Notes under the pieces: generated by a model
What the model was told of the DNA's origin: nothing
Seen by the model: only the letters and a program-made list of their open reading frames with translations
The model's database searches: none
Position numbers and translations under genes: made by a program
Shown here: positions 1-64,000 of the stretch, one piece after another
Layout: each line of letters begins with the position of its first letter
Position numbering within the stretch: position 1 is the first letter of the stretch
Source: Salinicola socius
Lineage (GTDB): Bacteria > Pseudomonadota > Gammaproteobacteria > Pseudomonadales > Halomonadaceae
Length of the DNA stretch: 64,000 nt
Assembly (NCBI RefSeq): GCF_001937195.1
Contig: NZ_MSDO01000022.1
Coordinates: 1 to 64,000, forward strand
Direction of reading: 5' to 3'

Positions 1-67
1 AGCTCAGTGGTAGAGCCCCGGATTGTGGCTCCGGTGGTCGTGGGTTCGATCCCCATCATCCACCCCA
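1..67 (+). tRNA. tRNA-His (GTG), 5' end cut by window edge
   Basis: The anticodon arm folds as CCGGA-TTGTGGC-TCCGG, placing anticodon GTG at 25-27. The T arm carries TTCGATC, followed by acceptor strand CATCCAC, discriminator C and an encoded CCA ending at 67. The first bases of the gene lie outside the window. It reads histidine codons in translation. Confidence 0.93.
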
Positions 68-373
68 TTTCTTCCCCGGTTGTCTCCCTTCTTTTTGACA
101 CTGCTCCTGCTATTCTGCACGTCATCTATCGCTGCCAGGCGTTTCCTGTCGACGCTTCAGCGAGATGCCGAGGTAGCCTAAAGTCGATTTTTATGGCCCT
201 GGACTTGTATTTCGTCCCGATTAGCACCATTTACCGCGCTAGTCTGCTTGCCAGTAGGCATGGGGATTCATAAAATCGCCCCCTGTTTAGAAATGAGTGC
301 TTTGAAATGACAGTTTTGAAGCCTGGTTTTTGAGTCGCAATCACAGAACGCCCCCGTCGGTAGAGGATCATCT
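68..373. other. Intergenic region upstream of tig, no gene seen
   Basis: About 306 bases between tRNA-His and trigger factor. A frame running over the tRNA has no protein-like composition. The tig promoter must lie here, but I could not pick a convincing -35/-10 pair. Confidence 0.5.
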
Positions 374-1729
374 ATGCAAGTTTCCGTTGAGACGACATCT
401 CAGATCGAACGTCGCATCACCGTTCAGGTTCCAGCAGCCGAGGTTGACGAGGCCGTTGCCGCTCGCCTGCAAGACACCGCCAAACGCGTTCGTCTGAATG
501 GCTTTCGTCAAGGGAAGATCCCGATGGCGGTCGTGCGTCAGCGCTACGGTCGAGACGTGCGCAACGAAGTCGTCAGCGAATTGATGCGTCAGCACTATGT
601 GCGGGCGATCACCGAGCAGAGCCTGAATCCGGCCGGCTACCCATCGATCGAGCCGAAGGTCGATCAGACCGGCAAGGATCTTGAGTTCGTTGCGACGCTG
701 GAAATCTATCCCGAGATCGAGCTGAATAGCATCGATGGCACGGCTATCGAGCGTCCGCAGACGGAAATCACCGACGCCGACATCGATACCATGATCGAGA
801 CGCTGCGCGGTCAGCGAGCCGAATTCCAGCCGGTCGATCGTGCGGCGGAAAACGGTGACCAGGTCAAGATCGACTTTCAGGGCTTTCTGGGAGACGAGCC
901 GTTTGAAGGGGGTTCTGCCGAAGGTCACGAGCTCGAGCTGGGTTCCAATCGTTTCATTCCCGGTTTCGAAGAGCAGCTGGTCGGTGCCAAGGCTGGTGAT
1001 GAGAAGATCATTAGCGTGACTTTCCCGGAAGACTATCAGGCCGAGCATCTGGCAGGTCAGGAAGCGAGCTTCAAGGTGACGGTGCATGAAGTCTCCGCCA
1101 AGGCGCTGCCGGAAGTCGATGCTGACTTCATCAAGGAATTCGGCGTGGAAGACGGCGATGCCGACAAGTTCCGTGCCGAGGTCAAGAGCAACATGCAGCG
1201 CGAGGTCAAGCAGGCGGTGCAGAACCGCGTCAAGCAACAGGCCCTCGACGCGCTGCAGAAAGCCAATGACGTGACCGTGCCGCAGTCGCTGATCGAGCAG
1301 GAAACTGACGGTCTCAAGCGTCAGGCGGCGCAGCAGTTCGGTCTTGGCGAAGATTTCGATGTCAGCCAGTTGCCCAACGAGCTGTTCGCCGATCAGGCAC
1401 GTACCCGCGTCAAGGTCGGGCTGCTGTTGGCCGAAGTGATCAAGAAGCACGAGCTCGACGCCAGTGATGAAGAAATCCGGGCCCGCGCCGAAGAGCTGGC
1501 GAGCCAGTATCAGCAGCCGGAACAGGCGGTCGACCAGTACATGCAGAACGACGAGCTCAAAGGGCAGATCAAGTCGGCAGTGCTGGAAGACAAGGCCGTT
1601 GACAAGCTCCTCGAGCAGGCTCAGGTTAACGACGTCAACATGAGCTACCAGCAAGTGCTCGAAGCGGCACAGCAGTCCGAAGAAGCGGCTGAAGAAGACG
1701 ATGCCGAGGACAGCGATTCCAAAGCATGA
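374..1729 (+). CDS. tig: Trigger factor, ribosome-associated chaperone and PPIase
   Basis: A 451-residue protein of standard length. The N-terminal ribosome-binding domain carries the signature GFRQGKIPM near residue 50 (family GFRxGKVP). A central FKBP-type PPIase domain follows (about 150-245, starting at GDQVKIDFQG), then a helical substrate-cradling C-terminal domain with an acidic tail. It binds at the ribosome exit tunnel and shields nascent chains. It is the first gene of the conserved tig-clpP-clpX-lon-hupB-ppiD run, so quality control and folding genes are neighbours. A long open frame on the opposite strand is a codon-bias shadow. Confidence 0.98.
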   Translation: MQVSVETTSQIERRITVQVPAAEVDEAVAARLQDTAKRVRLNGFRQGKIPMAVVRQRYGRDVRNEVVSELMRQHYVRAITEQSLNPAGYPSIEPKVDQTGKDLEFVATLEIYPEIELNSIDGTAIERPQTEITDADIDTMIETLRGQRAEFQPVDRAAENGDQVKIDFQGFLGDEPFEGGSAEGHELELGSNRFIPGFEEQLVGAKAGDEKIISVTFPEDYQAEHLAGQEASFKVTVHEVSAKALPEVDADFIKEFGVEDGDADKFRAEVKSNMQREVKQAVQNRVKQQALDALQKANDVTVPQSLIEQETDGLKRQAAQQFGLGEDFDVSQLPNELFADQARTRVKVGLLLAEVIKKHELDASDEEIRARAEELASQYQQPEQAVDQYMQNDELKGQIKSAVLEDKAVDKLLEQAQVNDVNMSYQQVLEAAQQSEEAAEEDDAEDSDSKA

Positions 1730-1814
1730 TGGGTGCTTGGTAAGCGAAGCGATCCGACCCAGGTCGGGTCGCTAGTCGATGGGCCTGACAATCACCAGCT
1801 GTAAGGAAATCGCG

Positions 1815-2435
1815 ATGCGTAACGAGTTCGACATCAGTAATGCCGGTGGCCTGGTCCCGATGGTCGTGGAGCAGAGCGCTCGCGGCGAGCGGTCGTACGA
1901 TATCTATTCTCGGCTGCTCAAAGAGCGTGTCATCTTCCTGGTCGGCCCGGTCGAAGACTACACGGCCAACCTGGTCGTGGCGCAGCTTCTGTTCCTTGAG
2001 TCCGAAAATCCGGACAAGGATATCCATCTCTACATCAATTCCCCGGGTGGTTCGGTGACCGCGGGCATGTCCATCTACGACACCATGCAGTTCATCAAGC
2101 CTGACGTCTCGACGGTATGCATCGGTCAGGCGGCCAGCATGGGCGCGCTGCTGTTGGCGGGTGGGGCGAAGGAGAAGCGTTTCTGCCTGCCGCACTCGCG
2201 CATGATGATCCATCAGCCGCTCGGCGGTTATCAGGGTCAGGCGGCGGATATCGAGATCCACACCCGGGAAATCCTGACCATTCGCCACAAGCTGAATCGC
2301 ATTCTGGCGGATCACACGGGCCAGGATATCGACAAGATCGCCCAGGACACCGATCGCGACAACTTCATGGATGGAACTCAGGCGGTCGAATACGGCCTGA
2401 TCGATGCCATGCTGGATAAGCGTCCGGTATCCTGA
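1815..2435 (+). CDS. clpP: ATP-dependent Clp protease proteolytic subunit ClpP
   Basis: Serine peptidase of 206 residues when started at ATG 1815, which has a purine-rich AAGGAAAT upstream; an in-frame ATG at 1779 would add 12 atypical residues. The nucleophile is Ser108 in GQAASMGA and the general base His133 in MIHQPLGG, with INSPGGSV before them. It forms the 14-mer degradation chamber that ClpX, encoded 63 bases downstream, feeds with unfolded substrate. Confidence 0.98.
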
Positions 2436-2498
2436 TAGCGTTTGAGTCAAGGTTTCACACGACGGCGCATGGCGTCGTCGTCCTGACGAGGTACACGA

Positions 2499-3788
2499 AT
2501 GGCCGACGGTAAAGGCAAAGACGACAACGGCAAGCTGCTGTACTGCTCGTTCTGTGGCAAGAATCAGAACGAAGTTCGCAAGCTCATCGCAGGCCCGTCC
2601 GTCTATATCTGTGACGAGTGTGTCGATCTCTGCAATGACATCATTCGCGAGGAGGTTCTGGAAGCCGACGCCGAAAGCGATGAAGATCGTCTTCCCGTAC
2701 CCCGTGAGATTCGCAACACGCTCGACGACTACGTGATTGGCCAGGATCGCGCCAAGATGGTGCTGTCCGTTGCGGTCTACAACCACTACAAGCGCCTGCG
2801 CGGTAGTGGCAAAAGCGACATCGAGCTGGGCAAGTCCAACATTTTGCTGATCGGCCCCACGGGTAGCGGCAAGACGTTGCTGGCGGAGACGTTGGCACGT
2901 CTGCTCAATGTCCCATTCACGATTGCAGACGCCACGACGCTGACGGAAGCGGGTTACGTGGGCGAAGACGTCGAGAACATCATTCAGAAGTTGCTGCAGA
3001 AATGTGACTACGACGTCGAGAAGGCCCAGCGCGGGATCGTCTACATCGACGAGATCGACAAGATCTCTCGCAAGTCCGACAATCCTTCCATCACTCGCGA
3101 CGTTTCCGGTGAGGGCGTGCAGCAGGCACTGCTCAAGCTGATCGAGGGGACGACGGCTTCCGTACCCCCGCAGGGTGGCCGCAAGCATCCTCAGCAGGAA
3201 TTCCTGCAGGTGGACACCGGCAATATCCTGTTCATCGTCGGCGGTGCCTTTGCTGGACTGGACAAAGTGATCCGTGACCGCGCCGAGAAGGGTGGCATCG
3301 GTTTCAACGCGTCCGTGAAGAGCAAGGAAAGCAACAAGGGTGTCGGCGATATTCTCGCTGGCGTCGAACCCGAGGATCTCGTCAAGTTTGGCCTGATCCC
3401 CGAGTTCGTCGGGCGCTTACCGGTGATTGCGACGTTGACCGAACTGACCGAGGATGCGCTGGTCCAGATTCTGACCGAGCCCAAGAACTCGCTGGTCAAG
3501 CAGTACGCCCATCTGTTCGAGATGGAAGGGGTCGAGCTGGATTTCCGTGACGATGCCCTGCAGGCCGTGGCGCACAAGGCCATGGAGCGCAAGACAGGGG
3601 CGCGTGGTCTACGCTCGATTCTGGAGTCGGTATTGCTGGAAACGATGTACGACGTGCCGTCGCTTGATGGCGTGACCAAGGTGGTGATCGACAAATCCGT
3701 CATCGCCGGCGATAGCGAGCCTCTGCTGATCTATTCCAAACAGGAAGATAGGCAGGAAGAGGGCCGCGTTGCCAACAAGGACGGATGA
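2499..3788 (+). CDS. clpX: ClpX, AAA+ unfoldase of ClpXP
   Basis: 429 residues. The N-terminal zinc-binding domain has two CxxC pairs (CSFC and CDEC near residues 16-40). The AAA+ module has Walker A GPTGSGKT near residue 120 and Walker B YIDEIDKI near 185, followed by the C-terminal D2 domain. It recognises tagged substrates and translocates them into ClpP. It follows clpP closely and ends at a strong hairpin terminator, consistent with a clpP-clpX unit. Confidence 0.98.
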
Positions 3789-3823
3789 CGCAGGTCCAGG
3801 TCATGACCTGTCTAGCTGTCTGA

Positions 3824-3852
3824 CGAGGGGGCCCGCTGGCCCCCTCGCTTTT
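3824..3852 (+). terminator. Rho-independent terminator after clpX
   Basis: Perfect 10-bp stem CGAGGGGGCC / GGCCCCCTCG with a CGCT loop, followed by CTTTT. Confidence 0.88.
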
Positions 3853-3894
3853 ATGGACCCGATTTTCACGGATTTGGTCGTTCGCCGAACGCCA

Positions 3895-3923
3895 CTTGCA
3901 TCTGAACGTTGACGCCCCCACGT
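3895..3923 (+). promoter_or_regulatory. Possible sigma-32-like promoter of lon
   Basis: CTTGCA at 3895-3900 and CCCCCACGT at 3915-3923 partly match the heat-shock consensus (CTTGAA, CCCCATNT) with a 14-base spacer. The match is imperfect and offered only because lon is commonly heat-shock controlled. Confidence 0.3.
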
Positions 3924-3990
3924 ACCTCCCATATTGATATTGCCGCTCTGGTGGCTCACCCATCCGAAAGTTTGTCGAGGAAATGCTGTA

Positions 3991-6393
3991 ATGGCGCAGA
4001 GCTCTGACCAGACATTGACGCTTCCGCTCTTGCCGCTGCGTGACGTGGTGGTCTATCCGCAGATGGTCATACCATTGTTCGTAGGGCGTGAGAAATCGAT
4101 CCGGGCGCTGGAAACCGCGATGGAGCACGACAAGCGCGTGCTGCTGGTCGCGCAGCGCGAGGCGGCCCATGACGACCCCGGCGTCGACGACCTTTTCAGT
4201 ATCGGTACGGTCGCCGACATCATGCAGTTGCTCAAGCTTCCCGATGGCACGGTCAAGGTGCTTATCGAAGGCAGTTTCCGAGCCGACATCCAGCATGTCC
4301 TGCAGGACGAGGACGGCTTCATCAGTGCGCAGGCAGTCTTGCGTGACAGTGAGCCGTTGAGCGAGCGCGAACAGGAATCCCTGGTTCGCGTACTGCTCAA
4401 TCAGTTCGAGCAGTACGTCAAGCTGTCCAAGAAGGTGCCCAGCGAAGTGCTTTCTTCGCTGCAGGAAATCGAGGATCCGAGCCGACTCGTCGATACGATC
4501 TGTGCGCACCTGTCGTTGAAGATCGACGACAAGCAGGAGCTGCTCGAAATGGATCGCGTGCGCGATCGAATCGAGCATCTGATGGCGCTGATCGAGTCCG
4601 AAATCGATCTGTTGCAGGTGGAGAAGCGCATCCGCTCGCGGGTCAAGGACCAGATGGAGAAGTCCCAGCGCGAGTACTATCTCAACGAGCAGATGAAGGC
4701 CATTCAGAAGGAGATGGGCGAGCTCGAGAACGTGCCCAACGAGGCAGAAAAGTACGAGCAGCGCATCAAGGAAGCCGGGATGCCGCAGGAGGCCGTCGAC
4801 AAGGCGACTCAGGAGCTCGGCAAGTTGAAGATGATGTCGCCGACCTCGGCCGAAGCGACGGTCGTGAGGTCCTATCTGGACTGGGTGCTCTCCGTTCCCT
4901 GGAAGAAGCGCACTCGGGTGAAGCACGATCTCCCCCATGCCGCCAAGGTGCTGGACGAAGACCACCATGGTCTGGAAGAGGTCAAGGAACGTATTCTCGA
5001 GTATCTTGCCGTGCAAAAGCGGGTCAAGAAGCTCAAGGGGCCGGTGCTTTGCCTCGTCGGCCCGCCGGGCGTGGGCAAGACATCGCTTGGTCAATCGATC
5101 GCGCGTGCCACCAATCGGCGCTATGTTCGCCTGGCTCTCGGCGGCGTGCGCGATGAATCCGAGATTCGTGGTCACCGACGAACCTATATCGGTTCGCTGC
5201 CCGGCAAGCTGATTCAGCGCATGAGCAAGGCTGGCGTGCGCAACCCGCTCTTCCTGCTCGACGAAGTCGACAAGATCGGCATGGATCATCGCGGCGATCC
5301 TTCCTCGGCGCTACTGGAGGTGCTGGATCCCGAGCAGAACGACAAGTTCAACGATCACTACCTCGAGCTCGATTACGATCTCTCGGATGTGATGTTCATC
5401 TGCACAGCCAATTCGATGAACATTCCGGGGCCGTTGCTGGATCGCATGGAAGTTATCCGTCTGCCGGGTTATACCGAAGACGAGAAGCTCGCCATCGCCA
5501 AGCGCTATCTGGTGCCCAAGCAACTCAAGGCCAACGGGCTCAAGGAGGACGAGCTGACATTCAGCGACGAATCCGTTCTCGAGCTGATCCGTTATTATTC
5601 CCGCGAAGCGGGGGTGCGTGAACTCGAACGTCAGGTCGCCAAGGTGAGACGCAAGGTGCTTCGCGAACGCCTCGAGACGGAAAAGGGGCAGGGAGCGCTG
5701 GCCGGAGTGACTCTCTCCGCGGACGATATCGAACGTTATGCGGGGGTGCGTCGGTACAGCTACGGACTGGCAGATCAGGAGCACCAGGTCGGCCGTGTCA
5801 CCGGATTGGCGTGGACCTCGGTCGGCGGCGAACTGCTCTATATCGAATCCGTGGTGACTCCGGGCAAGGGGCGCGTCAACAAGACGGGTTCGCTGGGCGA
5901 CGTGATGAAAGAGTCCGTCAGCGCCGCTCATACCGTGGTGCGAGCGCGAGCCCGCCAGTTCGGTATTGATCCGGAGCGATTCGAGAAGGAAGACCTGCAT
6001 ATTCACGTTCCCGAGGGCGCCACGCCGAAAGACGGCCCCAGCGCCGGTATTGGCATGGTCACGGCCATGGTCTCGGCTTACACGGGGCGGCCCATACGTT
6101 GTGACGTCGCGATGACCGGTGAAGTCAATCTTCGTGGGGAGGTCATGCCGATCGGCGGGTTGAAGGAGAAATTGCTGGCTGCACGACGTGGTGGTATAAA
6201 GACCGTACTCATACCGGAAGAGAATCGTCGGGATCTCAAAGAGGTACCCGACAATATCAAGAATGCATTGGACATTCGTTCGGTGAAGTGGATTGATGAC
6301 GTGTTGTCAACGGCATTGGTTAATCACATAGACGACGATGACAAGCTCGCCGAAGATGTCGTTTCCTCGCAGACCAACGTCAGCACACATTGA
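3991..6393 (+). CDS. lon: ATP-dependent protease Lon
   Basis: 800 residues from ATG 3991, which has a TCGAGGAAA ribosome site; an in-frame ATG at 3934 gives an unconserved extension. The order is LON N-terminal substrate domain (LPLLPLRDVVVYP at the start), coiled coil, AAA+ with Walker A GPPGVGKTS near residue 357 and Walker B FLLDEVDKIG, then the protease domain with the Ser-Lys dyad (Ser in PKDGPSAG near 684, Lys in GGLKEKLLA). It degrades misfolded and regulatory proteins in the cytosol. Confidence 0.98.
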   Translation: MAQSSDQTLTLPLLPLRDVVVYPQMVIPLFVGREKSIRALETAMEHDKRVLLVAQREAAHDDPGVDDLFSIGTVADIMQLLKLPDGTVKVLIEGSFRADIQHVLQDEDGFISAQAVLRDSEPLSEREQESLVRVLLNQFEQYVKLSKKVPSEVLSSLQEIEDPSRLVDTICAHLSLKIDDKQELLEMDRVRDRIEHLMALIESEIDLLQVEKRIRSRVKDQMEKSQREYYLNEQMKAIQKEMGELENVPNEAEKYEQRIKEAGMPQEAVDKATQELGKLKMMSPTSAEATVVRSYLDWVLSVPWKKRTRVKHDLPHAAKVLDEDHHGLEEVKERILEYLAVQKRVKKLKGPVLCLVGPPGVGKTSLGQSIARATNRRYVRLALGGVRDESEIRGHRRTYIGSLPGKLIQRMSKAGVRNPLFLLDEVDKIGMDHRGDPSSALLEVLDPEQNDKFNDHYLELDYDLSDVMFICTANSMNIPGPLLDRMEVIRLPGYTEDEKLAIAKRYLVPKQLKANGLKEDELTFSDESVLELIRYYSREAGVRELERQVAKVRRKVLRERLETEKGQGALAGVTLSADDIERYAGVRRYSYGLADQEHQVGRVTGLAWTSVGGELLYIESVVTPGKGRVNKTGSLGDVMKESVSAAHTVVRARARQFGIDPERFEKEDLHIHVPEGATPKDGPSAGIGMVTAMVSAYTGRPIRCDVAMTGEVNLRGEVMPIGGLKEKLLAARRGGIKTVLIPEENRRDLKEVPDNIKNALDIRSVKWIDDVLSTALVNHIDDDDKLAEDVVSSQTNVSTH

Positions 6394-6570
6394 TCTTGTC
6401 GATGCGCATCATTCATGCGCCAGGCCCGTTGTGACGCGGTTTTTCTGATGATCTGGATTGACAGCAGAATCACGGCATTGCTATAAAATGCCCATCTGTT
6501 GTGATCGCGATCGCGTCTCTGATTGCGCATCGATGTCCTGTTAATTTCGTATACAGTCAAGGGGTGTAGT

Positions 6571-6843
6571 GTGAATAAATCCGAGCTGATTGAAGCCATT
6601 GCTGCGTCTGCCGATATTCCCAAGGCAGCTGCAACGCGTGCACTCGACGCGATGATTGAGTCCGTGTCAGACAGCCTGAAGAAAGGTGATTCCGTAGCTT
6701 TGGTAGGGTTCGGGACTTTTGCGGTAAAAGAGCGCGCAGCGCGCACTGGCCGTAACCCGCAGACTGGCAAGCCGATCGACATCAGCGCTGCCAAGGTGCC
6801 GAGCTTCAAGGCAGGCAAGGCGCTCAAAGACGCGGTGAACTAA
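6571..6843 (+). CDS. hupB: DNA-binding protein HU-beta
   Basis: 90 residues from a GTG start at 6571 ([20 protein letters not shown]), the usual HU length. The DNA-binding arm carries [10 protein letters not shown] and the body [15 protein letters not shown] is a small dimeric nucleoid protein that bends DNA. The lon-hupB-ppiD order is the usual gammaproteobacterial one. It ends at a strong terminator. Confidence 0.97.
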
Positions 6844-6924
6844 GTTTCGCTCCGTCGCGCGGGCCGACGCTCCGGCAATCTCGGATGGCATAGGCTTTCC
6901 AGTCGGTGGTAGCCCGTAAAACAT

Positions 6925-6954
6925 AAGCGCATCGCCTCAGCGATGCGCTTTTTT
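6925..6954 (+). terminator. Rho-independent terminator after hupB
   Basis: 11-bp stem AAGCGCATCGC / GCGATGCGCTT with a CTCA loop, followed by a T run. Confidence 0.93.
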
Positions 6955-7083
6955 ATTGTCTTGCTGCAAGAGCGATACTTTTGCAGAAAGCGTAGCCAGC
7001 GTTTCGTGCATGGGTGCGCCGTCGTGACCTGGCGGTGTACGATGTGCGCGCGACACATTGGCCAATCGACATGCGAGGACAGC

Positions 7084-8907
7084 ATGCTGCAACGAATTCG
7101 TGAGGGTTCCCAGGGGTGGGTGGCAAAAGCCATCGTGGGGGCCATCATCGTGACGTTCGCGCTTTTTGGCGCGGAATCTCTGGTGAGCTATTTTGCCTCC
7201 GGCAGCAACGACGCGGCGACGGTCAACGGCGAATCCATCAGTCGTCAGGCAGTCGAGACGCAAGTGCAGCGAGGCATTCGCTCCGGACAGGTGCCGCCCG
7301 AGCAGGAGCGGCAGTTCCGTGGTCAGGTGCTCGATCAACTGATTCGCCAGCGGACCCTGGATCAGTACGCCCGCGAGGGCGGGCTCCACATCTCCGATAG
7401 CCAGCTGGATCAGCTGATCGTCTCGCTACCCGAATTCCAGGATCAGGATGGGCATTTCTCGGACGAGTTGTTCACCAATCGTCTGGCGCAGGCGGGGTAT
7501 ACCCCATCATCCTTCCGTCGCGAGCTTCGCGCGGACACCTTGCGTCGCCAGATTCAGCAAGGGCTCGCGGCCTCGGCCTTCCTGCTGCCGGCGGAAAAGG
7601 CGCGGTTGGCATCGTTGCAGCAGCAGCAGAGGACGTTCCGCTATGCGCAATTGACGGCTGCGGATCTTGATCAGCCGGTCGCGCCGAGCGATGCCGATCT
7701 CCAGCAGTATTACGATCAGCATCAACAGGATTTCCGCCGCCCGGCGCAGGTCAAGGTCAACTACCTGGTGTTGAATCAGGACGACGTGGCCAAGGATGTG
7801 GAGGTTACTGACGACCAGCTGCGTCAGGCCTATGAGCAGGCTCAGGCCGAAGCGCCGCGTGAGGTATCGCATATCCTGGTGACCTTTGGCGATGACCGCA
7901 CGGAACAGCAGGCGCGCGAGCGTCTGACCGAGGTGCAGTCCAAGCTCGAGCAGGGCGCGGACTTTGCCGAGCTGGCGCGTGAATATTCCGATGACTCGTC
8001 GTCTGCCGACAGGGGCGGTGATCTCGGCGCGATCCAGAAAGGATTCTTCGGGGACGAATTCGACGATGCAGCGTTCTCGCTCGAGCCGGGGCAGGTTTCC
8101 AAGATCGTGCAGACCCAGTACGGGTTTCATTTGATCAAGGTGACAGGTGTCGATATTCCCTCTTTCGAGGATGACCGCGATGCGCTCACCGAGCAGGTGA
8201 AGCTCGAGAAATCCCAGTCGCTGTTCAATGAGCGAGTCCAGAAGCTGACCGACGAAGCCTATCAGGCGGATGATCTGACGACCGTTGCCGACGAACTGGG
8301 ACTGACGGTTCAGACCAGCGACTGGTTCTCGCAGGATGCCGGCGGGGAAGGCGTGCTCTCCAATCCCGATGCCGCCGCCGCCGCGTTTTCTCCGGACGTG
8401 CTCGAGGACGGCTACAATAGCGATGTCATCGAGACCGACGATCAGCAGCGTGTGGTACTGCACGTCGTCGATCATCGCGATGCCAGCACGCTACCGCTCG
8501 AGGAGGTTCGTGATCAAGTCATGGCGGCGGTCAAGACCCAGCAGACCCGTCAGCAGCTGCTGGCGCGAGCTGCCGAGGTGCGCCAGTCACTGGAGAGTGG
8601 TGAAGCCGTGTCCGGTCTCAATTGGCAGCAGGCCGACAGCGTAGGCCGTGATGCCGATGGGGTGCCGGAGGCCATTCGTCAGGAAGCTTTCCGCCTCCCT
8701 CATCCCCAGCAGAATCAAGTGAGCTGGGGGCAGACGGATAGTCAGAACGGCGTTGCCGTTGTTGGCCTCGAGTCGGTGTCCTCCGGCGAAGCCAGTGCGG
8801 ACGATGCAGACTTCGTAACGCGTCTGGCACAGCGCGTACAGGCGCAGATCGCCATCCAGGGGCTGAGTCAGACGTTACAGGATGAGGCGGACATCGAACG
8901 CAACTAG
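7084..8907 (+). CDS. ppiD: PpiD, membrane-anchored periplasmic folding chaperone (SurA-type)
   Basis: 607 residues from ATG 7084; upstream in-frame starts would read back into the hupB terminator. A short cytosolic tail (MLQRIREGSQGWVAK) precedes one N-terminal TM helix (about 15-36, AIVGAIIVTFALFGAESLV), a SurA-N-like helical segment, and one parvulin domain (about 260-365, with SHILV and GGDLG). It helps outer-membrane proteins leave the Sec translocon. It ends before a large bidirectional hairpin. Confidence 0.96.
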   Translation: MLQRIREGSQGWVAKAIVGAIIVTFALFGAESLVSYFASGSNDAATVNGESISRQAVETQVQRGIRSGQVPPEQERQFRGQVLDQLIRQRTLDQYAREGGLHISDSQLDQLIVSLPEFQDQDGHFSDELFTNRLAQAGYTPSSFRRELRADTLRRQIQQGLAASAFLLPAEKARLASLQQQQRTFRYAQLTAADLDQPVAPSDADLQQYYDQHQQDFRRPAQVKVNYLVLNQDDVAKDVEVTDDQLRQAYEQAQAEAPREVSHILVTFGDDRTEQQARERLTEVQSKLEQGADFAELAREYSDDSSSADRGGDLGAIQKGFFGDEFDDAAFSLEPGQVSKIVQTQYGFHLIKVTGVDIPSFEDDRDALTEQVKLEKSQSLFNERVQKLTDEAYQADDLTTVADELGLTVQTSDWFSQDAGGEGVLSNPDAAAAAFSPDVLEDGYNSDVIETDDQQRVVLHVVDHRDASTLPLEEVRDQVMAAVKTQQTRQQLLARAAEVRQSLESGEAVSGLNWQQADSVGRDADGVPEAIRQEAFRLPHPQQNQVSWGQTDSQNGVAVVGLESVSSGEASADDADFVTRLAQRVQAQIAIQGLSQTLQDEADIERN

Positions 8908-8951
8908 GGTGCGGGTGGCGCAATGAGCGCTGCTCCGACTTGATCCCGGGC

Positions 8952-9004
8952 AAAACCCTCCTAGGCTGAACGGCATGCCAACCGTAAGCCAGGAGGGTTT
9001 TTTC
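8952..9004. terminator. Bidirectional terminator between ppiD and the YkgJ-like gene
   Basis: Long imperfect hairpin AAAACCCTCCT...AGGAGGGTTTT with inner GGCT/AGCC and CGG/CCG pairs and a T run on the plus side. It separates the rightward ppiD from the leftward que cluster. Confidence 0.8.
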
Positions 9005-9083
9005 ATGGCCGCTACGCGATATTTCGTGCTGATCAGGCACATGGCGGAAGTCGGCCGGACGGTATGAAACCGTGGTGACGAGC

Positions 9084-9335
9084 CTACTGTGTCGCGTGTT
9101 CCCAAGCCGTCAGAACCGCTATTGCCTGTTCACGAGTCTCACCGCATAGCTCGGGATCGTAATCGAAGCGATGACAGACCGCCGGGCGACGCGGATCGCC
9201 GAACAGTCGGCACAGGTTATCGTCATCTAGCTGGACGCAGCGGACCCCGGCAGCCTTGCCCGAAGGCATGCCGGGGATGGGCGAAGTGATCGAAGGCGCG
9301 ATACAGCACGCGCCACAGCCGGCTCGGCAACGCAT
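9084..9335 (-). CDS. YkgJ-family cysteine-cluster protein
   Basis: 83 residues with the family N-terminal cluster CRAGCGACC and further cysteines in the middle (RCVQL, LCRLF, VCHRF), consistent with a metal or Fe-S site. Its ATG overlaps the stop of the upstream QueD-like gene by one base (TAATG), so translation is probably coupled. The exact function of the family is not established. Confidence 0.85.
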   Translation of the reverse strand: MRCRAGCGACCIAPSITSPIPGMPSGKAAGVRCVQLDDDNLCRLFGDPRRPAVCHRFDYDPELCGETREQAIAVLTAWEHATQ

Positions 9336-10198
9336 TATATTCCCTGGTCCCCGGCCGAGATGCCGCGACTTTCGGCGAGTGCGCCTTTATCGATTCCCTC
9401 GAACGCCTGTACCCGGATATGAGCACCGGTCGACAGCGCAATCTGCCTGGCGAGCCAGGCGGCAATGTTCTCCACGGTCGTAGGGGCGGGGAGGGTATGA
9501 CAGCGGGCTTTCGGAAGATGAAGCTGGAACTGCCCTTGTGCCGAGCGGTAACGAACGCGCATGATATCATCTTGGCGACGGGGACCGACGATATCGGCCT
9601 CGTCGACAAGGTAGCCATTGTCCAGGCGTTGAGCCCAGAACCCTTCGAGTTCGGAGTCGCGTTGGCCGTTGCGCCAGATTCTGAGATGCGAGCGGTGACC
9701 ATGCGCAATGCGCTGACAGTTACCCTTGTGATGCTTGAGTCCGTGGCTGTAGCTATAGATCGCGCCATCGGCCAGCTCTTCACGCAGGCGAATACGGATG
9801 GCCTCGACCCGGGGGGGCGGTCTTTTGCTAAGCTCGGTGCTGAGATGAGCGCCGAGCCGCTCCGCGGTAATTTCCCCCCAGGGGAACAGAGTGAAGCCCT
9901 GGCGCGGCGCACGCAGCTCGAAGGGGAAGGGCAGCTCGGTTGCCATGTGCAAGCCTTCGCTGCACTCCTCGATCTTGACGCCTGCGGCCTGGGTCGGTAC
10001 CAGCAGGGTGTGATCCAGACCGGCGTCGAGACGCGCCTTGATCCAGGGTTTCACCTCGCCGAAGTCCAACAGCATGCCATCTTCCGCCAGCTCGCCGTCG
10101 AGCTCGACATCGACGTGCCAGCTCGCGCCGCTCAGACCGCGTTGAGGGGACCAGATCGAGGCATCGATATTGGTCAGGTTGTTCACGAACAGGGTCAT
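9335..10198 (-). CDS. queD: 6-carboxytetrahydropterin synthase-like protein (QueD family, two-domain)
   Basis: 287 residues, about twice the usual QueD length, apparently two tandem T-fold units. The second half carries the histidine-rich metal segment HGLKHH...HGHRSHLRIW typical of the family. QueD makes 6-carboxy-5,6,7,8-tetrahydropterin, the QueE substrate. Its ATG at 10198 overlaps the queE stop by one base and its stop overlaps the YkgJ-like start, so these three genes form one tight operon. The QueD assignment is firm at family level; whether both halves are catalytic is not visible. Confidence 0.85.
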   Translation of the reverse strand: MTLFVNNLTNIDASIWSPQRGLSGASWHVDVELDGELAEDGMLLDFGEVKPWIKARLDAGLDHTLLVPTQAAGVKIEECSEGLHMATELPFPFELRAPRQGFTLFPWGEITAERLGAHLSTELSKRPPPRVEAIRIRLREELADGAIYSYSHGLKHHKGNCQRIAHGHRSHLRIWRNGQRDSELEGFWAQRLDNGYLVDEADIVGPRRQDDIMRVRYRSAQGQFQLHLPKARCHTLPAPTTVENIAAWLARQIALSTGAHIRVQAFEGIDKGALAESRGISAGDQGI

Positions 10199-10851
10199 CA
10201 ATCGATTCCTGCAATCTTGTGTGTCTGCAGCGACAAGCGCCATTGGGGATGACGCATACAGTACTCGACGGTCGCTGTCATCGGGTTGGCGTCAGTGACG
10301 ATAGCGCCCGGAGCCAGGTCCATCGGCTGCAGTAGGAAGTGGGTAAAATTCAATTCGGCGAAAGCCTCTGGGTCGACACCTGGCTGGGGGTGGATCAGCT
10401 TGAGTTCGTCGCCCTGGATCTGACGCAGCGTCGTATCGCTCTTGGGACTGACGCAGATCCAGTCGATGCCCTCGGGGGCCGGAAGCGTACCATTGGTCTC
10501 GACGGCGATCTCGAATCCTCGAGCGTGCATGGCATCGATCAGAGCGGTATCCAGCTGCAGGAGCGGTTCGCCGCCGGTGAAGACGACGTAACGCCGATGT
10601 CTGCCCGGGGCCGACGCCGGCCACAGTCGCTCAAGATGCGAGGCCAGGGCGTCGGCGTCGCCGAACTGGCCGCCATTCTGGCCATCGGTGCCGACAAAGT
10701 CGGTATCGCAGAACGTGCACTGGCTGCGGGCGCGATCACGCTCCCGGCCAGACCACAGGTTGCAGCCGGTAAAACGGCAGAAAACGCTGGCGCGACCGGC
10801 TTGGGCGCCTTCTCCCTGCAGGGTGTAGAAGGCTTCTTTGACGCTATACAT
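10198..10851 (-). CDS. queE: 7-carboxy-7-deazaguanine synthase QueE (radical SAM)
   Basis: 217 residues from ATG 10851 (MYSVKEAFYTLQGEG, the usual family start); an upstream start at 10890 adds 13 residues. The radical-SAM cysteines lie in FTGCNLWSG and CTFCDTDF, the expanded spacing known for QueE, followed by FTGGEPLLQ and ETNGT. It converts carboxytetrahydropterin to 7-carboxy-7-deazaguanine on the way to preQ0 and tRNA queuosine. queC lies just upstream on the same strand. Confidence 0.96.
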   Translation of the reverse strand: MYSVKEAFYTLQGEGAQAGRASVFCRFTGCNLWSGRERDRARSQCTFCDTDFVGTDGQNGGQFGDADALASHLERLWPASAPGRHRRYVVFTGGEPLLQLDTALIDAMHARGFEIAVETNGTLPAPEGIDWICVSPKSDTTLRQIQGDELKLIHPQPGVDPEAFAELNFTHFLLQPMDLAPGAIVTDANPMTATVEYCMRHPQWRLSLQTHKIAGID

Positions 10852-10950
10852 GCAGAATTCCGTACTGGGTTTGCCGGGCACAGGCGTCAAACGACGAGAC
10901 GAGCTCTGGCGCCAGGTGTCGATGCAGGCGCTTGACGCTGGCGGCTTGTT

Positions 10951-11640
10951 TCAGGGCTTGGCATAGGGAAGCGGATCAGTCATTCCCAGACTGGCAAACG
11001 CGTTGAGCCGCTCGCGACAGCTGCCGCACTCGCCGCAGGCGGTTTCCTGGCCCAGGTAGCAGGTCCACGTTTGCGCGTAATCCAGCCCCATTTCGAGTCC
11101 GTCGGCGAGGATCTGCGCCTTGTCGCTGTGCAGATAGGGTGCTTCGATTCTGACCGCCTCGAAGTTGGCGATGGCGGCAACATCGTTCATGCGATCGACG
11201 AAAGCCGGACGGCAGTCAGGGTAGAGAACGTGGTCTCCTCCATGCGCGCCGTAGAAGCAGATCGGCGCATCGATGTTGACCGCATGGCCGATCGCCAGCG
11301 ACAGCAGGATCATGTTGCGGTTGGGGACCACGGTGTCGGCCAGATTGTCCGCCGCGTAGTCCGCCTTCGGCATGTCCCGATCGCTATCGGTCAGCGCCGA
11401 GTTGCCGATCAACTGATGGATGGCGCGGATATCGACGACCTTGTGCGAGACGCCCAGCTCGTCGCACACATGCCGGGCAACATCGAGTTCGCGGGCATGG
11501 CGCTGGCCGTAGTGGAACGACAGGGCATGAACGTCGTAGCCCTGGCGGATGGCACGATGCAGAACCGTATAGGAGTCCATGCCGCCGGAGTAGATCACGA
11601 CGGCCGGCTGGGGCGTAGTATGGGGAGTCGGGGGTGTCAT
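10951..11640 (-). CDS. queC: 7-cyano-7-deazaguanine (preQ0) synthase QueC
   Basis: 229 residues from ATG 11640. The ATP-pyrophosphatase P-loop-like motif is [10 protein letters not shown] near the N terminus. The C-terminal zinc site is [15 protein letters not shown]. It makes preQ0 from carboxydeazaguanine, ammonia and ATP. It lies 99 bases before queE on the same strand. Confidence 0.97.
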
Positions 11641-11715
11641 GCTATCAACCTGTGGCGAGACGAACGGTCTAGATCGTGAAAATGATTCTGGCGGAGACGC
11701 CAATGGCGGTCGTGC

Positions 11716-12768
11716 TCACGCTGTAAAAGCGCCTCTTTCACCGACCAGCGGCGTCAGAAAGCGCTGTCTCAACGCCTGCGGGGTCAGTTCCCCTGCGAGC
11801 AGATGAGTAAGCTTGCTATGCGCGGCTTCCGGCGTCATGTCGTCCGCCGAGAGAATGCCGATATCCTGGAGTATCCGACCCGACGCGTAGGTGCCGAGAT
11901 GAACCGCGCCGAACGGACACTGGCTGACCGCGGTCATTACCTTGCCTTCTGCGCTGGCACGGGCCAGAACGCCCAGCAGCGCATCGTCCTCCGGCAGGTT
12001 CCCGCTTCCCCAGCACTCGATCACGACGCCTCGTATCTGGTCGTCGTTCAACCATCGGTCCACGTCTCGAGCCCGGATGCCGGGCCATAGCACCAGACGC
12101 AGGACGACGGGAGCTGGGTCGGTGAGGCACTCGAAGCGCGGCGCACCCGATGTGTCGTGGCAGCGGGCCGCGTAGATCACCGGAGCGTGGTCCACCATCT
12201 CGCCCAGTAACGGCCAGTTCGGACTTTCGAACCCCAAAGCATCCTGAGTGTACCATTTTCGCGTCCGGCATCCCCGCATCAGGTGACCACCGAAACTCAC
12301 GCAGACCTCTCTCAGTTCCGCGCGCGCCGCGAATTTCAGCGACGCCTCGAGGTTGTCGAGCGCATCGCTGCCCTCCACGCCAAGCGGCTTCTGCGAGCCC
12401 GTGACGATGACCGGCTTGGCGAGGCCTTGAAGCTGAAAGGCCAGGCTGGAGGCGCACCAGGCGAGAGTGTCGGTGCCATGGAGCACCACGAATCCGGCGT
12501 AATCCTGATGGCGTCGGGCGATCAACTCTGCCAGCGCGGCCCAATCGGCCGGTGTCGCACTGCTCGAGTCGATCGGGTGGGGAGATTCCCAGACGACGTA
12601 CTCGGGCAGGCTACCCTGCCGGCCGGGCGGCAACAGCGCCAGCGCGTTCGTCATTCGCGAACCGAAATCGCCGGCCGCGACCAGCCCCCGTTCGCTGCCG
12701 CGCATGCCGATGGTGCCCCCGGTGTAAATCACCAGGATCGGGAGCTCTTGTCGATCTGTCATGCTCAT
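11716..12768 (-). CDS. ansA: Type I L-asparaginase
   Basis: 350 residues from ATG 12768 (MSMTDRQ; ATG 12762 is also possible, and neither has a strong ribosome site). It carries the two threonine motifs of the family, VIYTGGTIG near residue 16 and VVLHGTDTLAW near 95. No signal peptide, so cytoplasmic. It hydrolyses asparagine to aspartate and ammonia. The CBS-domain gene ends 8 bases upstream, suggesting co-transcription. Confidence 0.93.
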   Translation of the reverse strand: MSMTDRQELPILVIYTGGTIGMRGSERGLVAAGDFGSRMTNALALLPPGRQGSLPEYVVWESPHPIDSSSATPADWAALAELIARRHQDYAGFVVLHGTDTLAWCASSLAFQLQGLAKPVIVTGSQKPLGVEGSDALDNLEASLKFAARAELREVCVSFGGHLMRGCRTRKWYTQDALGFESPNWPLLGEMVDHAPVIYAARCHDTSGAPRFECLTDPAPVVLRLVLWPGIRARDVDRWLNDDQIRGVVIECWGSGNLPEDDALLGVLARASAEGKVMTAVSQCPFGAVHLGTYASGRILQDIGILSADDMTPEAAHSKLTHLLAGELTPQALRQRFLTPLVGERGAFTA

Positions 12769-12775
12769 GAAGGGG

Positions 12776-13399
12776 CTACAGATCGTGACCAAGAATGACC
12801 TGGCAGATCGACGAGAAGGTCCGAGCCTCTGGCGGATGGTTGAGATCGACCCCGAGCGCGCGACTGATGTTGGACGCAGAGATGATGCCGCGAATTCTCG
12901 AGCCGCCATTGCCGTCCGGTTCGGTAATCAACACGTGCTGATCGCCCGATGTTTTCAGGGTCTCGACCAGATCGCCGACACTGGCATGAGAAACCTTGGC
13001 GTAGGAGAGTGAATGCAGCTCGCTGCGCGGCGTCTGGATCATTTCCGCGGTGACCTCATCGCGGCCGATCTGGTGTTTCTGCATGGCCAGCGTGATACGC
13101 CGCCCACCGAACAGCTCGCGGGCATTGACCACGCCGGTGAAATCCCCGCTGGCGTTGATCAGCATCAGCAACCGCACGCCGGCCTGCTTCATCGTCTCCA
13201 GCGCTTGAGGAATGGAGCTGCCGGTCGGCAGGGTATACGGATGGCTGACGCTGAAATCGGTCAGCAGCATGGCAGCGGAGCTTTCCAGCGTCACTGACTG
13301 CGTCTGGATCACTGGCTGTACGATACCGCTGACACCATCGAGGTTCTCCAGCGCCAGTGCCGAGAAATGGACTTTTGAAGGGTGGACTGTGTTGGCCAT
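12776..13399 (-). CDS. CBS-domain protein
   Basis: 207 residues with a pair of CBS modules, roughly 60-115 (LPTGSSIPQALETMKQAGVRLLMLIN) and 125-190 (SHASVGDLVETLKTSGDQHVLIT). CBS pairs bind adenine nucleotides and regulate attached domains, but no effector domain is present. It lies upstream of the asparaginase gene on the same strand. Function unknown. Confidence 0.8.
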   Translation of the reverse strand: MANTVHPSKVHFSALALENLDGVSGIVQPVIQTQSVTLESSAAMLLTDFSVSHPYTLPTGSSIPQALETMKQAGVRLLMLINASGDFTGVVNARELFGGRRITLAMQKHQIGRDEVTAEMIQTPRSELHSLSYAKVSHASVGDLVETLKTSGDQHVLITEPDGNGGSRIRGIISASNISRALGVDLNHPPEARTFSSICQVILGHDL

Positions 13400-13468
13400 C
13401 GAGAGATCTCCCCAGGCTGATCAAAGTGTCGGTCGCGATTCGAGCGTCATCGGATCCCGACTGAAAGG

Positions 13469-13969
13469 TTAAAGGTATTGGCGTAGATCACCGCGTACGC
13501 TATCCAGGAAAGTGATGAAACGGGTATCACGCTCATCGTCCTGACGATCCGTACGGCAGCCAAGCTTCATGGTCTTCTGGACAAGAAGCTCGTCGTAGAT
13601 ATCCAGCGTGACCTTTTTCGGGCTTTCAGCGGAAGGTGTGATGTCACCCTCTTCCAGCGTGAAGGTCTCGAAGAGCGTGGCGCGGATGCGTGTGGTCCCG
13701 CCTTCTGCCAGCACTCGGCGTACGAACAGCCAGCCCTCGCAGGCCAGATTGTCGCCGTTGTCACGCTGGCGCTGGAACAGGGTGCGATAGCTCGCGCCCT
13801 CCTTGGCGGCTCGGTCCGCCATGCTGCGGTAGGCCTCGGTCACCCGGGACGCCATTGCGCCGGTATCTGCCAGCTTGCGCAGGGCCGCCTGATGTTCGCG
13901 TCCCAGCTGCTCCTGACGCTGAAAACGTTGCCAAGAGCGATAGTTGGCGTACAGGGAGTTCGCGTCCAT
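13469..13969 (-). CDS. Hypothetical protein, divergent from fliD
   Basis: 166 residues from ATG 13969 (MDANSLYANYRSW). Rich in Q, R and E, mostly helical in appearance, no signal peptide or TM segment. I do not recognise the family. It lies head to head with the sigma-28 promoter of fliD, so a motility link is possible but unsupported. Confidence 0.65.
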   Translation of the reverse strand: MDANSLYANYRSWQRFQRQEQLGREHQAALRKLADTGAMASRVTEAYRSMADRAAKEGASYRTLFQRQRDNGDNLACEGWLFVRRVLAEGGTTRIRATLFETFTLEEGDITPSAESPKKVTLDIYDELLVQKTMKLGCRTDRQDDERDTRFITFLDSVRGDLRQYL

Positions 13970-14091
13970 GTTTTCTCCGGAGTGTGGCAAATTGTCGGTG
14001 GCCTATGATCGCCCATCCGGCGGCTGTCTGACCACCCAAGGTTGATCTTTCCGGGAATTGACGCGGTCAGAAAAAGAAGATCAGTCAACGC

Positions 14092-14118
14092 TAAAGTTTC
14101 GTTCCTGACAGCCGATCA
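14092..14118 (+). promoter_or_regulatory. Sigma-28 (FliA) class III promoter upstream of fliD
   Basis: TAAAGTTT at 14092-14099, an 11-base spacer, then GCCGATCA at 14111-14118. This is an exact -35 and a 7/8 -10 match to TAAAGTTT-N11-GCCGATAA. Confidence 0.9.
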
Positions 14119-14204
14119 GGAAACTACCATATTAATGTGCGTCTAATCGGCGCCTGCCGTTGCGATCGGCGTGTTACAAATTGCGCCAGGCAAAGAGAGG
14201 TTAC

Positions 14205-15593
14205 ATGGCTACCATATCGTCACTAGGGATCGGTTCCGGCCTGGATCTGAGCGGGTTGCTCGATGACCTGGAAGATGCAGAAAAGGAAAAGCTCACACCG
14301 ATCGTCTCCCAGCAGCAGAGTTACAAGACCAAGCTGTCTGCCTTCGGTGCGCTCGAGAGTTCCCTGAATGCGTTGCGTGATGCCGCGACCGCGCTGAGCG
14401 ATCCCGAGACGTTCACGGCCGTCACCAGTTCGATGACCGGTGACTCCGTGACCGCGAGCACCACCGGCGATGCCGTGACGGGTCGATATCAGGTCAGCGT
14501 TTCTCAACTGGCGCAGGCGCAGTCACTAGCGTCCGGTGGTCACGCCAGCAAAGAGGACTCGCTCGCCATGGCGGGCACTTTGTCGATTTCCGTCGGTAGC
14601 GATTCCTTTGATGTGGATGTTGCTGATGGCGATTCACTGGAAGATCTACGTGATGCGATCAATGCGCAGAAGGGTGGGGTGACAGCATCCATCGTCAACG
14701 ATGGTAGCGATACCCCTTATCGTCTAGTTCTCTCCTCCGATGCCACGGGAACAGATTCCCAAATCACGATCGACGGCGATAGCGATGCGCTCGACAGTGC
14801 ATTCGGTTTCAACAGTACGGCGACCGGTGGGGGGGCGGGCACTGATGGCATGACGGAGACCGTTGCCGCTCAGGATGCCGAACTGGAAGTCAATGGCATC
14901 TCTATAACCAGCCAGTCCAATACGGTCGAAGGGGCGCTCGAGGGCGTCACGTTCAACCTGACCTCGACGACGGAAGGGGCGGAAACGCTCAACGTGTCCA
15001 AGGACACGGAGTCGATGACCAAGGCCGTCAAAACCTTCGTCGACGCGTATAACAGCTTCCAGAGTACATCTGACAGCCTGACGTCCTACGATTCCGAGTC
15101 GGACACGGCTGGTGTGCTGCTGGGCAACTCGACCATGCGCAGCATCGAATCCAGGTTGCGCAGCGTCCTTAGCTACAGCGATAGCGAAGGGACATTCTCG
15201 ATGCTCTCGGATATGGGTATCGAACGTCAGTTGGACGGTACGCTGAAAATCGACGACGACAAGCTCAGTGACGCGATCAAGAGCGATAGCGATGCGGTCA
15301 GCAAGTTTTTCGCCGGCACCGATGGCAAAAGCGGCCTGGTTGCCAGTATCGACGACACCATGGGGGCGATTCTCGATGACGGTGGTCTGCTGCAGACGGC
15401 GATGGATGGTATCGATACCACGCTTAGCCAGCTCGGCGATCGATACACGCGGATGCAGGATTCCATCGACGCCACGGTGGCCCGCTACCGAACGCAGTTC
15501 GCCAGTCTGGATTCGTTGGTGTCGCAGATGAACTCGACCAGTAGTTATCTGACTCAGCAGTTCGATGCCCTCAGCGCGCAGACCAAAAAGTAA
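14205..15593 (+). CDS. fliD: Flagellar filament cap protein FliD
   Basis: 462 residues from ATG 14205, with an AGAGAGG ribosome site 5 bases upstream. It starts MATISSLGIGSGLDLSGLLDDL, the FliD N-terminal signature, and ends in a long coiled helix (about 400-462). The variable middle is rich in S, T and D, as expected for a surface-exposed, salt-adapted cap. It folds incoming flagellin at the filament tip. It is first in fliD-fliS-fliT and sits behind a clear sigma-28 promoter. Confidence 0.96.
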   Translation: MATISSLGIGSGLDLSGLLDDLEDAEKEKLTPIVSQQQSYKTKLSAFGALESSLNALRDAATALSDPETFTAVTSSMTGDSVTASTTGDAVTGRYQVSVSQLAQAQSLASGGHASKEDSLAMAGTLSISVGSDSFDVDVADGDSLEDLRDAINAQKGGVTASIVNDGSDTPYRLVLSSDATGTDSQITIDGDSDALDSAFGFNSTATGGGAGTDGMTETVAAQDAELEVNGISITSQSNTVEGALEGVTFNLTSTTEGAETLNVSKDTESMTKAVKTFVDAYNSFQSTSDSLTSYDSESDTAGVLLGNSTMRSIESRLRSVLSYSDSEGTFSMLSDMGIERQLDGTLKIDDDKLSDAIKSDSDAVSKFFAGTDGKSGLVASIDDTMGAILDDGGLLQTAMDGIDTTLSQLGDRYTRMQDSIDATVARYRTQFASLDSLVSQMNSTSSYLTQQFDALSAQTKK

Positions 15594-15608
15594 GAGAGCG
15601 ATATAGAG

Positions 15609-16013
15609 ATGATGAATATCAGACGTGGTGCTGGGGCGTATGCCAGAGTCGGGGTCGAGTCCGCAGTGATGTCGGCAGATCCGCATCAATTGATCGTCAT
15701 GCTTTTCGATGGCGCGCAGGCGGCGATCAGCAGCGCTCGTCTGCACATGCAGGACGGCAACCGTTCGGCCAAGGGCCTAGCGATATCCAAGGCGATCGAC
15801 ATCGTCAACAACGGGCTGGCGGCGGCGCTGGATTATGACCGTGGTGGAGAGATCGCCGACAATCTGGGGCGCCTCTACGATTACATCGCGCGCCTGTTGT
15901 TGCAGGCCAATCTGCGTGACGATATTGCCCAGTTGGAACAGGCGGCGTCGTTGCTCGACGATATCGGTTCCGGCTGGCGTGAGCTTCGACACGTATCGGC
16001 CGAGTTGGCCTGA
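15609..16013 (+). CDS. fliS: Flagellin export chaperone FliS
   Basis: 134 residues with the family features: N-terminal GAYARVGVESAVMSADPHQLIVMLFDGA and a four-helix bundle. FliS binds the C terminus of flagellin in the cytosol to block early polymerisation. It lies 15 bases after fliD and 13 before fliT. Confidence 0.95.
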   Translation: MMNIRRGAGAYARVGVESAVMSADPHQLIVMLFDGAQAAISSARLHMQDGNRSAKGLAISKAIDIVNNGLAAALDYDRGGEIADNLGRLYDYIARLLLQANLRDDIAQLEQAASLLDDIGSGWRELRHVSAELA

Positions 16014-16026
16014 GGAGTATGAGCCC

Positions 16027-16407
16027 ATGACGTCAGTCTCATCGGTCGTCGAGCAGTACCGCGATCTGCTGGAGGTCTCCGGCCAGATGCTGGCGCTGGC
16101 GCGTGAGCAACAGTGGGAGTCGCTCGTTCAGTGCGAGGCCGGTTATCTGGTCTCGTTGCAACGAGTCCGGGCATTGGATCTCGAGCACTCGCTGAGTGAC
16201 GCCGAGCGTGAGGAGAAGCTCGAGCTGCTCGAGCAGATTCTGACTCAGGATGTCGAGACTCGCCGGCTACTGGATTCTCGGCGCGAGGAGTTGAGCCACC
16301 TGATCGGCAGTTCGCGCCGACAACAGGCGCTGGGGCAGGCCTATCAGGCCGGGAGGGGCAGCATAGCTTCGCGGCTGCGCTCGGTGCCGACCGACGATCG
16401 ACCGTGA
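16027..16407 (+). CDS. fliT: FliT-like flagellar export chaperone
   Basis: 126 residues from ATG 16027 (MTSVSSVVEQYRDLLEVS). Helical and Glu/Gln-rich, no TM segment; size and position directly after fliS fit FliT, the chaperone for the FliD cap. Sequence conservation in this family is low, so the call rests mainly on synteny. Its stop overlaps the next gene's GTG start. Confidence 0.8.
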   Translation: MTSVSSVVEQYRDLLEVSGQMLALAREQQWESLVQCEAGYLVSLQRVRALDLEHSLSDAEREEKLELLEQILTQDVETRRLLDSRREELSHLIGSSRRQQALGQAYQAGRGSIASRLRSVPTDDRP

Positions 16408-17639
16408 GCGGAATCACGCCGATACTCGACACGCTGCTGCATCAGGTTCTCGGCAAGCGGGTCGATCTGCCGGCCGTCCGGGATCAGCCGCTGCCGGTGT
16501 CGGCAGCGTCGTCGTCGGACGCTGTGCAACCCGCGCACAGCGACTCGAGGCTGAACCAGCAGGGGGGTGAGAGAATCGGCGCCGCGACTTTCGGCGTCGG
16601 GCGTCAAGGCGTATTTTCGCCACCTCCGGTTTCCGGGAGCGGCGCCGCCTCGATCCAACTGCACTTGAGCCATGCCGCGACGGACATCGCCGATATTCTC
16701 TCCCGTTTTCCTGCGACTCAGACCGCCTCGATTCGGCCAATGCTTTCGCTGCTGGTCCAATCCGGTGGTGGGGCCGACTCGTTGGCGACGGCGCTGTCGC
16801 AGAGCGTGCGCGAGAGCGGCGTCTTCTACGAATCCCATCTGCAGCGCTGGATGTCCGGTCAGTACCCGCGAGCCTCGCTGATGCGGGAGCCCCAGGCCTG
16901 GCTTAGCCTGACCTTTCGACCGTCCACGCCGACATCGTTGCTGTCGAATCCCGGATTCCCGCTTTGGATCGATGGCCGGACGGCGCCTCGTTCCGGAAGT
17001 GCACCGGGAACTGCTGGCGGGGCACCGGGGGGGCTCGGTGCAATCGCGTCGCCGACGAGCCGCGCCGCCGAAACCGCTGGGCCCATGCCTGCAGGTCGGC
17101 TCTCTTCATCCGTTCCGTCATCCGCTTCTGCAGGCAGTGGCGTCGACGGGCGGGCGCAGGCGATGATGGGGGCGGCCGAAGAGCAGCCTTTTTCGATGAC
17201 CCGTGCTCATCAACTGTCCCAGTCATCCTCGGAGTCGCTCCAGTCGCTGGTACGACATCAGCTTGACCTGATCGCGGCGCCTAATCTGCGTTGGGAAGGT
17301 CAAGTGTGGCCTGGCGTACCCATGACGATGCTCCTGACCGAGCTTCCCGTGGATCGTCGCTTCGACGACGGCAGCGAAAGTGCCTTCGATCGTCCTGAGC
17401 GGGAGGGAGAAAGTCACGGCGGTGACTGGCGTGCCGAGGTTCAGCTTCGTCTTCCTTCGCTTGGGGTTATCGATATTGTCTTTCTGGCTCGTGGTGAGTC
17501 TCCACTGCAAGTGGAGGTCAATCCCGCCGATGAGGCAGCCCGAGCGCAGCTTCGCCAGGAGTTGACGCCATTGCGTGAGCGGTTGGCGCCATTGGGCGCA
17601 AACGTGGAGCTGGCGGAGGGGGTGGCGGCGCATGAGTGA
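16404..17639 (+). CDS. FliK-like hook-length control protein
   Basis: 411 residues from GTG 16404 overlapping the fliT stop (GTGA). The middle is low-complexity and rich in S, G, P and A; the C-terminal 100 residues (EVQLRLPSLGVIDIVFLARG...LQVEVNPADEAARAQLRQELTPLRERL) match the FliK/Flg_hook domain pattern. FliK measures hook length and triggers the FlhB substrate switch. The next gene is a FlhB C-terminal paralogue, which supports the call. The position inside the fliDST operon is unusual for the main fliK, so this may be a second FliK-like protein. Confidence 0.75.
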   Translation: MSGITPILDTLLHQVLGKRVDLPAVRDQPLPVSAASSSDAVQPAHSDSRLNQQGGERIGAATFGVGRQGVFSPPPVSGSGAASIQLHLSHAATDIADILSRFPATQTASIRPMLSLLVQSGGGADSLATALSQSVRESGVFYESHLQRWMSGQYPRASLMREPQAWLSLTFRPSTPTSLLSNPGFPLWIDGRTAPRSGSAPGTAGGAPGGLGAIASPTSRAAETAGPMPAGRLSSSVPSSASAGSGVDGRAQAMMGAAEEQPFSMTRAHQLSQSSSESLQSLVRHQLDLIAAPNLRWEGQVWPGVPMTMLLTELPVDRRFDDGSESAFDRPEREGESHGGDWRAEVQLRLPSLGVIDIVFLARGESPLQVEVNPADEAARAQLRQELTPLRERLAPLGANVELAEGVAAHE

Positions 17640-17937
17640 CGAGGAGGGGGTGTCCGATTCACGTCGCCGGGCGGTTGCCCTGGCCTACAGTGGCGAGCGT
17701 ACGGACGCGCCGAGGGTGGTCGCCAAAGGGTACGGAAACCTGGCCGAGCGTATTATCGAACTCGCCGATCAGGAGGGCGTCTTCGTCCACGATTCCCCTG
17801 AGCTGGTTGCACTTCTGATGCAGGTCGATCTCGACGCTCGTATCCCGGAGTCGCTCTATCAGGTCATTGCGGAACTGCTGGTGTGGATCGGCGAGATCGA
17901 TAGTTCGATAGCGGCAGAAGTCGACGAATTGCGTTGA
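17632..17937 (+). CDS. FlhB C-terminal-domain paralogue (FlhX-like)
   Basis: 101 residues from ATG 17632. It covers only the cytoplasmic tail of FlhB (PRVVAKGYGNLAERIIELADQEGV...IPESLYQVIAELLVWI), with no TM segments. The NPTH self-cleavage motif is absent; the alignment begins just after it. Such free-standing FlhB tails occur beside FliK-like genes and may bind export substrates. It overlaps the FliK-like gene by 8 bases. Confidence 0.82.
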   Translation: MSDEEGVSDSRRRAVALAYSGERTDAPRVVAKGYGNLAERIIELADQEGVFVHDSPELVALLMQVDLDARIPESLYQVIAELLVWIGEIDSSIAAEVDELR

Positions 17938-18257
17938 TTGGGTCCGCGACCATTCAACGATCATGTGTTTTCGTGTATCCCGCCTTGGTCACGCTTCTCG
18001 TAACCTGTGTATTCCTGTAAATGATGAAATGTCAATATTAGTAACAATATCATCACTTTAATTTGGTAATGATGGCTACAGGTTTAAAGGGATTCGTTAC
18101 GGCTCTATATATTTAGTAACAAAACTTGCTTTTTTTCATCAAAAAGTCGCAAAATGCCTCCATCATAAAGTACTGATGTAGCCAGCAGGATGGCTGCAGA
18201 CGACCGGAGCATTCGATTAACGGATGCCAATAAAACCATGCGCGGGGAATCCAAATC
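17938..18257. promoter_or_regulatory. AT-rich flhDC upstream region
   Basis: A 320-base stretch visibly poorer in GC than its surroundings, with many A/T tracts (AATATTAGTAAC, TTTAATTTGG, TATATATTTAG). It has no plausible gene. The position fits the regulated promoter of the flhDC master operon; individual sites cannot be assigned by eye. Confidence 0.6.
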
Positions 18258-18590
18258 ATGCACTCGAACAGTCTTTTGGACGACATCCAGGACCTCAACC
18301 TGTCCTATCTTCTGCTCGTTCAGCGTCTGCTCAACGAAGATCGCGAGTCGGCGATGTTCCGGCTGGACCTGAATGCCGACCTGGCCAATGTCATCTCTGG
18401 CCTGTCGATCAAACAGTTGACCCAGCTATCGCGGACCAACCAGCTGCTCTGCAACTTGCGCTTCACCGATGCCGACAAGTTGAACCTGCTGATTCACAAT
18501 CCGCGTGCTCAGGGCCTCGAGCAGACCCATGCCTCGTTGCTGATGGCGGGTTCGAATCGCGCTCGATCTGCCGCGCAGCGGGGGAACTGA
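18258..18590 (+). CDS. flhD: Flagellar master regulator subunit FlhD
   Basis: 110 residues starting MHSNSLLDDIQDLNLSYLLL, the FlhD signature. All-helical, forms the FlhD4C2 complex that activates class II flagellar promoters. It lies 3 bases before flhC. Confidence 0.96.
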   Translation: MHSNSLLDDIQDLNLSYLLLVQRLLNEDRESAMFRLDLNADLANVISGLSIKQLTQLSRTNQLLCNLRFTDADKLNLLIHNPRAQGLEQTHASLLMAGSNRARSAAQRGN

Positions 18591-18593
18591 GCC

Positions 18594-19181
18594 ATGGCGG
18601 ACAAGAGCCTCGTCGCCGAAATGCTTCAAGTGCAGTTGGCGATAGAACTGATCGAGCTGGGCGCGCGCCTACAGGTGCTCGAGACAGAGACCGACCTGAG
18701 CCGCGGTCGCTTGATCAAGTTATACAAGGAAGTCAAAGGGATGTCGCCGCCCAAAGGGATGCTGCCATTCTCGGCAGACTGGTTCATCACCTGGATGCCG
18801 AATATTCATTCGTCGCTGTTCTACAACATCTACCGCCGTCTCAATGGCGAGCTGGGGTGCGCGCGGATGCCGGCATTCGTCAAGGCCTATCGCCTCTATC
18901 TAGAGCAGGTCGAACTCGATGGCGCCGAGCCCACCCTGGGTTTGACACGGGCCTGGACGCTGGTGCGCTTCTTCGAGAGCGATCTGTTGCAGCTCTCCCG
19001 GTGCAAGGGGTGCCATGGCGATTTCGTGGCCCACGCACATAGTCCTCTGCATGATTACGTCTGCGGCATCTGCCAGCCGCCGTCGCGCGCGGGCAAGACG
19101 CGCAAGGCCAAGGCGGCGGCACCTGTCAGGCGTACGTTCACGCCCGTCGAGATGCCGCTGGTACGCCGTCTGGCCGTGTAG
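18594..19181 (+). CDS. flhC: Flagellar master regulator subunit FlhC
   Basis: 195 residues. Conserved FlhC core ([12 protein letters not shown]..., [20 protein letters not shown]) and a C-terminal zinc site built by CKGC and CGIC near 137-160. With FlhD it binds class II promoters. The operon ends at a terminator at 19200. Confidence 0.97.
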
Positions 19182-19199
19182 TTCGGCGATATCTTTCGA

Positions 19200-19224
19200 A
19201 GCGGGCCTCCATGGCCCGCTTTTT
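19200..19224 (+). terminator. Rho-independent terminator after flhC
   Basis: AGCGGGCC / GGCCCGCT stem with a TCCAT loop, then TTTT. Confidence 0.88.
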
Positions 19225-19319
19225 CATGTCTGCGTTATTTTTTCTTTCCCCATCCGTGTCGCCGCATCAAGTCGGCTGTGTCGTTGTCGACGAATCACGC
19301 TTTTCTGATATTTCTACCC

Positions 19320-19347
19320 TCAAGGGTGATGGTCCCGCTGCCGATAC
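19320..19347 (+). promoter_or_regulatory. Sigma-28-like promoter of motAB
   Basis: GCCGATAC at 19340-19347 is a 7/8 match to the -10 GCCGATAA. TCAAGGGT lies 12 bases upstream and matches TAAAGTTT at five of eight positions. The position, 42 bases before the motA GTG, fits class III control. Confidence 0.6.
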
Positions 19348-19388
19348 AGTCATCAGGTTCGCCACGCACTGTCATCGGGAGCATTTAC

Positions 19389-20276
19389 GTGCTGATTCTA
19401 TTGGGCTACATCATCGTCTTGGGTAGTGTGTTCGGTGGCTATGTCGCCATTGGCGGCCATCTTGGCGCTCTGGTACAGCCGGCCGAGTTCGTGATGATCA
19501 TCGGCGCTGCAATCGGCGCCTTCGTGTGCGCCAACAATGGCAAGGCGATCAAGGCAACATTGCGATCGTTTTCCAAGCTCAAGCGTACCAAGCGCTACAA
19601 CAAGATGATGTACATGGAGCTGATGGCGCTTCAGTACAGACTGCTCACCAAGGCGCGCCGCGATGGCATGTTGGCGATCGAACGCGACATCGATTCGCCT
19701 CAGGACAGCGCCATCTTCGCCGATTATCCGACGATTCTGTCGGATCCCATGATCATGGGATTTCTGACCGATTATCTGCGCCTGATGGTCAGCGGCAACA
19801 TGGATCCGTTCGAGATCGATGCCTTGATGGAGCACGAGATCGAGACCTTCCAGCATGAAGCGGAGCTGCCGGCGCACTCGCTGACGGCCGTCGGCGATGG
19901 GCTTCCCGCCTTCGGTATCGTGGCCGCCGTCATGGGTGTGGTGCACGCGCTGGGTGCGGCTGATCAGGGTGCCGGTGTGATGGGACAGATGATTGCACAG
20001 GCGCTGGTCGGCACCTTCGTCGGGATCCTGCTGGCCTACGGTTTCGTGACGCCCGTGGCACATCGCATCAATCTCCAGGTTGGAGAGGCGACCAAGATGC
20101 TGCAGTGCATCCGCGTCACGCTGATGGCCAGCCTCAACGGACTGGCGCCGCAGTTGGCAGTGGAATTCGGCCGTAAAGCCCTGTTCACCGCCATCAGGCC
20201 CTCGTTCAGCGAGCTCGAAGAACATGTGCGCTCCAGCGGACAGACGTTGCGCGGCACGGGGACGGATGGTCCATGA
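19389..20276 (+). CDS. motA: Flagellar stator protein MotA
   Basis: 295 residues from GTG 19389 (LILLGYIIVLGSVFGGY), the same length as the E. coli protein; GGGAG lies 9 bases upstream. Longer starts (19278) give an unconserved extension. Four TM helices, a large cytoplasmic loop with IERDID and DYLRLMVSG, and GLPAFGIVAAVMGVVHALG in the third TM region. With MotB it forms the ion-driven stator. It overlaps motB by 4 bases. Confidence 0.97.
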   Translation: MLILLGYIIVLGSVFGGYVAIGGHLGALVQPAEFVMIIGAAIGAFVCANNGKAIKATLRSFSKLKRTKRYNKMMYMELMALQYRLLTKARRDGMLAIERDIDSPQDSAIFADYPTILSDPMIMGFLTDYLRLMVSGNMDPFEIDALMEHEIETFQHEAELPAHSLTAVGDGLPAFGIVAAVMGVVHALGAADQGAGVMGQMIAQALVGTFVGILLAYGFVTPVAHRINLQVGEATKMLQCIRVTLMASLNGLAPQLAVEFGRKALFTAIRPSFSELEEHVRSSGQTLRGTGTDGP

Positions 20277-21202
20277 GTAGCGGGGGGGAGCGTCGCCCGC
20301 TGGTCATCAAGCGCAAGCGGGTCCAGGCAGCAGGGCACCACGGCGGCTCGTGGAAGATCGCCTACGCCGATTTCATGACCGCGCTGATGGCACTGTTCCT
20401 GGTGTTGTGGATCCTCTCCACGGCCACGCCAAGCCAGCTGGAGCATATCGCCGAGTACTTTCGTACCCCGCTGGCGGTGGCCCTGACCGGTGGAGACAAG
20501 TCGACGGCAAGTACCAGCGCCATACCCGGGGGCGGTGACAATCCCACCAAGACCGACGGGGAGGTACGCCGGGTGAATGTCCGCGAACAGACTCGATCGA
20601 GCGACGAGCAGCGTAATCTGCGTCAATTGCGTGATCGCCTCCAAAGTGTCATCCAGAGCGACCCGCAACTGAGGGAGCTCAGCTCGCAGCTACGGATGGA
20701 CTTCTCACCGGAAGGATTGCGCGTCCAGATTGTCGATAGTGACAAACGGCCGATGTTCGAGCTCGGCAGCGATCGGCTCGAGCCCTACATGCAGAAGATT
20801 CTTCGCCGAATCGCGCCCGTGCTCAACGAGATGCCCAACCCGATCAGTATTAGCGGTCACACTGACGACCTTCCGTATGCCGGCGGAGAGAAAGGCTACA
20901 GCAACTGGGAGCTGTCAGCCGATCGTGCCAACGCCTCGAGACGTGAGCTGACGGCCGCGGGTCTGGACCCTGAAAAACTGTTGAGGGTGGCGGGCATGGG
21001 CTCGCGTATCACGCTACCGAATACCCTACCCAGCGACGACATCAACCGTCGCATCAGTATCGTGGTGCTGGATAACCGCGCGGCTCGAGCCATCGAACAG
21101 CAGGAGCAGGCGCCATTTCCCGCAGCCGATCCGGCCCCTGTCGCTGGAGTCGGCAGGGAAGGCATTGACGTCAAGGTTGCCGAACAGGATTCAGCTGGAT
21201 GA
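20273..21202 (+). CDS. motB: Flagellar stator protein MotB
   Basis: 309 residues. One N-terminal TM helix with the ion-binding aspartate Asp33 (YADFMTALMALFLVLW), a plug/linker, and an OmpA-like peptidoglycan-binding domain (ISGHTDDLPY, NWELSADRA). It ends at 21202; the original cheA start lies only 48 bases downstream at 21251, so motA-motB-cheA was one operon before the prophage entered. Confidence 0.97.
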   Translation: MSSGGERRPLVIKRKRVQAAGHHGGSWKIAYADFMTALMALFLVLWILSTATPSQLEHIAEYFRTPLAVALTGGDKSTASTSAIPGGGDNPTKTDGEVRRVNVREQTRSSDEQRNLRQLRDRLQSVIQSDPQLRELSSQLRMDFSPEGLRVQIVDSDKRPMFELGSDRLEPYMQKILRRIAPVLNEMPNPISISGHTDDLPYAGGEKGYSNWELSADRANASRRELTAAGLDPEKLLRVAGMGSRITLPNTLPSDDINRRISIVVLDNRAARAIEQQEQAPFPAADPAPVAGVGREGIDVKVAEQDSAG

Positions 21203-21249
21203 TGAACACAGGATCATGCCCTTCTAGCAGGGCTTCTATGGCGGGTGCT

Positions 21250-21264
21250 CATGGACATTTCTGA
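21250..21264 (+). other. attL core
   Basis: CATGGACATTTCTGA. The bases to the left are the native motB-cheA spacer (GCGGGTGCT); the bases to the right (TTCCTATGATCG) are phage-derived and diverge from true cheA (CTTTTACGACAC). Confidence 0.9.
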
Positions 21265-21310
21265 TTCCTATGATCGCTGTCCCGCACTATCTCAATCCCT
21301 TCCAGTTTGA
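21251..21310 (+). pseudogene. Truncated cheA leader left at attL
   Basis: From the native cheA start codon the frame reads MDISD, then phage-derived codons, and stops after 19 codons at 21308-21310. It keeps the original cheA translation start at the end of the motAB message but can no longer make CheA. Confidence 0.8.
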
Positions 21311-21315
21311 CCGCT

Positions 21316-21336
21316 AAGCCGCTGATTCAGCGGCTT
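21316..21336. terminator. Inverted repeat, possible terminator of the motAB readthrough message
   Basis: Perfect 10-bp arms AAGCCGCTGA / TCAGCGGCTT around one T. It is followed by only a short T tract, so termination strength is doubtful. Confidence 0.5.
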
Positions 21337-21394
21337 TGGTTGTTCAGGATCGTTCATTCCTGTATCGCCCAACACCCTCCAAGCCAGAGCGAAA

Positions 21395-21432
21395 GTGAGT
21401 AAGATAGTGAGTAACCTTTAGGCGTTACTCAC
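21395..21432. promoter_or_regulatory. Left arm-type integrase sites (three GTGAGTA copies)
   Basis: GTGAGTA at 21395-21401 and 21407-21413 on plus, and TACTCAC (its complement) at 21426-21432, directly before the integrase gene. Three further copies lie at the right end. The arrangement is as expected for arm-type sites of a tyrosine integrase. Confidence 0.7.
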
Positions 21433-21448
21433 GGACGGCAATCCCCCT

Positions 21449-22633
21449 ATGGCTCTGACCGACACGAAGATCCGAAAGGCGAAACCGCGCGAGAAAGTCT
21501 ACCGCATGGCGGACGCCGGCGGGCTCTGCCTGGAAGTGCGGCCCAGTGGATCGAAGATCTGGCGATATCGGTATCGCCTCTTCAACACGCCGAATATGTT
21601 CACGGTGGGCGAATACCCGGTCGTCACCCTCGCCGAGGCACGCCAAACGCTCATGTGGGCACGCGGGGTCGTCAGTGAGGGGCGTCACCCGAAAGAGCAA
21701 CGCACGGCCGACATGCAGGCGCAGCGGCGGGATCGTGAATTGCTCTTCCGTCACGTAGCTGAGGAATGGTTCGAGAAGGGAGCGCGTCACTGGAGCGGTG
21801 ACTACCACACGAAGATTCGTCGGCTCCTGGATAACGAGGTTCTGCCGCAGTTTGGCGATGAGCCGCTGAAATCACTGAGTGTCGATCGTATCCATGAAGT
21901 GGTCAGCGCAATCGACAACCGCGGATCACCGACAACCGCCATCCGAGTACGGCAGACCACCGGGTCCATCTTCGATCACGCGATTATCGGGCGCCTGGTC
22001 GACGTCAATCCAACGTTGCCGTTGAAGCGGTCGGTCAAACGCCCACGCGTGAAGAATGCGCGTGCCCTCGAAGCCTACGAGCTGTTCTTCTTGCTCGACG
22101 AACTCTCACGCTCACGGTCATATCGCTCGACTGTCATTGCGATGGAACTGCTGATCTACACCATGATGCGAGGCGTCGAGCTACGCCGTGGCGTCTGGTC
22201 GGAGATCGACTTCGAGGACAGGCTGTGGCGCATACCGGCCAAGAAAATGAAGATGCGTCGCCCACATCTGATTCCGCTATCGGATCAGGCGCTCGAGCTG
22301 TTGCGAGAGCAGCGGGAATATTCTGGCCACGGTAGCGTGATCTTCCCCAATGCGAAGGATCCATCCCGACCGATCAACAACACCACGATCAACGCGGCGC
22401 TCTACCGAATGGGGTTCAAGGGGAGTGGGTTTGCGACGCATGGTTTCAGATCAACGGCGTCGACGTTTCTCAACGAAGCGGGGTGGTCGGGCGATGCTGT
22501 CGAAATGCAGCTGGCCCATGAGGACGATGACGAGGTACGCGCAACCTACAATCAGGCCAAGTACCTCGACACGCGGCGGGAGATGCTGGTTTGGTGGGCA
22601 GAGTTCGTTGATTCGTTGCGGCCGGCACCTTAG
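21449..22633 (+). CDS. Tyrosine-type phage integrase (P4-like, DUF4102 N-terminus)
   Basis: 394 residues. The N-terminal arm-binding domain starts MALTDTKIRKAKPREKVYRM...GGLCLEV; a core-binding helical domain follows (about 100-185), then the catalytic domain with Arg241 (TMMRGVE), HGFR at 331-334, His357 (QLAHED) and the nucleophile Tyr367 (ATYNQAKYL). P4-like enzymes usually use tRNA genes; here the target is the 5' end of cheA. It converges on the alpA-like gene with a 4-base overlap. Confidence 0.96.
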   Translation: MALTDTKIRKAKPREKVYRMADAGGLCLEVRPSGSKIWRYRYRLFNTPNMFTVGEYPVVTLAEARQTLMWARGVVSEGRHPKEQRTADMQAQRRDRELLFRHVAEEWFEKGARHWSGDYHTKIRRLLDNEVLPQFGDEPLKSLSVDRIHEVVSAIDNRGSPTTAIRVRQTTGSIFDHAIIGRLVDVNPTLPLKRSVKRPRVKNARALEAYELFFLLDELSRSRSYRSTVIAMELLIYTMMRGVELRRGVWSEIDFEDRLWRIPAKKMKMRRPHLIPLSDQALELLREQREYSGHGSVIFPNAKDPSRPINNTTINAALYRMGFKGSGFATHGFRSTASTFLNEAGWSGDAVEMQLAHEDDDEVRATYNQAKYLDTRREMLVWWAEFVDSLRPAP

Positions 22634-22875
22634 CCAGCCGCGTCATTGGGGAGTGACTTACCTTCCGACCATTCACGCTGGCCAGCGATATACCGATCAA
22701 TGTGTGATGCCCGCCATCGTCGGCTTCCATTGATCAGCGTGCCCGCTGGGAAGCGAGATTGCTTGATCTCGTTGTAGATCTTCGTCCTGCTGAGACTGAC
22801 CCGATCTACCACGGCAGCGATTTTGATCAGCCTGTCGTTGGGTACGAGATCATCTCCACGTTGGAATGTACTCAT
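22630..22875 (-). CDS. AlpA-family regulator, likely excisionase (Xis/Cox role)
   Basis: 81 residues from ATG 22875, which overlaps the upstream stop (ATGA). The AlpA-type winged helix is RLIKIAAVVDRVSLSRTKIYNEIKQSRFPAG...RWRASHIDRYI. In P2/P4-like elements this class controls integrase direction. It is the last gene of the early leftward operon and faces int. Confidence 0.88.
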   Translation of the reverse strand: MSTFQRGDDLVPNDRLIKIAAVVDRVSLSRTKIYNEIKQSRFPAGTLINGSRRWRASHIDRYIAGQREWSEGKSLPNDAAG

Positions 22876-23135
22876 CGTTTTCCTCTCGCTCGCCATCGGT
22901 TGAATCGGTTCTGGATCAGCCGGAACGTCGCGCCGGCTTGCTGGTTGGTATCGAGTTCCGAGCGGCTGCTAACTTGGCACGCCTTCCGGATCCAGTCGCC
23001 GGCGTCCTGCTCGGTGTGGGTGCCGTCCGGCACGTCCGCGCCAAACTTGGCGCGGGCTCGCTGGTCGAGGTAGCGCCTGAACGCTGGGTCACGGCAGAGA
23101 ATGCCCGCGGCACGGGCGTGGTGCTGGCCGCTCAT
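22872..23135 (-). CDS. Hypothetical early phage protein
   Basis: 87 residues from ATG 23135 (MSGQHHARAAGILCRDPAFRRYLD), which overlaps the upstream stop (ATGA). Basic, helical, with DGTHTEQDAGDWIRKAC in the middle. It resembles small proteins common in the early region of P2-like phages, but I cannot name a function. Confidence 0.75.
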   Translation of the reverse strand: MSGQHHARAAGILCRDPAFRRYLDQRARAKFGADVPDGTHTEQDAGDWIRKACQVSSRSELDTNQQAGATFRLIQNRFNRWRARGKR

Positions 23136-23362
23136 GATGGCTCTCCCTTGAGCCGAGCGTTTTCTATTTCTAGCGCCTGACATCTGCTGCTGAATTCCTC
23201 GCCTAGCTCCAGCGCCTCACGCAGCATGGCGTTGGACGCCTGAAGCTGATTTTCGAGTCGCGTTCCCTGGGTTCGCGCATTGTCGATGGCTCGCGCGGCG
23301 TCAGTCAGGTTTTCATGCAACAGCGCCACTTCCTGGCACAGCTCGTCGTAGCTCTTGTTCAT
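23132..23362 (-). CDS. Small coiled-coil early phage protein
   Basis: 76 residues from ATG 23362 (MNKSYDELCQEVALLHENL). Nearly all of it is heptad-like helix. It overlaps both neighbours by 4 bases, so it is coupled within the early operon. Function unknown. Confidence 0.75.
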   Translation of the reverse strand: MNKSYDELCQEVALLHENLTDAARAIDNARTQGTRLENQLQASNAMLREALELGEEFSSRCQALEIENARLKGEPS

Positions 23363-23577
23363 CGCCGCATCCCCTTGGCCTTGTGGTCGCGGATGCTTTG
23401 GCAGTCGACGCACGTGGTGGCCCACGGCGCGGCCTCGCGCCGGCGCGCTGGGATCTCGACTCCGCAGTCTTCGCAGTCGGGATCGGTAGCCACGCCAGTG
23501 GGCAGGCCATACCGAACCAGTGATCGGGCCAGGTCCTGCTCGATGACGGGGCCGGCGTTGTCGGCGATATCAGCCAT
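23359..23577 (-). CDS. TraR/DksA-type C4 zinc-finger protein
   Basis: 72 residues from ATG 23577. The C-terminal zinc finger is CEDCGVEIPARRRE...CVDCQ, the pattern of TraR/DksA-like phage proteins. Such proteins can bind RNA polymerase through the secondary channel and change promoter choice. That activity is inferred from the family. Confidence 0.85.
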   Translation of the reverse strand: MADIADNAGPVIEQDLARSLVRYGLPTGVATDPDCEDCGVEIPARRREAAPWATTCVDCQSIRDHKAKGMRR

Positions 23578-23812
23578 GGTTGAGCTCCTCGACGGTCTGA
23601 CTGTCGCGGTAGGCGCAGCGGTGATTGGTGACGGCCTGGCGTAGCGCTTCTTCACTATCGAATGAGACGACCATGGCGTAGCGGTGGCGGGTCTCGCCAG
23701 CGTTCGGCGAGAGCACGGCGAGTTCGCCGGCGTCCTGAAGCGTGCCGCGCGGCGCTGCCATGTCGATGCCGTACCAGCGCGGCTTATTGGGATTGGGTAG
23801 TCGTTGAGCCAT
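23570..23812 (-). CDS. Hypothetical early phage protein
   Basis: 80 residues from ATG 23812, which has a strong AAAGGAG site; longer frames upstream lack one. A compact mixed fold is suggested by RHRYAMVVSFDSEEALRQAV. It lies directly after the replication gene. Function unknown. Confidence 0.75.
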   Translation of the reverse strand: MAQRLPNPNKPRWYGIDMAAPRGTLQDAGELAVLSPNAGETRHRYAMVVSFDSEEALRQAVTNHRCAYRDSQTVEELNHG

Positions 23813-23829
23813 GTCGGTCTCCTTTGTTG

Positions 23830-26175
23830 TCAGATCCCTTCCGGGAAGTACTCTTGAACGCCTTGCCACTCGGGCAGGGCTTCGGATTTGGCGAACCGGT
23901 GAGCCATGGCGCGCACCATGCGTTCCTCGATCTCGACGGATTCCATTTCTTGGCGGACCTCTTCGCTGGCGCGCCACTCTCGATACCGCTTGAGTTGCTC
24001 GTCGAGCTCCTCCTGGGTGAGTTCTTTCGGGCTCAAAAGCCCTCTGGGAACGAGGCTTTGGCCGGCCCCCGTGTCGGGGTCCGTACAGTTATTGACACAA
24101 GTCCAAGGGTCGGCGGCTTCGCCACCTCCCGAACGGCCGGCCCCTGCAGCGCTGCGCTTGGGCCGAACGTCCCAGCGATACAAGCGGGTGAGGAATTCGG
24201 CCGTGCGGCCTTTGTGATCTTTCACTACCAGGCCCTTGGGCACCTTGATCTCGTCGCCGTAACGGCCGTGCTCGACGAAGCTGCGGTTCATCTCGCCGGT
24301 GGCGTGGCTGAAGTCGTCGTCTTTATCGCCGGTGCGGAACGCGGGGATGCTCCACGGCTTGATCGGCTGTTCTCTGCGAGGGGTGTTCGGGCCGCCCATC
24401 AGGCGGACGAACTGATCCCAGTGGCCGCCCAAAGCAGCGATGCGGATCTGGCGCAGCACGTTGGAGATGCTGGCGCGGGGCTGGGTCGCTTCCTCCCAGC
24501 GCTTGAGTTCGTCTTCTTGCTGCTCGGTCAGACGGCGGACTTCGCGCCAGACCGTGACGCTCGGCAGGCCGAGGAATTGGAACTGGCGAATGCCCCACGT
24601 CGCTGCCCACGCCTCGATGCGTGGCGCCACATCTGAAAGAGAGTGGCCATAGTTGTCTAGATGATCGCCATCCACGCCGTCGCGGGCGAACTGCTCGCCG
24701 TTGATGTTCTTGCTGATGTACTTCGCGACATAGCCAGCGGCCGTGCCTTTCTTACGATCAATGACTTCGAGCTTGAATCGCGCCGTGGTCCTCTGGCCGA
24801 AGCGGTCGAACAGCTCTTCCGGTGATTCCGCCTCGGCGTAACTTCGCAGCGTCTCGGTGACGGCTTCGACGTGATCCGGCTGTGCCCACACCAATAGATG
24901 CCAGTGCGGGGTGCCGTCGTGGTGCGGCTCGACGACGCGGATGCCATAGATGCCCAGTCCATCGCGAGCAAGTGAAGCGCGGGCTTGTGCCCAGAGCTTT
25001 TGTAAATGCTGCTGTGCCTCGCGGGGTGTGCTGCCGTCGTACTTAGGATTGCGCCGCGAGCTGTTCTCCAGCACCGGGTGGAAACGTGACGGCGTGGTGA
25101 TGGTGTAGAACAGCCCGACATGCCCGAGGCGATCTGCCTCGGCTTCGGTATCGCTGATCCTCAGCATCAGCTCGGCGCGGCGGTGGTCCGGGTTCGCCAG
25201 CCCCAGCTCGGCCAATTCGGCGAGCGTGTAGACCTGATCGTTCTGGTTGATCGCTTCGATGGTTTCCAGCAAGGCGCGGTTGCGCACCTTCTGGGAGCGG
25301 CGACGCTCGACGGTCAGATCGCTGCAGTAGATGCCGGCGCGCTTATGCACGCGGCGTGCTTCGCGCATGATCTGCTCGATCTGGCGACCGGTGATCCGGC
25401 GCAGCTTGCGGCGCCACCACTTGTCACAGCCCAGGCGCGCGAGCTGGGCGGCGCGCTTCATCTTCGGGCTGGGCGGGGTGATGCCATGCAGGCGGGCACG
25501 TTCGCGTGCCTGCGTCAGCGCCATCTCATCGGCGACCGCAATGCTCATCACCGGCGCGCGTTTCCACTGGAAAACGGCCATCAGCGGTACGCTGGGTGTC
25601 GGCGGCGTCAACGGATTGCGCGCCTGGGCGATCAACAGGGAAAGGTGGCGCGCCTTGGCGGAAATGGTCTCGCCATTCAGACGCGGCAGGTGACGCGGCG
25701 GCGGCAACAGGCCGAGGCGCAGCCGGCGGTTATGGCTGGCGATGCTGCCGATCAGCTTGTTGCGGACATCCTCGACACCCAGCGCCTGGGCCTTGGCGTA
25801 ATCGACCAGCGCGTCATCGTCATGCGTGGCGTTGAGCGACCCGACGGTCAGGCGTTTCTCGACATCGGCCAGCCAGACACACCCGGCCTTCAGGCCATCG
25901 ATGGTGGTTTTGCCCTGGCGGCGGATCTCGGCAAACGCCCGGCGCAGATCGCTGGCGATGAACTGGAAGCGGCGGAAGATATGGTTCGGCTCGATCAGAT
26001 CGGCGGTATGACGTGCCAGCCAACGGTTGCCGGCGGCATTGCCGTGACGGCCGGCGACGTGGACGAACCCAGCCGCCAGATCCTCAGCCAGCGACGGCAG
26101 GCGATCGAAGAACGCCTGACGCCACTTGAGGCAATCCGGCGTTCCGAACTGGAGAGATTCGTCGATCGCGCTCAC
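23830..26175 (-). CDS. Replication initiation endonuclease (P2 gpA-like)
   Basis: 781 residues, the size of P2 gpA. The HUH-type metal motif is TPHWHLLVW near residue 424, and the two-tyrosine catalytic helix is YVAKYISKNI near 480-490. P2 gpA nicks the origin and starts rolling-circle replication; it acts on its own DNA, and the origin often lies inside the gene. The start overlaps the upstream gene by 4 bases. Confidence 0.94.
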   Translation of the reverse strand: MSAIDESLQFGTPDCLKWRQAFFDRLPSLAEDLAAGFVHVAGRHGNAAGNRWLARHTADLIEPNHIFRRFQFIASDLRRAFAEIRRQGKTTIDGLKAGCVWLADVEKRLTVGSLNATHDDDALVDYAKAQALGVEDVRNKLIGSIASHNRRLRLGLLPPPRHLPRLNGETISAKARHLSLLIAQARNPLTPPTPSVPLMAVFQWKRAPVMSIAVADEMALTQARERARLHGITPPSPKMKRAAQLARLGCDKWWRRKLRRITGRQIEQIMREARRVHKRAGIYCSDLTVERRRSQKVRNRALLETIEAINQNDQVYTLAELAELGLANPDHRRAELMLRISDTEAEADRLGHVGLFYTITTPSRFHPVLENSSRRNPKYDGSTPREAQQHLQKLWAQARASLARDGLGIYGIRVVEPHHDGTPHWHLLVWAQPDHVEAVTETLRSYAEAESPEELFDRFGQRTTARFKLEVIDRKKGTAAGYVAKYISKNINGEQFARDGVDGDHLDNYGHSLSDVAPRIEAWAATWGIRQFQFLGLPSVTVWREVRRLTEQQEDELKRWEEATQPRASISNVLRQIRIAALGGHWDQFVRLMGGPNTPRREQPIKPWSIPAFRTGDKDDDFSHATGEMNRSFVEHGRYGDEIKVPKGLVVKDHKGRTAEFLTRLYRWDVRPKRSAAGAGRSGGGEAADPWTCVNNCTDPDTGAGQSLVPRGLLSPKELTQEELDEQLKRYREWRASEEVRQEMESVEIEERMVRAMAHRFAKSEALPEWQGVQEYFPEGI

Positions 26176-26594
26176 TTCGCACCTCGCTCGATCAAATCCA
26201 GCCAGTGCAGCGCTTCACGCATGCGGCCAGCGTCCAGCGCCCGGCGGGCATTCGCGGCCAGATCCCGGCTCGGGTGGGCGTGGCGTTCGGTCCCCAAGCG
26301 GCTGCCCAGCTGCTGGGCGTAACGGCTCATGCGACCGATGGCGGCGCGGATGGCGTCGCGGTCGTGCTGGCTCATCTGTTCGATGCTGCGCAGGGCGTCG
26401 CGGGGTTCCATGCCGGCACTGGCCAGCACTGCTTTACGCTCGGGCGTTTTCAGCTCGGACCAGAGCACCATGAGATCCTGATCGGCCGATCGTGCATGCA
26501 GCTCGGCGCGCAGGGCGCCGAAGCCGGCGCGGCCGTCCGGCTGGACGACCGACAGATGCGCTTTCGATGGGGTGACGGACTGAGTGGCAGTCAT
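26172..26594 (-). CDS. Hypothetical early phage protein
   Basis: 140 residues from ATG 26594, with CGGGAGA upstream. Helical and arginine-rich (MSRYAQQLGSRLGTERHAHPSR). It sits directly upstream of the replication gene with a 4-base overlap, so a replication accessory role is possible. Family not recognised. Confidence 0.72.
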   Translation of the reverse strand: MTATQSVTPSKAHLSVVQPDGRAGFGALRAELHARSADQDLMVLWSELKTPERKAVLASAGMEPRDALRSIEQMSQHDRDAIRAAIGRMSRYAQQLGSRLGTERHAHPSRDLAANARRALDAGRMREALHWLDLIERGAK

Positions 26595-26608
26595 GGCGAT
26601 CTCCCGGT

Positions 26609-26995
26609 TCACTGCATGGGACGCGGTTGGATGACCCGCAGGGCGCCGCGGTCGCGGGCCTGTTCGCGCTGGGCAAGCAGGTCGCCGACCGTGAACGGAA
26701 TCGGCGTGCCGCCGGCGGTGCGTAGCACGACGACCTGTGCCGTGCTGGCGTCGAGATCGATCCACGCCACCTGATTGAGCGATTCCAGCTCGGCGCTGGC
26801 GTGAATGGCGGCCAGCTCGGCGGCGGACTCGGTCAGGTCGTACTCGGTCATCAAAAACTGGGTGCAGTTCTCGAGCGCCGTGGCGCGATCCAGACCCCGG
26901 CCGTAGCGCAACAAATAGCCGATGGCCATGTTTTCAGAGTCGAGTCGAGGCGCCCGGCCGGCCATGCGGCCAGCGGGAAGGGTTGCAATGTTCAT
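26609..26995 (-). CDS. Hypothetical early phage protein
   Basis: 128 residues from ATG 26995. Helical N-terminal half, then a beta-like segment (WIDLDASTAQVVVLRTAGGTPIPF). It lies 14 bases before the previous gene in the early operon. No motif recognised. Confidence 0.72.
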   Translation of the reverse strand: MNIATLPAGRMAGRAPRLDSENMAIGYLLRYGRGLDRATALENCTQFLMTEYDLTESAAELAAIHASAELESLNQVAWIDLDASTAQVVVLRTAGGTPIPFTVGDLLAQREQARDRGALRVIQPRPMQ

Positions 26996-27041
26996 GGTGT
27001 TTCTCCGTCAGGAGTGGTTTGTCATTGGGAGATCAGCCGTG

Positions 27042-27302
27042 TTAAATCCGCCTGCTCTCTGCCTTCTCTCCGGCCCTGCCCGGTGGTTGGCTGAGCTGGT
27101 ATGGAAAATCGTTTTCGTCATCCGGGCCGCGTGGTCGTCTCGCGGTTGGGACTTCAGTGCCGGCCTTGATGTGGTAGTAGCCATACCAGCGAGCGCCGCA
27201 GATCGGATTCAGACAGTCTGCGTATACCTCGGTGAATCGCTTGTGCGGGCTTTTACTCGTCCGAATCCGGCAGGGTGAGCTGCACGCTTTGCAGGTCCAC
27301 AC
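27042..27302 (-). CDS. Ogr/Delta-like zinc-finger late-gene activator
   Basis: 86 residues from GTG 27302. It has the Ogr pattern CKACSSPCRIRTS...RFTEVYADCLNPICGARW: two cysteine pairs with the central basic stretch. Ogr proteins bind upstream of P2 late promoters and recruit RNA polymerase. This prophage has three repeated elements upstream of its late operons that are candidate targets. In P2 ogr lies after gene D; here it sits in the early operon. Confidence 0.82.
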   Translation of the reverse strand: MWTCKACSSPCRIRTSKSPHKRFTEVYADCLNPICGARWYGYYHIKAGTEVPTARRPRGPDDENDFPYQLSQPPGRAGEKAESRRI

Positions 27303-27453
27303 GTCTGGTTAACCTCGCTACTCCCTGGCCGATCCACGTACAGCGTGGAGCGGTGCATTTGTCGTAATAGACCTCGCCTTTTTCTTCCGGCAGGTCGCTA
27401 GGTACTCGGTGTGTTCTTGCGCCACACACCTCGCAGCGTCGGCGATGTGTCAT
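27253..27453 (-). CDS. Second small Ogr/Delta-like zinc-finger protein
   Basis: 66 residues from ATG 27453. CEVCGARTHRVPSD...YYDKCTAPRCTW gives the same two-pair cysteine layout as the next gene, with weaker similarity to Ogr. It overlaps that gene by 50 bases in another frame. Whether it activates or antagonises late transcription cannot be told. Confidence 0.7.
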   Translation of the reverse strand: MTHRRRCEVCGARTHRVPSDLPEEKGEVYYDKCTAPRCTWIGQGVARLTRRVDLQSVQLTLPDSDE

Positions 27454-27454
27454 C

Positions 27455-27640
27455 TCAGCGCACCGGGTAGAGGGCGCGGGGGCCGCCGACCTTGCGCGTG
27501 CTGTTGCGAACGCGGCGACGTGCCAGAAACTCGGACGCCTGATCGATGGTGGCAAGCCCATGCTGCTGACGAACCGCCTCCAGCAATCGCTCATCGGTGG
27601 TGACATCAATGTCGATGCAGATCGGTCTGTGATGTGTCAT
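27455..27640 (-). CDS. Small hypothetical early phage protein
   Basis: 61 residues from ATG 27640, with GCGAGG upstream (GTG 27646 is the alternative). It ends one base before the next start. Basic C terminus (ARRRVRNSTRK). Function unknown. Confidence 0.62.
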   Translation of the reverse strand: MTHHRPICIDIDVTTDERLLEAVRQQHGLATIDQASEFLARRRVRNSTRKVGGPRALYPVR

Positions 27641-27670
27641 TTGCACCTCGCGTGAGTCAGAGATGACGCT

Positions 27671-27898
27671 TCAATGAAGCTGGGCTTCGGCACCGAACCC
27701 CATCACACTGATCGCATCGAACTCGTGGATGTCGCGGACGCCCAGGCAATCCAGCGCCTCTGTCATCACGAGATAACGAAGCTGCGTTGCCACGGGTAGG
27801 CCGTTGATATTGGCGATGGCCTCGACCAGGGCGAACTCCTGTTCGCTCAGGTTCACCTGAACGCGCTTGGTCTTGTTGCCGCGATGGGATGGATACAT
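27671..27898 (-). CDS. Small ribbon-helix-helix-like protein
   Basis: 75 residues from ATG 27898 with a GAAGGAAA site. The core KRVQVNLSEQEFALVEAIANINGLPVATQLRYLV fits an RHH DNA-binding fold (strand then two helices). Likely a transcription regulator of the early region. Confidence 0.7.
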   Translation of the reverse strand: MYPSHRGNKTKRVQVNLSEQEFALVEAIANINGLPVATQLRYLVMTEALDCLGVRDIHEFDAISVMGFGAEAQLH

Positions 27899-27917
27899 GA
27901 CGAATTTCCTTCTTCAG

Positions 27918-28106
27918 TCAGTGGACGGCTTCGGTGGTTGTGTCTTGCGCCAGGCCCTTGAGCATCAGCATGCGCACGGTGCCGGAAAGCGAGCGCAAAT
28001 CACGCTCGGCGAGCGCCTCGACCTTGGCGCGTTCTTCCTGGGTCACGATCGTCATGATCGGGCAGTTACAACCGTGCGGAGATTGGCGGCGACGGGTTTG
28101 GGTCAT
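27918..28106 (-). CDS. Small ribbon-helix-helix-like protein
   Basis: 62 residues from ATG 28106 with TTAGGAG upstream. CPIMTIVTQEERAKVEALAERDLRSLSGTVRMLM fits an RHH pattern. It lies 19 bases before the second RHH-like gene. Confidence 0.66.
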   Translation of the reverse strand: MTQTRRRQSPHGCNCPIMTIVTQEERAKVEALAERDLRSLSGTVRMLMLKGLAQDTTTEAVH

Positions 28107-28156
28107 GTGATAAGCTCCTAAAGACTTTGAAAGACGGACTAAATAGCGAGGCAGTG

Positions 28157-28378
28157 ATGAGCGAGCATTCGACGAATCCGAAGAGTCACCCCGAACAGGC
28201 CGCACACGACATCGTTCTTGAGCTCTGCGGTAGCGGTGCCTTCGCTTCTGCCAACGGCAACCCAGCGTCGAGCAAGGAAGACGGCGAGCGTTTGGCCGAG
28301 GCGGTCGTTGCCGCGCATAAGCGGCTCACTGAGCACTACCAGGGGCTGAAGACTGATCAATCCGATTCAGTCCTTTAA
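28157..28378 (+). CDS. Small hypothetical phage protein
   Basis: 73 residues from ATG 28157 (MSEHSTNPKSHPEQAAHDIVLELC). It is on the opposite strand to the early operon and overlaps the 3' end of the next gene by 53 bases. Composition looks like a real protein; function unknown. Confidence 0.55.
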   Translation: MSEHSTNPKSHPEQAAHDIVLELCGSGAFASANGNPASSKEDGERLAEAVVAAHKRLTEHYQGLKTDQSDSVL

Positions 28379-28535
28379 CCAACGCCTCGGCCAGTTCGGC
28401 GGCGTATTCGTCCAACGTGTTCGAGTTGACGAACTGAGGCGCTGATGAGGCCATCGCTTCGAGGAAAGCCCGCTCGGCTTGCTTACGCTGGATTGGGCCG
28501 AGCTTCGCCCCTTGAGCTTTTGTCTGGGTAGTCAT
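28326..28535 (-). CDS. Small early protein divergent from the repressor (possible Cro-position gene)
   Basis: 69 residues from ATG 28535 with a strong AAGGAAG site. Mostly helical (KRKQAERAFLEAM..., LDEYAAELAEALVKGL). It is the first gene leftward from the repressor operator, the position where Cro/Cox-like switches sit, but no helix-turn-helix is clear. Confidence 0.65.
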   Translation of the reverse strand: MTTQTKAQGAKLGPIQRKQAERAFLEAMASSAPQFVNSNTLDEYAAELAEALVKGLNRIDQSSAPGSAQ

Positions 28536-28579
28536 GGCAGTGACTTCCTTGGCGGCTTAAAGACTGTGAAACGGATCAT

Positions 28580-28597
28580 GGGTCACAATTGTGATCC
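28580..28597. promoter_or_regulatory. Candidate repressor operator
   Basis: GGGTCACAATTGTGATCC is an almost perfect 18-bp palindrome with a perfect TCACAATTGTGA centre. It lies between the divergent early gene and the repressor, just before the repressor start. Confidence 0.68.
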
Positions 28598-28621
28598 ATG
28601 TCAAGCATGGAAGGTTTTCTA

Positions 28622-29275
28622 TTGTCGACCATAGGCGATCGGATTAGACAGGAGCGAGAACGGTTAGGCATGAGTCAGACCGCGTTCGCCACTCTTGGGG
28701 GTGTCGGAAAGACGACCCAGATCCACTACGAGAAAAACAACCGGAATCCCGACACCGGCTACCTGTCGGCACTCGAGGGTGCCGGGGTCGATACTGTCTA
28801 CGTGCTGACCGGTCGCCGATTCGAGACCAGTGGAGCGGGATCGCTTGAGCTGGTAGGCATTGAGAATTCTCTCCCCGTGCCGATGTATGACATCGAAGCG
28901 GCAGCAGGGGCGGGGCGGCTGTTCGACGCCGAGACGATAGGTTCGACCTTCTACCTTCCTGCCGAGCTGTTCGAGGCGGAAGGCGTGGACCCGGCCCAGG
29001 TGGTCGGCGTGACCGCGCGTGGCGATTCCATGGGCGACACGATCCGCGATCGCGAGCAGGTGCTGGTCAATCGCGCCCAGCGCATGCCGGATGGTGTGTT
29101 CCTGCTGCGCATGGACGGTGAGTTACGGCTCAAGCGCGTGCAGCGTGTGGCCGGCGGGGCGTGGTTACTGATCAGCGATAACCCGGCCTACGAGCGGGAA
29201 CTGATCAAGCCCGAGGATCTCGGCGGGGTGGAGATCATCGGGCAGGCATGGCGGAAGGTGGGAAGGGTTTTTTAA
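28622..29275 (+). CDS. CI/LexA-type phage repressor with S24 peptidase domain
   Basis: 217 residues from TTG 28622, chosen because GGAAGG lies 7 bases upstream and the product then begins STIGDRIRQERERLGMSQTAFA, a typical HTH start; ATG 28598 is the alternative and would abut the operator palindrome. The C-terminal S24 domain has the nucleophile in ARGDSMGDT and the lysine in GELRLKRVQ, so RecA-stimulated self-cleavage and SOS induction are likely. Confidence 0.93.
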   Translation: MSTIGDRIRQERERLGMSQTAFATLGGVGKTTQIHYEKNNRNPDTGYLSALEGAGVDTVYVLTGRRFETSGAGSLELVGIENSLPVPMYDIEAAAGAGRLFDAETIGSTFYLPAELFEAEGVDPAQVVGVTARGDSMGDTIRDREQVLVNRAQRMPDGVFLLRMDGELRLKRVQRVAGGAWLLISDNPAYERELIKPEDLGGVEIIGQAWRKVGRVF

Positions 29276-29379
29276 TCCACCACCTTTATTTATATAAAAA
29301 ACAGATTTATGGATCTGCAACGAAACGACAAACCATAAACTGATAACGGGCGAAGACCCGGTGCGTTGGGAAAAGATTT

Positions 29380-30480
29380 ATGAGAATTAATAGCATTATT
29401 GTACATGAGTTGGTTAAGGATCAGCACGAGGCTATCCAACCATCCAACTATCGCCAAACCGTTCTGGATCCTGATAACGATTTGGTGGTCAAGCTACTTC
29501 AAGGGATCACCGCGATTTATGGATCCCGCTACAACAGTGCTCACTACGGGACTTTTGCGGAAGGGGAAGGGAGAGGGGCTTTTCCAGATACTTTGCTGGC
29601 CTATAGTGCAATTGATCAGCCTGACGAGCAACAGTTTATTGCTATAACTATGAGCGCCATGGAGCGCCTATACGACAAAGCTTCTAGCAGCCCCGCCGCT
29701 ACTGGTGGGTACATGGTCTTTTCTGATTACGTAAGCGAAAATACTCGCTTTTTGTTAATTGCTATGATCAAAAAGACCCCAGGGCTCACCCTAACTGAGG
29801 AGCTAGTTCCCGAAGAGCTTGAGCGGCTAGATTTAAAAAAACTTCATCAGGCAGCCCGGATTAACTTTGAGAAGTTGGATCAATATTTGGCGGCGGATGT
29901 TGCTGAACGAGATGAGCTGAACTATCTTAGCTTCATAAGTTCGACTTCTTCTGAAAGTGCCTCAGGATATTTTGTTTCAGCTCTAGGATGCTCTGCCGGG
30001 ACTGCTGCGTCAAAAGCTACAAATAATCTTATCCGAGAGTCTAAGGTTTTCTTCAAAGACAATGATCACCTCCGTGATAACAAAGACGCTTTTGTTTCTG
30101 AGCTGGTGTCATATCTATCCGAAAAACAAAGCAATGGAGAATCAGTTAAGCTGTCTGAAATTGGACAACTCGTCCATAGACACATTCCGCCACAATTGGC
30201 TGATCAAGCTGATGAAACTGTAAATAACTTCTTGACTCGATTGAATAGTGAAGAGGTTTCCGTTCCATCTGAGTTCCCAGTCAGCAAAAGCGCGCTTAAG
30301 AAACATACCCAAATCAAGGGTGATGGTGATAACTGGAAATTTTCTTTCGAGATATCTGCGCTGAGTGATGATGAAGCAGCTGAAATTTACTATGATAGGG
30401 ACTGTCAGACGCTTACATTAAGCCGCCTGCCTCAAGACATGATAGATCAAATCCTATCGGTTCTCGATGATGACGAGTGA
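29380..30480 (+). CDS. NdpA/YejK-like 37-kDa nucleoid-associated protein (cargo)
   Basis: 366 residues. The N terminus (MRINSIIVHELVKDQHEAIQ) and the central segment LNYLSFISSTSSESASGYFVSALGC match the NdpA/YejK nucleoid-associated family. Base composition is clearly AT-richer than the phage around it. It is followed after 6 bases by a membrane protein gene of the same composition, so the pair arrived together. It is not part of the P2 core. A DNA-sensing role in exclusion or defence is speculation from context. Confidence 0.8.
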   Translation: MRINSIIVHELVKDQHEAIQPSNYRQTVLDPDNDLVVKLLQGITAIYGSRYNSAHYGTFAEGEGRGAFPDTLLAYSAIDQPDEQQFIAITMSAMERLYDKASSSPAATGGYMVFSDYVSENTRFLLIAMIKKTPGLTLTEELVPEELERLDLKKLHQAARINFEKLDQYLAADVAERDELNYLSFISSTSSESASGYFVSALGCSAGTAASKATNNLIRESKVFFKDNDHLRDNKDAFVSELVSYLSEKQSNGESVKLSEIGQLVHRHIPPQLADQADETVNNFLTRLNSEEVSVPSEFPVSKSALKKHTQIKGDGDNWKFSFEISALSDDEAAEIYYDRDCQTLTLSRLPQDMIDQILSVLDDDE

Positions 30481-30486
30481 TTAGTG

Positions 30487-31713
30487 ATGTCTCTATCGCC
30501 TATAGTGTTGTTATATCGCGCTGCTGGATGCCCGCCCTACGAAAAAGGCGGGTTTCACGGAGTTTTAGACTTCGAACAACATCGGTCTTACTTCATTCAG
30601 GCCGATAGAGAGCGCGTTGCAAACTTTTTTGAGCTGGTTGTTGACGGAGTAGATTATGACGATCCACGAAGCTTACCTCCTCGCGGAGTCACAATAAGTT
30701 TTTTGGCTAAGCCTTCAACTAAAAACGTTAGTACCTTTCATGCGGACATATCTTCTCTAATAGCGCAAGACCCTAAAATAGCTAAGGGGGAAGCCCCTTC
30801 AGACTTCTACTTGCTAGAAGAAGATTATTATGATTGTGATGCTGAGCAAAATGATTCTGTAGATCGGCTAAAGAAAGTTTGTTCTTTTGTCAAAGCTTTG
30901 TCCTTTCTTGCCCACTACCATGATGAGAAAAGTAAGGGTAACTTCCTGCGTCTCGTTTTTATCCGCCCAGACGAGATTGGTGTTTCCAAGCCAGTGGTAC
31001 TAGAGACTCATCTTGATTCAGAGATTTTAAGTTCTGTAGCTAAACTGAATCTTGAGCAAATGGATGGTCTCTGTAATTCGAGTGAGGTCGAAGACTCTCA
31101 TTATCGAGAGCGGATCGGTATATTTGGCAATACGTTAGTCGAGTTTGTGGGGCAGCAAGTTGAGCCAAGAGAAGCTTTTGCACTGCTAGTCAAGAATTGG
31201 CGAAAATTCTTTGAGTCCTATCAAAGAAATCTAGCTGTTTATCTCAGCGGGTTTGCATTTCATAAAGCAAAACGTGAGGTCGCTCAAGCTGAAATCGATG
31301 TTTCTAGTAAGCTTTCAAAGATTGTAGGTGATATCTCGGGCAAACTATTGAGTATTCCCGTTTCACTGGCTGCGATAGTTGCGATACCGCGATCAGACAA
31401 CGTTATAATTGGAGCGTTAGTAGTCATCGGTTTGTTGCTTGGCGGCTTTATTGTTTCCCACGTCATACGAAACCAGTCTTCTCAGTTGGCCCGCGTGGTG
31501 CACTCTAAGGAAATGATTTTTAGTTCAATCGAGGGGCGAAAAGATGTTTACCCAGAAGACCTGGTTGCGGACATTGATCAGATAAAAGCAGCATTGGACG
31601 AGGACGTTGAGCGACTAAAGTCTCTCCTTGTCATTTTTTCTTGGCTCTGTTGGCTACCTTTTACTGTTGCGATGTTAGTACATCTTTACTTCTGCTTTGC
31701 TTGGTTTTGTTAA
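30487..31713 (+). CDS. Unknown three-TM membrane protein, partner of the NdpA-like gene
   Basis: 408 residues from ATG 30487 (GTG 30484 also possible). A large N-terminal soluble part (1-280) is followed by hydrophobic segments at about 284-303 (LLSIPVSLAAIVAIP), 305-328 (VIIGALVVIGLLLGG) and the last 30 residues (SLLVIFSWLCWLPFTVAM). AT-rich like the upstream gene and 6 bases from it. I do not recognise the family. A DNA-binding sensor plus membrane effector layout is one reading. Confidence 0.75.
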   Translation: MSLSPIVLLYRAAGCPPYEKGGFHGVLDFEQHRSYFIQADRERVANFFELVVDGVDYDDPRSLPPRGVTISFLAKPSTKNVSTFHADISSLIAQDPKIAKGEAPSDFYLLEEDYYDCDAEQNDSVDRLKKVCSFVKALSFLAHYHDEKSKGNFLRLVFIRPDEIGVSKPVVLETHLDSEILSSVAKLNLEQMDGLCNSSEVEDSHYRERIGIFGNTLVEFVGQQVEPREAFALLVKNWRKFFESYQRNLAVYLSGFAFHKAKREVAQAEIDVSSKLSKIVGDISGKLLSIPVSLAAIVAIPRSDNVIIGALVVIGLLLGGFIVSHVIRNQSSQLARVVHSKEMIFSSIEGRKDVYPEDLVADIDQIKAALDEDVERLKSLLVIFSWLCWLPFTVAMLVHLYFCFAWFC

Positions 31714-31741
31714 ATTCCGCATAATTAGGCGGTTTTGATAT

Positions 31742-32398
31742 ATGTGCAGCCGCTTCTCCCTCTACAGCACCTATCCGCGATTCGCTCACCGCATCGGTGA
31801 GCTTCGCATCGATGATCCGCCAACGCCGCGTTACAACTTGGCGCCGGGGACGTGGATCCCGTCCATTCGTCGGCAGGCGGACGATCCCCAACTGACGTTC
31901 GATTGCGTGTGGTGGGGCTACAAGCCGAAGTGGGCGGGGGAGACAGCGCCGCAGCCGATCAATGCCCGTGTCGAGACGGTGGCCACGTCGAAGTTCTACC
32001 AGGCGGCGTTTCAGCGTCACCGGTGCCTGATCCCGGCCGACGGCTGGTTCGAGTGGCTGCCCGGCACCAAACCCAAGCAGCCGCACTTTCTGTGCCGGGA
32101 GGATCGGGAGCCGTTCTTCTTCGCCGGTATTTGGACCGAGCGCGCCGACGGCAAGCCGGGTGCCGCGATACTGACCGAACCCGCCCGCGGCTCGGCGGCG
32201 GACGTTCACGACCGCATGCCGCTGATTCTTACCGATGAGAGCATCGAGCCCTGGCTCGATCCGGCGCTGACCGATCGCGACACCATCCGTCGCTTCGTGA
32301 AGCACGTGCCGGCCGTGTCGTTCACGCATTGGGCCGTCTCGACCCGCGTGAACAAGCCAGGCGAGGGCGATGATGAGGGGCTGGTGAATCCGGCCTAG
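31742..32398 (+). CDS. SRAP-domain protein (YedK/HMCES), abasic-site DNA-protein crosslinker
   Basis: 218 residues. All catalytic residues are visible: Cys2 (MCSRF), Asn32 in RYNLAPG, Glu104 in DGWFEW and His157 in HDRMP. The family covalently captures abasic sites in single-stranded DNA through Cys2. It sits next to umuDC and a LexA-type repressor, so the phage carries a small DNA-damage kit. Confidence 0.95.
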   Translation: MCSRFSLYSTYPRFAHRIGELRIDDPPTPRYNLAPGTWIPSIRRQADDPQLTFDCVWWGYKPKWAGETAPQPINARVETVATSKFYQAAFQRHRCLIPADGWFEWLPGTKPKQPHFLCREDREPFFFAGIWTERADGKPGAAILTEPARGSAADVHDRMPLILTDESIEPWLDPALTDRDTIRRFVKHVPAVSFTHWAVSTRVNKPGEGDDEGLVNPA

Positions 32399-32566
32399 TA
32401 TCTCGACGGCGTATCTCTCCCTACCTCACCGCGTAACGCCTCCAGTGCTGCGCGCATCGCATATTCTCGTTACATCCGGATTGGACAGCGGCCAATGGCA
32501 TTTTCATGTCGCGTTCATGGCAGCCCGATTACGCTTGGCGCCTCATTGGCTAGTTTACGAGAAACC

Positions 32567-33040
32567 ATGGTAGAGAACGCGGTTTTGCTGGTGGCGACCG
32601 GCTTTGGGCTGGGGTGGTTACCCTGGGCGCCGGGGACCTTCGGGTCTCTGATTGGCTTGCCATTGGCCTGGTGGCTGTTGGGTTTCTCGCCTGGGCGAAG
32701 AGTCGCCATCATGGTGGCGTTGTTGGTCGTGGCCATACCGCTTTGCCACTGGGCTTCCCTGTGGTTGGGAGGCGGGGATGTACCCCAGGTCGTGGCTGAC
32801 GAGTACTTGGCATTCCCCATCGTCATGATCGGGCTCGCTGCGGGGCGCCGTTGGTGGGTGATGGGGTTGTCGTTCCTGCTCTACCGATTGTTCGATATTA
32901 CCAAGCTACCGCCTATCGGCCATGTCGAGGCCATCGGCGGTGGCCTGGGAATCGCGCTGGACGATGTGGTGGCCGCTCTCTATGCCTTGCTCGTACTAAC
33001 CATGGTCATCGCTTTACGGCGTCGGTATCGGGTTGCGTGA
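32567..33040 (+). CDS. PgpA-like phosphatidylglycerophosphatase (cargo)
   Basis: 157 residues from ATG 32567; ATG 32495 would add an unconserved lead. It keeps PgpA signatures: TGFGLGWLPWAPGTFGSL at the start, the acidic VADEYLAFP, and RLFDITKLPPIGHVE...GGLGIALDDVVAALYA. Three to four TM helices. PgpA removes phosphate from phosphatidylglycerophosphate in the inner membrane. A lipid enzyme is unusual prophage cargo. Confidence 0.85.
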   Translation: MVENAVLLVATGFGLGWLPWAPGTFGSLIGLPLAWWLLGFSPGRRVAIMVALLVVAIPLCHWASLWLGGGDVPQVVADEYLAFPIVMIGLAAGRRWWVMGLSFLLYRLFDITKLPPIGHVEAIGGGLGIALDDVVAALYALLVLTMVIALRRRYRVA

Positions 33041-33072
33041 ACTGGTCTGACAATTTCACGTCACTGTCTATC

Positions 33073-34350
33073 TCATAGCCGTACCGGCGGTATCTCTTCC
33101 CACCTCGTCGTATATCGCGGTGACCGGTGCGCGCAGCGCAGATGCCATGCCGCGCCGGCACTGGGTGTGCCGATTCTGACGGTGCCGCGCCCCATTTTCT
33201 GGTTCAGTTCGTCCATCACGCCCATGAGCTTCTCGCTGCGCTGACGCTCGGCGTCACTTTGCTGCGTGCCCAGGAGTGAGAGCTGCTCGGTGCCACGCTC
33301 GCAGATATCCATCAGCATCACGCCGCCGTTCATGTAGCGCTTGTTAGGCGCGTGGAGGCGTTCGAGTACCTGGATCGCGGCGGCGACGATCTCGCGGCTG
33401 TCGTCGGTGGGGTTGTTCAGTTCGATGATCATGCTGGGGTTGTGCTGGGCGAGATCCTGCCGGTGGGGGTTGGTGCGCAGGAAGACGAGCACCGCGCGAC
33501 AGAGTGAACCCTGCTTGCGCAGCTTCTCGGCGCTGCGTTGGGCGTGCTGCCGGATGGCTTCGCGGATCTCGCCTTTGTCGTTGGTGAGCCGGCCGAACGA
33601 TCGGCTGGTCATGATGCGCTCGCGCGCGAAGTCCATGCCGATCATCTCTATCGCGGGCGTTTCCTGCAGCTCGAGCACGGTGCGCTCGAGGGTGACGGAG
33701 AAGCGGCGGCGGATCTCTTTGGCGTTCTGGTTGCGCAGGTCCCAGGCGGTGTTGATGCCCATGTTGCCGAGCTTCTCGGCGAGGCGGCGGCCGACGCCCC
33801 AAACGTCGCCCAATTCGAAACGCTGCAACAGGCCCTTGGTCTGGGGGCTGTCGGGGTAGAGTACGCAGACGCCGCCGAAGCCTTCGATCTTCTTCGAGGC
33901 GCGGTTGGCCACCTTGGCCAGCGTCCGAGTGGGGGCGACGCCGATCGACACGGGGATGCCGGTGTACTGCTTCACCTGCCGGCGGAGTTCCCGGGCGTGG
34001 TCCTCGAGCTGGCCGGGGGCGAAGCCGTCGAAATTCACCCAGCACTCGTCGATGGAGTAGGGGTCGATGCCGGCGCTGAATTCTTCCAGCACCGCCTGCA
34101 CGCGGGTGCTGATATCGCCGTAGAGCTCGTAGTTGCTGGAGAACAGAGTGATCTCGCCGCGGGCGACCTGTTCCTTCAGGTAGTGGGCCGGTGTGCCCAT
34201 CTTCACGCCGAGCGCTTTGAGCTCGTTGCTGAGCGCGATGACGCAGCCGTCGTTGTTGCTCATGACGCCGACGGGCTTGCCGTTCAGGTGCGGTTTGAAC
34301 AGCCGTTCGCAACTGACGTAGAACGAGTTGCAATCGACGATCGCGATCAT
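33073..34350 (-). CDS. umuC: DNA polymerase V catalytic subunit UmuC
   Basis: 425 residues. Y-family polymerase with the N-terminal metal motif IVDCNSFYVSCERLF and catalytic YSIDECWVNF near residue 97, followed by HhH and little-finger domains. With cleaved UmuD it does translesion synthesis. It overlaps umuD by 4 bases, and the operon has a LexA box. Confidence 0.97.
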   Translation of the reverse strand: MIAIVDCNSFYVSCERLFKPHLNGKPVGVMSNNDGCVIALSNELKALGVKMGTPAHYLKEQVARGEITLFSSNYELYGDISTRVQAVLEEFSAGIDPYSIDECWVNFDGFAPGQLEDHARELRRQVKQYTGIPVSIGVAPTRTLAKVANRASKKIEGFGGVCVLYPDSPQTKGLLQRFELGDVWGVGRRLAEKLGNMGINTAWDLRNQNAKEIRRRFSVTLERTVLELQETPAIEMIGMDFARERIMTSRSFGRLTNDKGEIREAIRQHAQRSAEKLRKQGSLCRAVLVFLRTNPHRQDLAQHNPSMIIELNNPTDDSREIVAAAIQVLERLHAPNKRYMNGGVMLMDICERGTEQLSLLGTQQSDAERQRSEKLMGVMDELNQKMGRGTVRIGTPSAGAAWHLRCAHRSPRYTTRWEEIPPVRL

Positions 34351-34790
34351 ACCGGGAACTCGATGTGGTTCGAGCGCACCACGCCCCAGATCTGCGACTC
34401 GACGCCGTTGAGGGGAATCGGCGGGTAGCGGTTACCGCCGGAGCAGAGCAGTTGCCATTGGCCGCGCTCGATCCATTTCTTGACCGTGAACTCTCCCTCG
34501 ACCAGCGCCAGTACGATATGGCCGGCGCGGGCCGTGATGGAGCGATCGACGATCAGGTAGTCGCCTTCCTGGATGCGGTATTCCTCCATCGAATCGCCCA
34601 CCGCCTGGAACAGAAACGTCGCGGCCTTGTGCTTGATGAACTTCTCGTTCAGATCCAGCGCGCGGCCGGCGTAGTCCTCGGCCGGGCTGGCAAACCCGGC
34701 GATGCCGCAGCGGGCCAGAATATCGGGGCAGGGGATTTCAACACGTGGGGAATCCGGCCGCATGATGCCGATCAGTTTGACGTTGGACAT
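34347..34790 (-). CDS. umuD: UmuD, self-cleaving Pol V subunit
   Basis: 147 residues from ATG 34790. S24 peptidase fold with Ser in AVGDSMEEY and Lys in GEFTVKKW; an Ala-Gly cleavage site is available in CGIAGFASP. RecA-triggered cleavage activates Pol V. A LexA box lies 26 bases upstream of the start. Confidence 0.96.
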   Translation of the reverse strand: MSNVKLIGIMRPDSPRVEIPCPDILARCGIAGFASPAEDYAGRALDLNEKFIKHKAATFLFQAVGDSMEEYRIQEGDYLIVDRSITARAGHIVLALVEGEFTVKKWIERGQWQLLCSGGNRYPPIPLNGVESQIWGVVRSNHIEFPV

Positions 34791-34815
34791 GGTGCATTCG
34801 CCTTCCTTTAAAATG

Positions 34816-34831
34816 CTGTATGGGTATACAG
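34816..34831 (-). promoter_or_regulatory. LexA box of umuDC
   Basis: CTGTATGGGTATACAG, a full CTGT-N8-ACAG match, upstream of umuD. Confidence 0.9.
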
Positions 34832-34954
34832 TATTTATTGAAAGGCGGTCACCGGGCAAATGATTCTTTGGTATCCCGGTGGCCGAAAACGGAACGGGGC
34901 CGGCCACGACGCGGCCCCGAACGATCATGAAAAAAATGCATACGTGGGGAAACG

Positions 34955-35305
34955 ATGCAGGTTCAGTATCTGGGGCCAGTAATGATGGGGCTGGGGCATC
35001 CAGCGTTGACGGGCTATGACCTGAGTAGCTTTCCGGCGAGCTGCTTTGCGGTCGAGCTGAAGGCGGGCGCCGGCTTCGACGGGCCACTGATCGAGGGTGA
35101 CGTGCTGATCGCGGACGAGGATCGGATGATCGGCAATGAGGATCTGACGATCGCCAAGGTGGAAGGCGAGCACCTGCTGGCGAGGGCGTGGCGAATCGGC
35201 GGCCGCGTGCGGCTGATACCGCTGCACGGCCGGGAGTCGCTATTCGCGCGGGAAGAGATGCTGCTGGGCGTGGTGGTCAGCCAGGCGCGGAGGTATGTGG
35301 TGTGA
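34955..35305 (+). CDS. S24-fold protein lacking the catalytic Ser/Lys (inactive UmuD/CI-like)
   Basis: 116 residues with a GGGGAAACG site. The order of segments (SCFAVELKAGAGFDGPLIEGDVLIAD...DLTIAKVEGEHLLARAW...LLGVVV) follows the S24 C-terminal domain, but the expected GDSM serine is replaced (KAGAGFDG) and the lysine is arginine (LLARAW). Probably a dimerisation-only regulator or modulator. A decayed copy of its 3' end lies at 36108-36184. Confidence 0.7.
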   Translation: MQVQYLGPVMMGLGHPALTGYDLSSFPASCFAVELKAGAGFDGPLIEGDVLIADEDRMIGNEDLTIAKVEGEHLLARAWRIGGRVRLIPLHGRESLFAREEMLLGVVVSQARRYVV

Positions 35306-35332
35306 GCGGGGCCATTGGCCCCGCTATGCAGG

Positions 35333-35725
35333 TTAGCGAGATTCGCTCATTTCGTGCTGAGCCGCCATCGCTAGAAAAGCCGATCGGCTAAGGTGGCGAG
35401 CCTTTGCCGCGTTGTCGATTTTGGCAACGAGCGATTCGGGCAGGCTGATGTTCACCCGCACGGCTCGGGTATTGACCTTGGATAGATCGATGTCGATCAG
35501 CATCCAGTAGCCATCCTGAAAATCCTCGTGGCCCTCCCAGTCTTCTGGCGTCGAGGGCGTGGGGATCGCCATATCTTCCCCATCGAAATGGACTTCGACG
35601 GCTTCCTGCGCCATGCGAGGCAGATCCGCCATTTCATCAGCTGCCGAGAAGCAGCCGGGGAAGTCGGGAAAGGTGACGCCATAGGCGGTGTCAGGGTCTT
35701 TGTGGATATAGACGGGGTAGAGCAT
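35333..35725 (-). CDS. hicB: HicB-type antitoxin
   Basis: 130 residues. N-terminal HicB fold (MLYPVYIHKDPDTAYGVTFPDFPGCFSAADE) and a C-terminal RHH DNA-binding tail (RVNISLPESLVAKIDNAAKARHLSRSAFL). Neutralises HicA and probably autoregulates the operon. It follows hicA after 3 bases, the usual toxin-first order. Confidence 0.94.
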   Translation of the reverse strand: MLYPVYIHKDPDTAYGVTFPDFPGCFSAADEMADLPRMAQEAVEVHFDGEDMAIPTPSTPEDWEGHEDFQDGYWMLIDIDLSKVNTRAVRVNISLPESLVAKIDNAAKARHLSRSAFLAMAAQHEMSESR

Positions 35726-35728
35726 GTG

Positions 35729-35917
35729 TTACCTCCAGGCCCAACCGGCTTGACGATAGATATTGCGCAGTGTGCCGGTGGCGATGTCTTTTCGGGGATG
35801 CGGGACGACAACATGGCCCGGCTTTTCGGGGTGCTTGTACTTCATGTGATCGCCCTTGCCGCCGACGTGTCGCCAGCCCTCGGCTTCCAATCGTTTGATG
35901 ACGTCTGCGCTTTTCAT
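35729..35917 (-). CDS. hicA: HicA-type mRNA interferase toxin
   Basis: 62 residues from ATG 35917 (MKSADVIKRLEAEGW). It has the dsRBD-like HicA fold with catalytic His in GDHMKYKHP. It cleaves mRNA when HicB is lost. Together with hicB it may stabilise the prophage or act in abortive infection. Confidence 0.93.
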   Translation of the reverse strand: MKSADVIKRLEAEGWRHVGGKGDHMKYKHPEKPGHVVVPHPRKDIATGTLRNIYRQAGWAWR

Positions 35918-35938
35918 GTTGTGTATTTTTGCGCAACA
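35917..35938. promoter_or_regulatory. Possible HicB operator
   Basis: TGTTGTG / CGCAACA arms separated by 8 bases (TATTTTTG), overlapping the hicA start. Weak palindrome; the position is the only other support. Confidence 0.35.
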
Positions 35939-35949
35939 TTGGTCGCCGG

Positions 35950-36066
35950 TCAATTCCTCCTCTCGCACTTCATGCGCGTGCCATAGCCGTTGTCATCGAG
36001 GTTGTCTTCCACTTGGATGATCGGCCAGCCGCGCCCGTCGATGTTGACCAGTGCTGGCTGCCACCG
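35950..36066 (-). pseudogene. Remnant of a second tail gene D 3' end
   Basis: The minus strand reads ...IIQVEDNLDDNGYGTRMKCERRN-stop, aligning with the intact gpD terminus ...LITEVEDSLDDNGYLSRLRCEVKSP. At base level CCGTTGTCATCGAGG is identical at 35988 and 38055. Only the C-terminal part is present. Confidence 0.78.
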
Positions 36067-36107
36067 GTGTCGTTGTTGGGTGCCGGTTTGGCTGCCGCCA
36101 TCGGTTG

Positions 36108-36184
36108 ATCCCGCCGCACGGCCGGGAGTCGTTGTTTACCAGGAAGAGATGCTGCTGGGTGTGGTGGTCAGGCCGGCGCTGTGA
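36108..36184 (+). pseudogene. Remnant of the S24-like gene 3' end
   Basis: Parallels the end of the intact gene at 34955-35305: CACGGCCGGGAGTCG and GAAGAGATGCTGCTGGG are shared and the product ends EEMLLGVVVRPAL. One base is missing between the shared blocks, breaking the frame. The rest of the gene is absent. Confidence 0.78.
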
Positions 36185-36227
36185 TTCTAAAGGTATCTGG
36201 TTAGAAGCATTTGCTTACTAAGTTAAC

Positions 36228-36254
36228 TTCAGGTAGCGGCTTGCGAGCCGATAT
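36228..36254 (+). promoter_or_regulatory. Possible sigma-28 promoter of the prophage chemoreceptor
   Basis: GCCGATAT at 36247-36254 matches the sigma-28 -10 at 7 of 8 positions. With the canonical 11-base spacer the -35 is TTCAGGTA, only 4 of 8. It lies 32 bases before the MCP start. Confidence 0.5.
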
Positions 36255-36286
36255 TGCGTAAGCAATTTCTTACACTGGAATACGCC

Positions 36287-37963
36287 ATGCTCTCACGCTT
36301 AAAGATCGGTACCAGACTCGGTATCGGGTTCGGCCTCATTCTGCTGCTGTTACTGGCAACCATGGGTGCCGGTATTATCGGCTTGAAGTCAATTCAGGAT
36401 ACTGCCCAGGTCGCGCTCGATCGCGATGTCGCGCTGGGATTCAATGCAGCAAACGTCGAAAAGCAAGCGCTGCAACTTCGGCGTTTCGAAAAAGATACCT
36501 TGATCAACATCGCGGATGCCGATCAGGTCAAGAGCTATCGTGATCGATGGATAACGTCTTATCAAAACCTGCTGACAACGCTCGACACGGGGCGGCAGCT
36601 AGCACAGACGCCTGCCATTGAGGCGCTCTACCGCGACGGTGCGGAGGCTTTGACGAGCTATGAACGTGGCTACTCCGCGATAGTGCAGCAAATTCAGAAT
36701 GGCCAACTGACATCGACAGCGAATGCCAACGAGGCACTGGGCGAGTACAAACAGTCGATCTATCAGCTGGAGAAGGTCGCGGCCAGTATCAATGAGACCG
36801 TTCAGGAGCGGGTGGCGCAAACTGACGAGACGATCGATGCCCAATACACGACTGCCTTGTGGGCTCTCATCATTTCGGCTCTGGCGGCGTTGGCCCTGGC
36901 TAGCATTCTTGCGGTAGTGATAACTCGCGGTATTGTCCTGCCGTTACGGAAGGCCGTCGAGTTGGCGAGGCGTGTGGCGGAGGGGGATTTGACCTCCAGC
37001 GTCGAGCCCAAGGGCAAGGACGAGTTGGCGATGCTGCTCGGCTCGATGAATGAGATGCAGCACAATCTCAGCGAGCTGGTGAGCTCCCTTCGTGCCAGCA
37101 GCGGGGACGTCTACACAGGTGCCAACGAAGTGGCATCGGGTAGTGTGGACTTGTCAGCGCGTACTGAAGAGCAGGCTGCGGCGCTTCAGGAAACCGCGGC
37201 GAGTATGGAGGAGATTACTTCGACGGTTCGCCAGAATGCTGAGTCGGCGACTGAAGCGGATCGGCTATCCGCGAGTGCTGCCAATACGGCGGAGATGGGG
37301 AGCAAGGACATTCAGCTCACCATAGAGCTCATGCAGACTATCGCGGGTAGCTCGAAAAAAATCGATGAGTTGGTAGAGGTCATCGATTCTATTGCCTTCC
37401 AGACAAATATTCTGGCGCTGAATGCGTCCGTCGAAGCAGCCAGGGCCGGTGAGGAAGGCCGAGGTTTCGCGGTAGTGGCCAATGAAGTCCGGTCTTTGGC
37501 AAGCCGTAGTGCGCTTTCTGCCAAGGAGATTCGCTCCACTGTCGCGCTGACTTCAACGCACATCGCTGACGGCGCAAAACAGGCTGAGCGCAGCGGTCAA
37601 ACGATGGGTGAGATCGTCGAGTCGGTCCGCAAGGTTTCGGCCCTCATGAAGGATTTCTCTTCTGCAACGCGAGAGCAGACTAGCGCCATTGAGCAGGTCA
37701 ATGTTGCGGTTACCGAGATGGACTCCGTCACACAACAGAATGCTTCTTTGGTTCAGCAGACTAGTACAGCCTCGGCTTCTCTCGAGATTCAAGCGAAGCA
37801 CCTCGCCAGTCTGGTCGCCAAATTCAAGGTCGATGAGAAATATGGTTCCGCGCCTCCAGTGAAGGAGAATGTTGGGGGAAGTATCGCCAGGCCCAGCGTT
37901 GCCTTGCCGGTCAAAGCGCCGAAAACTGCTCGAGAAGTTGAAGAAGAGTGGACCGCGTTCTAA
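36287..37963 (+). CDS. Methyl-accepting chemotaxis protein (prophage-encoded chemoreceptor)
   Basis: 558 residues from ATG 36287. TM1 about 12-32 ([19 protein letters not shown]), a helical periplasmic domain about 33-189, TM2 about 190-213 ([19 protein letters not shown]), HAMP, then the kinase-control domain with the tip [21 protein letters not shown]...[17 protein letters not shown]. The last five residues EWTAF fit the xWxxF pentapeptide that tethers CheR/CheB. Full length, no breaks. It lies in a prophage that interrupts cheA, and a terminator follows. Confidence 0.95.
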
Positions 37964-37988
37964 ACGAGCCTTCCATCGATCGTTTGCT

Positions 37989-38013
37989 AACCCCGGTTTT
38001 CCGGGGTTTTTTT
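37989..38013. terminator. Terminator between MCP and tail gene D
   Basis: CCCCGG-TTTT-CCGGGG followed by seven T on the plus strand; it separates convergent genes. Confidence 0.85.
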
Positions 38014-38014
38014 A

Positions 38015-39013
38015 TTAAGGGCTTTTGACTTCACATCGCAATCGGGAAAGGTATCCGTTGTCATCGAGGCTGTCTTCGACTTCGGTGATCAGCCATTCGG
38101 CGGTGTCGATGTCGGCTTTCCAGCCGGTGAGGGTGAGCGGAGTTTCAGGCATGAGGTCGGCACGGCCGTGGGCCAATGTCAGTTCGAACGTGGCCTTTCC
38201 CCGCTGGACCCGGCGCAGCTCGGCTTTGGCGGCGTCCAGGGCGTCGGCTTCGGTGGCGTAGGTGTCGCGCAGATCCTTGAACTTGTCACCGGTACCGGCG
38301 ATAGCCGTTTTTCGTTTGCTGCCGGCGGTGTCGTTCCAGTGAGCGCGGACGCCGGTGTAGCTGTCGCGATCGGTGCGGCTGTAGCGGTGCTGGTCGCCAT
38401 CGCGTCGGGTGAGCGTAACGCGCGGCAGGGCGATACCGCTGGCCGTGAGCGCTTCGCCGGCGAGGGTGAACAGCATACGCTCGGATTTCACGGCGGCGAT
38501 GGCATCGAAGCGCTGGCCCAGGCGGGTGATGAAATTGAGATCCGATTCGTCGGTCTGGTCGATGTGTCCAATGCGGATGCCGGCAAGGGTGTCGCCGATG
38601 ATTGGGGTGAGGTCGTGGCGCTTGGCGATGGTGTCGACGATCTCGGCGATCGTGATGCCGTGCCAGCTTTGCGAGCGCTTGCCAGGTAGCAGGTTGCGCA
38701 TGTCGGCGGCACGGGCGCGGATGGTCACGCGATCCGGAGAGCCGCTGTGCTCGACCTCGTCGACGATGAACACGCCGCGGTCGATCAGGCCCTCGTCCTG
38801 CCAGCCGATCGCCACGCTCAGCGGGGCGCCGTGGGGTGGCAGCGCCAGGCGGCCGTCATGATCGGTCAGGCTGATATCGAGCTGGTCGGCCTCGCCGCCG
38901 CGCTGGCTGGTGATGCGCAGGTTGATCAACCGGCCGTTGATGCGTGGCGTGATGTCTTGCCCGTCGAGCGTGATGCGATAGCCGGGTCGGTGGTAGCCGT
39001 TGGCGTTGCTCAT
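38015..39013 (-). CDS. Tail protein D-like (P2 gpD, late control / tail tip hub)
   Basis: 332 residues beginning MSNANGYHRPGYRITLDGQDITPRINGRLINL, with the beta-rich gpD core and C terminus ITEVEDSLDDNGYLSRLRCE. gpD joins tail tube and baseplate. Its start overlaps the end of gene U (ATGA). Last gene of the FI late operon. Confidence 0.92.
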   Translation of the reverse strand: MSNANGYHRPGYRITLDGQDITPRINGRLINLRITSQRGGEADQLDISLTDHDGRLALPPHGAPLSVAIGWQDEGLIDRGVFIVDEVEHSGSPDRVTIRARAADMRNLLPGKRSQSWHGITIAEIVDTIAKRHDLTPIIGDTLAGIRIGHIDQTDESDLNFITRLGQRFDAIAAVKSERMLFTLAGEALTASGIALPRVTLTRRDGDQHRYSRTDRDSYTGVRAHWNDTAGSKRKTAIAGTGDKFKDLRDTYATEADALDAAKAELRRVQRGKATFELTLAHGRADLMPETPLTLTGWKADIDTAEWLITEVEDSLDDNGYLSRLRCEVKSP

Positions 39014-39453
39014 GCGTAGGCCCCTGCCAGACGGGCGAGCGATGACGTGGTGAAGTCACCGAGCAGGTCGGTTCGATCATCGTCAACGTGCTCGAGCGAG
39101 AGCGTGAATTCGATCTTGCCGGCGGCGCCGTCACGAAACAGCACGCTCGAGGTTTCATCGACTTTGGTGATGACCCATAGACCGTACTGGCGCCCGGTGC
39201 CTTCGACCAGTGGCCAGGCCTTGCCTTGGTCGGCCATCTCGCGGATGTCGTCAAGATCCAGCCGGCCGCCGGTGAATTCCGGCAGCAGCGTGCCGGTCAG
39301 GGTAATGATATCCGTGCCCGGGCCGATGTACTGATACGCCGGACGGTCGCCAACGCGCGATTGCGAGGCGTGGCGCCACTCGGTCGCGCGCTGGATTTGC
39401 TGGTAGGGTACGGTTTGGGTTTCGAACACAAACATGCCGAGGGCCATGAGCAT
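39010..39453 (-). CDS. Tail protein U-like (P2 gpU, tail terminator)
   Basis: 147 residues from ATG 39453 (MLMALGMFVFETQTVPYQQ), the P2 gpU type of start; ITLTGTLLPEFTGG and GKAWPLVEGTG are conserved. In P2 U follows T directly; here a rightward membrane-protein gene sits between them. Confidence 0.92.
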   Translation of the reverse strand: MLMALGMFVFETQTVPYQQIQRATEWRHASQSRVGDRPAYQYIGPGTDIITLTGTLLPEFTGGRLDLDDIREMADQGKAWPLVEGTGRQYGLWVITKVDETSSVLFRDGAAGKIEFTLSLEHVDDDRTDLLGDFTTSSLARLAGAYA

Positions 39454-39496
39454 GAAAAACATCCTTCAGAAGATTCGTAGAGTCCGAAAAGAAAAT

Positions 39497-39943
39497 ATGA
39501 AAAAGCCTTTTCCAAAGACGGACTTGGCGGCCATTTTTGCGAATCAAAGTTTAATCGGACTTTTCCTCTTTGCCGCCTTGATCCAGTACTTGGCGTATAA
39601 CTTTCAACCGACCGATGCCGAATTCATGAGTGCAGTTAAAGGTTTCCCTTCATGGGAGGTGTTTGGCTTGATTGCAGGTGTTGCTTCGCTCCTCGGGTTT
39701 AGAGGATCAAGGGTAAAACCGATACGTTTGATAGCCCTATTTTCTATCACCATGTTCGTCGCGGCCGTCTCGCTGCATTTTGTACCGGCAGACATGGTGA
39801 TTAGTGGAGCCAGCCAAGCGCGACAAACTGCCGTTTTTGGTCCGCTGACCCTTATGATCATTGGAATTCTCGGAGCTGTGATGAACCTGGTATGGCTGGC
39901 TTTTTATCATTCTGATTCTCAAAAACAGCTTAGGCTCATCTAA
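39497..39943 (+). CDS. Small four-TM membrane protein inserted in the tail operon
   Basis: 148 residues from ATG 39497 (MKKPFPKTDL; ATG 39452 is possible). Hydrophobic segments at about 17-35 (SLIGLFLFAALIQYL), 50-70, 80-97 and 115-140 (LTLMIIGILGAVMNLVW). It is on the opposite strand to the U and T genes around it and lower in GC. Not a P2 core gene. Superinfection exclusion is a reasonable guess for a lysogenic membrane protein, but nothing in the sequence proves it. Confidence 0.7.
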   Translation: MKKPFPKTDLAAIFANQSLIGLFLFAALIQYLAYNFQPTDAEFMSAVKGFPSWEVFGLIAGVASLLGFRGSRVKPIRLIALFSITMFVAAVSLHFVPADMVISGASQARQTAVFGPLTLMIIGILGAVMNLVWLAFYHSDSQKQLRLI

Positions 39944-42468
39944 TCCCGATCCCACATCGACGAGCGGCCGCGGGCGGCTTGCTGACGCTGCGCATCGGCG
40001 AGGGCGCGCTGCACTTCAATGGCGACGAGGCGGGCCATTTCCTGCGCGTCTACGCCTGGGGCCGCCGGTACGTTGATGTCGCCGAGGTGAATGCTGTTGT
40101 CGATGATCTGCTGGCTGCCGCCGGTACTGATCGGGGGCCGCGTGTCGAAGCGGATCGGGTCGCCGGCGTCGATGCCTGGCATGGCCGCAGCGGGCAGGGT
40201 GGCGGCGCCCAGGGCGATACCGGCGCCGGCCTTGCTGACGCGCTTGGCGATCTCCGCGATGCGCTTCACCGGCTCATCGCGCTGGCGATCTAGGCCGACG
40301 TTCAGGCCATCGATGGTGTAGCTGCCAAGCCGCGCGAACACGCGGGACGGTGAGTGGATGTCGAGCTTGTCGGCGAACCAGCCTTTGACGTCGTCGGCGA
40401 TGCCGCTGACCTTGTCTTTCAGCGCGCCGAGCTTGCCCGTCAGGCCGCCGATGAGGCCGTCGACGATGAAGCCGCCCAGGGACTTGAACTTGCCCGGGAT
40501 CTCGACGCCGAGCTTTTCGAGCGCGGCGGTGATGGCACGGTAGATCAGACCGAACGGCGACCAGTTCATCAGCAGTTTGGCGATGCTGCCGATTCCGCCG
40601 CTGAAGGCGGTCTTCACGTCCTGCCAGCGCTGGGCAAACCATTCGCTGATCGATCCCCAATTGCGGTAGACGACGTAGGCGATGCCGGCAAGCGCGGCCA
40701 CGGCGGCGACGATGGCCATGATGGTCAGCGATGCCGGGTTGAGCGACAGCAGGGTGAGGGCGTAGCGCACGGCGGCAATCGGGCCGAGGATCGAGGTCAG
40801 CATGACGGTCAGCGCACCGCCGACAGCCACGACGACGGCCAGCACGGCGGCGACGCGAGCGAGCACGCCGGCCAGCTCCGGGTTGGCCTTGATCCAACTA
40901 CCGATGCCGCGGGTGATCGCGGTGACATTCTGAATCAGATCGCGAAGCGGGCCTTCGTTGGTGTCGGTGATCGAGATTCCGACTTCTTCCCACGCCGAAC
41001 GCAGCCCTTTGAGATCGCCGCCGATATTGTCGGCCATGGTGCTGGCGACGCGGGCGCTCTCGCCGGTGGCGTCCTTGTACATCTCCACGAACTTCTCGAT
41101 GCCGGCGGCGCCCTGCTGGGCGATCAGCTCGGCCATGCCGGCGCCGGGTTCCTCGCCGAAGATCTGCTTCAGATAGTTGGCGCGATCGGCGTTGCCCATG
41201 TTCTCGGTGGCCTTGGCCACGTCGGCGAGGATCTTCGGCACGTCACGCAGGTCGCCTTGTGCATCCTTGGCGCTGACGCCCAGCGTCTGGAGCGCGCCGG
41301 CGGCAGCGCCGGTGGGTGCTGCGAGTCGGGTCATCATCGCGCGGAGCGTGGTGCCGGCCTGACTGCCTTGAATCCCCACGTTGCCCAGCAGCCCGGCCAT
41401 GGCGGCGGCCTGCTCGAGCGAGAGGCCCATCGCCTTGGCCTGGGGCGCGACGTACTTCATCGAGTCGCCGAGCATCTCGAGATCGACGTTGGCGCGTGTG
41501 GTCGTCGCGGTCAGCACGTCGGCGACGCGGCCCATCTGATTGGGATCGAGCCCGAAGCCCGACAGGATGTTGGAGCTGATATCGGCGGTGCGGCCGAGAT
41601 CGGTGTTGTTGGCCAGCGCCAGGTTGAGCATGTCCGGAATCGCCTTGCCGATCGATTCCGGGGTGAAGCCGGCCATGGCGAGAAAGGCCTGGCCGCGACC
41701 GACATCGGAGGCGCTGAATGCGGTGCTCGCGCCGAGGGCGCGGGATTGCTCCTTGAGCGCGGCAAAGCGCGGGTCTTCCTTGTCCAGCCGCGTCAGCGCC
41801 TGCACCCGGCTCATGGTCTCGCCGTACTCGATACCCGGTTGCAAGACGTTCGCTGCGCCGTAGAGCGCGGCGCCACCGGTGGCGAGGCCCGTCATGCCGG
41901 CGCCACGGATGGCATTCGTTCGCCCGATGCCTCGGTGGAATTGGTCGCTGGCGCGCTGGGCTTTGCGCTGCGCTTCGGCGACCTGGCCCATTTTCCGCTT
42001 TTGGGCATCGAACTGGGTGTTGGCTTCCCGGATCCGGTCGGCGAGCTGGCTTTCGCTACGCCCGAGGTTATCGGTGCTGATGCCACCCTCGCGCAGGCCC
42101 GTGCGCAGTTCGCCCAGGCGACGGCGCTGATCGCCCATCTTGCCCGTCAGGCGGTCGACTTCGTCGCTGGTCTGCTTGAACTGGCGCTGAAACCTGTCGG
42201 TGGGGGCGTCTGTCTGCTTCAGCTCGCTGCGCATCTGGCGCAGCCGTTCCTGGGCGGCGGCAAGGGCTTCGCCGTTCTCGCGCGTGGCTTCGCGGAGTTT
42301 GCGGAAGGAGCCGAGGTCACGCTGCTGGCGCTCGAGCTTGCGTAGCTCGTCCTTGCTGGCGCGCAGGGCATCGGCAGTCTTGCCGCTGCCCTGGGTGATC
42401 TTCTTGAGCGGCCCGGTCGCCTTATCGACGGCGTCGAGGATGACCTGGAGTTTGAGATCGCGCGCCAT
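39940..42468 (-). CDS. Tail tape-measure protein (P2 gpT-like)
   Basis: 842 residues from ATG 42468 with GAGGA upstream. N-terminal coiled coil, a TP901-type core (GETMSRVQALTRLDKEDPRFAALKEQSRALG...STAFSASDVGRGQAFLAMAGF), a hydrophobic zone about 540-625, and the C-terminal segment DGLIGGLTGKLGALKDKVSGIADDVKGWFADKLDIHSPSRVF. It sets tail length. The 3' end overlaps the convergent membrane-protein gene by 4 bases. Confidence 0.95.
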   Translation of the reverse strand: MARDLKLQVILDAVDKATGPLKKITQGSGKTADALRASKDELRKLERQQRDLGSFRKLREATRENGEALAAAQERLRQMRSELKQTDAPTDRFQRQFKQTSDEVDRLTGKMGDQRRRLGELRTGLREGGISTDNLGRSESQLADRIREANTQFDAQKRKMGQVAEAQRKAQRASDQFHRGIGRTNAIRGAGMTGLATGGAALYGAANVLQPGIEYGETMSRVQALTRLDKEDPRFAALKEQSRALGASTAFSASDVGRGQAFLAMAGFTPESIGKAIPDMLNLALANNTDLGRTADISSNILSGFGLDPNQMGRVADVLTATTTRANVDLEMLGDSMKYVAPQAKAMGLSLEQAAAMAGLLGNVGIQGSQAGTTLRAMMTRLAAPTGAAAGALQTLGVSAKDAQGDLRDVPKILADVAKATENMGNADRANYLKQIFGEEPGAGMAELIAQQGAAGIEKFVEMYKDATGESARVASTMADNIGGDLKGLRSAWEEVGISITDTNEGPLRDLIQNVTAITRGIGSWIKANPELAGVLARVAAVLAVVVAVGGALTVMLTSILGPIAAVRYALTLLSLNPASLTIMAIVAAVAALAGIAYVVYRNWGSISEWFAQRWQDVKTAFSGGIGSIAKLLMNWSPFGLIYRAITAALEKLGVEIPGKFKSLGGFIVDGLIGGLTGKLGALKDKVSGIADDVKGWFADKLDIHSPSRVFARLGSYTIDGLNVGLDRQRDEPVKRIAEIAKRVSKAGAGIALGAATLPAAAMPGIDAGDPIRFDTRPPISTGGSQQIIDNSIHLGDINVPAAPGVDAQEMARLVAIEVQRALADAQRQQAARGRSSMWDRD

Positions 42469-42586
42469 GGGAGTCCTCGGAGGATGAGCGTTTGCGGGCG
42501 CGCTCGCGCCATTCCATCAGTTCGCGGAGGGTGAGCTCCGCGCAGTCGGTGGGGGTCCAGTGGAAGACGATGGCGAGATCCGCCAT
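42422..42586 (-). CDS. Tail protein E' (GpE family), read by -1 frameshift from E
   Basis: 54 residues from ATG 42586 (MADLAIVFHWTPTDCAELTLRELMEW), the P2 GpE'-type sequence, ending at TAA 42422-42424 inside the tape-measure start. It is in the -1 frame of gene E, and this frame is open without a stop from the TTTTTTG at 42646-42652, so an E+E' fusion is predicted as in P2. Too short to be found by length alone. Confidence 0.88.
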   Translation of the reverse strand: MADLAIVFHWTPTDCAELTLRELMEWRERARKRSSSEDSHGARSQTPGHPRRRR

Positions 42587-42612
42587 CGCGTCCTCGATAC
42601 TTGCGGGGAGGC

Positions 42613-42930
42613 TTACTCGGTCTCGCCCCGTGCCCGCTTCGAGAGCAAAAAACCGGCGATCTCACCGCCGCATTGCACCAGGTCGGCCGGGTCCATCTGG
42701 CGCGCCTCGTGATCGGTGAGCGACGGACTGGAGAGGCGCGGGATCAGCTTGATCAGCGCGTCGGTCTGCATCTGCAGCACGTCGGCGAGATTGACGCCAC
42801 GCAGCTCGCCGGCCTGCGGCTTGCGCAGTGTGATCGATTCGATGGTGGTCTCGCCGCGCTGGATGGGCGTGTCGAGGGGGATCGAGTCGCTGACGTTGGT
42901 TGTGGCGGTCTTGGCTTTGGCCTGGGCCAT
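42613..42930 (-). CDS. Tail assembly protein E (P2 gpE/gp41-like)
   Basis: 105 residues from ATG 42930 with a strong GGAGAAAG site. Core: LDTPIQRGETTIESITLRKPQAGELRGVNL...DVLQMQTDALIKLIPRLSSPSLT. Near the end, GGT TTT TTG gives a T6G slippery site, followed after ten codons by the stop at 42613. E and E+E' chaperone the tape measure. Confidence 0.92.
   Translation of the reverse strand: MAQAKAKTATTNVSDSIPLDTPIQRGETTIESITLRKPQAGELRGVNLADVLQMQTDALIKLIPRLSSPSLTDHEARQMDPADLVQCGGEIAGFLLSKRARGETE
42646..42652 (-). promoter_or_regulatory. TTTTTTG -1 ribosomal frameshift site for E/E'
   Basis: T6G heptamer in frame as T-TTT-TTG within gene E, the same heptamer used in the P2 E/E' frameshift. The -1 frame then runs open into E'. 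Confidence 0.85.
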
Positions 42931-43113
42931 GATCTTTCTCCAGTTGGGTCTTGGCGCATTCGCGCCGCTTGCGATGAAGTAAACCAGCACCACAGGAATG
43001 CCGTTGACCCAGCCGGGCAGACCCTCGATCAGCGCGATGGGGTAAATCCACATCGCGAGGATCGTCAGGAGGGCACAGCACAGGCCGCGAACGGCATTCA
43101 CGTGGTTATTCAT
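42931..43113 (-). other. In-frame hydrophobic extension or small membrane gene upstream of E
   Basis: ATG 43113 begins MNNHVNAVRGLCCALLTILAMWIYPIALIEGLPGW, with two hydrophobic segments, and reads without a stop into gene E. It starts one base after the tube-gene stop, so it is coupled. Either E is made with a membrane-like N terminus as well as from its own strong start, or a small gene has lost its stop. Confidence 0.5.
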
Positions 43114-43114
43114 G

Positions 43115-43627
43115 TCAGATGCCGAGTGCCTGGCGCCGCTTGGCAAGGCGGTCTTCGCCGTTGACCTTGAGGACGTTGTTCGGGAGATCGATCTCGATCT
43201 TGGTGGTTCCGTCGATATCCAGGCGGTAATAGCTGAGCGTGGTGGTGACCTGGTGCTCGGTGTTTTCGCCGGACTGGGCATCGCCCATGTCGATCTCGGT
43301 GTGACGACCGCGCATGACGACTTCGACGGCGGAGACTTCGTCCACGTCGTCACGCTCGTAGCTGCCGGTCATGCGCAACAGGTCAGCGTCGATGCGACTG
43401 GCGCCGAAATTGTCGAAGATGCTCTCGATCAGCCCGCCGACGGTCCACTGGCAGGTCATCAGGCCGTCCATGCCCATGTCGATGCCGACGGTGCCGTCCA
43501 TACCGCCGCCACGCCATTCCTCGATCTTGCGCGTCAGCGTGGGTAGCGTGACGGACTGCACCTGGCCCTGGTACGAATCACCGTTGCCGAACAGGTTCAG
43601 ACCCTTGAGTTTCTTGGGGAGTGCCAT
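43115..43627 (-). CDS. Major tail tube protein (P2 FII-like)
   Basis: 170 residues starting MALPKKLKGLNLFGNGDSYQGQ, with TLTRKIEEWRGGGMDG and the C-terminal LSYYRLDIDGTTKIEID...NVLKVNGED typical of FII. It builds the tube inside the sheath. 17 bases after FI. Confidence 0.96.
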   Translation of the reverse strand: MALPKKLKGLNLFGNGDSYQGQVQSVTLPTLTRKIEEWRGGGMDGTVGIDMGMDGLMTCQWTVGGLIESIFDNFGASRIDADLLRMTGSYERDDVDEVSAVEVVMRGRHTEIDMGDAQSGENTEHQVTTTLSYYRLDIDGTTKIEIDLPNNVLKVNGEDRLAKRRQALGI

Positions 43628-43644
43628 CGTTCAGAGTCTCCTGT

Positions 43645-44829
43645 TCAAGCCGAGGCGTTAACGCGGTCGGCAAAATCCGCCAAATACGTGTCGGTAATGC
43701 GCTGCTGAAACCCGAGATCCTCGAGCGGCGGTACCGGGGTGTAGTCGTAATCGATGCGCAGCTTGCCGGCCTTGAGACTGGTCGCGTCGTTGAGCTCTTC
43801 GTTCAGCCAGGCGATGCCATCGACGATCAGGCCCAGCGAGCGCAGCTCGGCGAACTTGGCGTTGATGCCCTCGATGATGTCTCGCGCCAGCGAGGCGTGA
43901 AGCGGCTTGTCCACGGCCCACAGGTGCGCCTCGGCGATGGTGTCGGCGAGGATCTGCGCGGTGCGGGTGTAGTTCTCGAACGGGAACAGGGATTCCGGGC
44001 CGGCGCAGGTGCGTGAGCCCCAGAAGCGATAGCCGCTCTGGTTGATGAGCGTGGTGACGTCGGCGGCGTTGAGGATGCCGGCGTCGGTATTGGGCGATTG
44101 CAGATCCCAGAAGACGTCACGGTCGATACCGGTGACGCCGTTGACGACGACGTTACTCAGGGTTTTGTGCCAGCCGACGGTTTCATCGAGCTTGGCGCGC
44201 ATGCCGAGTGCCACGGCGACGGGGCTGGTCGAGACGGTCTCGGCACCATCGGTATCGAACGCCTCGAACTGGGGCCAGATCACCATCAGTTCACGGGCGC
44301 CGAACTGGTCCCGGTATTCGGTGGCGTCGGTGATAGTCTGGCAACCATTGGCGTAGACGTAGCCGAACGCTCGCAGCGACTGCAGCACCGAGACCATGGC
44401 CGTGGCCACTTCCTGGGTGTCGAGGTCCGGGCAACCGATGATGCGCGGCGTAACGCCGAGCTTTTGCTTTGCGGTCATCAGCGCCTGCAGGCCGGTGCGT
44501 TGGCCGTTTTCGAGCGTGGTGCCGATGACGTTGGCACTGGTGTCGGCGTCGTCTTCACCGTCCGCCACGCGGACCACGACGATGATCGGCTTGGCCTGGT
44601 TGCCGATCGCGGTCAGCGCGTTTTTCAGCGTGCCGGTGTCGCCGGCCTTGCCGATCGCGGTGGCCACGTTCGTCACCAGCGCGGGCTGGTTGAGCGGGAA
44701 GACGTCGGCATCAGCATCGGAGGCGGTGGCGACGATGCCGATAACGGCGGTGGAGATGGTGCGAATGACGCGCGTGCCATCGTTCACTTCGGAGACGCGC
44801 ACGCCGTGGTGATTTTGGTCGAGTGCCAT
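43645..44829 (-). CDS. Tail sheath protein (P2 FI-like)
   Basis: 394 residues, the P2 FI length. Starts MALDQNHHGVRVSEVNDGTRVIRTISTAVIGIVATA; the middle has the sheath core with RIIGCPDLDTQEVATAM, and the C terminus includes DYTPVPPLEDLGFQQRITDTYL. Contractile sheath, so the virion is a myophage. First gene of the late operon FI-FII-E-E'-T-U-D. Confidence 0.97.
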   Translation of the reverse strand: MALDQNHHGVRVSEVNDGTRVIRTISTAVIGIVATASDADADVFPLNQPALVTNVATAIGKAGDTGTLKNALTAIGNQAKPIIVVVRVADGEDDADTSANVIGTTLENGQRTGLQALMTAKQKLGVTPRIIGCPDLDTQEVATAMVSVLQSLRAFGYVYANGCQTITDATEYRDQFGARELMVIWPQFEAFDTDGAETVSTSPVAVALGMRAKLDETVGWHKTLSNVVVNGVTGIDRDVFWDLQSPNTDAGILNAADVTTLINQSGYRFWGSRTCAGPESLFPFENYTRTAQILADTIAEAHLWAVDKPLHASLARDIIEGINAKFAELRSLGLIVDGIAWLNEELNDATSLKAGKLRIDYDYTPVPPLEDLGFQQRITDTYLADFADRVNASA

Positions 44830-44914
44830 GATGGATCCTGATCAGGGAACGGGGCTTTTTAGGCAGTTCAGGGCGTCCATGGTGTGGCGGCTGGTAGAGT
44901 GGGGCGAGCGGTTG

Positions 44915-44926
44915 GCGTTGTAGAAC
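44915..44926 (-). promoter_or_regulatory. Late-operon element upstream of FI
   Basis: GTTCTACAACGC (plus strand GCGTTGTAGAAC), 86 bases before the FI start. The same 12-mer precedes the V and O operons. The distance fits an Ogr-type activator site. Confidence 0.72.
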
Positions 44927-44951
44927 GTGACTTGACAATAAGGAAGGGATA

Positions 44952-45593
44952 ATGGGGCATTTAGATGCAAGGAAAGTCGACGCATCTCTCAGAGTGCAAT
45001 TGAATCTTGAAGCACTCAGATGTCGTGTCGCCTTTGAGTCGTTCACTAATCTTCTAGCAGGAGAGTTTATTGCCAAAGAGACTCGAGGGGATCTGTACTG
45101 GTTCGTGCTTCAGCAGCATTGCGTTTCTTGGGTTGCTCATTTATATGAATCGCTGAAACTTTGCGTTGAGCTAGACCAGGATCTAGCCCCAGGGGGACTC
45201 AAAAAGTGGATCATTAAACAGTTCAGTATCGACCCTAAAAACAATCACTTGATCGCTGAGAAGGTTAACCAGATGGTGGGAGAGGCCGCTCAACGCGCCT
45301 TCGAGAACGATGAGCCGTCGCGAGATATCGAAGTTGATTGGTCTGATAGTTTCGTAGCGTCCCTAGTCAAGATTCGGAACAAGCACTTCGCCCACCCCGA
45401 TGCTGAACGGGTGGACCTGTCAGCCATGTCTAAGTTTGGGAGAAACCACTACTACATTGCCTTTTCGTGCTACCGACAGTGTGTTTTGCCTTGGGCAAGT
45501 CTGGATTCCATGCCCAGAGATTTAAAAGTTTCAGTGGATAAATTCAAGGAAATCATATTAGAAATTCCAAAAGGTAGATTCCGATCAACTTAA
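44952..45593 (+). CDS. HEPN-domain protein, AbiU2-like (cargo)
   Basis: 213 residues from ATG 44952 with AAGGAAGGG upstream. A helical body (LYWFVLQQHCVSWVAHLYESLKL) is followed by KIRNKHFAHPDAERVD, where RNKHFAH fits the HEPN RNase signature (R, polar, x4, H). It resembles the AbiU2 HEPN group. Divergent from the sheath gene, lower in GC, in the position of the P2 Z/fun cargo locus. An abortive-infection RNase role is inferred, not shown. Confidence 0.68.
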   Translation: MGHLDARKVDASLRVQLNLEALRCRVAFESFTNLLAGEFIAKETRGDLYWFVLQQHCVSWVAHLYESLKLCVELDQDLAPGGLKKWIIKQFSIDPKNNHLIAEKVNQMVGEAAQRAFENDEPSRDIEVDWSDSFVASLVKIRNKHFAHPDAERVDLSAMSKFGRNHYYIAFSCYRQCVLPWASLDSMPRDLKVSVDKFKEIILEIPKGRFRST

Positions 45594-45598
45594 CTTTC

Positions 45599-45620
45599 AG
45601 CCCGCCACCCGGCGGGCTTT
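45599..45620 (+). terminator. Terminator after the AbiU2-like gene
   Basis: AGCCCGCC-ACCC-GGCGGGCT followed by TT. Confidence 0.8.
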
Positions 45621-45636
45621 CTCGTTCTTCGGGTGC

Positions 45637-45726
45637 CTACCGCCCCAACTCCAACCGCGGCCCGTAGCGCTTGGCGATAAAGGCACCGTTCATCACGTTG
45701 CCGTGAAGCCTGGCCGCGGCAGGCAC
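45637..45726 (-). pseudogene. C-terminal remnant of an unidentified gene
   Basis: The minus strand reads VPAAARLHGNVMNGAF then IAKRYGPRLELGR and a TAG stop at 45637. It looks like a genuine protein end, but no start or conserved upstream part is present; another frame is protein-like just upstream, so a frameshift may lie here. Family not recognised. Confidence 0.45.
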
Positions 45727-45896
45727 TGACGCGCGGTAAGGGCGTAATAGAGCGGGTGCTCGGCTCCTAGAACTATCGGCTACCTATCTCCCCACAGTGT
45801 TGCTCTATGTCACTTAAAGAGAGTATGAGTGGAACTCGGTGGGGGGCCTTATGGTGCTTCCCCGCCGATCCTGATGCCAGACAAAAGGAGTCGAGC

Positions 45897-46226
45897 ATGG
45901 CCGGTTACTACGAACTGACCCAGAACGACAGTGGCAAGTATCACTTCAACCTGAAAGCAGGCAATCACGAGAAGATCCTGAGCAGCCAGCTTTATACGAC
46001 GAAGAGCGGCGCGGAGAACGGGATAGAGTCCTGTCGCAAGAACACGCAGGAGGACGCGCGCTACGAGCGCAAGGTCGCCAAGGACGACAGCCCATATTTC
46101 GTGCTCAAGGCGGGGAACGGCGAAATTATTGGCACCAGCGAGATGTATAGCTCCGCTTCGGCGCGTGACAACGGCATCGAGTCCTGCAAGACGAATGGCA
46201 AAGGCCCGACGAAAGACAAGCCCTGA
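45897..46226 (+). CDS. YegP/DUF1508-family protein
   Basis: 109 residues from ATG 45897 with AAAAGGAG upstream. Two tandem repeats of the family unit: GKYHFNLKAGNHEKILSSQLY...NGIESC and PYFVLKAGNGEIIGTSEMY...NGIESC. Function of the family is unknown. It is accessory, between the HEPN genes of the cargo locus. Confidence 0.88.
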   Translation: MAGYYELTQNDSGKYHFNLKAGNHEKILSSQLYTTKSGAENGIESCRKNTQEDARYERKVAKDDSPYFVLKAGNGEIIGTSEMYSSASARDNGIESCKTNGKGPTKDKP

Positions 46227-46275
46227 TCTACTGACCGGCCCAGTGGCGGCTGTGCCGAGTGAGTTGGATACGAAA

Positions 46276-46297
46276 AGCCCGCCGGGAGGCGGGCTTA
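46276..46297. terminator. Terminator between convergent DUF1508 and HEPN genes
   Basis: AGCCCGCC-GGGA-GGCGGGCT stem. It overlaps the stop codon of the HEPN gene. Confidence 0.75.
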
Positions 46298-46657
46298 TTC
46301 GGCAGGCGGGTTAATGAGCTGGAAAAACGCCACTAGCTCGCGACACGTCTTCAAGGTTTTCTTGGCATCGCGATGGGAGACGTCTCTATCCCAGTCGTAA
46401 TCAGCTTTGTGGCGAAGCCGCTTCATGTCGTTGAGCTGGTTGCCGTACCGCGCGAGATCTCGGCGGTCGATCAGTGAGCCGATCACTTTCTCGTGGCTGG
46501 CCCCGGTGCCGGCTGGAAGCTGCTTCTGTTCGCAGTAAGCCCTTGCGGTGAGGAAAGCGGCGTAGTAAGCCCGATTGATCGCGCTGCGCAAACGGGCTTG
46601 GTCGGTAGGTGTAGCGTCGAGCTGTTCCTGAGCGATGGTGAGCAGGCGGTCCGGCAT
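46295..46657 (-). CDS. HEPN-domain protein (UPF0332-like), second gene of a coupled pair
   Basis: 120 residues from ATG 46657, whose first base is the last base of the upstream stop (TGATG). The HEPN fold is clear: RLRSAINRAYYAAFLTARAYCE, then KRLRHKADYD, matching the RxxADY motif of UPF0332/HEPN proteins. Such proteins are often toxins paired with a nucleotidyltransferase antitoxin; here the partner has no nucleotidyltransferase motif. Cargo locus of the prophage. Confidence 0.78.
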   Translation of the reverse strand: MPDRLLTIAQEQLDATPTDQARLRSAINRAYYAAFLTARAYCEQKQLPAGTGASHEKVIGSLIDRRDLARYGNQLNDMKRLRHKADYDWDRDVSHRDAKKTLKTCRELVAFFQLINPPAE

Positions 46658-47466
46658 CAACAGGCCTCGGCGTCGAGACTCTGGGGGTAGTCGCGGACCA
46701 GCACGCCCACGCACTTGTTTAGCGCCGGATTCACGCGATCCGCGTCGGAGCGCAGCTCCAGCAGTGCCTCGTCGATGGCGTCGAGGGTGTCGTCGTCTAG
46801 ATCGAGATCGAACATAACGAGCAGCTCTTGGTGACCGTCTTCGTAATCCTCAATGTCTACTCCCGAGACGAGCCGAACATCGGTCTTGTTCGCAACGAAG
46901 CCTCGGATCAGTTCGAAGAGACATTGCACATACTGCTGGAACGCGTCATGCGTAACTCCATGAAGTACGAGCAATTCACTGCTCTCTTGAATTAGGTCTC
47001 GCAGCTCCTCATAACTCTCTGCGTTGAGCTTGCCCAACCGGGCGGTCGCTTGGTCGCTGATCTTGATATCGCCAGCGTGCCAAGCGTTTCTCGCCACTGT
47101 TTCAACAAATACCTGGTCGCTTCGGTTGAACTGGAGTGCCCTGCGATTCAATCGCGCGCAAAGATCTGCATTGAGTGCGTAGTGACACATGAGGGCGAAG
47201 TTGACGTAGGTCGTCCCGGGTTCACTTAGGTCGTCCATATCGAGAAGCATTTCAGCGGCAGCGTCGAAAGCGGGAAAGTCTCTGTCCCACTGGGCCTGGA
47301 TGGCTCTTCTCGCGACTTCGCTCTCGGAGCTTTGATCCAGGCTAGCGAGGGACCGCTGCAGACGGCGGTCACCGAGCGTATCACCACAGCCCCGCCGAGC
47401 TTCCATTCGCTGGAGCTCGCCAAGGATTTGGGTGACGGCATTGGCTCGGGTGAGCGGCTGAGGCAT
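46657..47466 (-). CDS. Unknown protein coupled to the HEPN gene
   Basis: 269 residues. A helical N-terminal two thirds (DRRLQRSLASLDQSSESEVARRAIQ...) and an acidic C-terminal part (LLVMFDLDLDDDTLDAIDEALLEL). No TM segment, signal peptide or GSxARG-type nucleotidyltransferase motif. I do not recognise it. One-base overlap with the HEPN gene marks the two as one functional unit, most simply antitoxin/sensor plus effector. Confidence 0.7.
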   Translation of the reverse strand: MPQPLTRANAVTQILGELQRMEARRGCGDTLGDRRLQRSLASLDQSSESEVARRAIQAQWDRDFPAFDAAAEMLLDMDDLSEPGTTYVNFALMCHYALNADLCARLNRRALQFNRSDQVFVETVARNAWHAGDIKISDQATARLGKLNAESYEELRDLIQESSELLVLHGVTHDAFQQYVQCLFELIRGFVANKTDVRLVSGVDIEDYEDGHQELLVMFDLDLDDDTLDAIDEALLELRSDADRVNPALNKCVGVLVRDYPQSLDAEAC

Positions 47467-47528
47467 TGGATGACCTTAGAGAGTGTTACTTCGAAACCGC
47501 TTCATCTTCGGTACTTTCCTGCGCAGCG

Positions 47529-48143
47529 TCAATTTTTGGGCTGGTCAGTGGAGTCGGTGTCCCATGTGATCGCCTCGAGCGCGGCGCGATCCCCGGCCTC
47601 CAGGACCGCGCTGACGGCGTCCTTCAATTGCCATGACTTGGCCAGCAGCGCCTGTTTGAACTCTTTTGCGGCGTCGGTCAACGCGATCATCTGCTCGGGC
47701 GTGAGCGAATAGACGGTGTTCGATTTAGCGCGCAGCGACATGACCGCGCCGGTCTCGCCGGCGGTGCGCAGATCCCGGGCTTCGATCGCCAGGCCAAGCA
47801 GGTTCGCTTCGTCCTGATCGGGTCGGGTCTGGATCACGTCGTCGCTGCCGTCGGGCAGGGTGTAGGCCATGCCGGCAGCGAGGGCGGCGTCGAGCGCCTT
47901 GTCGATCATGCGGCGCTGCCGCTGGGCGATATCCGATATGGGATCGAGCGGGGAATCGACCCACACCGGCGTGCCAGCGGCATCAGCGCCGACCACCTTG
48001 CCCGCAGGCTTTTCGGTACTGACGAACTCGTCGAAAGTTTCGGCGCTGATATCGATCACGTCAGCCGGTAGCGTGCCAGCGGCGGTATAAACCGATATCA
48101 GCTCGGCGGGGAAAAACTGCTTAGTCGATGGGGAGAATTTCAT
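47529..48143 (-). CDS. Tail fibre assembly protein (P2 gpG position, DUF4376-like)
   Basis: 204 residues starting MKFSPSTKQFFPAEL. The C-terminal half is an alpha-helical DUF4376-type domain (RQRRMIDKALDAALAAGM..., QALLAKSWQLKDAVSAVLEAGD). It follows the fibre gene after 3 bases, as tail-fibre chaperones do. Confidence 0.85.
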   Translation of the reverse strand: MKFSPSTKQFFPAELISVYTAAGTLPADVIDISAETFDEFVSTEKPAGKVVGADAAGTPVWVDSPLDPISDIAQRQRRMIDKALDAALAAGMAYTLPDGSDDVIQTRPDQDEANLLGLAIEARDLRTAGETGAVMSLRAKSNTVYSLTPEQMIALTDAAKEFKQALLAKSWQLKDAVSAVLEAGDRAALEAITWDTDSTDQPKN

Positions 48144-48146
48144 AGC

Positions 48147-50225
48147 TCAGTATCCAATGGCGATGTAACGAACGATCCCGTTTTCATCCGTCGTTGTACT
48201 TACCTGTGTTCGGCTCCAGCCAATGCCTACGGGGTCGGGGTAAGCGTCTTCGTTATCGCAACCCACGGCGATCATGCAGTCGTTAGGAAACGGAATGGGA
48301 AAATCTGTCGTTATCGACTTTCTGCCCGATGTCGCAGAGGCGTTGCCCCACTGGATGATCAATCCATTGGGGAATACCACGTAACTGTTGGTCCTTTTCG
48401 AATGGCCGTCATGCCAGACTTTCTTATAGCCATTGGCACCAACGTAGAAGCCCGTATAAATTTCGCCGTCATCGTTGAGTTGGGTATGAGGCTTGCCGCT
48501 GTAATTTCCGTCAGCATCGACATGCAAAATATAAGCGTGCCCACCGCTCTCCACGAATCCGTAACTTGGGAGCATAAAGCCTTCACTGGTACCGTCGTCG
48601 TTGATCCGGATTTTGTTGACGCCGGTAATGTCCTTGTTGCCCATGCTGAGGTCAGTGGACACTGAAATGCCGCCCGACTTGGCGGAAAGAGCACCACTAA
48701 CGACCAGCTCGTTATCGACTCGAACTGTGCTCCTCGTGACAACCATTTGACGCTGATCATTAGCCCATACCTCGATCTGGCCGTCGCCAACGCCACGCAC
48801 GCCGGAGTCGTTATCCGCCAATGCCAGCGCCGTTCCGTTGTCAAAGTCCCCACTTGGATTAGCGCCGACGCCGAACGACTTGTAAGCCTTGGAGAAATCA
48901 CGACCAAAGGCAAAAACATTCTCGCCATTGGTATCGTCCCGGATATATGAATAGCTGCCGCTCTCGACGAATGAGTAGGTCGGCAGCATGAAGCCTTCGC
49001 CGTAGCCGGCGTCGTTGATGGTGTAGCTATTGGCGTTGATAACGTTCTTGTTTTTCATGTCCAGCGTGCCGCCGACCGTCACGTCGCCATCCACTTCGAG
49101 AGATTCTGCCTTGACCTTTTGTTTGATTATCAGGTTGCCATTGTCGTAGAAGCGGTCTCCGGCAGCCTCGATGTAGCCAGGTCCCAACAGGATGCGCGGC
49201 GTGTCTTTGTCAGGTTGTTGATCCGCATAAAACGCGAGTGTGTTGTCGCCTTCGTCGTAGACGAGCCCATCCCAGTTCGTGTCACTGGTCGAGCCAAAGG
49301 GCACGCGGGTGTTACCGGCGTCGCTACGCAGGAACTGGCTGGCCTGAAGCCCATCGAGCTTGTCCGCGTCCAGCCCGCCACCTGCGCCCTCATTTCGAAC
49401 TGCTGCTGAGCCCAGCGCCGCGAGCGCCGCCTGTACCGTTTTCGGGTTGCCGAGCGTGGCGAGCGCACCGAGCGAGATCCGGTCCGCCGCGTGCGCGCCG
49501 GTTTCCGTTCGGTGGGCATCGAGTGCGACTTTATTGCCTGCAGGCGTGACGGCTCGAGTGTTGTCAGCGCCGTCCCTGGCTTCGGCGTAGGTCGCGAGCT
49601 CGATCATGCCCTGGGCCGACGTTGTTGCGGCTGGGTGGTCGCGGCTCGCGGCGTGATCCGCGAGTTGCTTTACCGTCGCGTACGCCTTGAGCACCTTGTC
49701 GAGCAGCTCTTTCAGCGTGCGCGGGACGACGGCGCGACGGCGATCGGTACCGGCGTCCACCTCGTCCTGGGTGGCAATCTCGATCACGCCCAGGACCGTC
49801 TCGGTCGCCGGGGGATTGAGAAACGCGGCATCGCCGAAGGTGATGCTCGAGACATCGAGCGATTCGACTACCAGGTCGGTGGCGAGTAGCAGCGTGGCCG
49901 GTGCCGCTTTCTCGATGATCCAGTCGCTCTGCGAGTAGACCGCGAACAGTACGCCGGCATCGGTGAACAGGCCGATCTCGCCGACCTGGTAGGCGTCTCC
50001 GGTTTCGTCCTGAACGGTGACGTGTAGCGTGTCGTCGGAGACCGCCTGGCCGGCGATGGTGTCCACGCGCTTGATCGGCGCTTCCAACTCGGTCTGGTCC
50101 TTCGCCGGCGCGTAACGCCCGGACCCCAGCCCGACCTCGGCGATGACCACGGAGTTGGTGCCGTTGTTGTCGGGATCGATGAGCGCGGCGCGGCCGGCGT
50201 CGGTGATGGTGAAGACAATGGCCAT
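48147..50225 (-). CDS. Tail fibre protein (P2 gpH-like N terminus, receptor-binding tip)
   Basis: 692 residues. The N-terminal P2 H-type baseplate attachment domain starts MAIVFTITDAGRAALIDPDN; repeats of ATTSAQGMIELATYAEARDG type follow. The distal half has an internal repeat, GEGFMLPTYSFVESGSYSYI and SEGFMLPSYGFVESGGHAYI, and the end has a gp53-like tip (VVFPNGLIIQWGNAS...). Host range is decided by this distal part; it looks assembled from repeated shaft modules. Confidence 0.92.
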   Translation of the reverse strand: MAIVFTITDAGRAALIDPDNNGTNSVVIAEVGLGSGRYAPAKDQTELEAPIKRVDTIAGQAVSDDTLHVTVQDETGDAYQVGEIGLFTDAGVLFAVYSQSDWIIEKAAPATLLLATDLVVESLDVSSITFGDAAFLNPPATETVLGVIEIATQDEVDAGTDRRRAVVPRTLKELLDKVLKAYATVKQLADHAASRDHPAATTSAQGMIELATYAEARDGADNTRAVTPAGNKVALDAHRTETGAHAADRISLGALATLGNPKTVQAALAALGSAAVRNEGAGGGLDADKLDGLQASQFLRSDAGNTRVPFGSTSDTNWDGLVYDEGDNTLAFYADQQPDKDTPRILLGPGYIEAAGDRFYDNGNLIIKQKVKAESLEVDGDVTVGGTLDMKNKNVINANSYTINDAGYGEGFMLPTYSFVESGSYSYIRDDTNGENVFAFGRDFSKAYKSFGVGANPSGDFDNGTALALADNDSGVRGVGDGQIEVWANDQRQMVVTRSTVRVDNELVVSGALSAKSGGISVSTDLSMGNKDITGVNKIRINDDGTSEGFMLPSYGFVESGGHAYILHVDADGNYSGKPHTQLNDDGEIYTGFYVGANGYKKVWHDGHSKRTNSYVVFPNGLIIQWGNASATSGRKSITTDFPIPFPNDCMIAVGCDNEDAYPDPVGIGWSRTQVSTTTDENGIVRYIAIGY

Positions 50226-50234
50226 GGGGATCCT

Positions 50235-50777
50235 CTATTGAGCAGTGGCCGAAAGCCGGCGGTAGATGATCGGGCGCGCGGCCCCGGCGATACCGACGCC
50301 GCCGGACGCGGTCAATCCGGCGGTGAAGGTGAAATGCGATCGGACTGGCTTGATGCGGCTGATCTCGTCGACGATGTCCTGTTGAAACTCGGCGTTATTG
50401 GGGACGTCCGAGCCGAGCGTCAGCACCACATCGAAGGTGTGGGGCTCTCCCTTGTCGGCTTTCTGCCACCACTCGCGTAGCGCCAGACTGCCGCCGAAGG
50501 AACGGACGACGTCGCGCACGCTCTTGGCGGTGCCCTTGCGGCGCTGGATCTCGATGGCGTCTCTGATGCGCTGACGCTTGATGCGTTCTGGCCAGTACGG
50601 CTGCCAGGAATCCAGCGACATTGCCCAGGCGAGCCATGGCAGCAGGTCCGCCGGGCAGGTGTCCGGGTTCCAGAGCGAGCGCAGCGGTACCGGTAGATCG
50701 CTCGCCGTCGCCGTGGTCGCCTCGAGGGCGCGCTCGGCGGCGGTGGCATTGGGCGGTAGGAGGTTTGCGCTATTCAT
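50235..50777 (-). CDS. Baseplate protein I-like (P2 gpI)
   Basis: 180 residues from ATG 50777 (MNSANLLPPNATAAERALE), the classic gpI start. LPWLAWAMSLDSWQPYWPE and the helix RIRDAIEIQRRKGTAKSVRDVV are conserved. It overlaps J by 8 bases. Confidence 0.95.
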   Translation of the reverse strand: MNSANLLPPNATAAERALEATTATASDLPVPLRSLWNPDTCPADLLPWLAWAMSLDSWQPYWPERIKRQRIRDAIEIQRRKGTAKSVRDVVRSFGGSLALREWWQKADKGEPHTFDVVLTLGSDVPNNAEFQQDIVDEISRIKPVRSHFTFTAGLTASGGVGIAGAARPIIYRRLSATAQ

Positions 50778-51669
50778 CGAGGCCCCCATCGGTCAGGTCT
50801 ATGGCCGTGCAGTAGGTCGCCTGGGTACGGTCGACGACGATGCTCGCAGTTGGCTCGACGATCTCGACGCGTTGCACGCCCGGTTGATGAAGCGCGGCGT
50901 AGAGACCGGACATCGTGACGTCGAGGCCGAGGCGGTGTTGTTGCTCGGTATATTCGCTGGCCCGTTCCCGCGCCTGGCGCATGACGACCTCGCGATCCGG
51001 CCCAGCGTAGAAGTAGAGCGTGGCATCGATGGCGTACTCGACGATCTCGGCCGACTGCACGGTGACGTGATCGGTCAGCGGCCGGACGTCCTCGGCCGAA
51101 AGGGTCGTGTCGACGGCGGCGAGCAGCGACGCTGGCGCGTTGCCGTTGTCGTTGCGGGAAAGCACGGTGACGACGACTTCACCCGGTGATGGGCTGGTCG
51201 CGCTGGCATCGAGCACTGCGCCATCGGCCGACAGCGCGTGGAACACGTAGGCGCCCTCGGGGCCGGCAGTCGAGAACCCTTCGAGCGACAGCTGGATGCG
51301 GCGGCGGTAGTCGGCGTTGCTCTCGAAAGTGGCTGGTACCGGTGGAATCGCGTCCGGGTCGCCCTCGCTGAGCGTCTGGCGCTCGACGCCGTAGAGCGCG
51401 CCAAGTTGGTCGAGATCGGCGTCGATGGCGTAGGCGAGCATGACGCCCTTGGCGGCTTCGTTGATGCGCTGGCGAAGGAGCATTTCCCGGTAGGCCGCGA
51501 CCTGCAAAACCTTGTAGGCCGGGTCCGATTCGACGGTGACGTCGAAGCTGGGATCCCGCGCACGCAGGTCGGCGAGCATCGCCTCGAAGATGGCCTCGAA
51601 CTCGATTTCCTCAACGACGCCTGGCGCCGGAAGACGCGACAGATCGACGGCGGTGAATCCTCCGGCCAT
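50770..51669 (-). CDS. Baseplate wedge protein J-like (P2 gpJ)
   Basis: 299 residues. MAGGFTAVDLSRLPAPGVVEEIEFEAIF and YKVLQVAAYREMLLRQRINEAAKGVMLAYA are the gpJ family start; the C-terminal part has the VQRVEIVEP segment. One base separates it from W. Confidence 0.96.
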   Translation of the reverse strand: MAGGFTAVDLSRLPAPGVVEEIEFEAIFEAMLADLRARDPSFDVTVESDPAYKVLQVAAYREMLLRQRINEAAKGVMLAYAIDADLDQLGALYGVERQTLSEGDPDAIPPVPATFESNADYRRRIQLSLEGFSTAGPEGAYVFHALSADGAVLDASATSPSPGEVVVTVLSRNDNGNAPASLLAAVDTTLSAEDVRPLTDHVTVQSAEIVEYAIDATLYFYAGPDREVVMRQARERASEYTEQQHRLGLDVTMSGLYAALHQPGVQRVEIVEPTASIVVDRTQATYCTAIDLTDGGLDE

Positions 51670-51670
51670 G

Positions 51671-52024
51671 TCAGATGTCTCCCGTCAGCGCGACGTCGAG
51701 GGTGACGTCGTCGCCGGTGTCAGTCCGGCGTGCGGTGATGCTGAGATCGAGGCGGCCCGGGCGTGTGGTCGAAACCGTGCGAGTGATCTGGCGCACGCGG
51801 ATTCGCGGTTCCCAGCGCATGAGCGCGACGACGGTGGCTGAGTAGGCACGCAGGGCCGTGGCGCCATTGAGTGGCTGGTCGATGAGTTCGGGCAGCAGTG
51901 AGCCGTAATCCCGGCGCATGACGCGGGAGCCGATCGGCGTTGTCAGGATGTCGGCGACGGATTGGCGGATGTGTTCGACGCCATCCAGCGCGGTGCCGTT
52001 TGTGCGATTCATGCCAGGCATCAA
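51671..52024 (-). CDS. Baseplate protein W-like (gp25/gpW lysozyme-like family)
   Basis: 117 residues. The conserved core is HIRQSVADILTTPIGSRVMRRDYGS, diagnostic of the gpW/gp25 family. Start overlaps the V stop by 4 bases. Confidence 0.96.
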   Translation of the reverse strand: MMPGMNRTNGTALDGVEHIRQSVADILTTPIGSRVMRRDYGSLLPELIDQPLNGATALRAYSATVVALMRWEPRIRVRQITRTVSTTRPGRLDLSITARRTDTGDDVTLDVALTGDI

Positions 52025-52659
52025 ACGACCTCCCCTGATACGTCGTTGCCGCGCTGAACGTCTTCGTGCGTATGCGACGAGCTGATGTTCTTGCCGTTGC
52101 TGGTGACGGCACCGGTGAATTTGACGTCACCGGCCATGGTCGCGGTCTTACCGCTGGGCTGGCTGAGGTTGCCGTTCAACGTGACGTTGCCGTTGATGAC
52201 GACATTGGCGTTGATCGTGGCGCCACCGGCCGCAGTCGCGGTGAGCGCGGCGGCGGTAGTGACGGTGACATCGGCCTGGGCGTCGACCGATGCCGACCCG
52301 GGGAGCGTGGCGCGTAGGTGGCTTGCTTCGTGGTCGTATTCGATCACGGCACCATCCGGCATCAGCCAGTGGGTCAGGTTGGGGTCGTTGACAGGCGCGG
52401 GGTTGTTGCTGGAGTTGATACCCATGAGCACGACGGCGCCGCGCATCTCGCCGCCGGGGGCGAGTAGTACGACTTGCTCGCCTTTTGTCGGCGGGTTCCA
52501 GGTGCGGGTCTGGCCGGCGCGCTGCTCACGCCACGGAATCCAGTCAGTGAGCAGATCGCCGGACTGCACGCGCACCCTAGCGGCGGCGTGATCGATCTCT
52601 TTGACCGTGCCGAGTCGAATCAGGTTGTTGAGCAGTCGGACGAGTTCGACGGAATTCAT
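52021..52659 (-). CDS. Baseplate spike protein V-like (P2 gpV)
   Basis: 212 residues. An OB-fold N-terminal half (LIRLGTVKEIDHAAARVRVQSGDLLTDWIPW, GEQVVLLAPGGEMRGAVVLMG) and a repetitive beta-helix tip rich in T, A and N. It forms the membrane-piercing spike. First gene of the V-W-J-I-H-G operon. Confidence 0.95.
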   Translation of the reverse strand: MNSVELVRLLNNLIRLGTVKEIDHAAARVRVQSGDLLTDWIPWREQRAGQTRTWNPPTKGEQVVLLAPGGEMRGAVVLMGINSSNNPAPVNDPNLTHWLMPDGAVIEYDHEASHLRATLPGSASVDAQADVTVTTAAALTATAAGGATINANVVINGNVTLNGNLSQPSGKTATMAGDVKFTGAVTSNGKNISSSHTHEDVQRGNDVSGEVV

Positions 52660-52744
52660 GGCGCGGCTATTCCCCAGGACTACGGACGGGCTGAGTGGCT
52701 ATGTCGCTATCGTCCGCAGCCTGGCGCCGGGTGGCGAGCGGTGC

Positions 52745-52756
52745 GCGTTGTAGAAC
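52745..52756 (-). promoter_or_regulatory. Late-operon element upstream of V
   Basis: GTTCTACAACGC on the minus strand, 86 bases before the V start, identical in sequence and spacing to the FI copy. Confidence 0.75.
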
Positions 52757-52820
52757 GGGCGGTTACAGAAAGCTCCCGATAGGCCGATGTTTCGCTGTAT
52801 TGCCATAAGGAGCTGGATGG

Positions 52821-53510
52821 ATGCTGCAGAATATCGAAGAGCTTTACAGTTTGATTCTGTCCAAATACGACCTCGCTCCACTGAAGCCTGTCGCCGCCGA
52901 TTACACCGGCCTATTTCTGCCCTCGGTGCCAACCGGGAATGAGATGCCTCAGCGGCGAGTCATGGTGGTGGGCCAGGAAACACGCCAATGGAATGGCTCG
53001 CTGACGCGGTGGATAGAAGCATCGGCAGACGGGAAAGCGGTTGACTACATTGACCGTGCGATGGAGCGTTATCTCGAAACGCGGCTAATGCCACCTTCGA
53101 AGTACCGATTCCTCCAATTCCTCCGACAGTCCGAGCGGGAGTTATCCCTTCAGCCTCACACCCTGCAATGGGCAAATCTGATTGCCTGCGCCTATCGCCG
53201 GGGCTCTCCCAAGAAACGTCCAAAGGCAGAACTTGAGCAGGTGCTCGCGCTTTCCTACGACCTTCTAGCTGCTCAGATCGAGGTGGTGAAACCCCAAGCT
53301 ATTCTCTTCACGACCGGTCCGGGGTACGACGGTTTCATCAAACAGTTTTCGCTTCGGTTCGGCGGCTACTCAGACTCGATAGTCCGTGAACCCCGACTGC
53401 TCTGGGAGTTCCGGCTTGGCGATATCCCGTGCTTCAGGACGACTCATCCTCGGTATGCTCCTGGTACCTCAACTCGCAACCGCGCATTGGCTTCCATCGC
53501 CGATCTCTAG
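52821..53510 (+). CDS. Uracil-DNA-glycosylase-fold-like protein (cargo)
   Basis: 229 residues with a TAAGGAG site. MVVGQETRQWNG near residue 48, WANLIACAYRRG near 117, KPQAILFTTGPGYDG near 157 and TTHPRYAPGT near 215 follow the motif order of the UDG superfamily (GQxP-like, strand, HP loop). The catalytic Asp/Asn pattern is not canonical, so activity is unsure. It is a rightward gene between leftward V and S, not part of the P2 core. Confidence 0.55.
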   Translation: MLQNIEELYSLILSKYDLAPLKPVAADYTGLFLPSVPTGNEMPQRRVMVVGQETRQWNGSLTRWIEASADGKAVDYIDRAMERYLETRLMPPSKYRFLQFLRQSERELSLQPHTLQWANLIACAYRRGSPKKRPKAELEQVLALSYDLLAAQIEVVKPQAILFTTGPGYDGFIKQFSLRFGGYSDSIVREPRLLWEFRLGDIPCFRTTHPRYAPGTSTRNRALASIADL

Positions 53511-53956
53511 CTATCCAGATAATCAAGAATGCCGTCGCTGACACGCTGGCGATCGGCATCGCTGAACCCGAGCAGCTCGCGTTCGGCGTATTTCACACGG
53601 GGTCCGTTCTCGCTGACCCGATCGCGCAGGCCATATTGGTGAGTGCGGGCGATGCTGGCGACGCGGCCGAAAAAGCCAACGGTGGCACCGTTGGGCGAGC
53701 TGCGAGTGCGCAGGTATTTGGCGGTGCGGATCTTCGAGAACATGGCATCCCGGCGGATTACGCCCTGACGATCGCGAGAGCGGCGCGGAGTAAACGGGGA
53801 GCCATCGGGGTTGTGTTGGCTCTTGATGCGTTCGCGCTGGCTGCGGCGCAGATCGGTGGCGACCAGGCGGGCAAGGCGGCGGCGTTCATGCGCCTGGAGG
53901 CGGGCGAGTAACGGAGCGAGCCAGTCGTCGAGTTGCTGGAGATCGTCAGAGGCCAT
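53507..53956 (-). CDS. Tail completion protein S-like (P2 gpS)
   Basis: 149 residues from ATG 53956 (MASDDLQQLDDWLAPLLARL). The family segment RRLARLVATDLRRSQRERIKSQHNPDGSPFTPR is clear. It overlaps R by 11 bases and converges on the cargo gene. Confidence 0.94.
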   Translation of the reverse strand: MASDDLQQLDDWLAPLLARLQAHERRRLARLVATDLRRSQRERIKSQHNPDGSPFTPRRSRDRQGVIRRDAMFSKIRTAKYLRTRSSPNGATVGFFGRVASIARTHQYGLRDRVSENGPRVKYAERELLGFSDADRQRVSDGILDYLDS

Positions 53957-54467
53957 CGGCGCCTTGCTCCCGTGGGCCATCCCATTCCGCAATCAGTTCA
54001 TAGTCGCCGTCGATGTGGGCGTTGCGGATGAGCAGTTGCCAGTGCTCGGCGGGACACTCCTCGCGCTCGAACTTGGGCATGCGATGCTCGACGTGGATCT
54101 GGCCGCGCTTTTCACCAGGACGGCAGTTGCGCTTGGCGACGACGCGCTCGGTGAGCTGGACGCGCAGTGCCAGGTCGACGGCGCTGTTACTGAGGATCTC
54201 GGCCTCAAATGAGACGGCCTGTTTCGGGTCGAGATCGGGCTGGTAGATCGAGAGCCAGTCGAGCAGCGGAATCATGACGGCGTCGATGTCGGCGGCGTAG
54301 TCGGTCAGCACCAATTGGGCAGTGTATGTGTAGCCGTGGGAGAGGTTGGGGCCACGTGCGAATTCAATCGAGCCATCTTCGACGAACGTAAGCAGGCGAT
54401 CCGGGTCGCGGCTCAGGCCGGGAACGGCGTCAATCAGGTGTTGGCGTAGAGCGTCGAGCTTTTTCAT
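53946..54467 (-). CDS. Tail completion protein R-like (P2 gpR)
   Basis: 173 residues starting MKKLDALRQHLIDAVPGL, with LSIYQPDLDP and EAEILSNSAVDLALRVQLTERV conserved. It overlaps the Rz1-like gene by 38 bases. Confidence 0.94.
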   Translation of the reverse strand: MKKLDALRQHLIDAVPGLSRDPDRLLTFVEDGSIEFARGPNLSHGYTYTAQLVLTDYAADIDAVMIPLLDWLSIYQPDLDPKQAVSFEAEILSNSAVDLALRVQLTERVVAKRNCRPGEKRGQIHVEHRMPKFEREECPAEHWQLLIRNAHIDGDYELIAEWDGPREQGADGL

Positions 54468-54735
54468 CGAGGGCGTCCGTTTCGCTTTCTGTTGCGTTCA
54501 GTGCGTCGAGGAGTCCGTTGTGCCGGATGGCGCATCGTTGGTACTGGCTGGCCCAGTCGCGCATGGTCAGCACGACATCGCGGCCGGTGCCGTCAGTCAG
54601 CGGCGGGAGCGTCTGCGGGCAGCGGGTCAGCAGCGTTTGTTGAATCGGGGGCGCGTCCGGCTGCGGCGTCGTTGAGCAAGCGGATAGCGTCATCGCCAAG
54701 GCAGACATTGCGATACATCGGCTTTTCAATCTCAC
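54430..54735 (-). CDS. Outer-membrane spanin subunit (Rz1/LysC-like lipoprotein)
   Basis: 101 residues. A signal peptide ends in the lipobox LSAC with acylated Cys20 (MTLSACSTTP), followed by a proline-rich stretch. It starts inside the Rz-like gene in another frame (143-base overlap), the classic nested spanin layout. Confidence 0.88.
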   Translation of the reverse strand: MRLKSRCIAMSALAMTLSACSTTPQPDAPPIQQTLLTRCPQTLPPLTDGTGRDVVLTMRDWASQYQRCAIRHNGLLDALNATESETDALDEKARRSTPTPD

Positions 54736-54982
54736 GGATGATTCCCCGGTCGATGATGCGTTCGTTGGCGTCGAGCGTTGAGAGCTTGGCTTCGACGATG
54801 CCAGCGATGACGGATTCGCGGGCGAGTGCCTGGCTTGCCGTTTCGCGAGCGGCCTCGATCGCGGTCAGCCGGTGGCTGTCCTCGAGCCAGCCGCGGGTGA
54901 GCCAGCCGGCGGATGCAGCGATGCCGAGTGAGCCGATTACGAGGACGATCCGCGTTTTCACTGCTCGAGCCCAGCGAGACAT
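54593..54982 (-). CDS. Inner-membrane spanin subunit (Rz/LysB-like)
   Basis: 129 residues. One N-terminal TM helix (IVLVIGSLGIAASAGWLTRGW) followed by a long periplasmic helix (LTAIEAARETASQALARES...). With the Rz1-like partner it fuses inner and outer membranes at lysis. It overlaps the endolysin gene. Confidence 0.88.
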   Translation of the reverse strand: MSRWARAVKTRIVLVIGSLGIAASAGWLTRGWLEDSHRLTAIEAARETASQALARESVIAGIVEAKLSTLDANERIIDRGIIREIEKPMYRNVCLGDDAIRLLNDAAAGRAPDSTNAADPLPADAPAAD

Positions 54983-55461
54983 AGCTCGCGTTCGGTGGCG
55001 CGGCGTTTGACCAGGCCGGCGAGTCTACGGCCGCCGGCGTAGACCCAGCGGGAGAGCTGATCGCAGGCGGCGCGGACATTGCCGGCGTTGAGTTCGCGCA
55101 GCAGCGTCGAGCGGGCGAATTTCCCTTCGCCGACGTTGAACACGAACGAGGCCAGCGCCGCACGGCGAGCCGGCGGCATGGTGGCGTTGATCTCCGGCGA
55201 GACGTCGCGGTCTATGGCGTCGAACGCTTTGCCCAGGTCGCCGGCGAGTAGCGCTTCGCATTCCTCCGGCGTTTTGGTCTGGTGGAGCTTGACGGTCGGC
55301 CCGGTGTGTCCGGTGCAGATCGTCGGGATGCCGACTGGATCCGGATAGGATTCAAGCTCGGTGCCCTCGTAGTGTTTGACGACGCCGATGGAGATCGACA
55401 GCGCGATGCCACATGCGCCGCCGATAGCACCGCCGCCGATCCAGCGACCGAGATTCTTCAC
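54958..55461 (-). CDS. SAR endolysin, GH24 lysozyme (P21/P1 Lyz type)
   Basis: 167 residues from GTG 55461, overlapping the holin stop as GTGA; an upstream ATG 55488 would add nine residues. The N-terminal weakly hydrophobic Gly/Ala-rich segment (IGGGAIGGACGIALSISIGVV) is a signal-anchor-release domain. The lysozyme triad fits E-8x-D-5x-T exactly: Glu32 (HYEG), Asp41 (YPDP), Thr47 (TICTG). Cys17 inside the SAR segment suggests thiol control. Confidence 0.92.
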   Translation of the reverse strand: MKNLGRWIGGGAIGGACGIALSISIGVVKHYEGTELESYPDPVGIPTICTGHTGPTVKLHQTKTPEECEALLAGDLGKAFDAIDRDVSPEINATMPPARRAALASFVFNVGEGKFARSTLLRELNAGNVRAACDQLSRWVYAGGRRLAGLVKRRATERELCLAGLEQ

Positions 55462-55754
55462 GATCGATCTCCCCGAATCCGTTCCCACCAGTTGCGGAGT
55501 TTCTCCAGGTACTTGGGCACGATCAGCCCGATCTGCAGCGCCAGATACGCCAGCGTCAGAACCGTGATCCAGTCGGACGGCGTCATGCCCCCGGCATGGA
55601 GCAGCGAGACGATGGCCGGCGGCGTGGTCTTGATGGCTTCGGTGGTGATGCTGAGCTGCTGGGCCATGGTCATCCCTGCGTTTGCGATGAGTAGCGTGAT
55701 CAGCACGACGATGGGGTCGGGCTGGTGATGGCGATGTCGGATCCTGTGTTTCAT
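55458..55754 (-). CDS. Holin (two-TM)
   Basis: 98 residues from ATG 55754 (MKHRIRHRHHQPDPIVVL). TM segments about 15-32 (IVVLITLLIANAGMTMA) and 62-80 (WITVLTLAYLALQIGLIV), basic C terminus. Directly before the endolysin. With a SAR endolysin it may be a pinholin-type timer. Confidence 0.82.
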   Translation of the reverse strand: MKHRIRHRHHQPDPIVVLITLLIANAGMTMAQQLSITTEAIKTTPPAIVSLLHAGGMTPSDWITVLTLAYLALQIGLIVPKYLEKLRNWWERIRGDRS

Positions 55755-55758
55755 GGCG

Positions 55759-55971
55759 TCAGTCCCATAGCTGCACGATGCGTGTGCTGGGCGCCTGGGT
55801 GGCGATATCCGGCAGCGTGACGAGGGTCGCGCTGGGCAGAATCGGGCCGAGATCGGCGAGCCCCGGGTTTGCCTCAAGAACTCGCTCGGTGACGCCGGCA
55901 GTCTGGCCATAGGCGCGATAGCAGAGCTGATCGAGCGTGTCGCCCTGCAGGCTGCGGACGGTGCGGCTCAT
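55759..55971 (-). CDS. Tail protein X-like (P2 gpX, LysM-type)
   Basis: 70 residues. The LysM-like pattern RSLQGDTLDQLCYRAYGQTAGVTERVLEANPGL matches gpX. It overlaps L by 4 bases. Confidence 0.95.
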   Translation of the reverse strand: MSRTVRSLQGDTLDQLCYRAYGQTAGVTERVLEANPGLADLGPILPSATLVTLPDIATQAPSTRIVQLWD

Positions 55972-56438
55972 ATCAGTTCCACCGTGACGTGGGAGCGGCC
56001 GAGGATCTCGCTGACCGCCCAGCGGGCGTCGCGGCGGTAGGTGTCGCTGGTCTGGTCATCGAGGTCGCCGCGGTCCCGGCTCGCCGCCGTGGCGTCGTAA
56101 TCGCGGTAGCGCTCGAGTAACTGCGCATGGGCCTCGGCGAATACGGCGCGCTTGTAGAGCGCGGGATAGATGCCAGCCGGCTGCCAGATGGGTTCCGGTA
56201 CCGAATCGACGACCAGGTAGCCGGTCTCCATCTGTTCTGCCTGCCAGTGGCGCAAAACGCGATTGGTGGTGGCCATCGCGGTCAACAGCACATCGGTGAT
56301 TCGCTGGGGCGTTACCGTGCCGTCGATGCGGTGGGCGTTGCGGAACTCAGCGGGGTCGATGTTCGGCCAGAACGGGTTGTTGGGGATCGGGTCCGCTTGG
56401 ATAGCGCTGGCGTTGCCGGTGGCGACGAAGCTGCTCAT
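55968..56438 (-). CDS. Head completion protein L-like (P2 gpL)
   Basis: 156 residues. NPFWPNIDPAEFRNAHRIDGTVTPQRI and the C-terminal RDARWAVSEILGRSHVTVELI are conserved. A 111-base gap without other genes separates it from M. Confidence 0.95.
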   Translation of the reverse strand: MSSFVATGNASAIQADPIPNNPFWPNIDPAEFRNAHRIDGTVTPQRITDVLLTAMATTNRVLRHWQAEQMETGYLVVDSVPEPIWQPAGIYPALYKRAVFAEAHAQLLERYRDYDATAASRDRGDLDDQTSDTYRRDARWAVSEILGRSHVTVELI

Positions 56439-56549
56439 TGGCGGTCCCTCCTGAATGATTGGTCCGAAAAAGGGGGTGGACGAGGGTTTCGGGAGAGCCT
56501 GGGCTTTCCGTCACCTTCGTGCCCCCTTGCCGTCGGGGTCGACTCGGTT

Positions 56550-57278
56550 TCAGCTTGAGGTTTCAGGCCCGTCGCTGGTGTTGCTTTGCTGGCTGTCGCC
56601 CGATTTGGTGTCGGGCTCAGGCTCGGCTTGTTCCTGTTTCTTGAGCTCGCGCTCGAGCGTCTCGATATCGCGCTTTACGCCGACTCGATCATTGAGCTCC
56701 CGGGCGCGCTGATACTCGGCGATTGCCTCGGACAGCTCGCCGCGGGCGCGGTGTCCGTTGCCCAGTGCCTTGTGGAGCTTGGCGCGGATCTGGTCGTGCA
56801 TATCCATTCCATCGGTGAGCGTGTCGATCTCGCGCAGAGCGTCGATCAGCGAGTCGTCGTCTTCGGCCAGTGCGAGCGCCTGGTCGGCGGATTCTTCGAC
56901 GAGGATTGCGGCAGTAGAGCGCTGGAATTGCTCGCCGGGGTCGAGATCGTGGGCGATGGCATAGCGGGCGATGGCCAGCGCGCCGTCGATATCGCCGACG
57001 TCGATGCGCCAGAGCATGACGCGCATCAGCACTTCATCCTGCGCGCCCTGGCCGGATTCCAGCACGCCGGCAACGTACTCGGCGTAGTTGGGCAGGATCT
57101 CGCGCTTGACCTCGATCTTGCGCTCGACTGACTGGATCGACTTCAACCGGCGGTAGTCCTCGAACAACTGCGCCTGCATCAGTTCGAACGCTTCGCCGTG
57201 CATTGGCTGATCGCCGGCGTCAGCCGCCGCTTTCGCGGCGGTGACACGCTCGTAGTGTCTGCGGATTGAGCTGGTCAT
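56550..57278 (-). CDS. Terminase endonuclease subunit (P2 gpM-like)
   Basis: 242 residues. The gpM segment NYAEYVAGVLESGQGAQDEVLMRVMLWRIDVGD is clear; the C terminus has a coiled coil and an acidic tail. Its start overlaps the capsid stop by one base (TAATG). It cuts at cos together with P. Confidence 0.95.
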   Translation of the reverse strand: MTSSIRRHYERVTAAKAAADAGDQPMHGEAFELMQAQLFEDYRRLKSIQSVERKIEVKREILPNYAEYVAGVLESGQGAQDEVLMRVMLWRIDVGDIDGALAIARYAIAHDLDPGEQFQRSTAAILVEESADQALALAEDDDSLIDALREIDTLTDGMDMHDQIRAKLHKALGNGHRARGELSEAIAEYQRARELNDRVGVKRDIETLERELKKQEQAEPEPDTKSGDSQQSNTSDGPETSS

Positions 57279-58297
57279 TACTCCCCACCTTCCGCGGTGG
57301 CGGCTTCGGCATCTTCGTGCGTGATGCCTTCCAGCAAGCAGCCGTAGCCGTAGTCCTCGATGACGTAGGCGTCATTGCTGGACTCGTAGTTGACGATGCG
57401 CTTGCGTTCGGGCTTCTCGATCAGATGGCGGCGGCGCGAGCCTTCTTGCCAGTAGATCGAGAGGTTGTCGGTGGAGGTGATGAAGATCGCGTTGTCCGGC
57501 ATGAACGGCACCTGGATGGCGTTCTGCCCACCCATGCGCTTGGCAGCCATGATCAGATCGAGCGCGCGCGCCTCGGTGGGCTGCTCCCACTCGTTGATCT
57601 TCGGCAGATACTTCTCGGTCATCATCGAGCGGCCGACCAGGGCGACGAGATCGGTGTTGTCCCGGTACCACGGCTCGACCAGCGAGTTGACGGCTTCGTA
57701 GACCAGCGCGTCGAGGTTCTGGAACTCCTGGCCCTTGCCGATCTTCACGCCGTTGATGACGCGGGCGCTGGCGTTGTTGCGGTACTGCTGCAGCCAGCCG
57801 ATGTTGACGTCTTCCAGCATCGGATTGGCGGTGCGATCCGTCTGCGTGGCGGCCGTCTTGCCGTGGAAACCGATCATGATCCGATCGAGCGCCTGCTGAC
57901 GGATGATGGCGTCGCGCACGCGGGCCTGAAAATCGGGGAACTTGGACCAGGCATCGAGCTTGGCCCAGGTGATGAAGGTGTCGAACTCTGTCGAGTGGCA
58001 CTCGTAGTCTTGCGGCTCGAGGTTGGTCGGATCGACGGGAACGCGGTCTTGCTTGCTGACATCGGTACGGCCGGCGATGGGGCCGGTGATGCCGAGGCCC
58101 AGTTTTTGCCCCTTGAGATCGCGAACACCAGTCATGTTGACGCGGCTCAGGAACTCGCTGGATTCCTGGATCTTGGTCTCGAGCGTCTGCTGGACGGTCG
58201 CCTCGACCTCGAACGCACTGAATGCGTTCTCGGCGCCACTGAGCTGAGCGAGCCGCGCGGCGTAGGCGTTGAAGAGTTTTCGGGTTTCGTTGCGCAT
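57278..58297 (-). CDS. Major capsid protein (P2 gpN-like)
   Basis: 339 residues starting MRNETRKLFNAYAARLAQL, with the family helices and ESSEFLSRVNMTGV, MGGQNAIQVPFMPDNAIFIT and YEGSRRR-type segments. HK97-fold shell protein; the N terminus is normally trimmed by O. Confidence 0.97.
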   Translation of the reverse strand: MRNETRKLFNAYAARLAQLSGAENAFSAFEVEATVQQTLETKIQESSEFLSRVNMTGVRDLKGQKLGLGITGPIAGRTDVSKQDRVPVDPTNLEPQDYECHSTEFDTFITWAKLDAWSKFPDFQARVRDAIIRQQALDRIMIGFHGKTAATQTDRTANPMLEDVNIGWLQQYRNNASARVINGVKIGKGQEFQNLDALVYEAVNSLVEPWYRDNTDLVALVGRSMMTEKYLPKINEWEQPTEARALDLIMAAKRMGGQNAIQVPFMPDNAIFITSTDNLSIYWQEGSRRRHLIEKPERKRIVNYESSNDAYVIEDYGYGCLLEGITHEDAEAATAEGGE

Positions 58298-58305
58298 GGT
58301 CTCTC

Positions 58306-59127
58306 TCAGCAGTCGGTTTCGATGGAGTCGTTACCGCCGGTGGCCGGCTGGCGTTGTTTGAATCGCGGCGTCTTGTCGAGCGTCGAATAGAGTTCCTCGA
58401 AGCGCGTCTTCAGGTCGGCGTGCGCGGTCTGCAGTTCGCTGAATGCGGTGGCGGTGGGGCGCTTGGCGAGATCGTCGGCCAGTTCGCCGTGACGCTTCAC
58501 GAATAGACCCAGGGTTTCCTCCAGCTCTGAGCGGAAGGCGTCGAAACCCTTGTCGGTCTTGGCGTCGTGCTTGGCGAACAACGCCTTGACGCGGTCAGTG
58601 AGCGAGGGCCCTTTCTCCGGTTGTTCGGAGAAATCGAACTCGGTTTCCACCGCTTCGGAGAACAGGTTGTCTGGGCGCTGTTTGCGGCTGGCCAGCGGAG
58701 ACTCGCCGCCATCTTTCGCTTGCTGGGCGCTGAACTGGAGCATCGAGGTGCCGAGCGAAGCGGGGGTGTCGGTGACAGCCAGGCCGACCAGGTACGCCTC
58801 GCCGGTATCGGCGAACTCGGGGTCGACCTCCATGCTGGTGTAAACCTTCTGGCGCTTCTCGTTCAGTGCCTTCAGCTCATCGGTAGGATCGATCTCGGCG
58901 AGGAGTTGCAGTTTCCCGGCGGCGTTCTTCTCGGCCTTGAGCGCGGTGACGTCCCCGTAGCTCTTGAACGGGCTATCCGGCAATACGCCCTTGATGTGCT
59001 CGAGATTGATTCGGCAGCCGTAAGTATCGGGATTGAAATTGGCGGCCATTTGTTCGAGCCAGGCGGCATCGATCTTGCGGCCGTCGGTGGTGGCGCCTTC
59101 GGTAGCGATGCGGTGCCATTTCGGCAT
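58306..59127 (-). CDS. Scaffold/maturation protease (P2 gpO-like)
   Basis: 273 residues from ATG 59127 (MPKWHRIATEGATTDGR). The serine-protease half shows a likely triad Asp20 (RKIDA), His44 (NLEHIKG) and Ser98 (VYTSMEV), and the helical C-terminal half is the scaffold. First gene of the O-N-M-L-X-lysis-R-S operon. Confidence 0.95.
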   Translation of the reverse strand: MPKWHRIATEGATTDGRKIDAAWLEQMAANFNPDTYGCRINLEHIKGVLPDSPFKSYGDVTALKAEKNAAGKLQLLAEIDPTDELKALNEKRQKVYTSMEVDPEFADTGEAYLVGLAVTDTPASLGTSMLQFSAQQAKDGGESPLASRKQRPDNLFSEAVETEFDFSEQPEKGPSLTDRVKALFAKHDAKTDKGFDAFRSELEETLGLFVKRHGELADDLAKRPTATAFSELQTAHADLKTRFEELYSTLDKTPRFKQRQPATGGNDSIETDC

Positions 59128-59215
59128 GGTGCGGTCTCCGGGAGCGAGCGGGCATTCGGGTAAACACTGTATGGGCGTCAGGTTCCGCGTCCCGGCGGTG
59201 AGTCTCAACGGATCC

Positions 59216-59227
59216 GCGTTGTAGAAC
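59216..59227 (-). promoter_or_regulatory. Late-operon element upstream of O
   Basis: GTTCTACAACGC on the minus strand, 89 bases before the O start; third copy of the element. Confidence 0.72.
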
Positions 59228-59237
59228 TACGGGTGAC

Positions 59238-59260
59238 AAACCGTTGACCGATAACGGTTT
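59238..59260. promoter_or_regulatory. Inverted repeat between the divergent O and P operons
   Basis: AAACCGTT-GACCGAT-AACGGTTT, perfect 8-bp arms, 25 bases before the P start. Could bind a regulator of the P-Q promoter. Confidence 0.5.
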
Positions 59261-59284
59261 CCGGCGCATCGGTACGCTGGCCGC

Positions 59285-61126
59285 ATGAACCTATCTCCCC
59301 AAACAGCGCCGGAAACACCGACCCAACCCGCACCGGATTCGCCGGCCGCCGTCGACTCGACGCTCGACGTCGTCGACAGCAACCGTCTGAGCGCGCGCCA
59401 TCTGTATTGGATGGGCTGGCGTATCGCTCGCATCGCCGAATTCATGGATCTACCGCGTGCCACGATCAGTAGCTGGAAACAGCGCGAACGGTGGGACGAC
59501 GCGAGTCCGACGCAGCGAGTGGAGGGTGCGCTCGAGGCGCGGATGGTCAAGCTGATCAGCAAGGACGCGAAGGAAGGTCGGGACTTCAAGGAGCTCGATT
59601 TACTGGGCCGGCAGATCGAGCGCCTGGCGCGAGTTCACAAGTACGAGGGAAGCGGGAAGGAGGGCGATCTCAACCCGAACATCGAGCGGCGCAATGCCGG
59701 CGAGAAGCGCAAGCCGAAACGCAACGATGTCGGCGACGAGGGTGTCATCCAGATCGTCGAGGCGTTCGAGGCCTCGCTGTTCGAGTACCAGCGACATTGG
59801 TACCGCGCCGGGCAGCATGAGCGGATCCGCAACCTGCTCAAAAGCCGCCAGATCGGCGCGACGTGGTTTTTCGCCCGCGAGGCGATTGCCGACGCGGTTG
59901 AGACGGGCAAGAACAAGATTTTCATGAGCGCCAGCAAGGCCCAGGCGCACATTTTCCGGAACTACATCGTCCAGTTCGTCAAAGAGACGACGGGCGTCGA
60001 GCTCAAGGGCGATCCGATCGTTTTGAGCAACGGCGCCGAGCTGCACTTCCTGGGTACCAACGCCAAAACCGCCCAGGGCTACCACGGCGACACCTACCTC
60101 GATGAATATTTCTGGATCAATGGTTTCGAGCAGTTCCGCAAGGTGACGAGTGGGATGGCGATGCACAAGAAGTGGAAGCAGACCTACTTCAGCACGCCCA
60201 GCAGTGTGGCCCATGAGGCCTACCCGTTCTGGACCGGCGAGCGATTCAACAAGCGCCGAGCGAAAGCGGATCGTGTCGAGATCGATGTGAGTCATGCGGG
60301 TCTGGCCGGCGGTGCGCGGGGGGCGGATGGGCAGTGGCGCCAGATCGTGACGATCGAGGATGCCGTGGCCGGCGGCTGTGACCTGTTCGATATCGATCAG
60401 CTGCGTCTCGAGTACTCGGACGACGAGTTCGCGAACCTGTTGATGTGCGAGTTCGTCGATGACAGCCAGTCGGCGTTCCCGATGATGACCATGCAGCGAT
60501 GCATGGTCGATAGCTGGGACGTTTGGCGGGATTGGAAGCCGTTCGCGATGCGGCCGTTCGGCCAGGCGCCGGTGTGGATCGGCTACGACCCGGCGGGCGA
60601 TGGCGAGGGCAGCGACGGCGCGGGGTTGGTCGTGCTGGCCCCTGCGAAGAACCGCAACGACAAGCATCGAATCCTCGAGAAGCACCGCATCAAGGGGCAG
60701 GACTACGAGGCCCAGGCCGAGTTCATCCGTCAGATTACTCAGCGCTACAACGTCCAGTTCATCGGCATCGATACCAACGGCATGGGCGAGGCGGTGGCCC
60801 AGTTGGTCGCGAAGTTCTTCCCGCGCGTCACGCGGTACCGCTACACACCCGACAGCAAGGCGGCGCTCGTTCGCCAGGCACAGCACATCATCGACAAAGG
60901 GCGGCTGGAGTTCGACGCACGGGACGTGATCATCGCGCAGTCGTTCTCTTCGATACGCCGCGAGCTGACCGCGAGCGGCCGCCAATTCACCTACGCCGCG
61001 GGCCGGAACAATCAGACCGGCCACGCGGATCTGGCCTGGGCAACCATGCATGCCCTTCATAACGAACCGATCGACGTGCTGGCCGAAGGCGAGCGCGGCA
61101 AATCCATGATGGAGATCTACGGATGA
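59285..61126 (+). CDS. Terminase ATPase large subunit (P2 gpP-like)
   Basis: 613 residues. An N-terminal HTH (RIAEFMDLPRATISSWKQRE), an atypical Walker A in LKSRQIGATWFFARE near residue 193, Walker B-like TYLDEYFWI near 273, and a C-terminal RNase H-like nuclease part with GYDPAGDGEGSDG and IGIDTNGMG. It pumps DNA into the head. Divergent from O; overlaps Q by 4 bases. Confidence 0.97.
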   Translation: MNLSPQTAPETPTQPAPDSPAAVDSTLDVVDSNRLSARHLYWMGWRIARIAEFMDLPRATISSWKQRERWDDASPTQRVEGALEARMVKLISKDAKEGRDFKELDLLGRQIERLARVHKYEGSGKEGDLNPNIERRNAGEKRKPKRNDVGDEGVIQIVEAFEASLFEYQRHWYRAGQHERIRNLLKSRQIGATWFFAREAIADAVETGKNKIFMSASKAQAHIFRNYIVQFVKETTGVELKGDPIVLSNGAELHFLGTNAKTAQGYHGDTYLDEYFWINGFEQFRKVTSGMAMHKKWKQTYFSTPSSVAHEAYPFWTGERFNKRRAKADRVEIDVSHAGLAGGARGADGQWRQIVTIEDAVAGGCDLFDIDQLRLEYSDDEFANLLMCEFVDDSQSAFPMMTMQRCMVDSWDVWRDWKPFAMRPFGQAPVWIGYDPAGDGEGSDGAGLVVLAPAKNRNDKHRILEKHRIKGQDYEAQAEFIRQITQRYNVQFIGIDTNGMGEAVAQLVAKFFPRVTRYRYTPDSKAALVRQAQHIIDKGRLEFDARDVIIAQSFSSIRRELTASGRQFTYAAGRNNQTGHADLAWATMHALHNEPIDVLAEGERGKSMMEIYG

Positions 61127-62181
61127 CAGCTACGGCCGACAAACCGCGCGTCCGCGTGCCCGCAACGCTAACCGCGTCGACGCCGGCACGGGCGGAATCT
61201 TTCACGTTCGGCGATCCGGTCCCGGTCATCGACATGCACGACTTTCTCTACACCGGCTGCTGGATGCTGGGTTCGCGATGGTTCGAACCGCCGGTGGATC
61301 TGCCAGCGCTGGCGCGGACCTATCGGGCGACGGCGCACCACGGTTCATCGCTGCAGGTGAAGCGAAACATTCTGACGCGGTCGTTCATTCCGCACCCGTT
61401 GCTGAGCCGCCGGGCGTTCCGGTCGCTGGTGAACGATTACCTGGTGTTCGGCAACGCCTACGCCGAGCGCGTTTTCGGTCGGCTGGGTCGGCTACTCGAG
61501 ATCCGGCCGGCGCAGGCGAGATACGTGCGCCGAGGCGTCGAATCGGGACAGTTCTGGTGGACGTGCGACTGGCGCCAGCCGGTGGAGTTCGAGCGCGACT
61601 CGGTCATTCATCTGATGGAGCCGGACATCAACCAGGAGATCTACGGCGTGCCGGACTACCTGGGCGCCATGCAATCGATCCTGTTGAACGAGAACGCCAC
61701 GCTGTTCCGTCGCAAGTATTACCTCAACGGCAGCCACGCCGGATTCATCCTCAACGTCACCGACGAGGCGATGAATCAGGAAGACATCGACGCCATGCGC
61801 GAGGCGCTGAAATCGTCGAAGGGGCCGGGCAATTTCCGGAACCTGTTCCTGTATACGCCGGGTGGCAAAAAGGACGGGGTGCAGCTGATCCCGATCAGCG
61901 AGGTGGCGGCCAAAGACGAGTTCGCCGGTATCAAGAACGTGACGCGCGACGACACGCTGGCCGGGCATCGGGTACCGCCGCAGCTGATGGGCGTGATGCC
62001 GAACAACGTCGGCGGATTCGGTGACGTGGAGAAAGCGGCACGGGTATTCGTGACCAACGAGCTCGAGCCGCTGCAGGCGGTGTTTCTCGAGATCAACGAC
62101 ATCGTGGATCAAGAGGTGGTGCGGTTCCGGCCGTATGAGCTGGGCGCGGCCCAGGAGGAGGAGGGAGTACCACTCGTCTAG
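61123..62181 (+). CDS. Portal protein (P2 gpQ-like)
   Basis: 352 residues, P2 Q length. HGSSLQVKRNILTRSFIPHPLLSR, VFGNAYAERVFGRLGR and LAGHRVPPQLMGVMPNNVGGFGDVEKAARVF are family segments. It forms the dodecameric DNA gate. A GC-rich hairpin without a T run follows at 62186-62207. Confidence 0.97.
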   Translation: MTATADKPRVRVPATLTASTPARAESFTFGDPVPVIDMHDFLYTGCWMLGSRWFEPPVDLPALARTYRATAHHGSSLQVKRNILTRSFIPHPLLSRRAFRSLVNDYLVFGNAYAERVFGRLGRLLEIRPAQARYVRRGVESGQFWWTCDWRQPVEFERDSVIHLMEPDINQEIYGVPDYLGAMQSILLNENATLFRRKYYLNGSHAGFILNVTDEAMNQEDIDAMREALKSSKGPGNFRNLFLYTPGGKKDGVQLIPISEVAAKDEFAGIKNVTRDDTLAGHRVPPQLMGVMPNNVGGFGDVEKAARVFVTNELEPLQAVFLEINDIVDQEVVRFRPYELGAAQEEEGVPLV

Positions 62182-62277
62182 AAAAGCGCCCGGCGGCCAC
62201 CGGGCGCATCGCCTGAATCTTCCTGATTCCTGTCACTCCCTTGGACCTCACAGCGACAGCCGGATCTTAACGAAAAG

Positions 62278-62293
62278 CTGTATAAATAGACAG
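62278..62293 (+). promoter_or_regulatory. LexA box of the dam gene
   Basis: CTGTATAAATAGACAG: complete CTGT-N8-ACAG and 14 of 16 matches to CTGTATATATATACAG, ending 8 bases before the dam start. Confidence 0.82.
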
Positions 62294-62301
62294 GTGTCAG
62301 G

Positions 62302-63063
62302 ATGTCCCAGAAACCGATTCTTCCATGGATGGGCGGCAAGCGTCGCCTCGCGAAACAGATCTTGCCGCTGTTCCAACCCCACCACACGTACGTGGAGCCA
62401 TTCTGTGGAGGCGCCGCGCTCTACTTCATGAAAGAGCCCAGCCGGGTGGAGGTGATCAATGATGCCCATGGCGAGTTGGTCAATCTCTATCGGATCGTCA
62501 AACATCACCTCGAGGAACTCGTTCGGCAATTTCGCTGGGCCCTGGTCAGCCGAGAGGAGTATCTCACCCAGCGCGACATCGATCCTGCGCATCTGACCGA
62601 TATCCAACGCGCCGCGAGGTTCTTCTACCTGCAGAAGCTGGCGTTTGGAGGAAAGGTCTCAGGGCAGACCTTTGGCACATCGGCGGTCAGCCCGCCGCGG
62701 CTCAACCTGCTGCGAATTGAAGAGGATCTAAGCGGGGCTCACCTTCGATTGGCGCGCACGTTGATCGAGCACCTCGACTGGGCTGAGTGCCTTCGGCGAT
62801 ATGATCGGGACGAGACGCTTTTCTACCTGGATCCACCCTACTGGGGAACCGCTGGCTACGGCCGCGACTTCGGTCTCGAGCAGTACGACCGAATGGCGGA
62901 ATTCGCCAGGAACTCAAAAGGGCAGGTGGTGATCAGCGTGAACGATATCCCCGAGATGCGAGCCGCATTCGATGGGCTCAACATCAGCACGACCCAACTC
63001 AAGTACACCGTCGGACGTCAGACGACAGAAGCGCGCGGGGAACTCATCATCTCCAATCGCTGA
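62302..63063 (+). CDS. D12-class N6-adenine DNA methyltransferase (Dam-like)
   Basis: 253 residues. SAM-binding motifs PWMGGKRRLAKQILP and YVEPFCGGAALYF at the N terminus; catalytic DPPY at about 177-180 in YLDPPYWGT. Alpha-class Dam fold, probably GATC-type. No cognate nuclease is next to it, so an orphan methylase for self-protection or regulation. LexA box upstream. Confidence 0.93.
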   Translation: MSQKPILPWMGGKRRLAKQILPLFQPHHTYVEPFCGGAALYFMKEPSRVEVINDAHGELVNLYRIVKHHLEELVRQFRWALVSREEYLTQRDIDPAHLTDIQRAARFFYLQKLAFGGKVSGQTFGTSAVSPPRLNLLRIEEDLSGAHLRLARTLIEHLDWAECLRRYDRDETLFYLDPPYWGTAGYGRDFGLEQYDRMAEFARNSKGQVVISVNDIPEMRAAFDGLNISTTQLKYTVGRQTTEARGELIISNR

Positions 63064-63084
63064 CGGTTGCACTGGCACGAAACG

Positions 63085-63107
63085 GCCGCCCACTCGGGCG
63101 GCTTTTT
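63085..63107 (+). terminator. Rho-independent terminator after dam
   Basis: GCCGCCC-ACTC-GGGCGGC followed by TTTTT. Confidence 0.92.
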
Positions 63108-63168
63108 CGTGGGCGTCGCTGAGGTCGTTGAGGGTTACCCACACGTCGCCCAGCACCGCTGCCGCGCC

Positions 63169-63187
63169 GTCGACTCCCCGCCCCGCC
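63169..63187 (-). other. Candidate cos site
   Basis: The minus strand reads GGCGGGGCGGGGAGTCGAC, resembling the P2 cohesive end GGCGAGGCGGGGAAAGCAC at the first 13 positions with one change. It lies beyond Q, near one end of the packaging genes, as in P2-like phages. Confidence 0.65.
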
Positions 63188-63406
63188 TGCGCGCTAAATG
63201 GGTCGGTTTTGTTGCAGTGATGCAGATGGTGGCAGGCCGCGCCGTTGCTGGGGCGTCCCACGGTTTTACAACGGAATTTTTCGATGCGGAGTGGTGCGTT
63301 TTGACGATGGTGGGTCGTGGGGTGAGCCTGTGGGCACCGTTAGGTCCACTGATGGTGAGCGAATTGATTAAAGGGGACCAGACCAGCTGCCGATAGTGAG
63401 GTCATC

Positions 63407-63458
63407 GTGAGTAGCGACCATATGCTGACTTAGACCATTGTGAGTAGGAACGTGAGTA
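63407..63458 (+). promoter_or_regulatory. Right arm-type integrase sites (three GTGAGTA copies)
   Basis: GTGAGTA at 63407-63413, 63440-63446 and 63452-63458, same motif as beside int at the left end. Confidence 0.7.
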
Positions 63459-63464
63459 AGCATC

Positions 63465-63493
63465 TTGGTTAATGCTTTTAAAGTCCATATAAA
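63465..63493 (+). promoter_or_regulatory. Phage-borne putative promoter now in front of cheA
   Basis: TTGGTT, 17-base spacer, TATAAA: good spacing and a 5/6 -10 match for a sigma-70 promoter, 23 bases before the cheA ATG. A TAAAGTCC nearby resembles a sigma-28 -35 but its -10 is poor. Confidence 0.5.
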
Positions 63494-63515
63494 TCAATGG
63501 TATAGGTTCGCCAAA

Positions 63516-63530
63516 CATGGACATTTCTGA
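63516..63530 (+). other. attR core at the cheA start codon
   Basis: CATGGACATTTCTGA. Left flank (GGTTCGCCAAA) is phage, right flank continues the true cheA coding sequence. The start codon itself lies inside the core, so cheA codons 1-5 are restored. Confidence 0.92.
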
Positions 63531-64000
63531 CTTTTACGACACGTTCTTTGAAGAAGCCGAAGAATTATTGGCGGATATGGAACGCTTGCTGCTGGATCTG
63601 GATGTCGACGACCCGGATGTCGAGGAGCTCAACGCGATCTTCCGGGCTGCACATTCCATCAAAGGCGGGGCAGGCACCTTCGGGTTTACCGTCCTGCAGG
63701 AAACGACCCATCTGCTGGAAAACTTGCTGGACCATACCCGGCGTGGCGAGCTCAGTCTTCGACGGGATATCGTCGACACGTTTCTGGAAACCAAAGATAT
63801 GCTTCATGACCAATTGGACGCCTACCGTAACGGCGGTGAACCCGATGCCGAGGCGTTCGAAAGGATTTCACGTGTTTTGCAACAGATGGCGCTGGATGAG
63901 CTGGGTCAGCAGCAAGCGCTGACCCAGGCGCCTCCGGTCGATAAGGCACCTGCGCCAGCGCCGGCGGTGAGCACGCCTGTTCAGTCCGAACTCGAGCCGG
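63517..64000 (+). CDS. cheA: Chemotaxis histidine kinase CheA, 3' end outside window
   Basis: 161 residues visible. MDISDFYDTFFEEAEELLADMERLLLDL is the canonical start; the P1 phosphorylation histidine is His46 in RAAHSIKGGAGTFGF, followed by the LQETTHLLENLLD helix and the proline/alanine-rich P1-P2 linker. CheA couples receptors to CheY and CheB. Its native operon position after motB is lost; only a weak AGG lies upstream, so both transcription and translation start signals are now phage-supplied. Confidence 0.96.
   Translation, partial: MDISDFYDTFFEEAEELLADMERLLLDLDVDDPDVEELNAIFRAAHSIKGGAGTFGFTVLQETTHLLENLLDHTRRGELSLRRDIVDTFLETKDMLHDQLDAYRNGGEPDAEAFERISRVLQQMALDELGQQQALTQAPPVDKAPAPAPAVSTPVQSELEP

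Follow-up and report, generated by a model that had tools for sequence, protein, structure and literature searches.

A Salinicola socius prophage inserted at the start codon of cheA probably exchanges the gene's promoter for a regulon-matched one and contributes a chemoreceptor

A phage inserted in an operon is usually taken to disrupt it or to act as a switch; in active lysogeny, for example with the prophage in Listeria comK, the gene is inactive until excision. Other elements bring promoters or motility genes of their own. In E. coli, the HK022 prophage at torS is reported to alter the regulation of that gene and raise its expression through a promoter in the phage end (Carey et al. 2019, PMC6814406). 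In Streptococcus pyogenes, SpyCIM1 is reported to switch mutL by excision (PMC3430984), and the decayed element SpyCIM5 to rescue mutL through a cryptic promoter inside its dead int gene (PMC3430984, PMC4689407). The flagellin-remodelling prophages of Enterobacter encode an RNA-guided repressor, TldR, and a phage flagellin, FliCP (PMC13418256).

Here we describe a prophage at cheA of Salinicola socius that seems to bring along a control region matching, in regulon, the one it displaces. Like the Listeria comK prophage, it interrupts a host gene and could excise precisely, but it leaves cheA whole and with a candidate promoter. As with HK022, a prophage parts a host signalling gene from its native promoter and a phage-end promoter would take over; unlike at torS, the promoter here appears to share its sigma class with the native one, integration is right at the start codon, and the cargo of the phage includes a receptor of the same pathway. 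The placement recalls that of SpyCIM1 and SpyCIM5, site-specific elements at the 5′ end of an operon's second gene; unlike in SpyCIM5, the phage here looks complete, and its candidate promoter lies in the att arm and is met again in relics. As with the TldR/FliCP prophages, a temperate phage would change host motility with a motility gene of its own, the difference being that here it brings a replacement promoter and a chemoreceptor. Replacement promoters on phages are already known (HK022 at torS; SpyCIM5 at mutL), and what is new is a regulon-matched one coupled to a chemoreceptor; among the best-ranked open-licence literature matches, no paper described a prophage occupying the start codon of cheA, or a phage chemoreceptor with a flagellar promoter. 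The cheA mentions counted in PMC12653942 include none that concerns the gene and probably reflect the author name Cheasty.

The window analysed is a 64-kb stretch (positions 1–64,000 of the forward strand of contig NZ_MSDO01000022.1, assembly GCF_001937195.1). It was compared with 17 other genomes of the genus (18 with the window genome, G000) and with a family set of 275 genomes, the genome collection holding one genome per species. The features of the locus are as follows:

19320..19346, +, native sigma-28-type motA box, TCAAG-N-GCTGCCGATA (same form before motA in 18 of 18 genus genomes)
19389..20276, +, motA, 295 aa, GTG start (identity by eye and operon context)
20273..21202, +, motB (gene order in genus genomes)
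21250..21264, +, attL, left att core (exact repeat)
21316..21336, +, terminator-like stem-loop just inside attL (terminator scan)
21395..21432, no strand given, three left-arm integrase-binding-type sites GTGAGTAA at 21395, 21407 and 21425 (inverted; GTGAGTAR pattern)
21449..22633, +, tyrosine integrase (PF00589, PF13356, PF22022)
22630..22896, -, AlpA/excisionase-like regulator (profile matches)
23830..26175, -, gpA-type replication protein (phrog_91)
28598..29275, +, S24/HTH repressor (profile matches)
36229..36254, +, weaker sigma-28-like box before the phage MCP gene, TCAG-N14-GCCGATAT (by eye; one base shorter than the motA spacing)
36287..37963, +, methyl-accepting chemotaxis protein (MCP), 558 aa, C-terminus EWTAF (HAMP, MCPsignal; phrog_8572, E 1e-106)
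38015..62181, no strand given, P2-like tail, baseplate, lysis, head and packaging genes (profile matches)
62302..63063, +, Dam-type DNA methyltransferase (profile matches)
63084..63103, terminator-like hairpin behind the dam gene (terminator scan)
63369..63395, +, putative sigma-28-type promoter aimed at cheA, TAAA-N16-GCCGATA (sequence and conservation)
63407..63459, +, three right-arm integrase-binding-type sites at 63407, 63440 and 63452 (GTGAGTAR pattern)
63516..63530, +, attR, right att core with the cheA start codon inside (exact repeat)
63517..64000, +, cheA, an intact 713-aa frame from ATG 63517 running beyond the window end

The 15-bp sequence CATGGACATTTCTGA is present in two exact copies (21250–21264 and 63516–63530), a pair of matches that none of 100 shuffles gave. 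The left copy begins after 47 bp of sequence following the motB end (21202), and the right copy contains the cheA ATG (63517), which opens the 713-aa frame. The window has six GTGAGTAR sites, three per att arm and none elsewhere, a confinement that supports the prophage ends. These repeats bear out the first-pass annotation, which had placed the prophage exactly on the cheA start codon, splitting motA-motB from cheA, with the right copy leading into an intact gene; its view that the target is the kinase gene rather than a tRNA agrees with the ARAGORN search, which found no tRNA in the window. It had also held that precise excision would restore motA-motB-cheA and proposed a search for empty sites in related genomes: in 11 of the 17 other genus genomes cheA indeed starts 46–105 bp after motB, and the empty sites of three genomes, G002, G008 and G017, contain the exact 15-mer. 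Comparison of the repeats, the empty sites and the motA box indicates that the prophage parts cheA from its native promoter.

Recognition sequences for sigma-28 (FliA) follow a TAAA-N15-GCCGATAA-like -35/-10 consensus with a spacing of N15–16. The right-arm box fits this pattern at N16, as do 16 of the 18 motA boxes (the other two have N15), one base over the E. coli consensus spacing; its -10 is that of the host motA promoter, and by its sequence it is a candidate outward promoter at the phage end beside a host gene. The strict box T[AC]AA-N15/16-GCCGATA occurs six times in the 171-kb contig, always before flagellar or chemotaxis genes, namely motA, cheA at attR, two receptor-like genes, cheY and flagellin (all but cheA and motA named by eye). 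The single copy in the prophage is the one at attR pointing to cheA, against a mean of 0.05 in shuffled prophages (both strands), and 4 of 20,000 right-arm shuffles contained the box. The looser TAAA-N14–17-GCCGATA is found 12 times genome-wide versus 4 for the reversed control, with about 4–5 of the 12 preceding motility genes (by eye); since this pattern lies mostly away from such genes, the motif by itself is no proof. The right-arm box thus appears to be a sigma-28-type promoter reading into cheA, and we infer that it is an active FliA promoter and the main source of cheA mRNA. The arm was ruled out as native host DNA, as it lies inside the att repeats, holds three of the six integrase-type sites and is absent from empty sites.

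Across the family, the right arm is found in 3 of 275 genomes (the window genome and its sister genomes G006 and G011), each time directly at cheA, and its exact pattern in no viral contig. In both sisters the cheA site holds decayed remains of a related prophage, which in G006 comprise a left arm, a dead integrase fragment, an intact MCP, tail-gene remnants and a right arm. Both relics keep the promoter elements: all three genomes share the same -35 (TTAAAG) and -10 (GCTGCCGATAG), the whole arm being identical at 110 of 155 positions. Between G006 and G011, whose synonymous difference in cheA is 0.205, the 59 bp surrounding the promoter and the 57 bp preceding position -1 show no differences, and the 39 bp surrounding arm sites 2–3 show 11; this conservation may in part be inherited phage constraint rather than host selection. 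Species with empty sites are nested among those with the prophage or a relic, and dS is lower for the MCP (0.44) than for cheA (0.96), so at least two separate insertions is the simpler reading and a single ancestral insertion in the genus is less likely. Four further genomes (G004, G005, G013 and G015), with gaps of 333–372 bp before cheA, have a sigma-28 box there that might derive from the same arm, its -10 lying 118–119 from the ATG versus 120 in the arm; with the box masked, their similarity to the arm is near that of shuffles (reached by 19–146 of 500). The decayed copies constitute a natural experiment on which phage parts hosts keep.

The MCP of the window prophage has the HAMP and MCP signalling domains; in the G006 relic, which keeps an intact MCP, the gene is preceded by the box TCAA-N14-GCCGATAT. 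A dN/dS of 0.16 between G000 and G006 indicates that the protein is under purifying selection, intact where the integrase and tail gene have decayed, and it presumably signals in the host. Its ligand domain had no sequence match in the PDB, and no relatives were confirmed in viral contigs. In the phage collection 33 records match the MCP, none across more than 80% of it; several of these are large Salmonella or Escherichia contigs that look, by eye, like host DNA.

We regard it as probable, on the strength of these comparisons, that the phage swaps the cheA promoter for a regulon-matched one and contributes a chemoreceptor, a replacement of the promoter rather than a switch. A temperate P2-like phage would integrate via its tyrosine integrase at the first cheA codons; the terminator-like hairpin of the left arm would meet the incoming motAB message; the sigma-28 (FliA)-type promoter of the right arm would transcribe cheA, and cheW behind it, from within the prophage; and the phage MCP, with its sigma-28-like box, could add input to host chemotaxis. 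As the native operon is also driven by a sigma-28-type promoter, before motA, cheA would stay in the flagellar regulon. With such an arm, integration at this otherwise costly site would be close to neutral, and the phage would gain a place in the chemotaxis system; for annotation, excising such a prophage on paper would also delete the promoter running the host gene. The left-arm hairpin is weak (9 of 200 arm shuffles also give a match, and the region scan gives 1 versus a shuffle mean of 2.0); its stem is present in the G006 relic, there without the T-run.

It is unlikely that housekeeping sigma-70 or outward phage transcription mainly drives cheA, making it constitutive like torS under HK022, with the sigma-28 box secondary. 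HK022 does use a promoter unlike the native one (PMC6814406), and the stretch around 63464–63493 is AT-rich by eye; against this, a scan of 63000–64000 gave no sigma-70 sites, a terminator-like hairpin stands behind the dam gene and the conserved block matches the host motA box.

Quite unlikely is an active-lysogeny-like switch, in which insertion silences cheA and regulated excision turns it on. The insertion at the start codon does divide the operon, which precise excision would make whole again, and in Streptococcus pyogenes a chromosomal island at the mutL 5′ end is reported to act in this way (PMC3430984). However, the phage arm directs a candidate promoter toward cheA that two decayed relics retain, and the lytic genes of the phage form a full set. 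Between the repeats lie the tyrosine integrase, the AlpA/Cox-like protein, the gpA-type replication protein and the S24 repressor, together with capsid, scaffold, both terminase subunits, portal, tail, baseplate, endolysin and holin genes; with its capsid, scaffold, portal, terminase, sheath, tape measure, baseplate and gpA, the prophage looks complete and P2-like (Peduoviridae-type), its portal being 71–73% identical to those of two phage records. With structural and lysis genes complete, excision would normally end in lysis and not in reversible switching. The circular-junction (attP) sequence was absent from the one assembly searched, a weak test. The earlier claim of a cheA gene cut off by a phage that works as an on/off switch is not supported, while that of rewiring survives in another form: cheA is uncoupled from motAB, its predicted ribosome-binding site is weaker in the lysogen (-3.9 versus about -6 kcal/mol), so that the CheA level may change, and the phage adds a chemoreceptor. 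PADLOC, run on eight proteins, matched only the methyltransferase.

A neutral accident, with the site picked for its core sequence and the box and MCP being chance or unrelated cargo of no effect on chemotaxis, is very improbable given the box frequency against shuffles, the promoter conserved in relics and an MCP under purifying selection beside a decayed integrase and tail gene, even though the integrase clade mostly lands at the trpG start codon.

The closest integrase relatives in the family are mostly at the trpG start, and start-codon targeting is therefore a habit of the clade and not specific to chemotaxis. In Pseudomonas aeruginosa, pyocin clusters at a trpE/trpG hotspot are reported to lack an integrase (PMC13075995); they too place phage-derived DNA between trpE and trpG, and the passages describing them mention no regulatory replica. 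Among seven complete trpG right arms, one (G008) replicates the trp promoter, a Trp-containing leader peptide and the attenuator, and none has a sigma-70 promoter scoring above shuffles (score reached by 119–336 of 400). A left-arm terminator is not a rule of the clade, being found in only 4 of 11 related left arms. Tentatively, and as something short of an even chance, these start-codon att sites could be regulatory mimicry: an integrase clade common to unrelated phages has a right arm that can copy the control region of the target (sigma-28 at cheA in the window phage, G006 and G011; trp at trpG in G008), so that lysogeny leaves regulation undisturbed. The cheA lineage would have switched target from trpG with a matching control region and then plugged its own receptor into the flagellar regulon, hosts keeping the promoter, and once the receptor, after decay. 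The trpG relatives make this general idea testable, as a right arm matching the regulation of its target gene. The integrase has one relative in viral contigs, at 35%, and 24 loci in the genome_contigs set, of which the full-length ones are 31–46% identical.

Exact copies of the 15-bp core CATGGACATTTCTGA lie at 21250 and 63516 of the window, and a complete-looking P2-like phage is encoded between them. The left copy begins 47 bp after the end of motB; the right copy contains the cheA ATG and leads into an intact 713-aa frame, which bears out the first-pass annotation of an exact insertion at the cheA start codon. The window has six copies of the motif GTGAGTAR, all of them in the att arms and split three and three, a distribution that looks like that of arm-type integrase sites; the motif's presence in both arms defines the outer phage sequence as far as the cores. 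The nearest matches of the portal protein are from Bacillus phage vB_BpuM-ZY1 (73%) and Halomonas phage vB_HboP_4908 (71%), which makes a Halomonas-like host no more than a guess. The record of the former (OR820920.1) names a Bacillus host despite the 73% portal identity, a label that may deserve checking.

The uninterrupted gene order postulated earlier for related genomes lacking the prophage was also recovered: cheA lies 46-105 bp downstream of motB in 11 of the 17 other genomes of the genus set (18 genomes, the window's included). The gap is 333-372 bp in G004, G005, G013 and G015, about 500 bp in G011 and about 3.1 kb in G006. Outside the genus it is 17-57 bp in 9 of the 13 loci read, namely those where the motB end matched the search pattern, the other four having no pattern match. 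In the cheA tree, the empty-site genomes G001 and G009 adjoin the window species, and the empty-site G002 and G008 adjoin the G006/G011 pair. As a separate observation, the four-species clade with the 333-372 bp gap (loci L034, L035, L036 and L038 of G004, G015, G005 and G013, respectively) has a TAAA-N15-GCCGATAG box upstream of cheA, with the same -10-to-ATG distance as in the phage arm.

Upstream of motA, all 18 genomes of the genus carry TCAAG-N-CTGCCGATA, a sigma-28-type box by the usual consensus. The phage right arm carries TAAA-N16-GCCGATAG; the 10-mer GCTGCCGATA, common to this box and the window's motA box, has exact copies in the window only at these two places. Six strict boxes lie in the 171-kb contig, each before a flagellar or chemotaxis gene (several of these named by eye), and 4 of 20000 shuffled right arms contained one; a scan of the right arm for sigma-70 promoters returned no sites. 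Genome-wide, a looser pattern gave 12 sites against 4 in a reversed control, and since only about 4 or 5 of the 12 precede motility genes, the right-arm box is suggestive of a promoter rather than proof of one.

The right arm is present in 3 of the 275 family genomes, in all three directly before cheA. Besides the window these are G006 and G011, which hold decayed remains of a related prophage at this site. G006 retains the phage order of left arm with hairpin stem, dead integrase fragment, chemoreceptor (MCP) gene, remnants of tail gene D and right arm; in G011 the right arm is the only recognisable phage part. All three share the same -35 TTAAAG and -10 GCTGCCGATAG, compared with 110 of 155 identical positions across the arm as a whole, and all three arm sites deviate from GTGAGTAR in both relics. 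Between the two relics, all 11 internal differences are confined to a 39-bp stretch around arm sites 2 and 3, with none in 59 bp around the promoter or in the 57 bp before position -1; their cheA genes differ at 0.205 synonymous differences per site. We read the pattern as the promoter and leader having been kept under selection after phage death; because the unchanged block includes arm site 1, the split between conserved and changed sequence is regional, not site by site.

The phage also brings a chemoreceptor and further cargo:

29380-35087, cargo between the repressor and the MCP gene: NA37 nucleoid protein, SRAP, PgpA-like phosphatase, UmuC/UmuD-like genes
35333-35939, small ORF upstream of a HicB-like antitoxin gene, adjoining the MCP gene
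36287-37963, phage MCP gene, HAMP and signalling domains

Almost the entire MCP is covered by its match to phrog_8572, a PHROG family without an assigned function; the protein ends in EWTAF, which resembles the CheR-tether pentapeptide. Its orthologue in G006 is intact (86% aa identity; dN/dS 0.16), and as its dS of 0.44 is below the 0.96 of cheA, the element postdates the species split. MCP relatives in G007, G010 and G014 (54-69% over the N-terminal part) include two, in G010 (L123) and G014 (L129), that lie away from an empty cheA site; their neighbours include SRAP and broken repressor genes similar to those in the window phage, and UmuC/UmuD-like genes were matched nearby in G010 only. 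The MCP and its SRAP/Umu/repressor neighbours may be a set of phage cargo that travels together.

Replacement of the promoter by one of the same regulon, together with an added receptor, is the best-supported reading. Transcription from motA would stop at the phage left end or continue into it, and the phage right arm would supply the message for cheA and cheW; the cheA ribosome-binding site is predicted to be weaker than the native one, so a dose effect on cheA is possible. The on/off switch proposed at first would require that cheA be silent in the lysogen and that the phage excise without lysis; the data point to neither. HK022 at torS is nearest in mechanism (PMC6814406); the closest parallel for the position, and for rescue after decay, is SpyCIM1/SpyCIM5 at mutL (PMC3430984). 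New here are the regulon match, its recurrence in relics, the receptor and a trp replica in a clade-mate.

That clade-mate emerges from the integrase, which was found at E <= 1e-75 in 12 of the 275 family genomes. Besides the window, in eight carriers trpG lies at the other att side, in seven on a single contig each (G030, G008, G031, G177, G274, G287, G224) and in G129 across two; G219 has only a left core resembling the TrpG start, and G121 and G077 lie elsewhere or at a site without an assignment. The G008, G030 and G031 phages have little in common with the window phage beyond the integrase. In G008, of the window's genus, such a prophage, with a related integrase but a different phage, stands between trpG and the native promoter, leader and attenuator:

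L041:7380-7545 and L152:1255-1405, G008 loci of this observation at trpG

The native trp control region is repeated in this element's right arm as TTGACA-N17-CACTAT, a Trp-containing leader peptide and a GC-rich hairpin with a T-run. Aligned to the native region, the arm scores 54. Mononucleotide shuffles (2000 for each of two native regions) never exceeded 37, and none of 596 tiles cut from the element scored above 41. In the other six complete trpG right arms there was no trp replica, and no sigma-70 promoter scored higher than expected from shuffles. Finally, on the phage side of attL (21265-21290), the window has TCCTATGATCG, similar to the clade-mates' trpG core TCCTCATGATCG; this phage-side sequence may be left over from a former target.
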